Shown piece after piece: positions 1-64,000 of a stretch of DNA of 64,000 bases. The position numbers were made by a program, and so were the translations under genes. Origin of the DNA: Macrolepiota albuminosa (Eukaryota > Basidiomycota > Agaricomycetes > Agaricales > Agaricaceae). Under the pieces are notes generated by a model that was not told where the DNA came from, ran no database searches, and worked only from the letters and a program-made list of their open reading frames with translations. The stretch's first letter is position 1. Every line of letters begins with the position of its first letter. Where the stretch lies: positions 2,417,826 to 2,481,825 of the forward strand of contig JAMWFC010000116.1 in NCBI GenBank assembly GCA_027475525.1, given 5' to 3'.

Positions 1-2082
1 ACCCAGTGTAGAATAAGTCCATCATTGGCTGAAGAAGTATGTGCTCCCGATTCGACGAGTGAAGAAGATGCTATCAAAGGGAAATGGGTAAGGGTGAAAC
101 GCGATTTGAACCTCGAAGGAGGTTACCTGTCTCCCTATCTGGTAAGTCTCTCCTGCCGGTATCAACGTCCGTTACTCATTGTTTCTAGAACATCTATTAT
201 CGGCGTACGAGACGACAAGACGTCAACCTGGTTACTGATATCCAACTCCTCGCTGATAATGAGGAGCCTTCAACACCTGGCACATGGCATAAAGTAAACA
301 CATCCCTTAGGGCGGGAATATTCCATGCCGTTCCGTTGTACTTCTGGTACCAGACTGGCACCACCGCAGGAGAAATGAACGCCATTGAGCGTTCCAACAT
401 CATCACAGAGCTAGATGTCTTATATGGCGAAGACGTTCCCTGGTACGGTTTCGAGAAGCTTGAACCACCTACAATGCCTGAGAAAGGAAATGTGGAGGCT
501 ACTTGGCTAACATATAGACGTGGCGTGAAACGTAAGTCGTATTAACCTACTATTCATTCCATGATTACGATATGGCCACTCTGCCCAGCTCCACCACGTG
601 CACCACCTTTGCATTTTTCCCGCTCTGGTACCTTCAAGATCATGCAGGTAGCCGATCTACACTACTCGGTCTCTCAAGGCTTTTGCCGAGATACAGACCG
701 AAAGCCATGTGAACATTCAGACAACTTGACGACTACACTCGTTGGTAAAGCCTTGGATGCTGAAAGGCCAGATCTTGTCGTCTTCACGGGTGATCAGCTA
801 AATGGACAAGGAACCACATGGGATCCCAAGTCTGTTCTTGCCAAATTCGCAAAGTCTGCTACTGATAGGGAAATACCTTGGGCTGCAATCTTTGGAAATC
901 ACGACGAGGAGGATGGTATGCCAAAAGAAGAACAGATCGTGTTGATGAAGGGTTTACCCTATAGTCTTGCTGATAGGGGCCCAAAAGATGTGTCTGGAGT
1001 TGGTAATTATGTGTTGAAAGTTCTGAGTGCGGATGCGTAGGTTTCAATCTCACTCTACGTGCTTCTGCCAGTCTGATCATTAAAAGCTCCAAAACACATC
1101 TTTTGACTTTATATTTCCTTGATTCCGGTGCTTACGCTAAAGGTTTTTGGGATTTTTTCGGCTTCATACCCACCGAATATGATTGGATTCGTGAGGTAAG
1201 ATGAATGAATGATTGTGACAGTTTGAAATTGAATTGTCTTTCACCTTAGAGTCAAATCAATTGGTTTCTGCAGCAGTCCAGTACGTTCTGTCGATGCAAG
1301 ATTCTAATCAAACGCCTAATGTACGTTTCTAGGTATGATCAAACCAATCGAGAGGCCATTCCGCCCTGATTCGACAAAGGACCTTGGTCATGCGTGGAAA
1401 GTAAGGCAAGAACAGATTACTCCCGACACACGAAGACTGGCGAAACCCAATGCTCTGATGTTCTTCCATATACCTTTGTGAGTTCATGCCCACCGCCTCA
1501 TTTACAACTCAATGGGAACCTGTCAGGCAAGAGGCTTATGCAAAGGCGGACTCCGATCCCCGGACGCATATTGCCCTTGATGTGGGCGTTCATGGTCAAG
1601 AGCCCCCTGGCAATGCGAAAGGCAACGCAGGATTCTATGAGAAGGGAGTTCTAAAAGCTATGGAGAGTGAGCATGTTGGTAAAGGCAATGCTCTTGAAGT
1701 GAAAGTTATTGGAAATGGCCACTGTCACAGTAGGTCTTGATTCATTCAACGACGCGGGAGTATCTGGATAACTCTTCTAGTCACTGAGAACTGCCGTCGA
1801 GTCAAAGGAATCTGGAACTGTTTCGGGGGTGGCGGGCGAGTACCTTGCCATTGAGTTTGTCGACCACTAACCGAATTTATAGATCCTATTCTGGATACGG
1901 AAAAGTCGGGTATGTGGTGCCATGCAGTTAGAGCGTCAGATACTCATCTGTGCAGCTTCGATCGTAGGTTCAGGATATACGAGATCTCCGACTATGGAGA
2001 GACGATCAGGACTTACAAAAGGACAGAGAAGGATGAAATTGTGGACGACATGATTCTTGCGGGTAAAGGAGCTCCATTGTAA
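1..2082 (+). CDS. Dcr2-type calcineurin-like metallophosphatase, 5' end outside window
   Basis: A predicted metal-dependent phosphoesterase related to yeast Dcr2/Sia1. The frame is already open at base 1, so the start lies upstream. Predicted exons are <1-141, 189-531, 589-1036, 1072-1195, 1250-1280, 1333-1477, 1527-1729, 1781-1835, 1883-1909 and 1956-2082, about 547 residues in the window, with a TAA at 2080-2082. The metallophosphatase signature appears in order: DLH in exon 3, GDQ, GNHDEE, and the terminal metal-binding NGHCH in exon 7. An N-terminal region rich in aromatic residues (VPLYFWYQTG) precedes the catalytic domain, as in Dcr2 homologues. The intron after 1835 appears to start with GC rather than GT. 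In yeast, Dcr2 acts in the unfolded-protein response and cell-cycle entry; that role here is inferred. The family call is firm, the substrate unknown. Confidence 0.85.
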
Positions 2083-2279
2083 CCATACCATTATCAGAGT
2101 TGACCGTAGCGTCCCGATATTTATCTACCGTTGTAATATTATTTAGCTTCACGAGAAAGTTAGGTTGAGCCTGTACATCATTTTCGCACGGAACTTGAGC
2201 CGAATCCGGCTCTGAGCTATTGTGGAGGCATACCATAAACTTTTCCCCTTCTCGTGACTTTCCCTTCCATCGCGTTCCA

Positions 2280-5200
2280 ATGGCGACAAGATCTAACGGC
2301 AGCCAAGGTCATTCATCGCGGCGTGATAATCAGCCAGCATCATCATCTTCATCGACGGCGAGCCGCAGTGAACGAGGCACGCGTCACACAGTGAGTCTTA
2401 ATGCTTACTGCTGTCCGTGCCGGTAATCAACTCTAGAAGTCCAAACCCGCCGTAGAGTCGGCGGTTACACGCCTTTTGGTTTCAATAAAGCAACTTCTCG
2501 AGTCTCTGACGCAATGGAGCACTTTGAAAATTGACGAAAACGGTGTCAGCGATGTATATGTTCGCCTAGGAAACGACTTCAACGCAGCTGTGGCTGCCTT
2601 CTCAAGATACGGTATTGATATGGCGTAAGTGTCAGCAGCTTGGTCTTAAACAATTATTAATTCAAGGACGTCCTACTTCAGTGAACTTCTCTCAGTACCT
2701 GATGATCTCCGGAACGTTCTTGAGCAATGCCTGGCCGAAGATGCTACACCAGAAAATCTTGAAAACTACCTACCTACTGTTAGACGTATTATTACAGATC
2801 TGCTGACGGGCTTGCGTGGCAAACAATCGATATATCGCCGGCTCCAACAGAAAGCAGGAGACTCGACAGGTAACCATGAAAGGACAGACAGCCGTTCCTC
2901 ACGTGGAGAGCGGATATCAGAGCAGACGTCAGGGCGGGGCGAGCAGGTGCATCGGTCGCACCATCCACGAACGATTCCAGAGGAGGAGAGACCCGATCGC
3001 GAGAGTGGAACTCGGAGGAGCGGGCAGTCATCTTCATCGAGAAGAAAGGCAGACTCCTCGCAGGCTACAATGTCTAACAATGACGACAGATTCATTGGCG
3101 GGTTTGCACCTCCCCTTATAGAGCAACCACCACGAAATCCTGAGTTCGAGGAAGAGAACACTCCGGTTCCAGAGGAACCACGAATAAAACAGCGTTCTCC
3201 GCTCGGTGCTTCAGATGGGTCATCTTCCCCGCAACTGGGCCTTCCATCGAGTCCCGCACCGGCTTTTGTTGATTCCACCCCAAAACCTTCACCCACTCCT
3301 GTTGTCCCTGCAAGTGTGAAAAGGTACTCTCTGGTCGATAAGCCCATGTCCCCTCCCACTGTCGTTATCGAACTTTCTAGTCCTGGCCAGGATCATGAAA
3401 AATCTGCTTCTCCGACGCCCGAAACACTCCCGGAAATTGGGCCCGCAATGGCAAATTCTCTGGCTGCATTGAAAAAAAACGACGTACTTGAGCGACGCGC
3501 ATCCAAACGTTTTTCTACTTTCAACATATCTAAGATGACTGGCGCATCACCACGAGAACGACCTGCTCGTAGCAGTCACTCTAATCGACGATCATTTGCT
3601 GCGTCATCAGCGCTAACACCAGGAGAGCTAGCGGTTCTTACCGAGGAGGCGGACGATGGCGAATCCCAGGGAATGGCTACGACTTCTTTGCGCCGTGAGG
3701 GTAGCGCAAGATCACGTCCAAAATCTAGGGCTGCTACACCTGAAACGCGACAGGATACACCACCTGTACCAAAGTTGCCAAAATCTGCACAGCCGTCTAC
3801 GGCAAACGATCTCGTGCACAACCCTGCTGATGGCTCGATCGAGAGTTCTGATGATCCTTCCAAGATGACAGTCTTTTTACAAGTTGGGCGTGAGGTCAAA
3901 AAAGCTATTATTGAATCAAGTATTACTTTTGCCTCTTTGCGAGTCTTGTTCGTGGACAAGTTCTCGTACAATCCAGGACAGGATAATTTTCCGGCGATAT
4001 ACATCCGCGATCCGTCTAGTGGTGTCCAATATGAGCTCGAAGACACCGATGAAGTCAAAAATAAATGTCTCCTCTCTCTGAACATAGAACGTAAGTTTCC
4101 GGACATCCCAGTCACCTACTGTACTAGTTCACTAAAGTATGGCTACAGCTCTCGACCAAATCAAACAACATATTGACGCCAAAATTCTAAGTCTTTCCAA
4201 CGAACTCATCGAGCTGAAGACTGCCGTCACATCCTCCAGTCAGCGACAACCGATGCTATTTCCAAACATTGTTGCAGAGCCGCTAGCTGAGAGCACTCCT
4301 CTTGCGAGCCGCCCTTCTGATCGCCAATTCGCACACGTCGCTCGACGGCTGTCTCGTTTCGTGGGTGACTCTGTCGGTTCTTCTTTCCAATCCATCCAGT
4401 CGCAAATCCAACCCCAGATGACGGGTCAATCTTTACAACCGCAAATGACCGGCGCATCTATCCTTTCAGACTACTCGAGCCGAATCGTCACCGATCTGAA
4501 GACACAATTCGACGAGGTGCAGAATCTACGCCGTGACCTTGGCATCATGCGACAACTTTACACACAGTTCATGAAACAGACTAAAGAATCCTTGAACACA
4601 CTCAGATCACAGACGAGTTCTGTCAAACAGATTGCTCTTACCAACGTTGGCGGTGCTAGAGGGTACATTGACACAGGCAAAAAGAAGCTAGACTCGCGTA
4701 GTCAAAACGTGCTGACCGATGTGGAGAAGCTCCTAGACACCGTTGAAAGCTTGAAGGACGACGTCATCAAAAGGCAAATCACACCAAAGGAGCTAATTGT
4801 CAAAACAATCAAAAGGGATATTGACTCTGTTCACAAAGAACTCGAGAGTCTCACAGAACACATCAAGACAATTAAACCAATGTGGAAGAAAACCTGGGAG
4901 GAAGAGCTGCAGAACATCGTTGAAGAACAGCAGTTCTTGACTCATCAAGAGGAGTTCCTGCATGATCTTGTAGAAGATCATAAAGCCGTTATTGAGATGT
5001 TTGGACACATCGATAAAGTCATCTCCCTCCGTAACCCAGGCCCAAATGGTACCATCAAACCCCGTAGTCGGACCTTTCGTCCCCAGCCACCTTCCGAAGG
5101 CGATGGTCTCAGCAATGTGATGCTTGAGATCCGTGGTGCTGCCGTTGACCCAGAGAGAAGGATGAAGGCTATCGAGGTCAACCAGAAGAATCGGCAGAGG

Positions 5201-5398
5201 GAGCTTGACGCGCGGTCTGACGCACTCCACGCTGAGTTGCATGATTTTGTGGGCCAGAAGAAGTTGAGGATGACTGGTGGTGCAGAAGAGGCTGAGCGGG
5301 TGCGCCAGAAGCGAAGTGAAGCGACTCTCAAAGCAATGTTTTCGAACGCTGCTTCTCCGCCATCCTTCAGTCCAGATCTTCCTACGTCACCTCAATAA
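2280..5398 (+). CDS. BUD6: Bud6/Aip3-type actin-interacting polarity protein
   Basis: An actin- and formin-binding polarity factor of the Bud6/Aip3 family; in yeast it helps formins nucleate actin cables at growth sites. Predicted exons 2280-2390, 2437-2624, 2667-4090 and 4149-5398 join in frame to 990 residues. The ATG at 2280 opens a Ser-rich leader, followed by a conserved N-terminal helical region (LLESLTQWSTLKIDENG). Next is a long, low-complexity Ser/Pro/Arg linker of about 270 residues. The AIP3 core starts near residue 520 (MTVFLQVGREVKKAIIESS) and runs into a coiled-coil C-terminal half with LDQIKQHIDAK just after the last splice. I chose the acceptor at 4147-4148 because nearer AG sites bring in a stop or the wrong frame. 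The last 1.25 kb is a single exon. The identification rests on the AIP3 core and coiled-coil order. Confidence 0.92.
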
Positions 5399-6036
5399 TT
5401 TTGTTATTTTACTCGTTGTTACATTCGTTTTCTTGTTCTTCTCATACAACTTCGCTTCATTGCGTTGTATATTCTCCTGGATTAATCCTTCCTGGTCAAC
5501 ATGGTTCGCTAATTGACCGGTTGCAAGAATTTGGACTTTTATCTGACTGTTCTGTACATGTAGTGTACTACGTAATTGTTTCACATGTACATCATTCGTA
5601 ATTGCAATGTTCTCAATTTCGTCGCTGTGATAGGAAACAAAAAACACTTTCTGTTTCGTTGTTGGTTGAAAAAGCTCTACATAAAATTACAAATGCCGTC
5701 CCCAATCGGTATCCTCCTTAAAACGTAAATTAATGTTTAAATCGTAGGATGCTTTTGTGGATGCTATTTAGTCGTTCCCCTGTAAGGCAGAGCTACCCAT
5801 GCCCCTGAAGCGTAATGATTTTGCGCCAAATGACAAATGTCTCGTCCAGTTTGTTAATGAGGCAGGTACGCTCCTGAGACAAGAGTCAGACATCGTGCCG
5901 AGACGGAGATTGATAACCGGCGCTCACGAAGCCCTTTTCCGGGGAGCCTGGGGTATATCTGTCGGTAATTGGATTCGCCGTGGGGTGAGCACGAGGTAGG
6001 AGAGACTGAACGGCAATAGGGCCATAGTGGTTGTCG

Positions 6037-6190
6037 ATGAGATGAAGGTTGGCAAGGAGTCGGAAGCAAAGTACCTTTGAGACCGATTGATTAGTCACGA
6101 GAAGCTCCTAGTAATGAGATGAAGGTTGGCAAGGAGTCGGAAGCAAAGTACCTTTGAGACCGATTGATTAGTCACGAGAAGCTCCTAGTA
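6037..6190. repeat. 77-bp perfect tandem duplication (junction 1)
   Basis: Copies 6037-6113 and 6114-6190 are identical and directly adjacent; identity stops at both outer edges. It covers the 3' end of an unrecognised minus-strand open frame. Confidence 0.97.
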
Positions 6191-6909
6191 GGTTCTTGTA
6201 CGTCTTGAGCTTGTGGTACTTACTGGCCTTGCCGGCCAAAGGCGAACAAAAAGATGCCATTGTTGTCAAAGGCTGGTCCAATTGCAGGCCTCCAGTTAAA
6301 TGCGATAAGATAAGATCGTGATCTAGCAACGACGGAAGTAGCTTTGTGGTGCAGACATACATATCTGCATCCTGTTCACTGTATCCGAGACCGCCGCGGG
6401 TGGTGTACACTCCTAATATCACAAGCCACCTACTTGTCTTCCCATCCAGCGCTTTGGCAATCCCCATTATGTCGCTAGAATGAAACCCGGTGCACCGGCG
6501 TTTTCTTTGCTTATAAAAGAACGCGCTTCTTTCAAGCACCACCTCTCTTCCCCCTTTCCCGTATCATTACCCTGTACTCTTATTATCTATGCCTCAGGTA
6601 CTTTGTCGCGCAACTTCTTGAAATATGGTGTACCTGATACTATTCGTCCAGGCTGAAGCAGTCCAGCTTAGTACTTGCGCTCTCGGGGAATCGCCCCGGC
6701 AGCAGACCGCTGTGTTCATTAACCAGACAAACACCGAGAATTGTCTTCGACGTGAGCTCATGCTTATCAGTTGAATGAGTGCACCTAATGTCTTCTTCCA
6801 AAACCTAGACACTGCAAAGGACTTGACGACTCGGAGACAGCTTGCTCACGACATCCTTCAAGACCTGAATACCATGTAAGGGCTCTTGGTATAGGGCTTA
6901 TGAAACAGT

Positions 6910-7063
6910 CTCACGCATGCATGTTGACAGAGAACGAATTGCCAATGTTTTCGCTGTTCATTGAAAATCGACGTCGATGATATGCCCTCACGCATGCATG
7001 TTGACAGAGAACGAATTGCCAATGTTTTCGCTGTTCATTGAAAATCGACGTCGATGATATGCC
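6910..7063. repeat. 77-bp perfect tandem duplication (junction 2)
   Basis: Copies 6910-6986 and 6987-7063, beginning ctcacgcatgcatgttgac. The site is in DNA without a recognised gene. The unit has no similarity to the neighbouring duplications. Confidence 0.97.
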
Positions 7064-7886
7064 TCGCGCAGATGTAATGTTACAAAACCTTCGTTCGATA
7101 CAATAGCCATCACATTTATTATCTTGATGTAGTTTAGCGTTAACAGTCCTGTCGAGTACTGTATCTCCAATGATAGTGTGTATTTATATTCCGAGACTTT
7201 GCCATTCGTTCGCCAAGTCTCATGTCGGACGATCAGATCACAACCACTTGAACGTTCTGATATCGAATGCATGCCGCCATCCACATTCCACTCGTCATTG
7301 TTCGATGTCTTATTCGGGTTCGTTGTCCCCGTCCCCCCGATACGGTCCATAATTAGCCTTGACGTGATAACGATTTCCCCACCTTGCGTGCACACAAAGG
7401 ATCAATCCCAAGCAGGCAATCTTGCAGGTCAAATAGGAATTGGTGGCAATTTTGACGCGATCTCGGCATGCACACATGTTAACTAACATTGTTATAATGG
7501 ACAGCCATCGCTATCGTATAAAGTTTAGTAGATATAAGTGAATCAGATTCCATACCTCCCGTCAGTACCGATACAACCTCACTGTCCATTTGTCTTCACA
7601 CTTTTTTCTGATGACCGAGCTTCGAGGAATTGCATTACTTTTTTGAGCGCATCTGAGCCCCTATCTCCAGCACAATTAGGAAGTCATACTCCACGAGCAT
7701 AATCCTACAGGATTTGACCGCTCCGAAACCCAACGCAAAGCTTCTGCGATGCGTGGGTAATTCTCGTACCAGTATTCTGGGTCCGTATCAGTATCGGTGG
7801 AGGACGTTATGTTGGTCAAAGCAAACGCTTGATGAATGTCATTGATATGGGGTGTGAAATGGATAAATACAAAAAGAGTGACATTG

Positions 7887-8040
7887 TACGGGGATGAAAA
7901 CGAGTCAATGGTGGTCGTCATGGATAGTCTTCGAAGGGAAAGAGAGCATGAGTATTTCCAGAATACGGGGATGAAAACGAGTCAATGGTGGTCGTCATGG
8001 ATAGTCTTCGAAGGGAAAGAGAGCATGAGTATTTCCAGAA
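7887..8040. repeat. 77-bp perfect tandem duplication (junction 3)
   Basis: Copies 7887-7963 and 7964-8040, beginning tacggggatgaaaacgag. It creates a repeated peptide in chance open frames on both strands, so those frames should not be read as repeat proteins. Confidence 0.97.
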
Positions 8041-9280
8041 ATGGTTGTGTAGCCGAGTGCGACAGGGGCATAACTGTGCGTATAAACGCCATTTGATGTG
8101 TTCCATACCGTAAGGATATAGCAGTTGATGCAAGCAACGTAGAGGTAAATATCATCTTTACTTGGGGAGGCGTCACCTGGGTGTCTGGCAGCATTGGTAG
8201 TATGGAATGAGGCCAGGCGAAATACCCATCGGAACCAATGCGATCGTTATTGCCACACTACAAGTCGATGGCGCGTCATCAAACCAACAGAGTAAGGTAC
8301 ATAAACACACTATTATTATTTATTGAGTCATTCGCTTTGTTCGATTGCCTCAGTGAAGACTTGAGCGCGTCTGGTCCTCGAAAGAAGAACACGTAAATCG
8401 TTAATGACGGCCCGTACCCCCACAGGCTTCGTACAACGCTCAATGGATGAAGAATTGAGGAGCAGCCCACCCAATTACACGTGTCAGGAACTGGCCGATA
8501 CGCTGCGGCAACTATCCACAGCTGATAGTACTGCAACGTTGACGCAGGGAACGAATGCAGTCTGGACTACGCGCGAGAAATAACTATAGAAAGACGTTGG
8601 GGTTGTCCAGATGCCGAACATGAAGAACCATAGATTATTATCATTGACGACTTAACGTGGGGTGAGGAAATGGATATCAAGTGATGGAATAAAGGAAGAA
8701 ACCAACAGTGGAGTAATCGCTAGTGGCCATGGTCATGTGAGTTGACATTTCGAGAACATTAACTTCTTGTGCCTTGGGACAGACAAAGTCAAAAACATAA
8801 AGCTTAAGGCATGCTTGATTAGATTTGAGATCAGTTCGAAATCTATTTTGTACTAAATACCTGTCAAATACAGCTACATAACGATAACTGAAGAATTCAT
8901 CCGACTCGTTATCACAGGAACCTTTCTGTCATCATTATGTAAAAACTCCCGACACTAAGGCTTGCTGGGGTTCGCTCGAGCAGATATGTTAAATAAGAAA
9001 GCCAGAGTAAAGATATGGGAAAGTCAATCAGACTTGTTAGAACGAGCGATGCCTCCGGTTGCGGCCGTTGCCGCTGCTACATCAGCTGCAGTGGTAAAAG
9101 TGATAACAGTCGCACTTGTTGATCAGAGGATGCGTGGCAATAAAGGGTAGCAGGGCAAGGGGACATTACGAACATCCCATTGGCAAACTGAGCAAAGCCG
9201 CAAACACCAGCTGCGTCAACTACAAACGTGAGCCACGTATAGCTAGAGTAATAAAGTTGTTCCTCGCTGGTGCATGTGAG

Positions 9281-9434
9281 TTGACGTGGGACTGCGGATC
9301 TTCTCCATTCGAAGTCTAAATCACCGCTGGTAGAGGACTGGTCAGCACTCATGGCGTTTGACGTGGGACTGCGGATCTTCTCCATTCGAAGTCTAAATCA
9401 CCGCTGGTAGAGGACTGGTCAGCACTCATGGCGT
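9281..9434. repeat. 77-bp perfect tandem duplication (junction 4)
   Basis: Copies 9281-9357 and 9358-9434, beginning ttgacgtgggactgcgg. It separates two possible minus-strand coding pieces (a Ser-rich piece above, a Cys-containing piece below) and would break any gene joining them. Confidence 0.97.
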
Positions 9435-10113
9435 AAATAACACAACTCGAAGTATTGGACATGGAGGCAGAGGGGGTTGGAGCAGTAGTGTCGATTGTGG
9501 AAGGGACAAATTTGACGAGAAACCCGACAAGGAACCTGATAAAACCGTTGAAGTGGAAGCCTGAGAGGTCGATGACAGCTTCGACGATGAGGCAACAGAA
9601 GTAGTTGCGGTGGGACTTATCTGTACGTTACTTTCACTGCTCACACCCAAATTCTGGTTGTTGCCCAATCACAATGCCCTGACAAATACAGATAAGTCAA
9701 TACCAGCAAATTGACAATGTAACAGACCAACAAGCTCAAAGCCTGTTGACAATAGAGACACTTTGAGAAGTAAGTTGAGTAAAAGCATTATCAAAACAAT
9801 GCGTCATGTAGGAAAAAAAGGTTGACCGTGTTCCTTGGTTGTTGCATGAAGATCTTGTAAGGCGAACAATCTCTTGCCAAATTAAGTATTTCGTCTGGTG
9901 CATTCTGTTGTTAGCATGGGCCAGGCGCAGTGTACTGAAAGCCGTAACGGAGACTGGATTACATCGCTGTTCACCACCAGCAGCAAGCTAGGAGAAAATT
10001 CACAAAAGACATGAAGAGATTGATATACACTGCAAGCTTCTACTTGGCAGTCGAGGCTGATGTTACTTGTCCTATGCGCTTCTTCAACATTGTATTCCGT
10101 AGGCATCAAGCCG

Positions 10114-10267
10114 GGAAAACCATGTTCATGGACAGCTGCATTGAGATGCAAAAGGAATGGAAAATAATGAGCCCGAAGAGCACAGAGAATGGAAAACCAT
10201 GTTCATGGACAGCTGCATTGAGATGCAAAAGGAATGGAAAATAATGAGCCCGAAGAGCACAGAGAAT
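10114..10267. repeat. 77-bp perfect tandem duplication (junction 5)
   Basis: Copies 10114-10190 and 10191-10267, beginning ggaaaaccatgttcatgg. It lies inside the possible minus-strand Cys-containing open frame at 10126-10506. Confidence 0.97.
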
Positions 10268-10494
10268 AGGAAGTAAGAGAGACAAGGTGCAGGAAAGAAC
10301 GTGAAATAGACACTCGACGAACCAGTTAGACTACCTGTCCCATTAGAACAAAGATCGTTACAATACGTGAAGCGGTCACTCAGAGTGGAGCAGGCTCTGG
10401 TACTGCCAGTCATTTCCATAGCGGGAACCCAACCGCTGATGAAACACGTGATAAAGGATACTCTATTACTTGAAAGCATTGGACAAGTGAAGTG

Positions 10495-10648
10495 AGGAAC
10501 CAACAATTAATTAAGCCTGGGAGACGTATCTTCCGAATAGTCTAATCTGAACCAAGTCGGTATTGACTTCCAGGAACCAACAATTAATTAAGCCTGGGAG
10601 ACGTATCTTCCGAATAGTCTAATCTGAACCAAGTCGGTATTGACTTCC
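10495..10648. repeat. 77-bp tandem duplication over a BTB gene stop codon (junction 6)
   Basis: Copies 10495-10571 and 10572-10648; one further base matches by chance. Both copies hold the end of the BTB gene, including its stop. On the minus strand the upper copy is read first, so the protein ends correctly and the lower copy is a spurious partial exon. Confidence 0.96.
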
Positions 10649-11905
10649 ATATCTTCTCCCTCTCTCTTGCTGCCCAGGCCTCCAAGGACTTCGCACAGGC
10701 CTTGCACTCAGAAAATTCAGCGCTTTTCAATTGTCCTAGCTCTTCTGCCACATAGAGGGGATCATAACACCCCCTTTCGCGATCGATAAGATAGTGCTGA
10801 GTGGCCAAGGAAACGAGCTCCGAACAATCCTTGCGGCAAGCAGCGGCAGACACACATACGGCGGTTTGGGACGCTTTGCGAAAGTGTGCTGGGTTGAGTT
10901 GAGCCGATCGAACGCTTTGAGTGCTCCCCATAGCTGTTATAAGAGAGGTAATGGCATGCTGGCTCGCCTCTTTACCAAGACAAAGCCTCTTCAGGTCTGC
11001 ATTTGAGAGGGTTGAAGAAGTTGGTGGTAGGGGCCAGTGAACTTCTTCAGTCGGTTCGAATATATGGCTGAACGAATAGCGAGAAAGATCATAGAAAGCG
11101 GCGGGCAAAAGAGACGGTGCATCAACTTCTCGTGCAAGATTTATAACAGCCTAAATAAGCGTCAATGATATACCAAGCGAAAGGATAAAGAACTTGACAG
11201 ACGATTGGATGAGGATAAGGGTGACTACTATTGGCCAGGTCAGTCTCGTGTATACGTGCGAGATCTTCCCTTGCGTCCCATTCCTTGAGGCTGGTTGGCC
11301 AAGCCTTGTTGAGGTGAGTCAATGCCTTGGCACGCAATGAATCAAAACAATATTTCGTAGATAACCGAAGAACGCCGGATACGACGCGGTAATCTTCCTG
11401 GTCATTATTGCCAAATATCCTGCCGCGACAATTAGAAGTACACTGAGAAAACATTCTTGCCGACATACAGTCCATCATAGACCGCGGTTAAGAGATTTCC
11501 AACGTCCTCAGCAGTGTCATGTAGATCAACAATAGGAAGTTTTTCTATATCATCCTGCAGTCCTTGGTTCGATATCACGTCGGTACTACTTGTTTGAGGC
11601 TGTGGCATAGAGAACATGTCTCTGAAGAACGTAGAATGGCGCTCAAGCACTGACATGTGGACTTTAAAAAGTGTCCTTTCCGCCCGACAGATAAGACTGC
11701 CATCGTGGAACCATATATCCGCGTGGTGAGTGTACTGTGACACGAGCGCCTTGTCAACCTTATCGGAGACACTGATTGCAGATGCAGAGACGTGGTTTAT
11801 TGGGGAAGACGTCGGTCGTGGATTCGGAGTACCTTGTCGCGTAATCCGAAGGACAGAAGAAAACCGCGCCGAAATAGAATCTGAGTCTCGACACTGCGAA
11901 CTCAT
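10584..11905 (-). CDS. BTB/POZ-domain protein of the agaric expanded family
   Basis: A BTB (POZ) protein; the domain mediates protein-protein contacts and often recruits cullin-3 ligases, but the partner here is unknown. Predicted exons from the start are 11905-11469, 11419-11203 and 11150-10584, joining in frame to 406 residues. The BTB core begins near residue 60 (HHADIWFHDGSLICR), followed by LFKVHMSVLERHS and the later helix VVSGVLRLSTKY. The C-terminal half is typical of the large BTB family in mushroom genomes, with a Cys-rich stretch (AAACRKDCSEL). The first donor (GTATGT at 11468) was chosen because it gives YDGL joined to IFGNND. The gene ends 88 bases from the neighbouring dihydroorotate dehydrogenase stop, and both lie on the minus strand. 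Domain call is firm, cellular role open. Confidence 0.87.
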
Positions 11906-11993
11906 GTCTCAGACCACCAACATTTACATCCAGGAAGTACATCAACGTGATGATATAAAGATCTAATCTTATCAACTTATCAACAATTCTAAG

Positions 11994-13650
11994 CTACGCT
12001 TGTCCCGTTTCGAGCCTCTTGTCTAGCGTGTCCAACATCACGCGCAAGTGCTCGGCATCTGCAATGAGTTGGCTAATACTCGTCTCTGCTTTTTTGTCAC
12101 TCGGGGATGATGGCTCAATTGCGGGTTTGAGGCTCAATTCATCAACGGCTTTCTTCACAACCTCATTCCATGTCTTTCCCTCCCTTTCCAGCTCCTCAGA
12201 GAGCTGGTCTTTGATTCTTCGACACGCACCGACACCATCATAACCAAATCCAGTATATACTTGTACCATCGATGCTCCTGCTTTGGCGTACTCAAGAGCA
12301 TCAGCGCCCGTAGATATGCCACCACATCCAATCAAAGGAATTGATGATGGCAGGTGTGAGCGAAGAGTGCGAAGCGCCTTCAATGAATATGGCTTGACTG
12401 GAGCACCCGACAGACCACCAAGTTCAGCCTTGTTGACTAGAGTAATCGTGGTCATGATATCATCGCTCGAAGCAATATGTGACTCACTGCTTATAAGAGA
12501 TTTTGGTCTTTGAATGGTGGTGTTGCTCACGATCACTCCGTCAATTTTGCTGTTTCTTATGACATCCGCAATGTCAATTATTTGGGCCTCATCCAAGTCG
12601 GGAGATAACTTGAGCAGTAATTTTGGTCTTGTAGATGTAAGGTCAGACACGGGGAGGTTATCGCGAGCCTTTGTAACACCATCAAGGAGTTTTTCTAGCA
12701 GGTCTCGATTTTGAAGCCCTCTAGGCAGAGAATCAACTGAAAGGAAAACTTTTGACATGGAAGTACTGACCTAAGGCCTGGTGTATTTGGGCTAGAAACG
12801 TTGACCACCAGTACATCAGCATAAGGGCCGAAGTTACGGACGCCGGTGACGAAGTCGTCAATAGAGTCTGTTGGCGAATCCTTGTTCTTGCCCAAGTTGA
12901 TCGCAAGAACAGATTCCGGGCGAAGGGCTGCATTACCGGGTGTCCTTTGGAGAGCAGGGATACGAGCACGGAGTCGAGCGAGAACAGAAGCATGTCCATC
13001 TGACGGAAAACCGTACCTGTTAATCAGGCCGGAATCCTCCAAAAGGCGGAACACTCGAGGTTTCGGGTTTCCTGGCTAGAGAAATAAATGACATTTCCAT
13101 GTATTGGGGAAGAGACTTACTTGCGGTTTCGGCGTAACGCTTCCAATTTCAACCCAGCTAAAGCCAAGGTTGAAGAGCCCTGTAAGTCTTTGGCATGAAT
13201 GGGCAACTGTAAGGTAGAAAAACTTTACCATCAATCGCCTCGCCATCTTTATCAAAGCCTGCAGCAAGTCCGATTGGGTTGGAAATTTGCTTGCCCAGGA
13301 ACTAGTACCAAAAGTGAGTCTTAGCACGCAGTAGATCAAATTGGACCAACCTCCGACTTCAAGCGGGAGTCGTCGGAACAAGGATCCCTTGGTCCAAGTC
13401 CACTTTTCAACACCTTGACTGCAATTTTATGACCTAATTCTGCGTCCAATGTGTGTCGAAGGACTGGAGTCAAGATATACCGATGAAGCGCGGAACGGGC
13501 ATCGAAATAGTAGATAGCAAATAAGCCAGCTGAGACAACAAAAGTAGTTGCGTAAATTCCCGTTTTAATGGCTGAGCGTGGTGATGCAGTCGATAGAGGC
13601 CGAGATAATTTTGGGAAGCGCCCAACAAGCCTCGGCCCACGTCGAAACAT
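11994..13650 (-). CDS. pyrD: Dihydroorotate dehydrogenase, class 2, mitochondrial
   Basis: This enzyme oxidises dihydroorotate to orotate in de novo pyrimidine synthesis and passes electrons to ubiquinone at the mitochondrial inner membrane. Predicted exons are 13650-13351, 13301-13229, 13179-13121, 13075-12771 and 12720-11994, joining to 487 residues. A basic, Ser-rich presequence ([17 protein letters not shown]) is followed by a membrane segment ([14 protein letters not shown]), which marks class 2. The FMN and substrate core includes [41 protein letters not shown] (the SSPNT loop carries the catalytic serine of class 2 enzymes), [15 protein letters not shown] and IGCGGI. There is a C-terminal extension rich in Ser and Glu. 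All key motifs are present, so the gene looks functional. Confidence 0.95.
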
Positions 13651-13962
13651 TGCAGGACTGTTGTAAACTAAGTTATAGTATATTGACGGCCCGATTAGTC
13701 GCACATGTACACGTGAGGTCAGTTGACTCTATATAACCTGGACAAGTCACCGCTCCTACCTTACATCCTATGTTTAAGCTCGTTCCCAGATATGAAAAGA
13801 CGGCGCATGTATCTCGATACATGCGCCATGACAGCGTTACAATAAGATCGTTGAAACTGCTCGTCCACATTCTTGCCAAAACTGAAATGTTTCAACTGAC
13901 GACAAAGACTGCATTATATATCTTGTAATTCTACAGGAACACCTCTGAATTGAAATGATATA

Positions 13963-14116
13963 AAATAAAGGGACAAAGACGTTCTGAGGTTGTATTAGCT
14001 TATCAATGAATTTATTTAGCTGCCAACCTTACCAACTCTAAATAAAGGGACAAAGACGTTCTGAGGTTGTATTAGCTTATCAATGAATTTATTTAGCTGC
14101 CAACCTTACCAACTCT
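13963..14116. repeat. 77-bp tandem duplication (junction 7)
   Basis: Copies 13963-14039 and 14040-14116, period 77; identity continues three bases further by chance. It lies in the pyrD/KAP123 spacer. Confidence 0.95.
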
Positions 14117-14218
14117 AAAGCCTAGGTTAACCCAAGGCCAAAGATCTTGTAGAAACCAGCAAAGACCCTCATCCGACTAGCGATAAAACAACAGATTAAT
14201 GTGCTGAAAACTCTGAGG

Positions 14219-14372
14219 CCAAGTATCGTTAATGTCCGGCATAATCCATAATCAGCTGCTGACTGGCCATGTGGGCTGTGGGTTGAAGGTCCAAACCAAG
14301 TATCGTTAATGTCCGGCATAATCCATAATCAGCTGCTGACTGGCCATGTGGGCTGTGGGTTGAAGGTCCAAA
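14219..14372. repeat. 77-bp perfect tandem duplication (junction 8)
   Basis: Copies 14219-14295 and 14296-14372, beginning ccaagtatcgttaatgtcc. It lies about 140 bp upstream of the KAP123 start codon, so promoter distances in this scaffold are inflated. Confidence 0.97.
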
Positions 14373-14511
14373 ACTTGATCTAATTACATATATATATGGC
14401 CGGCAAGATATCATCGGCCAACTCCGACAAAAAATTTGTGGTTGCTGATAACTTTAGACCCTCACATTTGCTCCCGCCTCCTTTGTCCTCTCCCTTCCTC
14501 CTTCTTTCACC

Positions 14512-17500
14512 ATGGATGTAAGCATAGCATTATGCTTGATCGTTCGGCATGGCGCCCAGTAACTTAATACCTTTCTTCATAGCCGACCTTTATCCAAAAT
14601 CTACACAATCTGCTTGTCCAGACAGTATCTCCCGATACCAACAGTGTCAAAGCTGTGTGTGCGATCGTTGACCAATAAATGCTCATTTCGATCTGAATAT
14701 TTGGTTCTACCTCTGTAGGCAACCGCGCAATTGAATGCAGACTTCTACAAGACCCCGGCATGTATACCCGCCCTTGCTAGTATCCTGGCAAGCTCACCAG
14801 AACAACCTGTATGTCGCGTCCAAATTGTCTTGATCTCTTATTACAACGTGTCTAGGTTCGACAACTTGCTGCCGTAGAGCTGCGGAAGCGAGTATCGCAA
14901 AACAGTGGTAATCTGTGGATATCACTTCCCCAAAACGAGCGCGAAGAAATAAAATCAAAACTTCCGGAACTGATCTTGGCTGAGGTTGAGTCAGTCTATT
15001 GCTTTACATGACCCATTTACAAGAATCGTTCCTAATCGCAACTCATATCTAGTAATCTCGTTCGCCATTCTGCGGCAAGGGTCGTCGCAGCTATCGCTAC
15101 AATCGTTCCTAATCGCAACTCATATCTAGTAATCTCGTTCGCCATTCTGCGGCAAGGGTCGTCGCAGCTATCGCTACAATCGAGATACCTCTTGGAACAT
15201 GGGGCCAACTTCTACCTTTCCTTCACCAGACTTGCACGTCACCACAAGTATCTCATCGTGAAGTCGGCATATACATCCTTTTCACTGTACTTGAAAATAT
15301 AGTCGAAGGATTTCAAGAACACCTTCAAAGCTTTTTCAAACTTTTTGAGCAATTGTTGGTTGATCCTATCAGCATTGATGTCCGGATCACGACTGTTAGG
15401 TACAGTCGCGAGAACCTTTTCGGGCGCTTCATTATTCACGATTTTGCAGAGCTCTCGGTGTTATAGCTCAATACGTTGACTCTGATGATAAAGATGATCT
15501 CGTATATTGTTTTCTTTCCCGTCATTTATCGACGATTCTGACTTACCTTTAGAAATCATTCCAAGCTCTTCTACCCGCCATGATCCAAGTCATTGGACAA
15601 TGTGTTGAAACTGGCAATGAGAATGGTGCAAGACAACTATTCGATGTATTGGAGACACTTCTAATTCTTGTATGTATCCGGACTCTTGTCCACGAATCAA
15701 ACTTATTTGATGCTATAGGAAGTGCCGATTCTCGGGAGACATATTCCTGAACTCGCACACTTCCTTCTTCAATGTGGAGGTAATAGGAATTTTGAAGGCG
15801 AGCTTCGTGTTCTCGCTCTCAATGCCCTCAACTGGACCGTACAATAGTTCGTGACCAGTTTGAGTTCTATCATACTGTAGGCTAACATCAATTACAGCAA
15901 AAAATCCAAGATTCAGAGTAACAATCTTGCTCCTGCTATCCTTGAGGGTCTTATGCCCATTGCTACCGAAGAAGAACCTGAAGACTTGGATGATGATGCT
16001 CCTTCTCGTGTGAGTTTTTGTTGGTTTCCCGAATTTGTTGAATTTGATTAATATACCTCACCGTTATACAGTCTGCCCTCCGTATCATTGATGGTCTATC
16101 GACCAACCTGCCTCCTACACAGGTATTCCCCGCTCTCCGCAATCTCATTCTTCAATACTTCGGCTCGCCTAATCCACAAAACCGCCGTGGCGCTATGCTC
16201 GCGCTCGGTGTTAGTGTTGAAGGTTGCAGCGAGTATATGACTCCCCTCATGAATGAAGTCTGGCCTATCATTGAGGCTGGTCTGGTTGATGGTGATACCT
16301 CGGTCAGGAAAGCCTCTTGTGTGGCCGTCAGCTGTCTTTGTGAGTGGCTCGAAGATGAGTGTGCTGCTAAACATGCCGTTCTTATTCCTGTGTGTTGTTT
16401 TGTTCATTCCTTGTCAAATGTAAACTAACCTTTCGTATTCCAGCGCATCATGGATCTCATGAACAACGCAGAGACCCAACGATCGGCTTGCACTGCGCTT
16501 GATGCCCTCCTTGAAATCCTCCAGGACGTCATCGACCAATATCTACCTCTTATCATGGAACGACTCGGAGGTCTGCTCGAAACCGCCCCTCTCCCTGTCA
16601 AGGCTGTTGTTACTGGCGCCATTGGCAGCGCTGCTCATGCCTCCAAGTCGGGTTTCCTTCCTTACTTCCAACCGACCATGGCTCACATTCAGCACTTCCT
16701 TGTTTTGACTGGTGAGGGGGAGGAGATCGAACTCCGTGGAATTACCATGGACGCCATTGGCACATTCGCTGAGGCAGTTGGAAAGGATGTCTTCCGTCCT
16801 TACTTCCCAGATATGATGAAACAGGCGTTCCAGGGTATCGAGATGGGCAGTGCAAGGCTCAGAGAGTGTAGTTTCCTCTTCTTCGGTGTAATGGCTCGTG
16901 TTTTCGGGGAAGAATTTGCACAATATCTGCCAAACGTCGTTCCGGCGTTATTGGCTAGTTGCAAGCAGGACGAGCATGGAGATGAATCTGTCTCTCGTAA
17001 GTCTTTCTTGTTTTATCTACTGACGTCTTCGATTGATGTTTTACATAGTCTCCGTCGCTGACGCTTCCTCTGCCTTCGCTTCCGGCTCGTCTCCTGCCAA
17101 CGCCGTCACCGCGGGCGATGCTGACACTTCCGTCGAACTCGAGGATGTCAATCTTGATAAGCTGATCGATGTCAACAGCGCAATCGCCGTCGAGAAAGAA
17201 ATAGCTGCGGATACCATTGGAACGTTGTTCGCCGCTTGCAAGGCTCACTTTTTCCCCTATGTTGAACAGTCTGCCTTGGAACTCGTTGCGCTCCTACCTC
17301 ATTACTATGAGGGTATCAGAAAGAGTGCAACTGACTCGCTTTTGGAAATCGTCAGGACTTTCTACGATCTGAGTGAACCACAGGAATGGAAACCCGGCGC
17401 GAACGTGGTAAGTTCAGCTTTTCAACTACCTCGTGATCCAACATCTGACTGTTCACTGTGAGGTTGTTCCACTCAGTCCTAGTGTCAAGGAACTTGTTGG

Positions 17501-18766
17501 GCATGTTCTGATCCCGCTTTTGGAGATGTATGAGACCGAAGACAACAAGTAAGTTTCGTGGTTTATCTACAATTCAGTCTTCCACTCCTTTGTGATGATA
17601 TCAACTCAGCTCACTTCGAGCCAGTTGGCTGTGAGACCATTGCATCCCTCTGAACGATCTCTCATTTCCTCTCTCATTCTCTGGGTGCTCGATGTTGACC
17701 GAAAGGTGACATTTAGGTCTGTTGCTTCTTCCTTATGTGTAGGTCTCGCAGAGACTATCAACAAAGTTGGACCTGCATTCGTCGAGGGCCGTAAGTCTCT
17801 TTCAGATGTGTAGTTAAAAAAGTCACTTAGGCTGATTAATGTTTTTAGAACTGGAAACCGTGTGTAACATCGCCATCCAAATCTTAGAGCAAAAGGCATT
17901 CTGTCAACAAGATCCTGATCAAGACGAGGCAGAAGAAGCTCCCGAAGATCAGGCTGAGTATGACTCTGTCCTTATCTCATCTGCTGGCGACCTCGTTTCT
18001 GCGCTTGCCCAGGCCCTGGGCTCCGACTTTACTCTCGCTTTTACCAGATTCTTCCCCCTGATTGCAAAGTACTATGTACGTCGACGAATCTTCATATAAA
18101 CATTTGCTTATATTATGGCTACAGAAAAAGAGTCGTTCTTTGAGTGACCGCTCTTCCGCAATCGGATGCTTTGCAGAAATTATTGCTGGGATGAAGTCAG
18201 CCATCACTCCCACTACCTTGCCTCTCCTTGATCTCTTTTACCGTGCTCTTGGTGATCCTGACGCAGAAGTGCAGAGCAACGCTGCATTCGCTGTCGGGCA
18301 GCTCGTTGAGAACACTCAAGACGACCTCGCCCCCCAGTATCTTCACATCCTTGGGGCCCTCCGACCACTCTTCAATGTTACACCAGATTCCCCTGCTGCC
18401 AAGCTCAATGCAAAGGACAATGCTGCTGGTGCCGTCGGTCGTCTTATTGCCCGTAACACGTCCGCTGTCCCCCTTGATCAAGTCATTCCTATTTTTATTG
18501 ACGCATTGCCTTTGAAAAACGACTACCTTGAAAACCGGCCCGTCTTCCGTGCCATTTTCCACCTCTTCCAAACCAATGGTGCTGCACTTTATCCATTCCT
18601 TGACCGCCTTCTTCAAGTCTTCGCCCACGTTCTGGATCCAAGCCATGCTGATCAAATTGGAGATGACATCAGGGCCGACCTCATCCAGCTGATTGTTGCG
18701 ATTAATAGGGAAGATCCTGCCAAGGTTCAGGCGTCAGGTCTAGCTATCTGGCTACCTGGTGCTTAA
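14512..18766 (+). CDS. KAP123: Importin beta-family karyopherin Kap123/importin-4
   Basis: A nuclear import receptor of the importin-beta superfamily; Kap123/importin-4 carries ribosomal proteins and histones H3/H4 into the nucleus. Sixteen predicted exons join in frame to 1,079 residues, the usual family length. Starts and ends: 14512-14517, 14583-14654, 14719-14808, 14856-14989, 15130-15399, 15450-15501, 15553-15669, 15719-15846, 15898-16009, 16072-16389, 16444-16996, 17049-17407, 17463-17548, 17717-17790, 17849-18075 and 18125-18766. The first exon holds only ATG GAT. The protein is a run of helical HEAT repeats, with the N-terminal importin segment RQLAAVELRKRVSQ and an acidic loop (DPDQDEAEEAPEDQAEYD). 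A 77-bp duplication covers intron 4 and the start of exon 5; the downstream copy gives the intact exon. The intron at 17549-17716 is longer than its neighbours and its ends are the least certain. Confidence 0.93.
15024..15177. repeat. 77-bp tandem duplication across a KAP123 splice site (junction 9)
   Basis: Copies 15024-15100 and 15101-15177; five more bases match beyond the unit. Each copy holds the exon 5 acceptor (tctag) and the first 48 bases of the exon. Only the second copy continues into the rest of the exon, so the first copy lengthens the preceding intron by 77 bases. Confidence 0.94.
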
Positions 18767-19015
18767 GTGTCCTCATTTCCTTTCGTTTGATTTTGTTATG
18801 CGTTTTCAATCGGTCTTTCACTGTTAAATATGAGAACATTACACTTACTTACATTGACTTGAATACAATTTTGCTGTTTGACATGTGACCGAAGAGAGTC
18901 GCGCGTTGTTGTCTGTTGTTGGCCTTTCTCTACCAACAAAGTCCTGAACATCTACTTGTGAGCTCGCTGGTCGCGCGGCCAAAGACGAACACGCTCCCCG
19001 CCATTATTATTTCCT

Positions 19016-20944
19016 ATGCTCTTCCCTCTTTTGACCTTCCTTTCTCTGGCTCTCTCTGCGTCCTCTCGTTTAGCCGTAACGCAGGCTCTACGTGAACAAC
19101 TCCCTCTCATCGCACGCGTCGACAAACCCTATCTGTGGTCGCTGTCTCCTCGCACCTTTACCTCAACCAACGGTCCTATCACATACTCTACGTCGACGCT
19201 TCCACCATGGCTCTCCTTCGATCTTGGAACGCTGACCTTTCACGGGACACCTGCCGACAACGATCAAGGATATCCGAAGATTACCGTCATAGCTACAGAT
19301 TCTTCAGGCGCACTGTCAGAAAGCTTCACCTTAGTTGTAACCAAGAATACTGAACCTATTATGAACTTGCCTATCTCTCAACAATTCTCATCGCCAGCAC
19401 CATTTCTGTCCTCGGTTTTCATCTTGTCATCTAAGACCAGTATACCAACGGACAGTCCTGCGCTGCGAATACCTCCGAAATGGTCTTTCAGTATTGGCTT
19501 TCAGTACGAGACGTTCTTGTCTTCGACTAAACTGTACTATGACGCTCGGCAAAGAGATGGTTCTCCCCTTCCCAAATGGATGAGATTCAACCCCAAGGCA
19601 ATAACACTTAATGGTATCACTCCTGAGGAGAACGAAATCTCTCAACCTGCGATAATATCACTTTCGCTATATGCTTCGGATCTGGAAGGTTACTCTGCTT
19701 CCTCGCTACCCTTTGCCTTGGTGGTTTCGGAACACGAATTGTCAATTAGTACTTCCCCTGTGATATTGAACATTACGGCAGAAACATCCTTCAGTATCAG
19801 TCTTGTCTCACAGCTTGGCATGTTGGGCGTCCTTGTAGATGGAAGACCGTTAGAGAGGAGCGAAATCAAGACCTTGATGATCGATACGTCTAAATATGAC
19901 TGGCTGAAATACGACCTTGGAAGCTGGACACTCTCTGGTGATCCAGCAAACGCTATGCTCGGACAGACTTATCAATTGCTCGTGAACCTTGAGGCATTTA
20001 ACCAAACTCTTCGCGTACCTCTGTGTCTGGAAATTGTTTCTTCTTACTTTTTAGCTGCAATTCTCCCACCAATCCAGGGTATTCCAGGAGAAATGATAGA
20101 ATACGATCTTCAACGCGATTTTTCCGACGTCACAAAACATGAAGATGATGAAGTAACCGCTACATTTGATCCTCCAAAAGCTGGAGAGTGGTTGTTGTAT
20201 CATCATGAATCTGGGAAATTGTCGGGCACTGTTCCTTCTGATTTCAAAGAACAACAAATCGTCATCACGTTCACAGCATACTCTTCCGTCACGCATTCGA
20301 ATTCTCGCGCTAGACTCTCTGTAGTATTCGCTCCGCCAGAACACACAAAGAAAGGTTTTCATCCCTTAGGGTCGTCAGCAGCAACTCACACGAGGCTGGT
20401 CTTAGGTTTAGGAGTTACATTTGGTGCCGTTGGCGGGCTGTGCTTACTAGGAGGACTCCTTGCTATTTTCCGCCGCTGTGCTAGAGTAGAAGACACTGCA
20501 ATCGGTGGAGAGGAAGGGCGAAATGTATGGACCGAACAGGACAAGCGGTGGTATGGCGCTGGACGAGACAATGCATGGACGGACCATGATCCCAATTTCA
20601 GTGAGAAGCCCACGCTTGCTCTGGGCCAACCAATCAATACGCCTGAAGGTCCAAACCAACGCACATATGGAGATCTTGGATTGGGTCTACGACGAGTTTC
20701 TGAGCGAAGCGGTTCTCAAGGGCACAAGCCGAGCCCGGGTGTCATGAGCAAACGCGAGTTTTTTGAGAGGCTCAGGGAGACGGTTCGTGTCGTAAGTGAC
20801 AAAGTACAAGGCCGCAAAGTTTCCCGAGAACGCCCTGTGATTGGGAGGCCTATCTTGCCGCAGCAGAATGAAATTACAATGATCAACTCGTCATCGACTT
20901 TCTTTGAACAAGCAGGCCTCCCAGCCATCCCGGAAGCACGATAA
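19016..20944 (+). CDS. AXL2: AXL2-like cadherin/dystroglycan-fold single-pass membrane protein
   Basis: A 642-residue open frame without introns, resembling the axial-budding landmark Axl2. A signal peptide (MLFPLLTFLSLALSASS) leads into a large extracellular part with repeated dystroglycan-type cadherin modules; typical motifs are WLSFDLGTLTFHGTPADND near residue 63 and the related WLKYDLGSWTLSGDP near residue 300. A single membrane span lies at about residues 461-485 (GLGVTFGAVGGLCLLGGLLA), followed by a basic cytosolic tail containing SKREFFERLRETVRVVSDKV. The frame stops at 20942-20944 inside a 77-bp duplication. An open frame one step off continues for about 165 residues and looks like the rest of the tail, so this CDS may be short by a frameshift. 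In yeast, Axl2 anchors Bud4/septin-linked polarity; the role here is inferred. Confidence 0.85.
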   Translation: MLFPLLTFLSLALSASSRLAVTQALREQLPLIARVDKPYLWSLSPRTFTSTNGPITYSTSTLPPWLSFDLGTLTFHGTPADNDQGYPKITVIATDSSGALSESFTLVVTKNTEPIMNLPISQQFSSPAPFLSSVFILSSKTSIPTDSPALRIPPKWSFSIGFQYETFLSSTKLYYDARQRDGSPLPKWMRFNPKAITLNGITPEENEISQPAIISLSLYASDLEGYSASSLPFALVVSEHELSISTSPVILNITAETSFSISLVSQLGMLGVLVDGRPLERSEIKTLMIDTSKYDWLKYDLGSWTLSGDPANAMLGQTYQLLVNLEAFNQTLRVPLCLEIVSSYFLAAILPPIQGIPGEMIEYDLQRDFSDVTKHEDDEVTATFDPPKAGEWLLYHHESGKLSGTVPSDFKEQQIVITFTAYSSVTHSNSRARLSVVFAPPEHTKKGFHPLGSSAATHTRLVLGLGVTFGAVGGLCLLGGLLAIFRRCARVEDTAIGGEEGRNVWTEQDKRWYGAGRDNAWTDHDPNFSEKPTLALGQPINTPEGPNQRTYGDLGLGLRRVSERSGSQGHKPSPGVMSKREFFERLRETVRVVSDKVQGRKVSRERPVIGRPILPQQNEITMINSSSTFFEQAGLPAIPEAR

Positions 20945-21073
20945 TGACCAACTCACCATCTACATCAACTGCTGAACATTCGATACCGAGGCGACGCCCA
21001 GCCATCCCGGAAGCACGATAATGACCAACTCACCATCTACATCAACTGCTGAACATTCGATACCGAGGCGACG
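20920..21073. repeat. 77-bp perfect tandem duplication at the AXL2 tail (junction 10)
   Basis: Copies 20920-20996 and 20997-21073, beginning cccagccatcccggaagc. Both contain the TAA that ends the AXL2-like frame, so removing one copy does not by itself reopen the frame. Confidence 0.97.
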
Positions 21074-21518
21074 GGCTGACTTTGCGCCGCCCAGGTCACC
21101 TGCGCAGGTGCACACGCGACTGTCACGGCAGTTCTCCTCCGGGTCGTCAGATTCAAATGCTTCCGAAAGGAGACATGCGTCAGAAGCTACCGTGCAGACG
21201 GCGTCAAAGGCAATGAGTTTGCACAGTGGAAGAAGCGCGAGTGGGAAGTCGTTCATCACCGAGCCACCGATAGCAGCAGGGGCTCGACCTCGGCTTGTTC
21301 CTTTCACAAGCGCGTCGCGTGTACCCGCTCCCCATCGTCCGTCGTCACCTAGCCTTGAATACGACAACAAATTGGCTAACAAGAGGGTCAACAGCCAGTC
21401 TGCGAAAGTATGGAGACGGGAACCAAGAGGTAAATTAGAGAAAGGAAGCAGCAGTGACGAACTCGAAATGGGACTTCATTATGTTCAGAGCTTGGGTGCA
21501 GATCCTCAAACAAGTTAA
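21021..21518 (+). CDS. Likely out-of-frame C-terminal tail of the AXL2-like protein
   Basis: An open frame of 165 residues that begins in the second copy of a 77-bp duplication and stops at 21516-21518. Composition is Ser/Arg/Pro-rich, like a cytosolic tail (FAPPRSPAQVHTRLSRQFSS), ending with SSSDELEMGLHYVQSLGA, which reads like a conserved terminus. It is one frame step away from the AXL2-like frame that stops at 20944, and I found no GT-AG intron joining the two in frame. I infer one gene split by a one-base error or by a real frameshift. It could instead be a separate short gene or chance coding. Confidence 0.45.
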   Translation: MTNSPSTSTAEHSIPRRRADFAPPRSPAQVHTRLSRQFSSGSSDSNASERRHASEATVQTASKAMSLHSGRSASGKSFITEPPIAAGARPRLVPFTSASRVPAPHRPSSPSLEYDNKLANKRVNSQSAKVWRREPRGKLEKGSSSDELEMGLHYVQSLGADPQTS

Positions 21519-21908
21519 TTTGCGCACGTGGAAGGTGGAAGGTGGAGATGGATTTATGTGATGATTTACTGTATTTTTAGCCATCCTAACACTACAACTA
21601 CTCATACTATTCAATTACTATGCATGTACCACAAGAATCCACAATGCTAACTCCATACCTTTCGGAATGATTATGATAATTCGTTCAGTAGTGCGAAAGT
21701 TCTTTCAGAAGTTTTATGTAGTAACAATCCACTGTTCGTATCTAATGAGCGTCTCATATGCTCTGGATGTGTATCTGTGAAGTCCGTCACATCCGTAGTA
21801 ACAATCCACTGTTCGTATCTAATGAGCGTCTCATATGCTCTGGATGTGTATCTGTGAAGTCCGTCACATCCTTCCACCTCCCAAAAACAGGGATCGTAAT
21901 CCGTGATT
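21519..21908. other. Convergent 3' spacer with a 77-bp duplication
   Basis: This 390-bp AT-rich spacer separates the 3' ends of the AXL2-like gene (plus) and the dynein light chain gene (minus). Apart from the tandem duplication at 21718-21871 nothing was recognised. Confidence 0.6.
21718..21871. repeat. 77-bp perfect tandem duplication (junction 11)
   Basis: Copies 21718-21794 and 21795-21871, beginning gtagtaacaatccactg. It lies 38 bp beyond the dynein light chain stop, in the presumed 3' untranslated region. Confidence 0.97.
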
Positions 21909-22351
21909 CTATGTTTTCCAGATGAGGAAAGCGAGGGAACCGACGTAGAAGTAGATGAAATGCTTTGTTTCTGGATGCACGTGGAGTTAGCAACACGAAG
22001 ATGACTCGACATGAACACGTGTAGATGAACGCGTATAATTGCGCGCAACAAGTTCGCGAAGGTGGGAAAAACAATATACGTACCATGGGTCACATAACTG
22101 CCAAAATTCTTTCCGACGACGACGTGCCATGTTGGTCCATGTCGCCGATCGAACTCCTTCTTGATCTGTGCAGCGATATCTTTTTCGATGGTGTACTTTT
22201 CGAGTGCAGAAGAGGTTATATCGACACTCTCCTGCTGCATCTCCTCGCTCATATCGACATTCTTGATGATTGCCTTGGGCCCGATGGTGCCTTCTCTGGC
22301 ACCGGAAGCAGCATCGGCGGTGTTGAGCACGTCGAGTTTGGAATCAGACAT
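21909..22351 (-). CDS. DYN2: Dynein light chain LC8
   Basis: The small LC8 hub protein dimerises and binds short linear motifs in cytoplasmic dynein intermediate chain and many other partners. Predicted exons 22351-22084 and 21970-21909 join to 109 residues. The LC8 fold is complete: [20 protein letters not shown], then [17 protein letters not shown], then, across the splice, [20 protein letters not shown] and a stop. The usual family length is about 85-95 residues; this protein has an N-terminal extension of about 20 residues ([17 protein letters not shown]). The splice after GTGACCCATG restores the glutamate of HETKHF, which fixes the intron ends. Confidence 0.95.
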
Positions 22352-23785
22352 AAAAATTGGATCTAAAGGGCAATAAGCGGCTGAAAGGTTATCTGGAGTA
22401 AAGACAGACGTTTAAGAGTGTCGGTAGTGGTGGAAAGAGACCAAGGACGTGTGTTGGTTCAACTTATAAGTTGCGGCACGTGCCAGCAGCACATGGGCGT
22501 CGAATCCCATCCACCTCACCTCAATGCCTCATTCGTATTCCTGTTCACTCTAACTCCATGCCGTGTTCCTCACGTTTCAGACACATCTACATTTCCAGCC
22601 ACATGTCCTATCCGATCTGTCTTCTACGTATATTAGTGCCCTCGTGCATCCAGTTCCACTATCAGTCTATCTAGTTCTAACTCTTTAGAGGCGCAGAAAC
22701 ACCCTCTGCCTACCCCAGTCAACTCCATAGGCGGTGTATTTGTACATCATTGTCGGTCCAGGATCTCTGACTAGCCGGGTGCTCGTGTTCACGTCCACAT
22801 GGTCAGAGCCCACCTCTATGCCACCCACGCCATGCAATTCACACCTTTGCCTCCTGCACACTTTTGTCTATTTTCAATTAGCCAGCAACAGCATACGTTG
22901 TTGCATCAGTTTAGGCTCAGCCATCTTGCTGCTGCATGTGGATGTCCAATGATCTTCCCAAAGACATGCACATGTTTGTCCATATGTGTCTTATAGAAAT
23001 CTCGTGTTTCTGGTTGCGCCTTGCTGCTAAAACCGCTTTCTTGTCCGACCAGCCTTGTCTCCAATGCTGGTAATTAAATGTGTGATATCTACTTGATGAG
23101 GCCCTTGACGCCACCAAATATCACCGGATCTCTAACAAACCTGGATTACATAGCCTGCTCCCCTGGCTTTGTTCTTATGTTTAATCTCATTCACATTCAT
23201 TTGTTACTATATGTCAGGTGGCATGGAAGTTGCATGGACTTCCTTCCGATACGGCATGGTTTCTATATATGAGCAGCTCAAGCTTGCACTTTCGTTCGAT
23301 GTGTAACAACAATTCGCCGTGCAGACTTTGGCCGATCTTGAGGAATGGGGGATACACAGCTGACACATATGTCGTGACTTGAACCTTGTAAGATGATGTA
23401 ACGGAACTTTGCAAGAATATCAAAACGTGTAAGTATCGGTCTTCGCGGTGTAATGTCGGTGATATATACTCGTGAGCTTGGTAGAATGCTATAAATTTTC
23501 GCTGGTGAAAATATATGACGTCGACCTTCATGCCACATCCAATAAGCCGTTTTTAAGACATTAACTTGGTTATGGTGCGTTAAGAATAAATGGAGTACGT
23601 CAAAAGTGATGTGTGAGTCGAATTTGAGGCTAGGCAACTTCGAGATTTTCTGGGCCGCATGGTCACCATGAACACCCGAATTAATTTGAATTTAGTCCGT
23701 TCACACTCTCAGTCAAATCATGCACATCATGACTCATTCCTCAGCCATCGTTGTAGATGAACACACATTAAACTTGTGAGAGAAT
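22352..23785. other. 1.4-kb intergenic region upstream of DYN2
   Basis: It holds the DYN2 promoter and the 3' flank of the GIN4/HSL1-type kinase gene. Open frames here are short, without recognisable motifs, and vary in frame, so I call no gene. No repeats or RNA genes were seen. Confidence 0.55.
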
Positions 23786-26246
23786 CTACGAACATACACT
23801 GACGAATCCTTCTCTACTATCTTCCGGTATCTGACTATCCCCACATAACTCGTTCAAGTTCCACCAGTTCTCTAACCTTTTGCATATTTCCTTGAATGTC
23901 TCAGCTGACCCTTTCTCATGTATAACCGTCAGAGACACCACGGGCACTTCGCCGTTTTCAATGTGAACCTGGGGTCCGTGGAAGTCTACTCTGAACTTGA
24001 CGGCCTTGAGGATATTCATGACCCCGCTTGGTTCTTTGACCTCCTCAAGACGGCACTTGAGAACATCAGAACCTTCCGGATCCTCCAACACAACGCGGAT
24101 GTTCATGGCCATCAAGAGGCGCTTACACTCGTTTCGCGTGGTTTCGCGGTCAGCGAAGGAAAGTAGATGAAGAGGTGCAGGTCGAAAGCTGAAGACGTTG
24201 CCGAGCCAGGTCCGTTTGGGAGGAGAAGAGAAAGGAGAAAGGATGAATGGTTTGGAGGTAGACGAGGAAAAAGACGCTGTGTCAGAAGTACCTGGCGATG
24301 CTGTGAGAGACTCTCGCTTCTGTTTTTTCAATAGCTTTCCATGTTCTCTTCCTCTCGGCTCAATAATCTGAACACGTCTTCCGTAGCCCGCTTTAGTCTC
24401 CTTCCCCTTCTTCAGCGATGATTTTTTCATCATATCACTGCCTCTGTCGACGACGAAATGATTGTCGTTGGGTATGTTCTCTTTGTTACTCGGATCGCTA
24501 GTGAGGACGGAACGTGGTTTTCGTTTAACACTCAGAGGCCTAGTCTCAATCAGGGGTCTCGCTTTCATTCCACTCCTTGGTCTTGAACCAGAAGTTTCAG
24601 AATCCTGACCTTGAATATAGGTTGGCGTTGAGGGTGGAACGGAAAGCTCAGCCGGATCTTCACTGCCAGCGAAACGATTGAGGTTGGGAGACCAGAGACC
24701 ATTTTCTGACGCGGCCGCTTTCGCCTGGAGAACGTTAAGGTGCTGAACCAGCTGATGAAAGAATGCCTGCATCCTGTCGTCTTCAAATTCAGGGACTTCG
24801 AGTGGGGGAAGAAGAGGACTGTTGAATAGAGCGGAAACAGGTAAGGGCGATGAAATTTGAACTTGAATAGCAGGAGTCTGAGCAAGGGATTCATCTGAGC
24901 CTTGTGCGGACAGACGATTCTGACCTGAAGCCCTTCGCGGAGTAGGGGGGCCATCGCGAGGAGGAAGGGAAGAGGGAAAAGAATCTATGTTCATGATATC
25001 AACGGTTTTCTTCGACACTGCTGCTAGAGCCTTATCCTTCCTGCTTTTCTTGCGCCGAAGGCGATCTCGCGCTATCTTCTCTTCCTCGTCTCGATAAAGT
25101 TCCAGTTTACTTGCGCGGTATTGCACCAACAAATGATAAACCCCTTTCTCGAGCCCGGGACTGTCGTTGGATAAACGTTCTTCAATTTCTTCATCAGAGG
25201 TGCCGTTCCACAAAGTACGCAGGTTTGCAAAGATGTCTGGGTCGATCGACTTTCTATCAATTGGTTGCGCTACGCTATCCAGCCTTGGAGCTACATTGAT
25301 CGGTACCTTGGGTGGATAAAGCATAAAAAACGGATGGGCCATGATGTCAGGCATAGTGATTCTCTCTGCCACATCGATCGTAAGCATTCGGCCTATGAGG
25401 TTTTGCGCTAAGGCATCCATATCCTCAGGAAATTCAAATTTTCCCGCTTTCACCTTTTCCAGGAGTAGTGCCAGATCTTCATCATCGAAAGGGAGATTTC
25501 CGGCCAATAGAGCATAGAGGATTACGCCGCAGGACCAGATGTCAGCCGCTGAACCGTTGTACATGATGCCTGAGACTATTTCCGGAGCAGCGTAGTGAGG
25601 GCTACCGCATGACGTACGGAGTAGGCCATCATCAGTTCCTTGCCAGGCAGCCATACCAAAGTCAGCGATTTTAATGTTGAAATTTTGATCAAGCAGGATA
25701 TTTTCGGGCTTTAAATCACGGTGCGCGACGTTGAATCTGTGAAAGTAGTCCATGGCAGATATGATCTGTTGAAAGTAATTCAGCGCTTCTGGTACGGGCA
25801 GTTTGCCTTTGTTGCAGAGATGATCAAACAATTCGCCGCCCTGAATGTACTCCAGGATGAGATAAAGCTCTGTAGACGTTTCCCATACATCGTAAAGGCG
25901 CATCACGTTCGGATGATCCAAGAGTTTCATGACAACTATCTCTCGTTCGATGGCCAATTGAGTATGCTCGGTTGCGTCCGCCATACGATTGATAGAGACT
26001 CGAGAGTTGAGCGTCACCTTCGAGATGATTTTAATCGCAGCATACTGGCCAGTCTCTGAGTGTCGCGCAATCTTGACACGACCTATAAGTTTGATATCCG
26101 CGGTTTATATATATATGTAGTGGGTCAATTTCAGAGAGGAAAGGCGCACCTGAGGAACCTGAACCTATCTCTCTTCCAATTTTCCATAGCCCAATCCTTC
26201 GCGGGGTTGAGGACACTTTGTGAGGAATCATTGAAGTGTTAGCCAT
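23786..26246 (-). CDS. GIN4/HSL1/KCC4-type (Nim1-related) septin protein kinase
   Basis: A serine/threonine kinase of the Nim1/AMPK-like branch that, in yeasts, links septin assembly to the Swe1/Wee1 morphogenesis checkpoint. Exon 1 is 26246-26150 and exon 2 is 26082-23786; together 797 residues. The kinase domain starts near residue 19 (LWKIGREIGSGSSG, split by the intron before RVKIARH), with AAIKIISK, HRDLKPENILL, ADFGMAAW and SPHYAAPEIVSG. A long disordered middle is rich in Ser, Arg and Lys and contains SNKENIPND, a KEN-box-like degron. The C-terminus (residues about 690-785, RVVLEDPEGSDVLKCRLEEV) resembles the membrane-binding KA1 region of Gin4, Hsl1 and Kcc4. Choosing among GIN4, HSL1 and KCC4 needs a tree. 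Its start lies about 320 bp from the DNA ligase IV gene, which is read divergently. Confidence 0.9.
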
Positions 26247-26569
26247 GAAGTCCAGGAAAGAAAAGGGTTATGTGGCTGACCTTAGCATACAAAGTGAGCT
26301 TGTGTTCAGAGGTAGAAGTGGAGGTCATCAGGAAGTAAACAAGTGTAAAGAACGCGTCGTTTCCGGCGAAATGAGTCACGAGTAACCGCCATTGGCCACA
26401 TTAATATTGTGGTAAACAAGTGTAAAGAACGCGTCGTTTCCGGCGAAATGAGTCACGAGTAACCGCCATTGGCCACATTAATATTGTGACAAAGTCGAGG
26501 TGATTCACCAAGGGCTTGTACATCGGTCCACAATTCTTTCATTCCTCATTGATTACTGTTTCCTTCAAA
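26247..26569. promoter_or_regulatory. Divergent spacer between the septin kinase and ligase IV genes
   Basis: Both flanking genes are read away from this 320-bp region, so it should hold both promoters and probably the missing first exon of ligase IV. Nearly half of it is taken up by a 77-bp tandem duplication. The only ATG near the ligase gene in this interval is inside the duplicated unit and is soon followed by a stop. Confidence 0.55.
26335..26488. repeat. 77-bp perfect tandem duplication (junction 12)
   Basis: Copies 26335-26411 and 26412-26488, beginning gtaaacaagtgtaaagaac. It may lie over the ligase IV 5' end and explain why the start codon cannot be placed. Confidence 0.97.
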
Positions 26570-29500
26570 GATGATGCAACCGACCCCGGCCCCTCCTCTG
26601 TACCCAACTCTCCCAGATCCCAGACAGCGCAGGGTGAGGACGATGAACAACTGAAGCCACCCCCACAGAACATGGGAAGTGCCCCGTTTGGAGTTTTAGT
26701 TGGGCTCTTTGAGAAGCTGTCAAATGAAAGGAAGCATGAAAGGAAGAAGAAGCTTATAGACGCTTGGTTTAATGTATGACCAGGAAAACTCACAAGTCTG
26801 TTAACTCTAAGAGCTCGCTTCAGCACTGGCGCGATGAGAAGGGATTTGACTTATATCCCGTTCTGCGTCTCATACTTCCACAGGTGCGCTTCAAGTCAAT
26901 TGGGAAAACAGGCGTTGGACTGACTATGTGGCGTCAAAATGATGCAGAAAGATCGTGAACGTGCCGTATATGGGCTGAAGGAAAAGAACCTTGCAAAGAC
27001 ATACATCAAGTTAATTCCATTAGGGATGAAAGACCCGGATGCCATACGCCTGTTAAATTGGAAAAGACCAACAGAGAGGGACGTATGTATCGCTTAGCAT
27101 GTACTAAGGTCTACGCTGAACAGCCTGTGGCGTTTACTCACTTTCAGAAAACATCTGGAGACTTTCCCACTGTCCTCTATGAAGTTGTTAGCAAACGTTC
27201 ATCTGTCATTGAAAGCTCGCTTTCGATCGACGAGCTGAATGGTTTATTGGACACATTGGCACAGAATATGGGGAAACAGTAAAGTTCTGCCTTCCGATTC
27301 TTCCTATTTCTTATAGTAATCTAGAGATGCCCAATCTAAAATACTACAGAAAGTATACAATCGTTCCACACCCACGGAACAACGGTGGATTGTCAGGATC
27401 ATTTTGAAAGGTGTGACGATAATTCATCATCCTTAAAGTCTGCGAAACTCACCCTTGACGTAGACATGAACATATCTGTAAAAGAAACGACTGTGTTTGC
27501 GGTATTCCATCCAGATGCGCAAGATCTTTACAATACTTGTTCAGATCTCAAGAAGGTTGCATGGGAACTGTGGGACCAAACTCATCGACTAAATGCCCAA
27601 GTGAGTCATATTACTTTGCTTGATCTGCGCGAAAGGATTTGTCATTGATCTATCGCTCTAGGATAAAACAGTCCAGCTTTTCCATGCGTTCACTCCTATG
27701 CTATGTAAACGACCGACCAGAAAGATCGAGGACACAGTCAAGGAGATGGGTGGCTCTGAGTTTTTCATCGAAGAAAAGCTCGACGGTGAGAGGATGCAAC
27801 TACACAAGAGAGGGAACGAGTTTTTTTATTGCTCAAGGTTGGAGTCTCCCAAAAGCTCGACGGTGAGAGGATGCAACTACACAAGAGAGGGAACGAGTTT
27901 TTTTATTGCTCAAGGTTGGAGTCTCCCATGTGTGCTTATGAGTTCTCACCCGGCATTTCAGAAAGGGAAAAGATTATACTTACCTTTACGGTAAACACAT
28001 TGGTACTGGCAGTTTGACTCCATTCATCGACAAAGCATTTGATCCAAGGATTGATGAGTCCGTATCAATTCCATGTTTACGAACCAATCTATCAACCCCT
28101 CTCATAGTATCATTCTTGATGGCGAAATGTTGGTGTGGGATCCAGTATCTGAACGTAACCTTCCCTTTGGAACGTTGAAGACAGCGGCACTGGGTATGTT
28201 TCCCAATTTCTTTGGTTGTTATTCTATAATTATATAATACTCCATCGCTCTCAGACAGGTCAAAAAAAGAGCATAACCCTCGCCCATGCTGTAAGTTATA
28301 CGTTCTCTGTCTGGTTTTGAATCTCAAATTTTGCGAAGTCAAGGTCTTCGATCTCTTGTATCTCAATGGCCAGTCACTTCTTGAGAGGTCAACGGCGTTC
28401 AGAAAGAAGAACTTGCACAGCTGCCTGATCTCTTGTATCTCAATGGCCAGTCACTTCTTGAGAGGTCAACGGCGTTCAGAAAGAAGAACTTGCACAGCTG
28501 CCTCAAAGAAATCACGGGACGCATTGAATTTGCGTGGAATACAAAGGGAAGACAGCGAAGGACATTAGAGAACGGATGGATGAAGTTATGGCCGCAAGAG
28601 GAGAAGGTCTAGTCATCAAACATCCTTTAGCGAAGTATGTGCTCAATGGGAGAAACATGGACTGGATCAAGGTATGCCACTCCTTTTTTTCTGACCGTCA
28701 GTCAGTTCATTCTTGGCAATTAGGTTAAACCGGAGTACATGGTAGGTAGAAATAGTGACATTCAAAATACATATCCGCTTATCTTTTACTCGAGGACAAT
28801 ATGGGAGAGACAGTTGATGTCCTCGTTGTTAGTAGGTTGAGGACCTCGTCACTCATTTTTATAGGCTAATACTACCTCCAGGTGCCAATTATGGGTCCGG
28901 CAAACGAGGTGGTGGAGTGTCAACATTGATTTGTGCAGTCCTTGATGATCGACGACCTTCTGAAGATGATGATGAACCAAAGTACTGTTCGTTCATTGCT
29001 TCGAACGGTCTGATTCATGCTCGTTTCTTTCTGCTAGATACAGTACATTTGTTCGTATCGGTTCTGGCTTGTCATTCGCAGATTATGTGTGGGTTCGTGA
29101 GAAGCCATGGAAGACTTGGGACCCCAAACGTCCTCCGCAGTTCCTATTGACTTCAAAGCGGTCTCATGAAGATAAGGGCGATGTTTATCTAGAACCCGAG
29201 GAGTTGGTCACAGTTACAACAAGTAAACTATTGCTAATCTCGACTTTAGTTCGTTCATTCTCAAGGTAAAAGCTGCGGAAATTGTACCTTCAGGTGGGCA
29301 TTGCGCGTGTGTTCCGCGCAATTAATTTTGAGAATTGTCTACAGATCAATATGATATGGGTTTCACAATGCGTTTCCCGCGAGCGCTCGCAATCCGTGAT
29401 GATCTTAGCATTGCAGATTGCATGACTGCAACAGGTATTGGTTCAATGGACTCTCCATTCGGAAAATTGTGGTAACAGGCTTGACAGAAATATTGGAAAG

Positions 29501-31251
29501 CGTTCGCTCTGAAAAAAAGCGAAAGATGGAGAGTGATACAGGGTAAGTCATCTCTGACCGGCGGACATGTTTGTGATTAACCATGCCTGTAGGGTTTCAC
29601 AGAAAAAGCGCAAGACAGTTGCCAAAAAAGTAGAACAGGATTTCGACCGTAATTAACGCCTCTGACTTTTCATTCTAGCCGGTGATGCTTCCGGAGTATC
29701 AGGGACCAAAATTGAAGGGAGTAGCGGTGACAAGTCGTCTTTTTAACGGTATGAAATTTGGTGCGTTGCATCTAGCTGACATTGTTGCACACGCTGAAGA
29801 CCATGATAGTGGTTATGTCTGATCCAAAATCACGAACAGGGGATCAAGACAAGAAGGATCTAATGAAACTGTTGGTTCCCTCTCAATTTCTAGTTGGGGT
29901 CATTGACCTGAATCATGCTAGCATTCACACGAATGGTGGAACATGCGCCCAGATTGCAACAAATCAATCCAACTTGTTTGTGGTATATGGCGGCATGGTT
30001 ACTCGTAGGTATTCTCTGGTAATCGAAAATGCCGCATTGGTGGCTCAGGCTTTCATTTCTTCAGCTTACGACCTCAAATTACTGATCAACAAAGGAATCT
30101 ACGACGTCATCAAGCCTGAATGGGTAACTGATTCAATCGATGGTCAGGCTCTTGCGCCTTTCTATAAGAGGTATTTTTGGATCCCTTCACCCAAACCCGC
30201 GTTCAAACTATACAACACACAGATATTTTTTCCACGCAAAGACTGAACGAGTCGAGGCAGATGATTTCGAAGATGCAGACAATGAGATTGATGACGAGGT
30301 TAAAAGTGAAGAGAAACCGCTTTCACCCGCTTCCCAGGCAGTACAAGAATCTCCTGCCCCGCCTGGAAATGAGGAGCAATCGGACGCTGTGAAAGACGAA
30401 AAGCCCGATGATCCTGACCTCGCGGACTGGTTCAAAGTCGATGATATGAAGCAGGAAGAAGACATCAAGTACGAATCGGTTACAGACGCAGACTCTGACA
30501 ATGCCGACGTTGCGGACGAAGACGATGACCTTGACGACTGGTTTAACATCAAGAAATCCTCTACGGAGCCACCTACCCCGGCCGAGCCGGAGTCAAGTCA
30601 AGCCTCGTCGGTATGCTTGTAAAGATTTATATCTAGGGCTGACTGCTCATCTCTTTACAAAGTTTGTGGATGTCACAATGGGAGAGACTGAAGATGCTAT
30701 GGAGTACGATCAAGAAAAAATTTTCAGACATTTGTGCGTTTCTTACCTTATTTTCGTTGTTGAATAATCCCTTACTCGGCCGTTTAAAGATGCTTCTATC
30801 TTGATTCCCCCGAAAACGCACAGAAAAACGGCTTGATAATCAAGTCCAAGAATGAAGCGGACCTCAACAAGAGGTATGGCAAACACTTTTTGATCCAAAT
30901 TACGTAGTCTGATTATACTGAAGCTTTGCTGAGCTTTCTGTGAAAATCATGGAGAACGGAGGGAAGGTTGTGGATCTCACAGAGCCAAGGCTTACACACA
31001 TTATCATTGATAAACGGGACGACAGTCGTCGTCTAGAACTAATGAAGCGCACGTCAAAGTCAGTCCTTACAGACTTTGCTTTTTCTACTGGTGCTAACTT
31101 CCTTCTGCAAGGCCCAAGAGGCGTCACCTTGTTGTTTCTGAATTCATTCACGCCTGTCTGGAGGAGGAGACGTTGCTCGATGAAGAAGGTGTGTGTCCAC
31201 GACCATGCAGTGAAAATTCACTGATCCGTCCGGGCAGATTTTGTTCCTTGA
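26570..31251 (+). CDS. LIG4: DNA ligase IV (non-homologous end joining), start unresolved, disrupted by an assembly junction
   Basis: ATP-dependent ligase that seals double-strand breaks with XRCC4/Lif1 in non-homologous end joining. About twenty short exons can be joined from near 26570 to a TGA at 31249-31251. The N-terminal DNA-binding part carries GSAPFGVLVGLFEKL and KNLAKTYIKLIPLGM. Catalytic motifs follow: EEKLDGERM with the AMP-binding lysine (27770-27795), IILDGEMLVWD (near 28110), KVFDLLYLNGQSLLER, EGLVIKHPLAKY and DWIKVKPEYM. Two BRCT regions end the protein, the first around GMKFVVMSDPKS and the second after an acidic linker repeating DWF motifs. Problems: no start codon in frame was found; a 77-bp duplication at 28350-28503 shifts the frame; and near 28533 a further base is missing where W-E-Y-K-G is expected. 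Because every other splice and motif is intact, I regard these as sequence or assembly errors, not a pseudogene. Confidence 0.88.
27774..27927. repeat. 77-bp tandem duplication over the ligase IV active site (junction 13)
   Basis: Copies 27774-27850 and 27851-27927; one extra base matches. Each copy holds the catalytic KLDGER codons and the donor that ends this exon. Splicing from the first donor (27838) to the acceptor at 27961 removes the whole second copy, so a gene finder would report a normal protein with an intron 77 bases too long. Confidence 0.96.
28350..28503. repeat. 77-bp perfect tandem duplication inside a ligase IV exon (junction 14)
   Basis: Copies 28350-28426 and 28427-28503, wholly coding, beginning gatctcttgtatctcaatg. 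Because 77 is not a multiple of three, the raw sequence leaves the ligase frame after LHSCL. Confidence 0.97.
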
Positions 31252-31585
31252 GACAATGCAATTCGGGCGGTGCTTGAAGCTTATATAAGTCTCATCAATG
31301 TTTAATTTTACCATTACTCGTATCCTGTATACTTGCCACTCGTATGAATACACGATTGTCACTAAAAGATTTGGCCGCGGAGTTGATTTGTTGTGACGTG
31401 TTTACTTTGGACACTGAGCGCGTCTTAGCCTTTTTTTGTCTCACGTCCGGCACGATACGCTTGATACCCTCCCTACCTCCATCTTCCCTCAAATCGCCCT
31501 CTTTCTGCGTTACACTCCTCATTCCTCTCTTTGACGCGTCTTTCAGCGTTAAAAGCTCTTGCTGCACCTTCGTTGGTGTCCCGTC
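31252..31585. promoter_or_regulatory. Ligase IV to forkhead spacer
   Basis: A 334-bp interval between two tandem genes. It probably holds the ligase IV 3' end and the forkhead promoter. The last 150 bases are rich in C/T tracts (ctccctacctccatcttccc), as is common upstream of fungal starts. No open frame of interest. Confidence 0.5.
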
Positions 31586-34532
31586 ATGTTCAAACCCCAG
31601 GCATCGCCCATTTCACAGATGCTTCTTTCTCTAGGCCTTACGCGTGAAGACCTCATGAAGGAGACAGACAACATGCGCAATTTCTTAAACACAGAAAATG
31701 CAGCTGTTCCACGTATTGCTGAAGCACTCAACGCCCTTTCGCCCCCCTCTGTTCCTGAAAACCGAATGACAGCCAAACCGCCTAGCACGTCAGCTTCATT
31801 CACGCGTTCCCGGTCCCGCGCGAACTCTAACGCCTTCCGGGAAATCTCTCCTCCCATCACGCCCGTGAAATCTGAGCCAGTCGAAGGAGGCGTCCCCGGC
31901 CCCCTGCGTGCATTTGGCAGCATGGAGGAAGTCATTGAACGCCAAAGGCGACAAAGCAGGAGGGAGAAAAAGGAACGGCGGGAGAGAGAGCGCGAGTTGC
32001 AGACAAAATTGAGCGGGACACAGGCACCCTCGCCATCCCCTGGCGACGCGCCACAAAGTGGTTTCAAGCTCGATTCTCGGACGAAACCACGCGTCGAGAC
32101 GCCTTTCATAACAGATAACACCCAAGCTTCGGCTGGTGGGACATCCTCTCAGGTTTGTGGATGTTATTCGACGCGTCATCATGTCCCTCTAATGCCTTTC
32201 TGGTGTACTTAGGGCGACAGTACATCTGTTGTGCCAGTTACACCTCAACGGCACAAGTACTACCGAGAACATACTAATATCAGCTCGAGCACCTACTCCC
32301 AGCCATTCATCAGAGTACGTTCTCATCCACGGCAGAACGTATCATACTGACTATTGTACAGCAACAGACTCCAGTGAAAACTGAGTCACCGAGTGTGACA
32401 CCCGTAATGCAACCCCCAGCTACCTCTCAGCAACAATACCTTACATACCCCCAATACCTTGCCTGTGCCCGTCTACTACCTCATCTCGGATTCCCAAATG
32501 CACAGGCTGGTCCTTCAATGCCTCCCGTTACACCTCAGAATCGACGTACTTACACGCTTCATACCAAACATGAAAGTTCTCCTTTGCCCCCGTCCTCACC
32601 ACCTTTCCCGTCCTCTCCTGTCTTCACACCGAATCGGCCTCCTGTAAACCTTGTCTCCTCCCCAGGTCCAATGGGTCCTCTTCCTGAGGAGGAAGAATAT
32701 GATAAATTACCTTATACCCTTCCCCCTGGTCCGTACTCCCCTCACAAACCAGATCTTTCCTATGCGGCACTTGTTGGCCAAGCGATTCTATCTTCTCCCC
32801 AACACAGACTCACACTTCAAGAAATCTACGACTGGATCACAATTGTGTATCCGCACTTCAAACGCGGCGAAACAACATGGATGAACAGCATCAGGCATGT
32901 TCTGAGCACCACTATATGTTTCCGCAAAGTTCCTCGTGATCGGTCTGTAGGGCGGACACTCTGGGCCATATGGGACGAGGATCTGGAATGCTTCAAAGGT
33001 GGAGGATTCAGGAAACATCTTTGCAAAGACATTGCTGAAAGTCTTGCCGCCAAGGCTGAGCAATCCAAAGGTAAAGGAAAGGGTCGAAAGCGTGCGGAAA
33101 CAGACGATGGAGCAGACCCAAGAAAGCCAAAGCGTGCTAAAAGAGAGCAAGTAGGAACACCGGCCGCACTTCTGACAGCCTCTTACATGCCTGCCACGTT
33201 GACAGCCCATCCTTTGTTTCCGCCAACGCGCCCTGCAACCCATCACCAACCCTACTATGAGAGTTGTATGCAACCTCAGACTCTACCTGCAGAAGTCATA
33301 TTCCCTCCTCTTCCTGCTGGTGTTGGTTATAACCGCCTCATCTCGACTTTAAGTACAGTTAAACCTCTCCCGACGGTTGCAGAAGGTGACTCGCAAACGG
33401 AACCTGAACGGGAGAAGGAAGAGGATGGGGTTGAAGCCTCTGAAGTTGCACCTTCGCCTGAGTCGACCCCGATTGTGGCATCAGATTCAGCGCCATCATC
33501 ATTGCCTGACCTCACGCCAAACTGCAGTTCCTCTAGTCCCCCACCGGAGTCAAGCGATTTGGGAACTTCCAGCTCGAGTATCGAGGATGTTAATCTGGAT
33601 GATTATATCACGATTGGCGGTGATATTGAAGACGCCGAAGAAGGGAGCCCTGCTAAAGATGAGGATGACAATGTCTTTATCCAGTCTTTGTTGAGCCCTG
33701 CGAGGGATTTGGGTAGATCACCGAAAGCAGCAGAGAAGTCCAAGACGCAGGAGTTTACACTCGGTTCGGGATTCAAGCTTGAACTAGGTAATGTGAACTC
33801 GTCCGATGATGACGATCAAGCTCTGTGGATGCGTACGAAAGGGGTTACTAGGAGCCCAGATGGAAGGAGACTTAGCGTACGTTGACATTTTCTTTCGATT
33901 TTTGGAGGGGCAGCTAACTGTACCTTGTGCAGAAAAAGATGACCTTCCCACCTGTTCCTACTTCCCCCACTTTGAATCGGAAAGCTAGTTGTCATGGGGG
34001 GAAGGTTTCGAAACCATTGCCAAGCAAGAAGTCGCTGGATGCCGAGCGTCCCACAACGCCCACGCCTTCTACACCGCCACGAACGGCGTCTCAACTGCCG
34101 GTGTCGTCGGTTCGTACACCATTGTCATCGAAAGGAGTCAATCCTGCGGCTTTGCATTCAGAGTGGGATGACGACGATGGACGTGCTGGGGAGTTGGAAC
34201 TCAACAGAACGCCTCGCAAACGTGTCGTCAGCTCGGGGACTCATGGAGGAGCGCCTGTCACTCCCCGACGTCTGGTGTTTCCGACAAACCAAAATGAATC
34301 GCCGTTTTCGACACCAGCGGGTGGAACGATATTCTCTCCGTTCCGAACGCCTGGCTCGCGCTCGGTGTTCGACCCCCATGATCCTGGTGCACTCCTGGAC
34401 GAAGAGCTGAACCGGATGGGGGCGGCCACGGGGGATTCACCCGCGGGTTTGTTTGGGAAGGGAAGAGGGTCTCTTTTGTACGAGAGTCCTGGATTCTCAT
34501 CGAGTCCAGGACAGTATACTCGGTGGTGGTGA
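31586..34532 (+). CDS. Forkhead transcription factor
   Basis: A nuclear DNA-binding protein with a single forkhead (winged-helix) domain. Predicted exons 31586-32152, 32213-32314, 32362-33876 and 33933-34532 join to 927 residues. The forkhead domain spans about residues 350-447: KPDLSYAALVGQAILSS, LTLQEIYDWI, VYPHFKRGETTWMNSIRHVL and CFRKVPRDRSVGRTLWAIWD. A basic stretch follows (KGKGRKRAETDDGADPRKPK), a likely nuclear signal. The rest is Pro/Ser-rich and probably disordered, with acidic patches such as SIEDVNLDDYITIGGDIED. A variant recognition helix (MNSIRHVLSTTICF where many forkheads read NSIRHNLSLN) is visible. Fungal forkheads of this type drive cell-cycle gene expression; whether it matches yeast Fkh, Hcm1 or Fhl1 cannot be settled here. 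Confidence 0.9.
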
Positions 34533-34763
34533 GACGACTTGATATGACATGACACGAGGATCTACATTGTATTTTTGTTGACATTGGCTATGGCTACGGT
34601 TATCTATGTACTGCTGCTTGTATAGTAGGAAATGTATGGATTGGTCACGGGTGTCACAAGGCGTGATCTGAGCGGGAAGTTGGGAGCGTTCATCGTTGGA
34701 CTCTGACTGACCCGGCACTCTGCTGCTCTTTCTTGATCCACCACCGTCGTCTCCCTCGCTGCA

Positions 34764-37700
34764 ATGGCCAACCTCAACGATCCCCCCTCACCCTCCTTGT
34801 CGTCGTTCCAGCCGTCCCCAGACCCGTCGCCAGATATTGAATCTCCCAGATTCCAGCCTCAGTCCAACCAGAACTCGCGTACTCCACTACCAACCTCATC
34901 TACTCCTTCTCCCCGTCCAATGCAGCGCCCAAGCGTCCCAATCAGAGCTGCCACATACAATTCTCATGACCATGATCGTATATCCCCACCCAGCACACAT
35001 CCTTCTCATGCCCGGAGCGAAGATCTAAACCATGGCTCGTCCAGCTCTCATACTCCAGTTTTCCCCGGATCTTCTCCGAGGCCCTCTCCTACCTTCCTGG
35101 CTTCCGCTGCCAGCAGCAGGCCGCCCACACCTCACAGACTGCCTTCTTCTTCCGGCCATTCCAATGGCCTGGGGCACCGTACCAGTTCTACTTCTCTTGC
35201 CTCTGCCAACTCAGAGTCTTCCTCTCAGGGCAGACCACCGCCGACCACCTTGTCTTCCACCTCCACATCTCTCACTAACACGTAAGCAGCCTATGGATTC
35301 ATATAACACTTTTTCGTCATTTCACCTTTACTCTCTCTCTTACATCTCTCACTAACACGTAAGCAGCCTATGGATTCATATAACACTTTTTCGTCATTTC
35401 ACCTTTACTCTCTCTCTTTCTTTGATAGAAATTGCTCGGCATGTGCGAAACCGATGCAGGGGCCCTTTGTTCGTGCATTGGGCACTGTATTCCACCTAAG
35501 TTGTTTCAAGTGCGGGGTGCGCGTCTCGGTTTCTTGGGTTTTAAAATTCGCGGCTTGTCTAATGTACTACTCAAATCAGGACTGCGGGGACGTCGTGGCT
35601 TCAAAATTCTTCCCCATTGAGGGTCCTGACGGCCAACAGCAACCTTTGTGCGAACGTGACTACTTCCGGCGTCTCAATCTCATTTGCGCAAAATGCAATA
35701 TGGCACTACGGGGCAGCTACATTACGGCATGCAGTCAGTGCATGTCCCCTCGGATCTGATGTATTCTGCTCAACTTCTTCCTTCAGACAAGAAATTTCAT
35801 GTAGAACACTTTACCTGTTCCCTGTGCTCAACATTGTTTGGACCTTCAGATTCTTATTATGAGCACGAGGGTGACGTATACTGCCATTTTCACTATTCCA
35901 CGCGGTTCGCGACAAAATGCGCCGGTTGCAGCAGCGCGATCCTGAAGCAGTTTGTGGAGATCAATCGAAACGCGCGGGACGAATGCTGGCATCCGGAATG
36001 CTATATGATCAACAAGGTACGTACCCCTTGCCTGGTCAATTTTGACAGGCTTCTCATACCCTCTTCTAGTTTTGGAATGTGAAAGTCGTTGCTCCACGAC
36101 CGACTAGTACTGTCGACCCCGATGATGCACTCCAGGAACCAGCTTACGTTGAAGAGGAGAAGCGGGAGAGTCCAGCTTCGTTGAAAGAGAAGCAACTTCG
36201 CATGGAGCAGCAGGTCTATCGTATATGGACGTACGTGTCTTCACATCGTGTAGTCAACTCTAATGTTGAAAAAAAATACTATCTATCCAGCGTTTTGTCA
36301 GCTTTCGAAGAGTCTAGTGCCGCTTGTATTTCAGACATGCTCCGTCAAGTCAGCAACGGGCAATATCTGGACGCCATTCGTATGGCGGAGAGATTCATAC
36401 TACACGTGGAGGTCCTATTTGCGACCATAGACGATTTGGAGTATCACTTTGCCCGGTTGAACATGAAAGGTGAGCGGATCTCACAGTGCGGTTAGGCTGG
36501 GCTGCCTCATGTTGAATGCTTGAACAGGAATGTCCCACGTCCGAGAAGCTCGAATGCTTTGTCGAAAGACCGTCGAGCTGTTCACCCTCCTATCGCATAC
36601 TCAGGAGACCGGGTCACGTCGGATGGGAATGACACAAGAACTCCTTGCCCTTGTCACTGGGTTGGCACACTACCTCAAGATTCTAATCAGGATAGCTCTC
36701 ACCGGAGCATTGAAACTGGAGCGGGACCAGAGCGTGCGAGAAGCTATGGCATCGTTCCTTGATAAGCTTCATCTTCTTGCGGTGCAAGGAGCCAACCCGG
36801 CTGCACGGAGGACGAACAAGGGGCAGAACGGCGAGCCTATAATACCTAGTCATAGCGTTGGGAACTATGGAACTCAGGGAGTCATGTATGGCTTTCGAAG
36901 CCTAGCGCCGGAGAACGCCGGTGACCCGCCTTTCAGAGAAGGGCCGACGAAAGTCTCGTCCACCAATCCTCCATCCGATCTCTGCGTCAAGTGTAATCTT
37001 ACCGTGGAAGAGGATTGTGTGCGGCTAGGTACCTATCAGCGGTGGCACTCCAGCTGTGTCCAGTGTATCAAGTGCGGCAAGATTGCGGCCGTTCCTGTGC
37101 CAGCAAAGGAGCCTACACCCAAGATTGGTGATGATAAGGAGGGTAAAGAGATGACGAAAGATCAGCTGCCGAAACTTTCTACAGCGCGAAGACCACCTGC
37201 CAACGTGGGAGCGTTCGTATATGAAGTGGATTCAAGGCGGGACACAACTTCCTTTGGCGATGTACCCAGCGTCATTGTATGTACAGAACATGCGCACAGT
37301 GGCTGTCGAGGTGGCTTTCAACCTGTTCAACGATTGGAACAGTACGCTTTTCTTCTGAATGTTGCGTTAAGGCGATTGTATCTGTTACTTAAGAAGCAAG
37401 GTGTCGTCCCATTATCTCCAGGTATGTCGTCATTCATCATGTCGTCCGCACTTTTCTTCTCAAACTTTTGTTATCTAGTCGTCGCGACGCCGTCGGAATC
37501 AGATCCATATCGTAACTCGAGTGATATCGTGCGGATGCGAGCCTCGGTTCATTTGGATCGCAAGTTGTCTGCGACAGCACGGCTACCGAAGCGTTCGACT
37601 GTCGTTGAGAGCCCCGCAGGAAGGAGCGTTCACCCATCTGACGTGTTGCACTCTCACAGACAGCAGGAACATCATCCGAGTAACCAGCAAAGTCAGCAGG

Positions 37701-39574
37701 TGGGGCAGCATCAAGGTCCTATACACCAACCGGCCCAACAATATTCCTCTCCCCCGATTTCCCAACGAGCCGCACCACCGCATCTGGGTAAGCCCCATGA
37801 TGGTGTTCCACCACATGGCCAATCGTTGCGACCAGCGCTCTCGCGGGCCAATACGGAGGTGATGATTATTGATGACAGCGCACCAAATTCACCGGCAGAA
37901 GGCAATCCACCGCGCTCTCGCGGGCCAATACGGAGGTGATGATTATTGATGACAGCGCACCAAATTCACCGGCAGAAGGCAATCCACCTATCTCCAATTC
38001 AAGATTGGATGATGGAATCACCCTCGCCGATCTTCCGCAGCTCATGGAAGCAGCTCAAGCTAGGGAACAACAGCGGTCTCTACCTCGGGAGAGCTCAATA
38101 CCCTATATTGCTGAGTTGAACCCCATGGAGCTGGCCATCGTCAAACATGCCGCCGTATTGTTGTTAACAAAGTCACCTTTGAAGGATGCCTTCGATCTAG
38201 ATGAGGTGCTTGAGATGGTGGAAACTAAGAAGAGCAGGTTTTGGAAGACGCTTTTCAAAAATGAGAAGAAAAACAAGCAGAAGAAGGGTTCGTTATCACT
38301 TTGAATTGCAAATACCCATTATCGCTGACTGCTTTATTAGGTGTGTTTGGTGTCACCCTTGATGATCTGGTGCAGCAGGAAGGTTCAGACTCAACACTCG
38401 GTGCCTCCCGTGAACCTTTACGAGTGCCAAGTTTCATTGATGATGTCATCTCTGCGATGAGGCAGATGGGTCAGTCCTGCTGCTTATATTGCTGTAATGA
38501 AGTCTCATCGCCTAACTACCAGACATGTCTATTGAGGGTATCTTCCGGAAAAATGGGAACATTCGACGATTGAAGGATCTTACGGAAGCTATCGACCGTG
38601 ATCCCTCATCTGTCGATCTGACACAGGATAATCCAGTTCAGCTTGCTGCGCTGCTCAAGAAGTTTCTTCGTGACCTGCCAGATCCTTTGATGACTTTTAA
38701 GCTACATCGGTTATTCGTCGCTTCACAAAGTATGCCGTTACATACGACCTGTAGTTGCTCATGTCTGACAAGTCATCTAGATTTTCCTACCGAGGCTGAG
38801 CGCATGAGATATCTTCATCTAGTATCTCTGATCTTGCCCAAGAGCCATCGTGATACAATGGAGATTCTCTTTGTTTTCCTCAAATGGGTCGCTTCCTTTG
38901 CACACATGGATGCTGAGACTGGAAGCAAAATGGATTTGAGCAACTTGGCAACTGTCATATGTCCAAGCATCCTGTACGCACGTGGCCGGGACGTGATGCG
39001 AGACGAGACTTTCGGAGCGTTGCGAGTTATCACGGTTTTTCTGGAGAACCAGGACGAATTCTTTGTTGTCCCTCAGGATTTCGTTCCTATGTTACAAGAC
39101 CATGACTTTTTCTCCAATTGCTTGGATCTTCCTGGAAAAGAGTTCATGAAGAAGTGTGATACTTACATGCGAGTGAGGGGCGTCAACGGGCGGACTCTAC
39201 CTCCGCCCGCCAACGGTGCAAACAACAATGGTGGCTCACGCTATCAGAACCAAAACTCTAACAGCTCGGAGAGACCTGGTGGCGCCATTGGACCACAGTC
39301 GGAACGAGCGGTCAAATCACTACCACCAGTACAATCCGCAGCCTACCAACATCCTTCAGGTTCACAACCTCCATCTCCACCGCCACAAAGTGCATCTCAG
39401 GCCCTCCAACGAATACCTAATCAGGAATGGACTGGGCAAGGACCACGACCCCCGGTTAATCCTAATGCATCTGTTCGCCCCTCCTCATACCTTGGACCAA
39501 GACCAAGTCCAGATCCTCCGACCCTTCCCTCGAACAATCATGGGTATCCTTCTGCCGTCCGGCAACAAACATGA
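34764..39574 (+). CDS. RGA1: LIM-domain Rho GTPase-activating protein (Rga1-type)
   Basis: A Rho/Cdc42 GTPase-activating protein with zinc-binding LIM domains, as in yeast Rga1/Rga2 and fission yeast Rga proteins. Predicted exons are 34764-35281, 35429-35516, 35580-35733, 35787-36016, 36070-36230, 36291-36469, 36528-37421, 37479-38287, 38341-38469, 38523-38729 and 38781-39574. With one copy of the 77-bp unit in exon 8 removed, they give 1,361 residues. A disordered Ser/Pro leader (about 170 residues) precedes two LIM domains (CSACAKPMQGPFVRALG; CAKCNMALRGSYITAC and CHFHYSTRFATKCAGC). A coiled region and a third Cys-rich LIM-like module (CVKCNLTVEEDCVRL) near residue 594 follow. The RhoGAP domain begins near residue 986 (GVFGVTLDDLV) with the arginine finger in GIFRKNG (codon 38546-38548). 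The raw sequence stops at 37937 because of the duplication. Confidence 0.92.
35265..35418. repeat. 77-bp perfect tandem duplication over the RGA1 first donor (junction 15)
   Basis: Copies 35265-35341 and 35342-35418. Each contains the end of exon 1 and its gtaagc donor. Splicing from the first donor hides the second copy, so the first intron looks 147 bp long instead of about 70. Confidence 0.97.
37835..37988. repeat. 77-bp perfect tandem duplication that breaks the RGA1 frame (junction 16)
   Basis: Copies 37835-37911 and 37912-37988, fully coding (TEVMIIDDSAPNSPAEG is encoded twice, in different frames). Exon 8 is 809 bases as given and 732 with one copy removed; only 732 keeps the frame from the 37479 acceptor to the 38287 donor. 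Confidence 0.98.
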
Positions 39575-41380
39575 TGTACTCTGCATTTCCTATAGTACAG
39601 TTATATATATTCTTTACCCATTCATTGATGGTGTCTTTTTCTCTCTCGATTCGACTCTGTAGTTTAACCTACGTTCTTGTGCTCACTTATCGGTACGACA
39701 TGGACGAAATTTCAAAATACTTACGATACCCTTTACATGGAATAAAGAAGTTTGTCGACCAGGGGGAGATGTACTTGTTCTTGTCCTTCAGTATATTATT
39801 AAACTAACCACAGCTTATCAAACATTGGCTTTCTTTCTATTCAATTTTTTCATAAAATCAACTCTCTTAGTAAAATGACGCGTCCGCAACAGCATAAGCT
39901 CACAGCTTACCACGTCATAAACTACCTGCCGTCAATGTATGCTCTCCGTCGGTATTTTTCTCGATATCGGAAATTGCTGCGATAAATTGCGTCAATGATG
40001 GATGGAGATTTTGTATGAAAAGTGCATTACGACAAGGGCCAAAGTAAAAGAGGAGTCGGTATTCATCGTCGTTGCATATCACCCAAAATACGTACGGCTT
40101 CAATATATACTCGTTTCAAGCAGAGACAGGCAGAGGTACGCGGCATGAGATGATTATTTATTTTTGTACGAGCCAATTGACAGTCACGGTCAGGATGGAG
40201 AAGAGAGAAAAACCTACTGTCAACGGAAACCGTTGGCGCAGAACGTTATCGCGATTGTACAGTGATTCTGGGACATAGATACCAACCTATGGTGGGTCTA
40301 TATTTAATGATGCAACTGTGGATCGTAAACTTGTATAAAATGCTCGCGGATGAACAGACAACCACTGAGTCTTTCCTTCCCAAGAGGCACTGATTGTGCG
40401 TCTGGCTCGTCCATGATTTCCCGGCAATCTCTTCCCTCCAAAACCAGGCCTTGTGGATTTATTTGGGATTTATTCTTCATCATTCGCACACTCCATAACT
40501 CCGTAACGATTCAGTGTTAAGGTCTCTTTATCTCACCCTCCTCATCTGATCAACTATCGACAGCGAATGGCTTGATGCGTTGGGCTGGCTTTGATCCTAG
40601 TGACACGATACGATCATCGGGATATGATTTGCGAGTATTGATACACCTGTCTCAAACTCGAGGACAGGCCTGAGATGATATGCTACATATTTAAGTCTAA
40701 AATAAAACATATCGTTAAAATCTGTGAGTAATAAGAATGTCGAAAACCGAAGACAAAATTTACTTCAGAAAAGTATCTAATAAGCTACATAGATCGACGA
40801 CGCACCCTCCAGAAAGCCAGAAGTTGAGACATCAAATTGATCGGTGGCGTTTAGCCGAATGCGTGGCGGTGTTCGGACCGGATCGGCATTATCCGACGCC
40901 GAGATCAGTCCATCATTCCGCTGCCCGCTCCAAATCAATGACCCGTGACAATGCATCAAGCCCCTGCACAGGAAAGAAACAAAGAAGTTGAAAGGGATAA
41001 GGAGAGGGAAAGGGGGGAGAGATTAGTCACTGCATGGGATAATGAAAGCCGGGCAAGGTTTAGCCATGATGGGCACCTGGCACTCATGTAAACATGCGGG
41101 TATCCACGATGGTCTGTGTGTAAAGGATGAGGTATTTGAGGAGTCGGACAAGTAATCCTGTGTGAAGCTCGGAGTTTCCAGGAGTATAGATATCAAACTA
41201 AGCGGTTGGCTACATGTCGTCTGGGTCCAAGAATCCAGAATCAGGTCGAACTACGACTTGATAAGCCAGAATACACTGAGAAACCATCCATTTGTATGAT
41301 GTTCTATGATTATTCTAAGTCTTCAGATTTCTCTCATATGCATATGCATTAGACAAACTTTCGTATTCGATCATATTATG
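39575..41380. other. 1.8-kb intergenic region
   Basis: AT-rich DNA between the RGA1 3' end and the VMA10 start. Open frames are short and show no motifs. I saw no tandem duplication, tRNA-like cloverleaf or inverted repeat of note. A non-coding RNA or an unusual small gene cannot be excluded. Confidence 0.5.
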
Positions 41381-41952
41381 ATGTCGGTGATCGGAATTAC
41401 AACTTGGCTTTTACCACTTCGACCAATGGTATGGTGTTGGCAGTACTGACAAAACGACTCTTCTCATACGTCTGCAGGCTGCCCAACAATCTCAAGGGAT
41501 CCAGACACTTCTTGAGGCTGAGAAAGAGGCTGCCAAGATCGTCCAGCAAGCTCGTCAATGTTCGTGTCAAACTGACCTCCTTCTATTCTACTTGCGAACA
41601 GTTATCTACAGATCGCGTGCAGAGACTGAAGGATGCTCGCTCGGAGGCTTTGAAAGAGATAGAGGTCTATAAACAAGCGAAGGAGTCAGAATATAGGTCT
41701 TTCGAATTAACAGTGCGCTCTTTGATCCCTGCACGTCAATCTCCTGATTGTAATGCTCTCCGTCTATCTGAACAGCATGCTGGCACGACGTCCGATGCGC
41801 AGATGGCCGTGGACAAGGAAACGGAATTGAAGCTGCGGGCCATTACCAATTCATATGAGCAAGCGAAGGATACTGTGGTTGAGAAGCTTCTTGCACGTGT
41901 TACGCTTGTCAATCCGGAACTCCACCGCAACCTGAAGAAGATTGAGGCATGA
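41381..41952 (+). CDS. VMA10: Vacuolar H+-ATPase subunit G
   Basis: Subunit G of the peripheral stator stalk of the vacuolar proton pump, which pairs with subunit E. Predicted exons 41381-41386 (ATG TCG), 41478-41559, 41612-41712 and 41776-41952 join to 121 residues, the usual length. The product begins MSAAQQSQGIQTLLEAEKEA, the conserved N-terminal helix, and continues QARQYRVQRLKDARSEALKE across the second splice. The C-terminal part holds HAGTTSDAQMAVDKETELK. The third intron (41713-41775) is 63 bases and open in frame, so an unspliced reading would add 21 residues that do not fit the family. An in-frame ATG three bases upstream (41378) is an alternative start. Confidence 0.93.
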
Positions 41953-42300
41953 TGCATGATGCATGAGTTGGCCACATTGTGGCCCAATGTGTTTCCATTC
42001 AGCAGTCTTGTTTTCCAGGATATGCGGAACGTTTGCATTCCAACTCCCGTACTTATGACCGATAATGACATCCACTCTCTGATTATCATTGAACGATTAA
42101 GGTTCTAGAGTTTTAATCAAGAATGGGTTTACAATTGTCCATCTACAATAATCGACAACAAGGACAGAAGAGCGATGTGCAAGTGAAAAGTTGGTTAAAT
42201 AGATACAATGATAGCAAGACACGTTGAATGAAAACAAAAAAAGACGTACACTGGACCTTGAACCCTGGAAAAAACAAAAACAACCCCTTATTGAGGAATT
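41953..42300. other. Convergent 3' spacer between VMA10 and the zinc-cluster gene
   Basis: A 348-bp AT-rich spacer between two converging genes. Just at the VMA10 stop is a short direct repeat (gcatgatgcatgatgcatga). It presumably holds both 3' untranslated regions. Confidence 0.55.
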
Positions 42301-45300
42301 CTATCGCGATTCATTTGCGAGCCATTGTAATCCAACAGGCATCGATACCGGCGGGTGTTGTACCGCAAGGAGTCCCACCGATTTCAACGAAGGAAGTGAC
42401 TGTTGCCCTTCTACAAACACATTACTTCCCGCACTTCTTGACTGGCTTTGTCCTCCATTTACAGTCACATTTTCCCCTACTCGTCCCGCACTAACGCCGT
42501 CCAATGGGATGAAATTAGCATCAGCGTCACGGCCTAACCGTCGTAGTGGTGTATGAGTGGTATGACCATGCCCATGTAGATGCAAAGCAGTCGCTTCCGC
42601 TTCTCTTTCCCGCTTCACGCCATTCCCGCTCTGGCCTGTCCCCATGCCGTCTCCTGACCCTGCATGATTACGGCCACCGATATCCCGATCAGAATGAGAA
42701 GAATTCATATGAGACTGTGACTGAACACCGCGACTGTAGCCGCTAGTACTTGATTTGGAGGTATCAGTGGTATGCATACGATCCTCAAGTGACCGACCGA
42801 CAGTCACAGACGTCGGAGATGGGGAACCTGACCTATGGCTGAAGGAGTCATGCTGGTGCGAGGATGGCCGTGGCCCTGACGTTGGTGGGTTTCGAAGGTC
42901 AGGCAGACGTCGATGCTGGGGAAGCGGCGGTTGGATCAGTTGTTCTTGTGGATGGTGTTGTTTTGACGGAGGTAAGCGACCCCCGTAACTATGCGTGGAT
43001 GAAGAGGAATAGACTCGGTGCCGTTCCAGCGCAAGTTCACGTATCCGAGTGCCCCACTCCTCTTCATAAGTTGAACACCAATTGCGTATCTGAAGGTCAT
43101 CTCGTTGACAATATTTGATTAATGGCTGTGTCGAATTTAGTAAACGAGAAAAAAACAATTATGACCGAAAATCTCACCCATAGTGCTGCGGCCACTAGAT
43201 CGGGGTACAGTTGAGCTTGAAATGATTTTAAGTGAACGAAACGTCACGCACTGAGGATACTGTTCTTTACTCGGTCGCCTAACATTTCCATAATTAGGTC
43301 TAATCTCTTCAAAGCCCCCACAGGTTCGCTCTTTTGTTCCATGTGAAGTTGCTGCCGAGCCTATTCGCAAGGTTCAGTCAACAGAAGAAGAGGGCTAGAA
43401 GTAAGAGGGATAGGAACATAAAAATAGAATTTACATAGTTTAGAGCAAGTGCCGATGACGCGTGGAAGATATGCATGCAACACCAGCACCAAGCACCGCC
43501 GTTCGAGCTGGTCTCGAACATTGATTGTTGAACTTGCAGACTTTGCTCTGAGAAACGGAGATGATCCGGTAGAGTGCTAGCCCATGACTGTTGGGGTGTC
43601 ACGATCAATCAATAACAGGATAAAAAAAGAGAAGGGAGTACGTACTTCCATTAAACGTTGGGCTTCCAATATGGCTGCAGGCGCGTTCGGGTTTGAATCA
43701 GAATCTGCAGGAGTTAGTATGACTTGGAACGCAACTTGACAATGTGTTCTACTCACCGGCGAGCTCGTCGATTGCCGATTCCACCTTGGCATAAATTGTG
43801 ACCACGCGGATGAGATGCCCGAACTCGGAGGAGTATTGCATCCTTACCGCTGGAAGATGCAGATATTCTAATTTTTTGGCAATTGTCAGCATGGTTTTTG
43901 GCAATTGCATGGAAGCCATGTACCTGGGAGCGTGGAATGCACACCGAGTTCAAAGGTGGTCTCGTCAACAGGCAGGCGGAGACGTCTTCCGGACTCCGAA
44001 AGTCCTTGCATAGGTTGCTTAAAATAAATCCATGCTAAGTTGTCTAAAAAGTGAATGATCCAAAACATGCGGCGCACGGCTTCTCGTTCGATCGAAGCCT
44101 GGATAAATGCGGGAGAAGGGACAGGCGTGAGAGTGGGGTGATCGTGTTGATACACGTTCAGCGATTCAATAAGCTGCATCGCTAAATCTGCCAGGTTGGG
44201 GTTCCGTCAGTGGGGTGATCGTGTTGATACACGTTCAGCGATTCAATAAGCTGCATCGCTAAATCTGCCAGGTTGGGGTTCCGTCGAAAATAAATCAGCG
44301 TAACAGAGCAAAAAAAACACACCATGATACCGTGAATCCCATTGCACGTTCCCATCCATGGTCTTAATATCGTGAAACTGCAAAAGACAGAGGGCTTGGG
44401 CAGTTGCAAGGTTGCGTTCACATATAAGCCGTCCCGCGCCATCGAACATCAAGGATTGTGCTTCTTGGGCAAATGGTTGTCCTGCGAAACGGGAGGGAGT
44501 CGTACGAAGGTGGGGCTGCTTTGATAAAGGCGCTGCAAGAGCACACACGGCATGCAAAAGGTACGAAGGAACGCGATTATGCGCGAGATTGGCAGTAAAG
44601 GTTGGTTTGTGTATAATCAAACGTGCTGGGTGGCAGTGTGTGAAAAAAACTGGAAAAGAACGTAACCAAGAATGTAAAATGCGACACAGCAAGACACGCA
44701 CGATTCGTTAGTTCGCGAGTAAGAGCATGATCTAGTTCCATCGGCGAAGGTCTGTCAATGGGTGCTGCTGGGGAAGGGTCCACAATAGGTATTGGAATCG
44801 AGGATGCAGAAATATCCTCCGTCGGAACGGCAGTTCCACGCTCATTTCTAAAGCGTTTGCGTGGTATGCTGATTTGCGTAGAGGTTTGACTGTTGTCGCA
44901 CTCTCTTTCAACGGATAAAAGGAGAGAATTTGAAGAAGTAGACGGTTGGGAAGAACTATCGAGTCGCTCGGGTTTGAAGGGCCGCGGTGCTGGCACAGGC
45001 CGCCCAGTTGCGTCTGTATATGTGCACGGCTTGACTGCATAATAGCTAGACAGAGTAAGAGTGATACAGAGAGTAAAGTTTGACAACGAACCAGTTGCTG
45101 CAAGGAGCTAGAAGTTATGTGAGACGGGTGGAAGGTGAAAATAGAAAGTTTTTTTGCAGACCTGTCCCATCGCAACGTCGCTTACTTTTGTGGCAGGCGT
45201 CACAAGCCTGAAAGGTGGTCAAAAGAGGATAAGAGAAAAAGCGGCGAGGGAACCTTTGCCAGGCGTTTTCGCTTGGGGGCCTTGATGGAATTTTGGGGCT

Positions 45301-45373
45301 GATCTTCGCGGTCTTCGTGGTCAAAGGTGGTGGGTAAAAAGATAGAAGAGGGATTGGGACGATATGGGTCCAT
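42301..45373 (-). CDS. Zn(II)2Cys6 fungal transcription factor with middle homology region
   Basis: A fungus-specific regulator with an N-terminal zinc cluster and the fungal transcription-factor middle region. Twelve predicted exons join in frame to 796 residues: 45373-45254, 45207-45162, 45107-45092, 45045-44702, 44649-44323, 44187-43924, 43867-43757, 43704-43646, 43587-43435, 43360-43252, 43194-43178 and 43125-42301. The zinc cluster starts near residue 40 (KRKRLAKACDACHKSKRRC) and is completed across a 16-base exon (APCSNC) to YYAVKPC, giving all six cysteines. The middle region includes FFTHCHPARLIIHKPTF, QWDSRYHDLAMQLIESLN and VRRMFWIIHFLDNLAWIY. The C-terminal 250 residues are His/Ser/Gly-rich and disordered. 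For exon 6 I used the acceptor in the lower copy of a 77-bp duplication, which restores the frame. Target genes are unknown. Confidence 0.9.
44132..44285. repeat. 77-bp perfect tandem duplication over a zinc-cluster gene acceptor (junction 17)
   Basis: Copies 44132-44208 and 44209-44285. Each holds the exon 6 acceptor and the codons DLAMQLIESLNVYQHDHP. Using the first acceptor met on the minus strand (44264) leads to a stop after 26 codons; using the second (44187) gives the full protein. Confidence 0.97.
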
Positions 45374-45600
45374 GTGTAAGGTTGTGATGGATGAACGCTA
45401 AAGACATGCACCGGCGATAGAGCGTTACAAAGAGATGCCGCCGGTGGACAGCCGGCTGATGCCGCCGGCCCCCGCGCCGCTGAACTATAATTCCCCCGTG
45501 AAATGCATCCGACTCATTCGGCAGCCTTCAATTCATTTACTCAGCGGCAGATCATGGCGAATCAGATACATTCACTAAGTACAGTAATGTATGTAACAGT

Positions 45601-46042
45601 TTAATCGAAGAGACCGAAGCCCATGTCGTCGTCCGACTCCTCCTGCAAGGACAATCAGCCAGAGTCAAGACAGCAGCGAACGAGCACAAACCTTCTCCTC
45701 AGCCTTCTCCTCCTTCTTCTCCTCCGCGGCGGCAGCAGCAGGTGCAGCAGACGACGCAGCAGCCGGTGCAGCTCCACCAGCTCCACCCGAGGGAACAGAA
45801 GCAAGCTTGGAGGATCCGGTCGCAATCAACTGAATCCAGCGTTAGCTCTCTCATACTGACAAATTTTGGATCCATGTACACACCTCATCAACGGATTTAT
45901 CCTTGAGTTCTGCGATGAGCGCATCGACGCGTCCACTGTCTGCCTCAATACCAACAGTGCTGAGAAGCTTCTTGATGTCAGCGGCAGAGGGAGAAGCGTT
46001 TCCTCCGATTTGGAGGAGTAGGTAAGCAGCGATATTTTGCAT
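45601..46042 (-). CDS. RPP2: 60S acidic ribosomal protein P2
   Basis: Acidic stalk protein of the large ribosomal subunit, which forms P1/P2 dimers on P0 and recruits translation GTPases. Predicted exons 46042-45884, 45829-45692 and 45642-45601 join to 112 residues, the standard length. The N-terminal dimerisation part reads [20 protein letters not shown], followed by the Ala/Gly hinge and a charged run ([11 protein letters not shown]). The last exon encodes [13 protein letters not shown] and the stop, the universal P-protein tail bound by elongation factors. A typical acceptor (cttcctgtag) lies directly before the ATG, and a GTGAGT donor on the same strand at 46261-46260 suggests an intron in the 5' untranslated region. 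Confidence 0.95.
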
Positions 46043-46474
46043 CTACAGGAAGAGGACGTAAGATCATTTGGTTCAAAAAAAGTCAGTATTTGGACACACG
46101 TTGTGTCAAGTTTTAGGGTACGGTAGCCACAAATCACTGAAATAAATCACACAAAAAGTCAGCATGCATCCCATACCACAACTGACACCTTCAATCTACG
46201 CTTAACCACCCAAATGGACAAAACAAGGCGGATGGACAAGAAAGATGACACGGGTACTCACATTTAATCCGCAAAGGGAGGACTCGTGGATTCTATCCGA
46301 AAGGTGATTTTTGAACGCTGCAACATCGTCAAAACTTGTCATCTCGGCGCGGAAGGTGCTGTACAGTACCACGTGATCAAAATTCCCATCCCTCAGCCAC
46401 ACTTGCCGAATTCGTACTCCGACGAAACTTCGTAATTCCAGCAAGACCATCGCCAGCACCCTCGACGACCGACC
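46043..46474. promoter_or_regulatory. Bidirectional ribosomal-protein promoter region (RPP2/RPS15)
   Basis: RPP2 (minus) and RPS15 (plus) are read away from this 432-bp interval. If the inferred RPP2 leader intron (46260 down to 46043) is real, the shared promoter is only about 210 bp (46262-46474). No known motif was assigned with confidence. Confidence 0.6.
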
Positions 46475-47340
46475 ATGGTGCGTCCGGTCCTGTTCTAATG
46501 GATGAGAGGAGGAGGAAATGCTGATCGACCGTTTTGCGATAGGCCGATTCTTCCGTTACTGACCCCACAGTTGCCGCCGAGCTCAAAAAGAAGCGTACCT
46601 TCCGCACATTCTCATACCGTGGTGTTGAGCTTGACAAGCTCCTGGATATGAACAATGAGGAGGTACGCTCTATTTCCATCGCTCAGTCTAAAACAATGCT
46701 GAAATCTATCGTTTAGTTCGTTGAAGTACGTCTACTTTTAAAAATTCCCGCTATATTATATTAAGGTTCAGCGTAGCTCGTTCATGCCCGTGCCCGCCGC
46801 CGCTTCCAGCGTGGACTTAAGCGCCGTCCTATGGGACTTATCAAGAAGCTCCGCAAAGCCAAGAAGGAGGCACCCCCCAACGAGAAGCCTGCTGTCGTGA
46901 AAACACATTTGCGTGACATGATTGTCGTGCCCGAGATGATCGGTTCGGTCGTTGGAATTTACAATGGAAAGGTTTGTTGCGTCGCAGACTGAGGTGCTAA
47001 ATTGGGAGGGCTCAATTAATTTGGATTCTAGGTATTTAACTCGGTCGAGATCAAGCCTGAGATGACCGGTCACTACCTTGGCGAGTTCTCTTGTTCATAT
47101 CGCCCTGTTAAGCATGGTCGCCCTGGTGTATGTGTTTTTCTATGTCATTCAGAGAAAGATCTAATTTCATTGGTTGATCTAGATTGGTGCAACACACTGT
47201 GTGTATTTTTCGCCTTCTCTCTATGTGCCACACTCACTTGCCGCAACTTCCCACTTCCAGCGTCTCGCTTGTAAGTGTTTTACATGTTTCTGATTATCTT
47301 TTCGTGTTGACTTTCTCCTCCTAGCATTCCTCTCAAGTAA
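46475..47340 (+). CDS. RPS15: 40S ribosomal protein S15 (uS19)
   Basis: Small-subunit ribosomal protein uS19, located in the head near the decoding and A sites. Eight predicted exons join in frame to 154 residues: 46475-46477 (the ATG alone), 46543-46662, 46717-46725 (nine bases), 46777-46971, 47032-47127, 47183-47198, 47261-47270 and 47325-47340. Together they read [36 protein letters not shown] joined to FVE and then [18 protein letters not shown]. Further on come [18 protein letters not shown] and [20 protein letters not shown], ending GIGATHSSRFIPLK. The match to the family is residue-for-residue through the micro-exons, which makes these splice sites reliable. The unusually fragmented structure for 465 coding bases is typical of intron-rich basidiomycete ribosomal genes. 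Confidence 0.95.
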
Positions 47341-47544
47341 AGAATCATCGACCTTATGTAGATTATGTCTTTGGTTTTTACTTTTCATCCAAAATACATG
47401 CTTCATGACAATGCAGGATATGCCTGAGTGAGAATCGATTGAGACAACATTGTATAAATAGGAGTCGATATTTTGACGCTGTCATCACGTGACTCTGAGT
47501 CTCGTCCCTCAAGAGCAGGGTCACCAACGACCACGGTGGTAGAG

Positions 47545-50500
47545 ATGGCAAGCAATCCTGTTGACCCACTGCAGGCTCTGCAGGCGGCCTTCAGTGTAAC
47601 ACCTAATTCCAAAGAACAGGCGGACATCCTCTTCGCCTTACGTGAACAGTTTGAAGTCGCACCTGCACCCATCCCACTACTCCTCAGCACCTTACTGTCC
47701 CTCGTTGTGAATGCCGGCGAATCTCTCCTCAAGAAATGGGTCATTGACCTACTTCACTTTGCCATATGTCGCTCAACTCTTTCAATTGACCAGCGCACGC
47801 AGAGTTAGTCTTGATCACTTCTGAGAGTCCTTTAAGTTTTTAATCAATCGGTTTCGTTAGTGGCATCTCAGGCGCTCGAAACACTCGCGCAACTTATGGA
47901 TGATCCCAATGCTACTACTGTGAAAGTCGTTGTGCAGACCTTTACGACGGTGTACCCTTTGCTTTTCCGGCTTTCGTGAGTCTTCGCTCGGCACGAGACC
48001 CGGACTATGTTGGCTCAGTAGTTCATGCAGGTGTACAAGTCGCAACGGACAGACCGCATGGAATACCCTCACAACGGCCAAAAATCGTATCGTGGAGCTC
48101 GTTTGGACGCCTACCTCTAATTCTGGCGTCAAATTCGCTGCCATCAAATTTGTCCAAAAGGTCATCCTTGTACAGACGCGTGGCGTGTCAGATCCCCGGG
48201 TGCGTGGGTATTCTAACACACAGTGTATTCTATAACTTAATGCATCTATCGCTCACAGTTGCAGAACAAGAACGACCCAAACCTCGCGTCTTGCCCTGCG
48301 GATCATCCATTCATCAATGTTGCCCAGCTCGAGACTGAAGGAAGGAAGCTATTGGAAGCGGTCTTTAATACTTTCTATACAAGCCAGTGAGCGACCTACA
48401 ACGTTCTGCTTTCAACATTCCTCTAACTCGCGAACTCTAGGAATGCCGATCTACTGTCAGCTTTGCTCAATAGCTGGGCTTCATTGACGAAGCTGCGCCC
48501 ATCTGTAACCCCTCTTGTCGTGACTGCATTGAAGCAATGGACGCCTGCAGCGCTTGTTAACCTTCCAGCTTCGAGTGTGAAAAGTTTGGAGAAGTCTCTT
48601 CGCATCCTCATGATACATATATCTCGGTAACTGTGATCTCTATGCCTCAGGATCCATTTACATATTTCACTCAGAATACCTTCCAACGCTGCATATATCG
48701 GGCAAATTAACGAAGCGTTGGCGCAACAGGCCATTCGCATGGACAAAGCCCTTTCCGAGGAAAAGAGACGCAAAGCCGCCGGCATTGACTCTCGAAAACG
48801 ACCGCCATCCGCCCCAATTGAGACCGTAGATGCTAAGCGTCCGAAGCTCGAGTCAGATATGAGCTCCAGCACACCGACGCCCAACACGTCTGCAAATCTG
48901 GGATTCCTTGCCTCCTTTGATTTCACATCCCTCCCCGCCGCCCTCATTACTGAACTCGTCATCGCAAATCTTGAATCATTCTCTGAACCTACTTTTCTTA
49001 GTCTTGTGCAGGCTTATCGTGAAAAGCACACGGGAATAACGCCTGCACCTACTCCTCCATCGATACCGACTGGCCCTCGGGCCGCCCAGCTCCGCGCTGA
49101 ATCTGGGCGGTCTCTTACACCGCAGGATTCTCATAGCCGTCCCATACCTACCGGCCCAGCTACTTCGACACCGCCACCACCACCCGTCAAGGTGAAAGAT
49201 GAACCTGTGGACCCGCTGCAGATGGATATTGATCAAGACGAACTTGAGTACGAGCCTGATCGGTTGAATGAAGAGGTTGGTACTTTCTGTATGCATGTGC
49301 TGTGGCAGAATATTGATTGTATATCTCACCTCAATCGTTGAACAGTTGTCAGGCGGTATTGCTGCTGAGCCGTCTGCGGCAGACATTCATGCTACCGCCG
49401 TCAATCTCCAGCTGATTGATTTCAAGATACCTCCGCCACGAGAGCTTACAGAAGACGATAAAATGCAGCAGCTCACAGGCGCCGTAAAGCGAATATGGAT
49501 CAGTGCAGGGGATTTGAATTTCGGTGGGGATGCTCTTCCCGTGGAATCAACACAAGCTGGTGGTCATTCGCCTACGGAGATTTGGATGTTACTCATTGTG
49601 CGGATGATCACTCGTGTCGTTGAGCCTCCGCCTGAAGGTGACGAAGCATTGGATGAAACACCAGAGAAAGACTTCTACGTGTGTCAGGATCAACTGCGAC
49701 AGACTCTGTGTGACTATATTATGTCTGATTTTCCTTCGAGGCACGTAAAACTTAACCAGGTTCATATATTTTGCCCTAGTTTGACATCTCACAGGATCCG
49801 TCTAGCTACCACTTGGATGAATGAAGAATGGTATAATGATCAGCTGCGACTCGCGGAAGATCCCAACTGGGTAGAAACTTCACTGAGTTTAAATGCGATC
49901 CTACTAATCTCAATGGTCAGCGACCAAACTACGATACATGGCTTAACCAGATTGTAGCAACATATCAGACATTACTAGACGCCAAAGACCGGACATTTTC
50001 CAGATTCCTGCTTGACCTCCCTAGCGTGCCAGAAGACGTTCTCGGTCTGTTGCGCGATCTCTGTATAGACTCCTCAAGGTACATTTCTCGATCATTTGCG
50101 TTATCCCTGAAAATAATTGGACATGTAGTCCTGATAGGATGCAGGTGGGGTTCGCAACCCTCCGCGGACTTGTGATCAACCGTCCATCAATGAGATCAGA
50201 AGCCTTGACCGTTTTACTAGAACTTACGACACATCCCGGTGCGCGGTACTGTGGGTTTGTTAAAGTGATCATATTAAAGTTGAACGTCTCTTTACAGAAA
50301 AGAAGACAAGAGGAGCAGCTATAAACACTGTGAAGCTTTGGGTTCCGAATACACAACCTATGGACAGCATGGTCCGAGAATTCGCACTTCAGATGTTACG
50401 CAAACTCCAAATGCAGCCTTCAAAGGCGGCCGAAGAAGGCGTGTCAATGCTGATAGACGGAGAGAAGACGGATGCGGCAAAGATCCAGCCCATGGACTCT

Positions 50501-51948
50501 TCCGCCGTTTCTCACAATGGTCTTGATGCTCACGCCAATGACGAGAATATGGAAGACGGCCAGCTTCCCCCAGAAGAATTGGTCCACACTCCTTATCTCC
50601 CTGAACAAATTGAGCTTCCTGCGCAGAAGTCACAGGTTCTTCAACATGTAGAGCTCCTTTTCGCACTCTCTGTCAAAGTTCCCGAATTCTTGGACGGGTG
50701 AGTCACAAGATTCATCATGTCTGTTTCTGAGGTCATTTACAAAATTAGGATCTTCGCGGCTTATGGTCAGATGGATCCTACTGTTCAAGGCGCTATCCAA
50801 GAATTAATCACGGCCCTTATTCGGTCCCTTGGTTCTAGCCACGGAAAACTTTTGACATTGATTCGAAATTTCCCTTCAGGAGCTGAGACCCTTGCATTGC
50901 GGGTCTTGACCATTTTCACAGAGCATGGTCGACCAAGTACTCAATTGGTAGCACTAGTCAAGGCTCTTATAAACGAGAGAGATGCCAAGGCCAAAGGTGG
51001 TCAAAAGGGCAAGGATCTTGATGCCCGTTTCTTGATTCCCATTATCGCGGAGATGGACAAGGTGATTGGTGCCTCATTAAGGTATTGATGGCGCTGATGA
51101 TGTATAGCCGGACATCCTGCGACATTTGCCTCGGATCGTTTCAATTCTCAACGGACAAGCCGAACCAAAGAACCTGGTTCGGTCGGTCTTCAGCTCGATC
51201 GTCACAACCCCGCCCCAGACGTTCGGCAGTGTTACTTCGAACTTACCGCGCGTTCGACAAAGCGAGCTTCTGACGCCCGCAGAACTTATGGTCCTGCTAC
51301 ATGATTCTGAAAAGGAAATAGGTTTAAAGAGCGCAATCGAAGGTGCGGTCTTTTGTGTTATGGGTGGCAATCTGACGTTCATATTTACGACCTAGCGATT
51401 GGTATATGCTTCTCAATGACTGATGTATTCCGCTCCGAAATTCTCGCAGTGGTCATGCAACAAATTATGGACGAGGCTGACTTGCCCGTCTTGTTCTTGC
51501 GAACAGTAAGGAAATGGCCCCGTTCATCTGGATTGGCAAACATCTTACCACCCGCTTTTGGAAGGTCATTCAAGCAGTCACGACTTACAAGTCTCTCGTC
51601 GGGTTTGTTTCAACGACACTGCTCTCCCGACTGATCACCAAAAAGATATGGACAAACCCTCCCCTATGGGAGGGCTTCATCCGTTGTGCAAAGGTCATTG
51701 CCCCAGCGAGTTTTGGTGCGCTGCTTCAACTGCCCAAAGACCAGCTTCGTGAGCTCGTCGACAAGCAGCCGAGTCTCAAATCTGGACTTCGGGACTACGT
51801 TAACAAAAAGAGCACGAACAAAGCTCGCATCGCTGGCTTTTTGGACATTTTTGGTGAAGAGGACTCGGCGACACCAGTGCATCCTCTTACGCGGGATGAC
51901 TTTACCCCACCCCCTGCAGAATCAACAGCAGAACCCACTCCTGCCTAA
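47545..51948 (+). CDS. PTA1: Symplekin/Pta1, pre-mRNA 3'-end processing scaffold
   Basis: Scaffold of the cleavage and polyadenylation machinery that also contacts RNA polymerase II phosphatase Ssu72. Fifteen predicted exons (47545-47803, 47861-47975, 48031-48199, 48259-48386, 48441-48626, 48675-49275, 49346-49740, 49795-49870, 49921-50078, 50129-50238, 50298-50697, 50749-51061, 51108-51342, 51396-51505, 51565-51948) join to 1,212 residues. The N-terminal helical repeat part includes KKWVIDLLHFAICRS and RIVELVWTPTSNSGVKFAAI; a Pro/Thr linker follows. The C-terminal symplekin domain has LPRIVSILNGQAEPKNLVRS, LTPAELMVLLHDSEKEIGL and ITKKIWTNPPLWEGFIRCAK. The intron after 49740 seems to use GC as donor, since only that join gives DFPSRIRLATTWMNEEW. 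Length is close to animal symplekin and longer than yeast Pta1. The N-terminal ATG at 47545 is the first that fits. Confidence 0.92.
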
Positions 51949-52185
51949 GTACTACGAGTGTTCCATAGTTTAGTTATGATATTTACGGCACAATGTAATA
52001 TAATATGATTGGGGGGAATTGATTGCACTGAGATCGGAGATGAACGATCTCTGCTGGATTTGTCGCGTGCACGTCATGTTCTGCTCACACTGTTGACCTT
52101 TCCTCCATACCACACTTCTTTACTTGGTGCATTCTTTCGGTAACCTGGTTTCTTGTCTTCTTTGCGCAAGAGAGCCCCGCCCGTA

Positions 52186-54786
<2,601 letters not shown>

Positions 54787-54993
54787 GCTTGGAAATGACT
54801 AGGAATTATCATTTATCATCTATCATCGTGTTGTGGCTATCATGGTGTTAGGTGATACCTAACAATAGTGACGAGCATGGTATACGTTAGAATAAGAATA
54901 TGATGCTAATATACAATGCATTAATACAAAGGACTGGAAACATGCTTCGAAGTGTCAATTTTCCAGGATCTCTTTTATACCTAGAAATCAATG

Positions 54994-56087
54994 TCAATCA
55001 CTGCCACCATAGGGAGATTCAAGCTCACGATCAATGATATCCAAGTATGCAGTGGTGGCGGGACTATCAGGATATTCGTCCAGAAAACTCACACCATAGT
55101 CTGCGCTTTTACCTATTCGAGGGTCTAAGGGCACAGAGCCTAGTAGCTCGAGGCCCATGTCTGAAGCCAATTTCCTCGCCCCTCCAGTGCTTGGTTTGAA
55201 GATTTGTGACTCGGTCTTGCAGCTTGGGCAAACAAATCCAGACATATTTTCAACCACACCCAACACTCTTATCCCGACTTTGCGACAGAAATCAATCTCC
55301 CGTCGTACATCCTGTATTGCAACCTCCTGAGGCGTTGTGATAACCACGGCCCCGTCAATCCCACTCTCCTTCAAGTATTGAACGATGCTAAGATGCTCAT
55401 CGGATGTACCGGGCGGTGTATCAACGATCAAATAGTCAAGATCCCCCCAGTCAACGTCTTTGAGGAACTGGGATATAAGCCCGTTCTTCTTTGGCCCGCG
55501 CCACATGATTGCGTCGCGCGAGGAGGGAAGCATGAAACCAACAGACATGACGGCGAAATTGTCTTGCACAAAAACAGGTGACCAGCCTGAAGACGAAGCG
55601 TGAACTTGTTCGTTTGCAATTCCAAGAATAGTAGGTATTGACGGGCCACAGATATCGACGTCCATGATGCCAATCTTTGACGATTGATTCTCAATCCCTA
55701 GTATACTAAATCTGATATGCATGGCTCACCTGCGCACGATCGTCAGCAGCAAATGCCCATCCCAGCTGAGCGGTAAAAGTCGACTTTCCTACACCACCTT
55801 TTCCTGAGAGAACAAGAATCTTTCGCTTCACTGTTGTCATTCGTTCCTTTATAAACGGCAAAGAGGGGTCTGGCCCCTTGGGCTCATTGGATGCGCATAT
55901 CTCCTGGTTTGCACAACCGTTGCATGCATCCGACTTGCCTGCAAGTTCGGATTCAGTTCCCTGTGATCCGTTAGTTGAAAACCGGCAACGAAATGAACGA
56001 GGGTCAGCGCACTGGACAATGATCCGGGGCATTCTCTGGCACAGAGAGGGGATTAGGAACGTTTGCCGGAGGTTGCACTTGTGTCAT
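54994..56087 (-). CDS. NBP35: Cytosolic Fe-S cluster assembly scaffold ATPase Nbp35
   Basis: P-loop ATPase that, with Cfd1, assembles 4Fe-4S clusters for cytosolic and nuclear proteins. Predicted exons 56087-56013, 55960-55730 and 55674-54994 join to 328 residues, normal for the family. The N-terminal cluster-binding motif is complete, with four cysteines spaced C-x13-C-x2-C-x5-C across the first splice (ending [11 protein letters not shown]). The deviant Walker A reads [10 protein letters not shown], followed by [11 protein letters not shown] and [15 protein letters not shown]. The C-terminal CPSC pair ([11 protein letters not shown]) that binds the bridging cluster is also present. All catalytic elements are intact. 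It is read divergently from SYF2 with only 150 bases between the start codons. Confidence 0.96.
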
Positions 56088-56237
56088 TCGACCAGGTGTG
56101 AAAGTTGAGTGAAAGATGCTGATTTGGGAATTGACTTACTATCACGTGTACTTGATCACGCTGAACTTATCTCTCTGTGGTTTGTCAAAGAGTCGTCACG
56201 TGCGCAGACACTGCAACACATTCTTCCTACCATCAAA
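56088..56237. promoter_or_regulatory. 150-bp divergent promoter shared by NBP35 and SYF2
   Basis: The two start codons lie 150 bases apart on opposite strands, so both promoters must sit here or overlap the first exons. cacgtg-like elements occur twice (atcacgtgta near 56143 and gtcacgtgcg near 56194). Such E-box cores bind bHLH factors in other fungi; binding here is not shown. Confidence 0.55.
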
Positions 56238-57501
56238 ATGACCTCGACACGTTCAAAAGGCTCTAAAGCAGCTCTACCAGATGAGGCCGCACCAGAAGAG
56301 AAGCAGGAACAGGAGATGCTAGTAGAGTCAGAGAAGCATGGGGAGCTGGACATGGATGGTGTTGAGGAGGGCAGTGCAGAAAGGGAGGGAGAGACGATAG
56401 AGGCGTCGGAAGGAGCGGAAGGTGAGGGCGGAGAAGCGAAAGAACCGAAGCGGATGACGATGGAGGAGCGAAAGGCCAGGATGGAGGCGCTACGGAGGAA
56501 AAATGTGCGTATTCATTGGTACATCCTATTGTCATATGTTTCAGCTGTCTCGTCTTTGTGTCTTTGACAGGTCATTTCCTCTCGTCTCAATCGCGCTTCG
56601 GTTGTAGAAGAGTCAGCGAAAGCCAAATTGAATGCACGTGAGATGGCTCGGTTAGAGAGACAACGAAAGCTGGCGGAGACTTTGCGTGCTGCTGTCGATG
56701 CAGAGGAGCAGGGTATTGATGTAGAACGGTCAAAGAATTGGGAATGGACGATTGAAGAGAATGAGGAGTGGGAGAAGAAGATGGCGCGTAAGAAGCGGAG
56801 GGCAGACTTTGCATTCCATGGTGTGTTACGTCCCTTTTTGTCATCTAGTATTGGTATGGGATGACTATGACTGATTGTTCTACTGTAGATGACGCCCATG
56901 CAGCAAGAAGGCGATATAAGAAGGATATAGACCATATAAAGCCGGATCTGGTGGCGTATAATAAACAGAAAGAAATGGCGCTTGGCATGGCACCGGGTTC
57001 CCTGATGACTTTTGACCCCAAGGCGGGTTCATCCCAGGTATGTCGACCTCTTGGTGTGTCTGTAACTTTTTCTTACATTATCTGTAGCTTGTCCCGATTA
57101 GTCAGGAACAGCAACAACTTGCGGCCGCGAACTTGTATCGGGACGCCAACACACTCATATATGGAGACAACAAGCCCTCCGAAGAGGCTATTGACCGGAT
57201 GGTCAGCAAGATCAATCAAGAGTTCGTCTTATTTTTGGTTGTCTTGGATCTCGATGTTGACATGCAATGTTGATAGTATCGACAAGAAGGGCAAGTTTTC
57301 GAGAAAGAGACTCAACGAAGAAGAGGGTGACATCACATACATCAACGAACACAACCGCGTGTTCAATAAAAAGGTGGGTTTCGTTGGCGTTCCTGTTGAA
57401 ATGATCGTCTTACTGAGCGCATTGTCACTCAGATTGCACGGTATTACGACAAGTATACCGCAGAGATCCGTGCAAGTTTCGAGCGCGGCACGGCACTGTA
57501 G
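56238..57501 (+). CDS. SYF2: Pre-mRNA-splicing factor Syf2
   Basis: Component of the Prp19-associated spliceosome that takes part in the activated and catalytic complexes. Predicted exons 56238-56504, 56571-56820, 56889-57037, 57088-57221, 57277-57373 and 57433-57501 join to 321 residues. An acidic, low-complexity leader (about 75 residues) precedes the Syf2 domain: MTMEERKARMEALRRK, KNWEWTIEENEEWEKKMARK, RRRYKKDIDHIKPDLVAYNK, MTFDPKAGSSQ, ANLYRDANTLIYGDNKPSEE and the conserved end KKGKFSRKRLNEEEGDITYI plus NEHNRVFNKKIARYYDKYTA. Every splice keeps the frame. The gene appears intact. Confidence 0.95.
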
Positions 57502-59060
57502 ACGCAGCCTTAGGTGTGTTCGTTTGGCAGACATCTTGGCTATGATTACTCATGAATGACAGATGTAATGTATCCCCTGTATCAACTTGTACACTTTCTC
57601 GAGTTAGTCAACGTTTAGACAAGAAATCCGATGTCTTTGAGCCACTTGTCTGAGTGATGTGGGCAGTCTGGATGATATCATGAAGGCCTGGATTTTCAAA
57701 GACAACCCACTAATGCGTATCCTACTTAAAAGAGTCACTTCAATACACCCTCACCCTCGCCTCCACTCTCGAGCATGCAGCTTCCCTTGCGTATCAACAA
57801 ACATCACAAGACTGATTTTCATCTGGACGACGTAGATCTCGCATCCGCCATCGACCTCACTAGAATCCAAGTTCTACTCCATCGTCAAAGGCAAAGCCGT
57901 TATCGCTGATCTCGTGGCGAAGTACGGCTCGTCTGATTTTATCGTGTGGCTTGATTTACTGAATGTGGCGCCCGACGACCAAGATTTCGGAGTTCGTGCT
58001 TGTCCAAGGGTACATGCGCCATGAACGTACATCTTCGCATGGGGTAACCCACTCGTGTCGGACCCAGCTGCAATACTTGCACTGGCGTTTAAGGCACGAG
58101 CAAGGCCTACCCCTGATTTGGACTTGGTCTCAAGTCCGTGCCCTATACCACACTTAGACTAATGATTAGACATTTATTGTATCTAACAACTTTCCGCCTC
58201 GACATATTCTGTTCGGCCTCATGTGCTCGCTCGCCGTATTAACAAATTTCACCATTGTCCACTAGTAATTCTCTATCTACTGAGTGAAGACTGTCGAAGC
58301 GAGGAGGAAGAACGGGTGCCGGGTTCTCTCGATAGAGGTCAGAGATGTAAAGGAGAGTTTCGGATGTTCCGCGCGGCGCAGTAAGGAAAGAGACGGCGTT
58401 TCTCATTTGCCAGGAGTAATTGTAGATTGAGGTGAGGATAGGTAGGCCGCAGGCTGTACGGGAGGAAAGTATATAGGTGTTTGAAGTTGCAAAAAGGAAG
58501 GTACCTTGCCGGCGTGTCGAGCGAGCCAGTTCCTGCAATGTTGAAAGTCTAGCCACGGTTCCAAAGTTGCCTGCGAATTTGGAACATTTTCAGAAAACGC
58601 AAATAAAGGATGAGGCATAACCATCCAAGCCACGGTTCCAAAGTTGCCTGCGAATTTGGAACATTTTCAGAAAACGCAAATAAAGGATGAGGCATAACCA
58701 TCCATGAGGCAATCTAGACACCGGACCTAGACTTTCTCCATTCTATAATACCTTGTTCGACGGCTTCTTGTCTTCAGGAGTCCATTCGTCCGCTACGACT
58801 TCCGATACATGTACCTCCGCTCTCTGCCCACGCCTCAAGTTCCTTTTCAAATCTTTACCGTGCTCCTCGGATCATGTTCCTTACCTTCGGCGTACGGACC
58901 CCGCGAGTTCGATGACATGCGCGGGATCAATCATATTCTCATAGATACAGTGTACGACACCACTCAAACGGATGGTGCACAAGAACCTCTTCGAGATCAC
59001 GATCAAAACGACTGAGGCTATCCCGGGTTCTGCTTCCGATCCATATTCCCGCTACTTTAG
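57502..59060. other. 1.6-kb region with gene-like relics
   Basis: No complete gene could be built. On the plus strand about 57740-58155 reads in pieces like a former gene, with DLVAKYGSSDFIVWLDLLNV and YIFAWGNPLVSDPAA in different frames. On the minus strand 58633-58239 carries a gene-like stretch (SWQMRNAVSFLTAPRGTS, ending VDRELLVDNGEIC and a stop). A further plus-strand frame at 58741-59013 has SAYGPREFDDMRGINHIL. I recognise none of these families. A 77-bp duplication lies inside. They may be decayed duplicates, or a fast-evolving gene disturbed by the assembly. Confidence 0.4.
58551..58704. repeat. 77-bp perfect tandem duplication (junction 18)
   Basis: Copies 58551-58627 and 58628-58704, beginning agccacggttccaaagttgc. 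It covers part of the minus-strand gene-like stretch and duplicates its possible start region. Confidence 0.97.
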
Positions 59061-59213
59061 TGTAAGCTGAGGCTACGTGTCTTGCCAGCTAGCCCAGCGT
59101 GAGATAAGGTGGGTTGACTAAGAATAAGGACTACCCCGTGGCATGAGTGCAGGATGAGACACCTAACCGTCTCATCCTCACACCTGGTCAGAAATTTTCA
59201 TTTGCTCGAGATG
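59061..59213 (+). repeat. Left terminal inverted repeat of the 59-62 kb element
   Basis: The first 53 bases (from tgtaagctgaggctacgtgt) match the reverse complement of 62182-62234 with five mismatches. A second block (gtgcaggatgagacac, then gtctcatcctca) matches the reverse complement of about 62072-62137. Between the blocks similarity is weak. The second block contains a small palindrome, gatgagac against gtctcatc. Confidence 0.75.
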
Positions 59214-60404
59214 AACCTTCTGGAAAGACGAATAAGAAAAGCTAAAGAGGTTCAAGAGAGATGAAAGTTCAAGTCAGAGAAACACGAAGTCAGGTGACCG
59301 TTACGATGGTCCCGAAACGCGTCCCGCATTCATCACGTGACTCCCTTCTTCGGACCTGTAAAGACGAATGAGACGTGAATCAAGGTACCGTGTAGTCCTT
59401 GAATGTCTCTGAGCTGGAAACCGCTATGATGGCTTTCGTGAGATTTGATCATAGAGCTTACGCGGGCGAGATACTTGAGACGTTTCTTGTCAGGCAGTGA
59501 AACGCACTTATGCGGGAAATCAAGCAAAACCGGTAAAGGAGAACTAATCACAGAACTCGGCACCAGATTTTTCCGAGTGCCAAGGCACGAAAGCGCATCG
59601 GCAGGGTTGAGTTCAGAGGGCATATAGCAGAATGTGGGTATGAGCATGCATTCATTCAGAATACAATAAGAGCATAAAATACAGAAATTCATAAATGTGG
59701 GGCGGCTGTGCCTTTTTTGGTGTGCTCCAATAGCACCAGGGCTGCTGGAGTGAATCAAAATAGATAGCAAAGATGTGAAGAACCTACCTGCTTGGCTACA
59801 AGATGTGCTACGTCAAATCAGATCATGAAGCCATCTTTATCAATAAACTGTTGATGGAGAATACACCTGTAAGAGGGTCATCTTTAGAAATGTTGCAACA
59901 GACTCAATATATTGCAAGCATGTTTGAGCTTTGGAACTGTTTGGCCACAATGAGAGGGGATGAGTATATGGGGCCCCTGAAAATATGTCCAACATGTGGC
60001 AGAGAAAAAGGTCCTGACATATGGCCCAAAGTGACCTCATCAGTGAGATAATCTTTGACTACCTTCAGAAAATTATTCCTAAAAGAGTAATTAGAGATTA
60101 AAACTGAGCAAGTAAGAGTTGGGAGAGCTCCCAAAGAAAAACCATGTTAGAAGTTGCAAATCAGACAAGAATATAAAGAAAGTAGGTTGTGCTTAGCAAT
60201 AAAGTGTCTGAAAGCTTCAGTGTTATACAGATGAACAATCCTATTGAAAAGTTCAACATTCTGAGGTGAGAGGTGAGCATTAGGTAGCTAGAAATGAACA
60301 TAAAGATAAAGGTCTGGATAGTTGAGAATTTTAGGCAAGGGTTTTTGGCAGGCTTCAGGTGCAGAAGTGCCCATTAACAACACACAGACATGATTTTGAG
60401 CAAG

Positions 60405-60558
60405 AGAATGCTGGGTAGTCTCCTCTACACAGTAAATAGATGTGGAGGGCATCATTTCCATGGCAGTTATCACAGGGTTGAAGAATGCTGGGTAGTCTCC
60501 TCTACACAGTAAATAGATGTGGAGGGCATCATTTCCATGGCAGTTATCACAGGGTTGA
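60405..60558. repeat. 77-bp perfect tandem duplication (junction 19)
   Basis: Copies 60405-60481 and 60482-60558, beginning agaatgctgggtagtctcc, inside the decayed retroelement. Confidence 0.97.
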
Positions 60559-61055
60559 TTGAGATTGAAGATTCTACAAACTCTTTTGGCAATAACGATC
60601 TTATTGCCAGAGAGCCGAGTGTGAGGAGCTTGCCATCAAATGAGGTATTGTTGACTGATGCCCTGTGGCCCAGTTATCTTTCACATAAAAGACACACTGA
60701 GGAATTATCCCAAAAAAGAATCAGATTTGACTTTTGAATAGCACACTGTGAAGTAATGTTGACCACATATAAAGATTTTGAGACTTTGTTCTCAAAAAAT
60801 CTCCTTCAATCCTCAGCCAAGGCCTGATGGGATTGAAGAATAATATCAACATGCAATGTATATTTGAGCCAGTTGAAAACAACATTAGCCATGAGAATTT
60901 CCAAGCAGGCTTCTTGTTCAAATCTGTACCAGAGTCGAGTACAAATTCTCAAAATCTTGAACTTGCTTGAAAAAATTAAGATGCATTTCATATTCAATCA
61001 CATAGTTAGTTGACAAAGTAGGCCCATTAGTTTGGCCTGACACAGTGGATGTCTT

Positions 61056-61208
61056 GCCCAGCAATTTCAGTGCCTCCAGAAGATTGTGAGAAGCTTCAAG
61101 AAAACATAAAGGGCTGAGGCAGAAGTGAGTATGCCCAGCAATTTCAGTGCCTCCAGAAGATTGTGAGAAGCTTCAAGAAAACATAAAGGGCTGAGGCAGA
61201 AGTGAGTA
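61056..61208. repeat. About 77-bp tandem duplication, possibly one base different (junction 20)
   Basis: First copy 61056-61132; the second starts at 61133 and seems to lack one A of the agcaattt run, making it 76 bases. This is the only duplication of the set that may not be exact. It lies inside the decayed retroelement. Confidence 0.85.
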
Positions 61209-62071
61209 TTGTCATTGCCCCATACAAAGATCATCTTGGCTATGTCTAAGAGAAGAACCTTCCCAAGGGTTTGTCGTCAGCACAGAAAAGACATATCACC
61301 TTGGTATGCATGACTTGATTATTAACTAAATCTATATGATGGTTAGTAAAGAAATGGAGGGGAGGCAGAAAATGATTACAAATATTGAGAAGATAAATAG
61401 TTGGAATAACGATGTCTCTGGCTTTCCCGAAAGATCGCTCAGTAGGATTGATCATCTCCATACTTCCCAATAGTCGTGCCTGGATGGAACCATCTAGATC
61501 CTTTCCCCTTTCCTTTAAGGCCTGTCATTCATCCTCAGCTTGTCTCTTGAGGTGGACCCAGGAAACGACAATTTCACGTAAATGGAAAGGGACCCAGAAG
61601 AGAACACAAATCTTCGCTATTGACGAGATCTTGAATCTCATCCTCAGAATAGAAATAAGTAGGCTTAAGGGACGGTCTGACATCCAAATCGGCAGGACGA
61701 GGGGATGGAGCAGCCTTAGCATTGACTATTTTAGAGATACTGGTGTTATTATAGTCTTCAATTGTCGCGTTCTTGCGAATTCGAACCGCAAGTGGTAACT
61801 GGAAGCGGCTGATGCCATCAGAGAGATTGATCCTTTGTCAAAGTCGAAATCGTCCGGAATAGGACCCGGGATACCGGCATTGAGGAGCAGGACGACGTCG
61901 GATGGAACGGTGGCTGAAGATTGGGCGCTAGCAGCACCTGATGAGACAGTTTAAGAAGGAGGGTCGACATCAAACGTCGGCACAGACGGAGTAAGAAGAC
62001 GTCGGGCATCTGAATAGCCAGCGATAGTAGATTGGGACATAGGTACAAGCTGAGATGACGACAACTTAATT

Positions 62072-62234
62072 TGAGTAAAATGGAAATTTTTATATCAAGT
62101 ATGAGGATGAGACGATAATATGTCTCATCCTGCACCCGAGCCCCTAAACTAGATTTGCCCGAGAAGGAAAGTTGGAAAGTACCCGCCTTATCTCACGCTG
62201 GGCTAGCCGGCAAGGCACATAACCTCAGCTTACA
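62072..62234 (-). repeat. Right terminal inverted repeat of the 59-62 kb element
   Basis: Partner of the left repeat in opposite orientation, ending at cctcagcttaca (62223-62234). The inner block tatgtctcatcctgcacc with atgaggatgagac repeats the small palindrome of the left end. Confidence 0.75.
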
Positions 62235-63380
62235 GTAAGTCCTCGATTGCAAAATGACCGTCACACTAAAGGAGCTGTAACAAAATATCAAGTTATATTT
62301 TATTTTTGGAGACCCCTTCGTTGTGAAGCATTGATTGCAGAGCAAACATAAAGATCTGGAAACTTGAAAGCGCAATGACAATACTGTTGTGGACCTGCCT
62401 ATTGAGCTGTGCTTTACTGTTTTCCTTCCTTCGAAAAAAGCCCACAGTGTCAAAATGCTTCCGGAAGTATGTCTGTCATGGGAGCAAATTCCATCCTCGC
62501 GAGAATTTTCTCAAGTATTGAAAACTACATGCGAAAGAACAAGTACTTAATAGGCAATTTATGGACACCAAACAAAGGACTAATGAAACAATGTGAACCA
62601 TGCTCTAGGTGTAATTTAGTACACTTTTTAGATGAGGAAGGTTCTGGTTCTGCGCACATGTGGTATATCTGTGGCAATGCTCTAGGTGTAATTTAGTACA
62701 CTTTTTAGATGAGGAAGGTTCTGGTTCTGCGCACATGTGGTATATCTGTGGCATGTGCGTGATTATGCAAGGAATAGTCATATAGGTTCATAAATAGTCT
62801 GAAGTCATTCAGTGGCGCTGCCCAAAAGTCCTGATTTTATCCGACATTTATGTCGCACACGCTAGCCGTGATGTATACGTGTTGTAGATATAACCGCAAT
62901 GATCATGTGGAAAAATTCATAACGCTAACTTTGTGAAGGAACGTTATCGGACTTGAAAGTTTTGACAAAGTGCTTTCCAAGTCCGATCACCAAGTTATCA
63001 ACCATCATCTTGGAATTACATGATATGTAATATTTTCTCGCACGAACTTGCTTAGAGATGTCATTTCGCCGAAATATGTATTCCTTTGGCTTGGGTCTCA
63101 TGGCCTCTATCAAGCAATAGACTCTTGATCTGGTTCTGAAGCCGAACCAGCCGTACTGATGGTTAATCGGCTTCGAGATGCGGCTTCAAACATCGGAAAT
63201 TTCGGTGCGGGAAGTCTTTGGAAAGGTATTAAGGACCGTACATGGGCGGAGACGTCTCTGGCACTTCGGGAAATCTTGGAAAACTTGAAATGTCTTCACG
63301 CCCCGGCGACCCCCGACGTCCCTCAAGCACTATGACTCTTCTGTCTTCAGGAAATTACAGCGGCGCGCTCCACAATTGTA
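62235..63380. other. 1.1-kb region without a recognised gene
   Basis: AT-rich DNA with short, motif-free open frames and one 77-bp duplication. I see no similarity to the retroelement next to it. It probably includes the upstream part of the small dsRNA-binding gene at its right end. Confidence 0.45.
62600..62753. repeat. 77-bp perfect tandem duplication (junction 21)
   Basis: Copies 62600-62676 and 62677-62753, beginning atgctctaggtgtaatttag, in DNA without a recognised gene. Confidence 0.97.
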
Positions 63381-63431
63381 CAAGTGGTTCTGCCGCCCCT
63401 TGCTTCGATTTCTAACCATATCAAGTTAGAC

Positions 63432-63701
63432 ATGCAAGAAAGAAAGGAATCGCGCTTATTGAGTTGGGTTGAAATCCCCATGACATCGAATCCCACTCAG
63501 TGGACGGTTCATTGCAAAAGTTCGTTTGACCTTATGTTGTCAGTAATCAGGATGGCTCACATTTTGCAAGTTAATGGAGAAATCAAAGGTACAGGAATAG
63601 CCTCGCAGAAGGCGGCCGCTAGGCAGTCCGCGGCTAAGCAGGCTTGTGAGGTTGGTCACTGTCACATTGTAACTTTGCATTTCAACGACTAGGAAATATA
63701 G
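63432..63701 (+). CDS. Small double-stranded-RNA-binding-domain protein
   Basis: Predicted exons 63432-63519, 63571-63650 and 63693-63701 join to 58 residues that are almost entirely a dsRNA-binding fold: SWVEIPMTSNPTQWTVHCK forms the strands and NGEIKGTGIASQKAAARQSA with AKQAC forms the lysine-rich loop and last helix that grips the RNA backbone. Full domains are about 65-70 residues, so the first helix is short or an upstream exon is missing; the frame is open upstream to about 63384. No helicase, RNase III or other catalytic domain is attached. Such short proteins occur in many mushroom genomes with unknown roles. The two splices are well supported because the domain is continuous across them; the start is uncertain. 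Confidence 0.65.
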
Positions 63702-64000
63702 GCGATAATGTCGGATTGATCATGAACAAGCCGGCGGAGATTAATGATCTGCTTCTCTATCCTTTGTGCTTTAACTCTGATCAATTAATGACGCCACTCT
63801 ACCTTGTCAGTATCACATCACTGTAACTGCCATGTCCTCGTTTCCCGTGTCGTATGCCTAAGGCATAAGCTTGAAACTTTGGGAGATTCTGCAACCACAG
63901 CAATCTCTTCAATCTCACTCGTTGGAGTTGTGACTCTGCTTATCAACTGTCAAGGAGGCCGCGGACCAGTACTTATTATCCTAGAAGTTGTGTTATCATA
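63702..64000. other. Right edge of the window, no feature seen
   Basis: About 300 bases with no open frame or motif I can support. The sequence ends here, so a gene beginning beyond the edge may have its promoter in this part. Confidence 0.5.

Follow-up and report, generated by a model that had tools for sequence, protein, structure and literature searches.

The window, i.e., the whole 64-kb stretch of DNA analysed here, contains many places where a sequence of 77 bases is followed directly by a copy of itself, even though the copied sequences appear to have nothing in common but their length. This raises the question of whether the duplications belong to the fungus or to its assembly. A previous reading of the window, made from the letters alone, favoured the assembly.

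Tandem pairs in the window

A scan of periods from 20 to 399 found 21 exact tandem pairs, all with a period of 77, and no exact tandem of any other period. The sequence-only reading had reported 21 head-to-tail duplications of 77 bases, and that count holds for 21/21 sites; its caution that one pair may differ by a base was wrong, as every pair is exact. Tandem Repeats Finder also gave each of the 21 sites a period of 77, with a copy number of 2.0 to 2.1, and apart from these its output for the window has just two rows with a sub-period at 6037 and two for imperfect 12-base arrays (45691 and 45732).

The exact run is 77 bases at 16 of the 21 sites, 78 at three, 80 at one and 82 at one, in agreement with the earlier statement that identity mostly ends at the unit edges. 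Such extensions are close to the chance level. For example, 61 distinct units from the window and the fetched stretches of the assembly (with stretches L001, L002 and L031 omitted) had 0, 1, 2, 3, 4 or 5 bases beyond 77 in 38, 17, 2, 1, 1 and 2 cases, and if an exact 77-base unit were extended by chance on both sides, the predicted values would be 34.3, 17.2, 6.4, 2.1, 0.7 and 0.2. The pairs themselves are another matter: even one exact 77-base tandem pair would not be a chance expectation in 64 kb.

The units were said to be unrelated in sequence, and we found no word of at least 12 bases common to the window's 21 units when both strands were compared. An Rfam scan and a tRNA scan of the window returned no matches.

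A second version of the locus

The scaffold carries the window locus in two versions, separated by about 184 kb, an observation that adds to the sequence-only reading. On the left side, the two versions are 95 to 100% identical in pieces and carry many substitutions. From position 23159 to the end of the window, they are letter-identical, 77-base joins included, which looks like contigs that have been used twice. In the window, ten of the 21 sites have two units in each version, and comparisons of unit edges and copy number rest on the other 11. The ten are at 26335..26488, 27774..27928 (run of 78), 28350..28503, 35265..35418, 37835..37988 (inside which a 471-aa open frame terminates), 44132..44285, 58551..58704, 60405..60558, 61055..61209 (run of 78) and 62600..62753.

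Of the 11 sites at which the versions differ, 10 have a single unit in the second version. The exception is 10114..10267: a 77-bp pair is found there in both versions, offset by about 4 bases from one to the other. The versions differ in a second respect: at 9/11 sites (10114, doubled in both, among the nine), the left edge of the unit lies at most one base from a difference between the versions, compared with 45 of 13,869 control positions. A base is missing within one base of the left edge at 6037..6190, 7887..8040 and 13963..14119 (run of 80), and at the left edge itself at 10495..10649 (run of 78) and 20920..21073. Two edge differences are substitutions, at 6909 (directly left of 6910..7063) and 21717 (directly left of 21718..21871), and another is a 29-base difference directly left of 9281..9434. 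At 15024..15182 (run of 82), a one-base difference falls within the run's 5-base slack and was not scored as an edge match. The edge coincidence does not extend to 14219..14372, where an adjacent difference was looked for and none found, and a nearby difference that would explain a branch was likewise not found at the site at 24267 of the second version.

The differences between the versions are also lopsided. In the compared 22-kb stretch, the window's version has 19 single-base losses relative to the second version, against 1 extra base (one event counted twice). Seven of the 19 losses are at unit edges and 10 are in homopolymers; the 2 kb preceding the window contain no single-base loss. 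To judge from this pattern, the losses resemble long-read sequence, and some of the left-hand differences look like sequence error. The simplest two-allele picture is thus incomplete, because one-sided base loss is not what two true alleles should give in a graph of clean short reads.

An AXL2-like gene with a pair in its exon

The sequence-only reading placed units in exons, introns, promoters and a transposon. This was partly checked in the window, and two places bear on it. The first is the pair at 20920..21073 (+), which lies in a coding exon of an AXL2-like (Ig-domain) gene at 19016..21515 (+). The second is the pair at 26335, which lies just upstream of a GIN4-like kinase gene: when kinase homologues were aligned there, the site was outside their aligned coding region.

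In 10/10 homologues, and likewise in the second version, the AXL2-like region is a single copy in a single frame; aligned with the same 10, the window's sequence falls into two main frames. For 8/10 homologues, a segment of approximately 26 residues matched in both units of the pair. Two changes set the window's gene apart from that of the second version, the 77-base pair and the loss of one base, and each shifts the frame; a pair in an exon does so because 77 is not divisible by 3. We rejected the pair alone as the source of the frame break, as one base is also missing beside it. The nearest named relatives are Termitomyces.

Pairs elsewhere in the assembly

The assembly comprises 100.1 Mb in 129 contigs, and our period survey covers 262.6 kb of it, in sampled stretches that were not randomly drawn. 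The sequence-only reading had proposed plotting tandem periods and expected a sharp spike at 77. In the sampled 262.6 kb, that spike is complete above period 25: 59/59 exact tandem sites have a period of 77. Outside the window's own contig, 17 stretches (116.6 kb) contain 19 exact and 3 one-mismatch 77-base sites, which occur in 7 of the 17 stretches and are absent from the other 10. None of the fetched stretches contains an N.

These data bear on whether a real biological process in the fungus could produce tandem duplications of a fixed 77 bases. The presence of pairs in many sampled contigs would suit such a process. However, it should also leave older, decayed pairs, and the sample has none: wherever at least 55 of 77 positions match in the window or the 80-kb second version, the pair is 77/77, and elsewhere in the sample every site with at least 70 matches is 77/77 or 76/77. 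Only four inexact pairs were found in the sample, each 76/77. Neither the variable length nor the range of ages that would mark biological duplications or minisatellites appears in the sample. Moreover, unit edges coincide with differences between assembled versions, versions that are otherwise 95 to 100% identical disagree on whether a pair is present, and the segment at 20920 is single in 10/10 homologues. We therefore regard a biological origin as extraordinarily improbable.

Some sites in the genome fall in copies of one repeated element, a transposon, so a structural repeat of this element, or else an ordinary minisatellite, also deserves consideration. Of 10 copies of this transposon, nine carry 77-base pairs at staggered places, 14 of the pairs being exact and one 76/77, and each of the 15 corresponds to just one unit in the tenth copy. 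A structural repeat of the transposon is contradicted by these staggered positions, and one copy of the element has no pair at all. Minisatellites fit poorly too, as each site has just two copies and the window units have no 12-base word in common. We give this explanation a negligible chance.

How the pairs may have arisen

Our preferred explanation, which we hold to be almost certain on the evidence of the assembled sequence, is that the 77-base pairs are an assembly artefact, i.e., untrimmed 77-base overlaps at joins, and not fungal biology. The artefact reading had been put forward before, and several observations now support it: the constant length and exactness of the units, the lack of any other exact tandem period above 25 in the sample, the single copy in the second version at most sites where the versions can be told apart, the coincidence of unit edges with differences, the homologues and the staggered pairs in the transposon.

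The artefact would arise as follows. A de Bruijn graph step would leave neighbouring contigs with exactly 77 end bases in common. The contigs would stop at branches of the graph, where two versions of a sequence part or rejoin; those versions may be alleles, transposon copies, or clean and noisy forms of the same sequence. A later step would then abut the pieces without an N and without trimming the common 77 bases, so that every join carries them twice. The graph maker may well have been SPAdes with a largest k of 77, which fits the data, and the faulty step was presumably scaffolding, path concatenation or gap closing. By analogy, the ten sites doubled in both versions probably share this cause.

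The sequence-only reading blamed a scaffolding step that joined overlapping contigs without trimming. The untrimmed overlap is supported, but scaffolding is now one of two readings, since base losses beside the units also fit gap closing. That another maker or another step produced the same class of artefact is a variant of our preferred explanation, and the chances of the two overlap; we consider it a realistic possibility that falls somewhat short of even. One form of it needs only another assembler whose graph has a 77-base overlap. In the other form, a contig would be extended to the right during gap closing, through noisy sequence of long-read character, as far as the 77-base word with which the next contig begins; the word would be kept and the whole next contig then added. 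Differences on the left unit edge at 9/11 sites favour this form, as does the long-read-like excess of single-base losses (19 against 1, with 7 at unit edges and 10/19 in homopolymers), and gap closing through noisy sequence would explain why the differences are one-sided. However, noise need not account for three of the edges, namely two substitutions and one 29-base difference, and the bias comes from one 22-kb stretch, with no single-base loss in the 2 kb before the window.

Consequences for users of the assembly

Under the preferred explanation (untrimmed overlaps at joins), the pairs matter for users of the assembly, not for fungal biology. Approximately 1.6 kb of the window (21 × 77 bases) would be false. 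A crude extrapolation from 19 exact pairs per 116.6 kb, in stretches that were not randomly chosen, gives approximately 16,000 joins in 100 Mb, which would amount to 1.3 Mb of sequence. When a pair falls in an exon, it would shift the frame and repeat a stretch of the protein. The AXL2-like gene is an example, in which the missing base adds to the effect. Such frame breaks could pass for pseudogenes or allelic loss. The larger in-scaffold duplications, if they too are false, would add false gene copies.

More speculatively, a little-noticed pipeline fault may double a k-mer at unresolved branches and so mark the branch points of the graph in N-free scaffolds. We put this forward tentatively, as an idea with a minority chance of being right. 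If true, such a signature may also occur, with a different k, in other public eukaryotic assemblies, adding false frameshifts and gene splits, and a peak in the distribution of exact tandem periods would reveal the fault without reads.

Comparison with known systems

Neighbouring SPAdes contigs overlap at their ends by k bases, and 77 is a usual largest k. The 77-base pairs resemble these k-length overlaps in that an exact end sequence is common to neighbouring contigs. As described in the Unicycler paper (PMC5481147), the SPAdes process creates overlapping sequences at contig ends, and Unicycler removes them so that contigs lead into their neighbours. Here, in contrast, the overlaps were apparently kept, and they are seen as tandem pairs in long N-free scaffolds.

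Among the matches listed in our literature search, the titles and abstract openings did not describe 77-base or k-length tandem pairs at joins, which is no proof of novelty. Manual merging of overlapping contigs is described in PMC9296850 and has no bearing on the 77-base pairs.

The larger duplication in the scaffold has a different counterpart. In heterotype false duplication, as outlined in PMC9516828, both alleles are placed in one haploid assembly. On that outline, the likeness is that the window locus is present twice in a single scaffold, approximately 184 kb apart, with many substitutions on the left-hand side. The 77-base pairs differ from such duplications, as there outlined, in being far smaller and in arising at joins, and the part of the locus right of 23159 differs in being letter-identical between the two versions.

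Tandem pairs of constant period

Scanned at all periods from 20 to 399, the window shows 21 exact tandem pairs, each a 77-base unit followed head to tail by its copy, and every one has period 77, in agreement with the number and interval proposed in the sequence-only reading. That reading had allowed that one pair might differ by a base, but all 21 are without mismatch between units. Its claim that the units share no sequence held: no 12-base word is common to the window's 21 units on either strand. Tandem Repeats Finder reports 2.0 to 2.1 copies at all 21 sites; beyond these it lists a pair of sub-period rows at 6037 and, near 45.7 kb, two imperfect 12-base arrays.

The assembly has 100,137,612 bases in 129 contigs, with the window at positions 2,417,826-2,481,825 of G000:C107, and our period sample covered 262,598 bases of it (made up of the window, 80 kb from its scaffold and 17 other stretches). 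The sample contains 59 exact period-77 tandem sites, and any other period with a complete exact copy falls between 15 and 25, i.e., above period 25 there is only 77, the spike predicted from the window. Stretches outside the window (with L001 and L002 omitted) hold 50 sites, and 77 is their sole exact period of at least 26. In contigs other than the window's scaffold (C107), minus nine transposon copies picked by similarity (17 stretches, 116,598 bases), there are 19 exact and 3 near-exact 77-base sites, found in 7 of the 17 stretches. These three near-exact pairs and one in a transposon copy each match at 76/77 with a single substitution (2453 and 2891 in stretch L011, 325 in L027 and 639 in L043); such one-base differences are rare and would fit later polishing. 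A biological process would be expected to produce pairs that vary in age and length; neither in the window nor in the 80-kb second version does any site have 55 to 76 matches of 77.

A locus that occurs twice

This second version is an upstream copy of the window locus: a 701-base probe has two identical matches in C107, 183,981 bases apart. From 21794 to 64000 the window differs from it by two mismatches (23075 and 23158); from 23159 onward every letter agrees, including the duplicated joins. Window positions 1-21794 match piecewise at 95 to 100%. The pairing persists just upstream of the window (97.3% over 2 kb) and past its end (1,800/1,800 bases), and it also occurs at 2,320,001 and 2,350,001-2,350,575 of C107, the latter shifted by 225 bases. 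At 2,380,001 and 2,405,001 there was no pairing in 800-base pieces at the 183,981-base offset, a comparison that a larger shift would escape. The paired block therefore covers at least about 2,232,356 to 2,350,575 on G000:C107, roughly 118 kb, and the duplicated locus is probably the result of contigs or alleles being placed twice. Another scaffold, C114, also carries a block twice, at 2,137,223 and 2,283,332 onward, its two copies staying 146,109 bases apart; in the one 2-kb pair compared, 2,000/2,000 bases are identical.

In the window's distinguishable left part, the second version has one unit at 10 of the 11 sites, and the remaining site, 10114, is doubled in both versions with a stagger of about four bases. 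The second version has four sites in the compared stretch: the window carries one unit at three of these, and the fourth (20361) corresponds to 10114 with the stagger given above. The right part's ten sites are doubled in both versions, and the shared text there fits contigs laid down twice, so the cause of these ten would be assigned by analogy.

Unit edges

De Bruijn overlaps would place the start or end of each unit at a point where assembled versions diverge. At 9 of the 11 window sites, 10114 among them, identity between versions stops at most one base left of the unit. As a control we took 13,869 positions in window 1-21794, clear of every site, whose 77-mer has a single exact match in the other version: such a stop lies to the left of 45, to the right of 48 and on at least one side of 92. 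At 15024 a one-base difference falls within the five-base slack of the run, and at 14219 there is no difference within 100 bases leftward. Among second-version sites, 23292 has a difference directly at its right edge, 25100 has one at most two bases away (judged by eye, slack used) and 24267 has none at its edge. With differences on the left at 9/11 window sites, the joins lie where the versions come back together rather than where they separate.

Before 21795 the versions show 58 substitutions; transitions make up 46 of these, resembling the pattern between alleles. Relative to the second version, the window lacks a single base 19 times in this part (counting separately 15028 and 15105, a single event that appears in both units) and has an extra base once. 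Ten of these losses are in homopolymers and seven lie at the edge of a unit; the 2 kb preceding the window has no single-base loss. A bias towards single-base loss is typical of long-read error, and in window 1-21794 the losses look like such error, so some branches may separate a clean version from a noisy one, not two true alleles.

A pair inside a gene

Since 77 is not divisible by three, reading frame can be used to test a pair in a gene. Pair 20920 lies inside an AXL2-like gene, whose open frame matched the homologue P0001 first (99% identical) and then Termitomyces proteins (75 to 84%). These matches suggest that the source is Termitomyces or a near relative of it. The tblastn queries were ten homologues, taken from the start of a list of 120. 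In the window, all ten split into two main frames, at about 19016-20932 and 20979-21515, and 8/10 also matched the first unit in a third frame, over a segment of about 26 residues (636-661 in P0001). In the second version, all ten keep to one frame across 98% or more of their length. One base is missing at the left edge of unit 20920 and contributes to the frame break, which therefore is not attributable to the pair alone; the gene test's evidence on this pair is the doubled segment of about 26 residues.

Pairs in transposon copies

A repeated element at L011 is present in many copies (88 matches). We compared nine further copies (main piece 90 to 97% identical), a non-random set, as most were picked because their match length hinted at a pair. 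Together with L011 3000-4000, these ten copies carry 15 staggered tandem sites on 9/10 copies (14 exact, one 76/77). The copy at L046 has no tandem site, and all 15 sites map to a single unit in it. The copies differ mutually by several percent, while units within a pair differ by one base at most, which argues that the pairs were not inherited with the element. Window 10311-10437 is a dispersed repeat of about 130 bases, perhaps a SINE-like element; of 123 candidate matches 38 were scored, and these have 84 to 91% identity and lie on many contigs; Rfam gave no match within the window.

Origin of the pairs

The 77-base doubling is exact, constant in length, coincident with divergence points and without N. 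For SPAdes, the usual largest k is 77. We infer a de Bruijn step with a 77-base overlap, probably SPAdes, after which concatenation or gap closing would have kept the shared words. In the gap-closing variant, a rightward walk would pass through noisy sequence to the next contig's first 77-base word, and the whole contig would then be added; this would account for both the bias towards single-base loss and the left-sidedness. That the pairs are an assembly artefact, not a feature of the organism, is well supported. They are a warning to users of the assembly, and an exact-period scan is a cheap quality check. The artefact is of a known kind. Where PMC5481147 deals with contig ends, it describes overlapping sequences there as arising from the SPAdes process, and Unicycler removes them.
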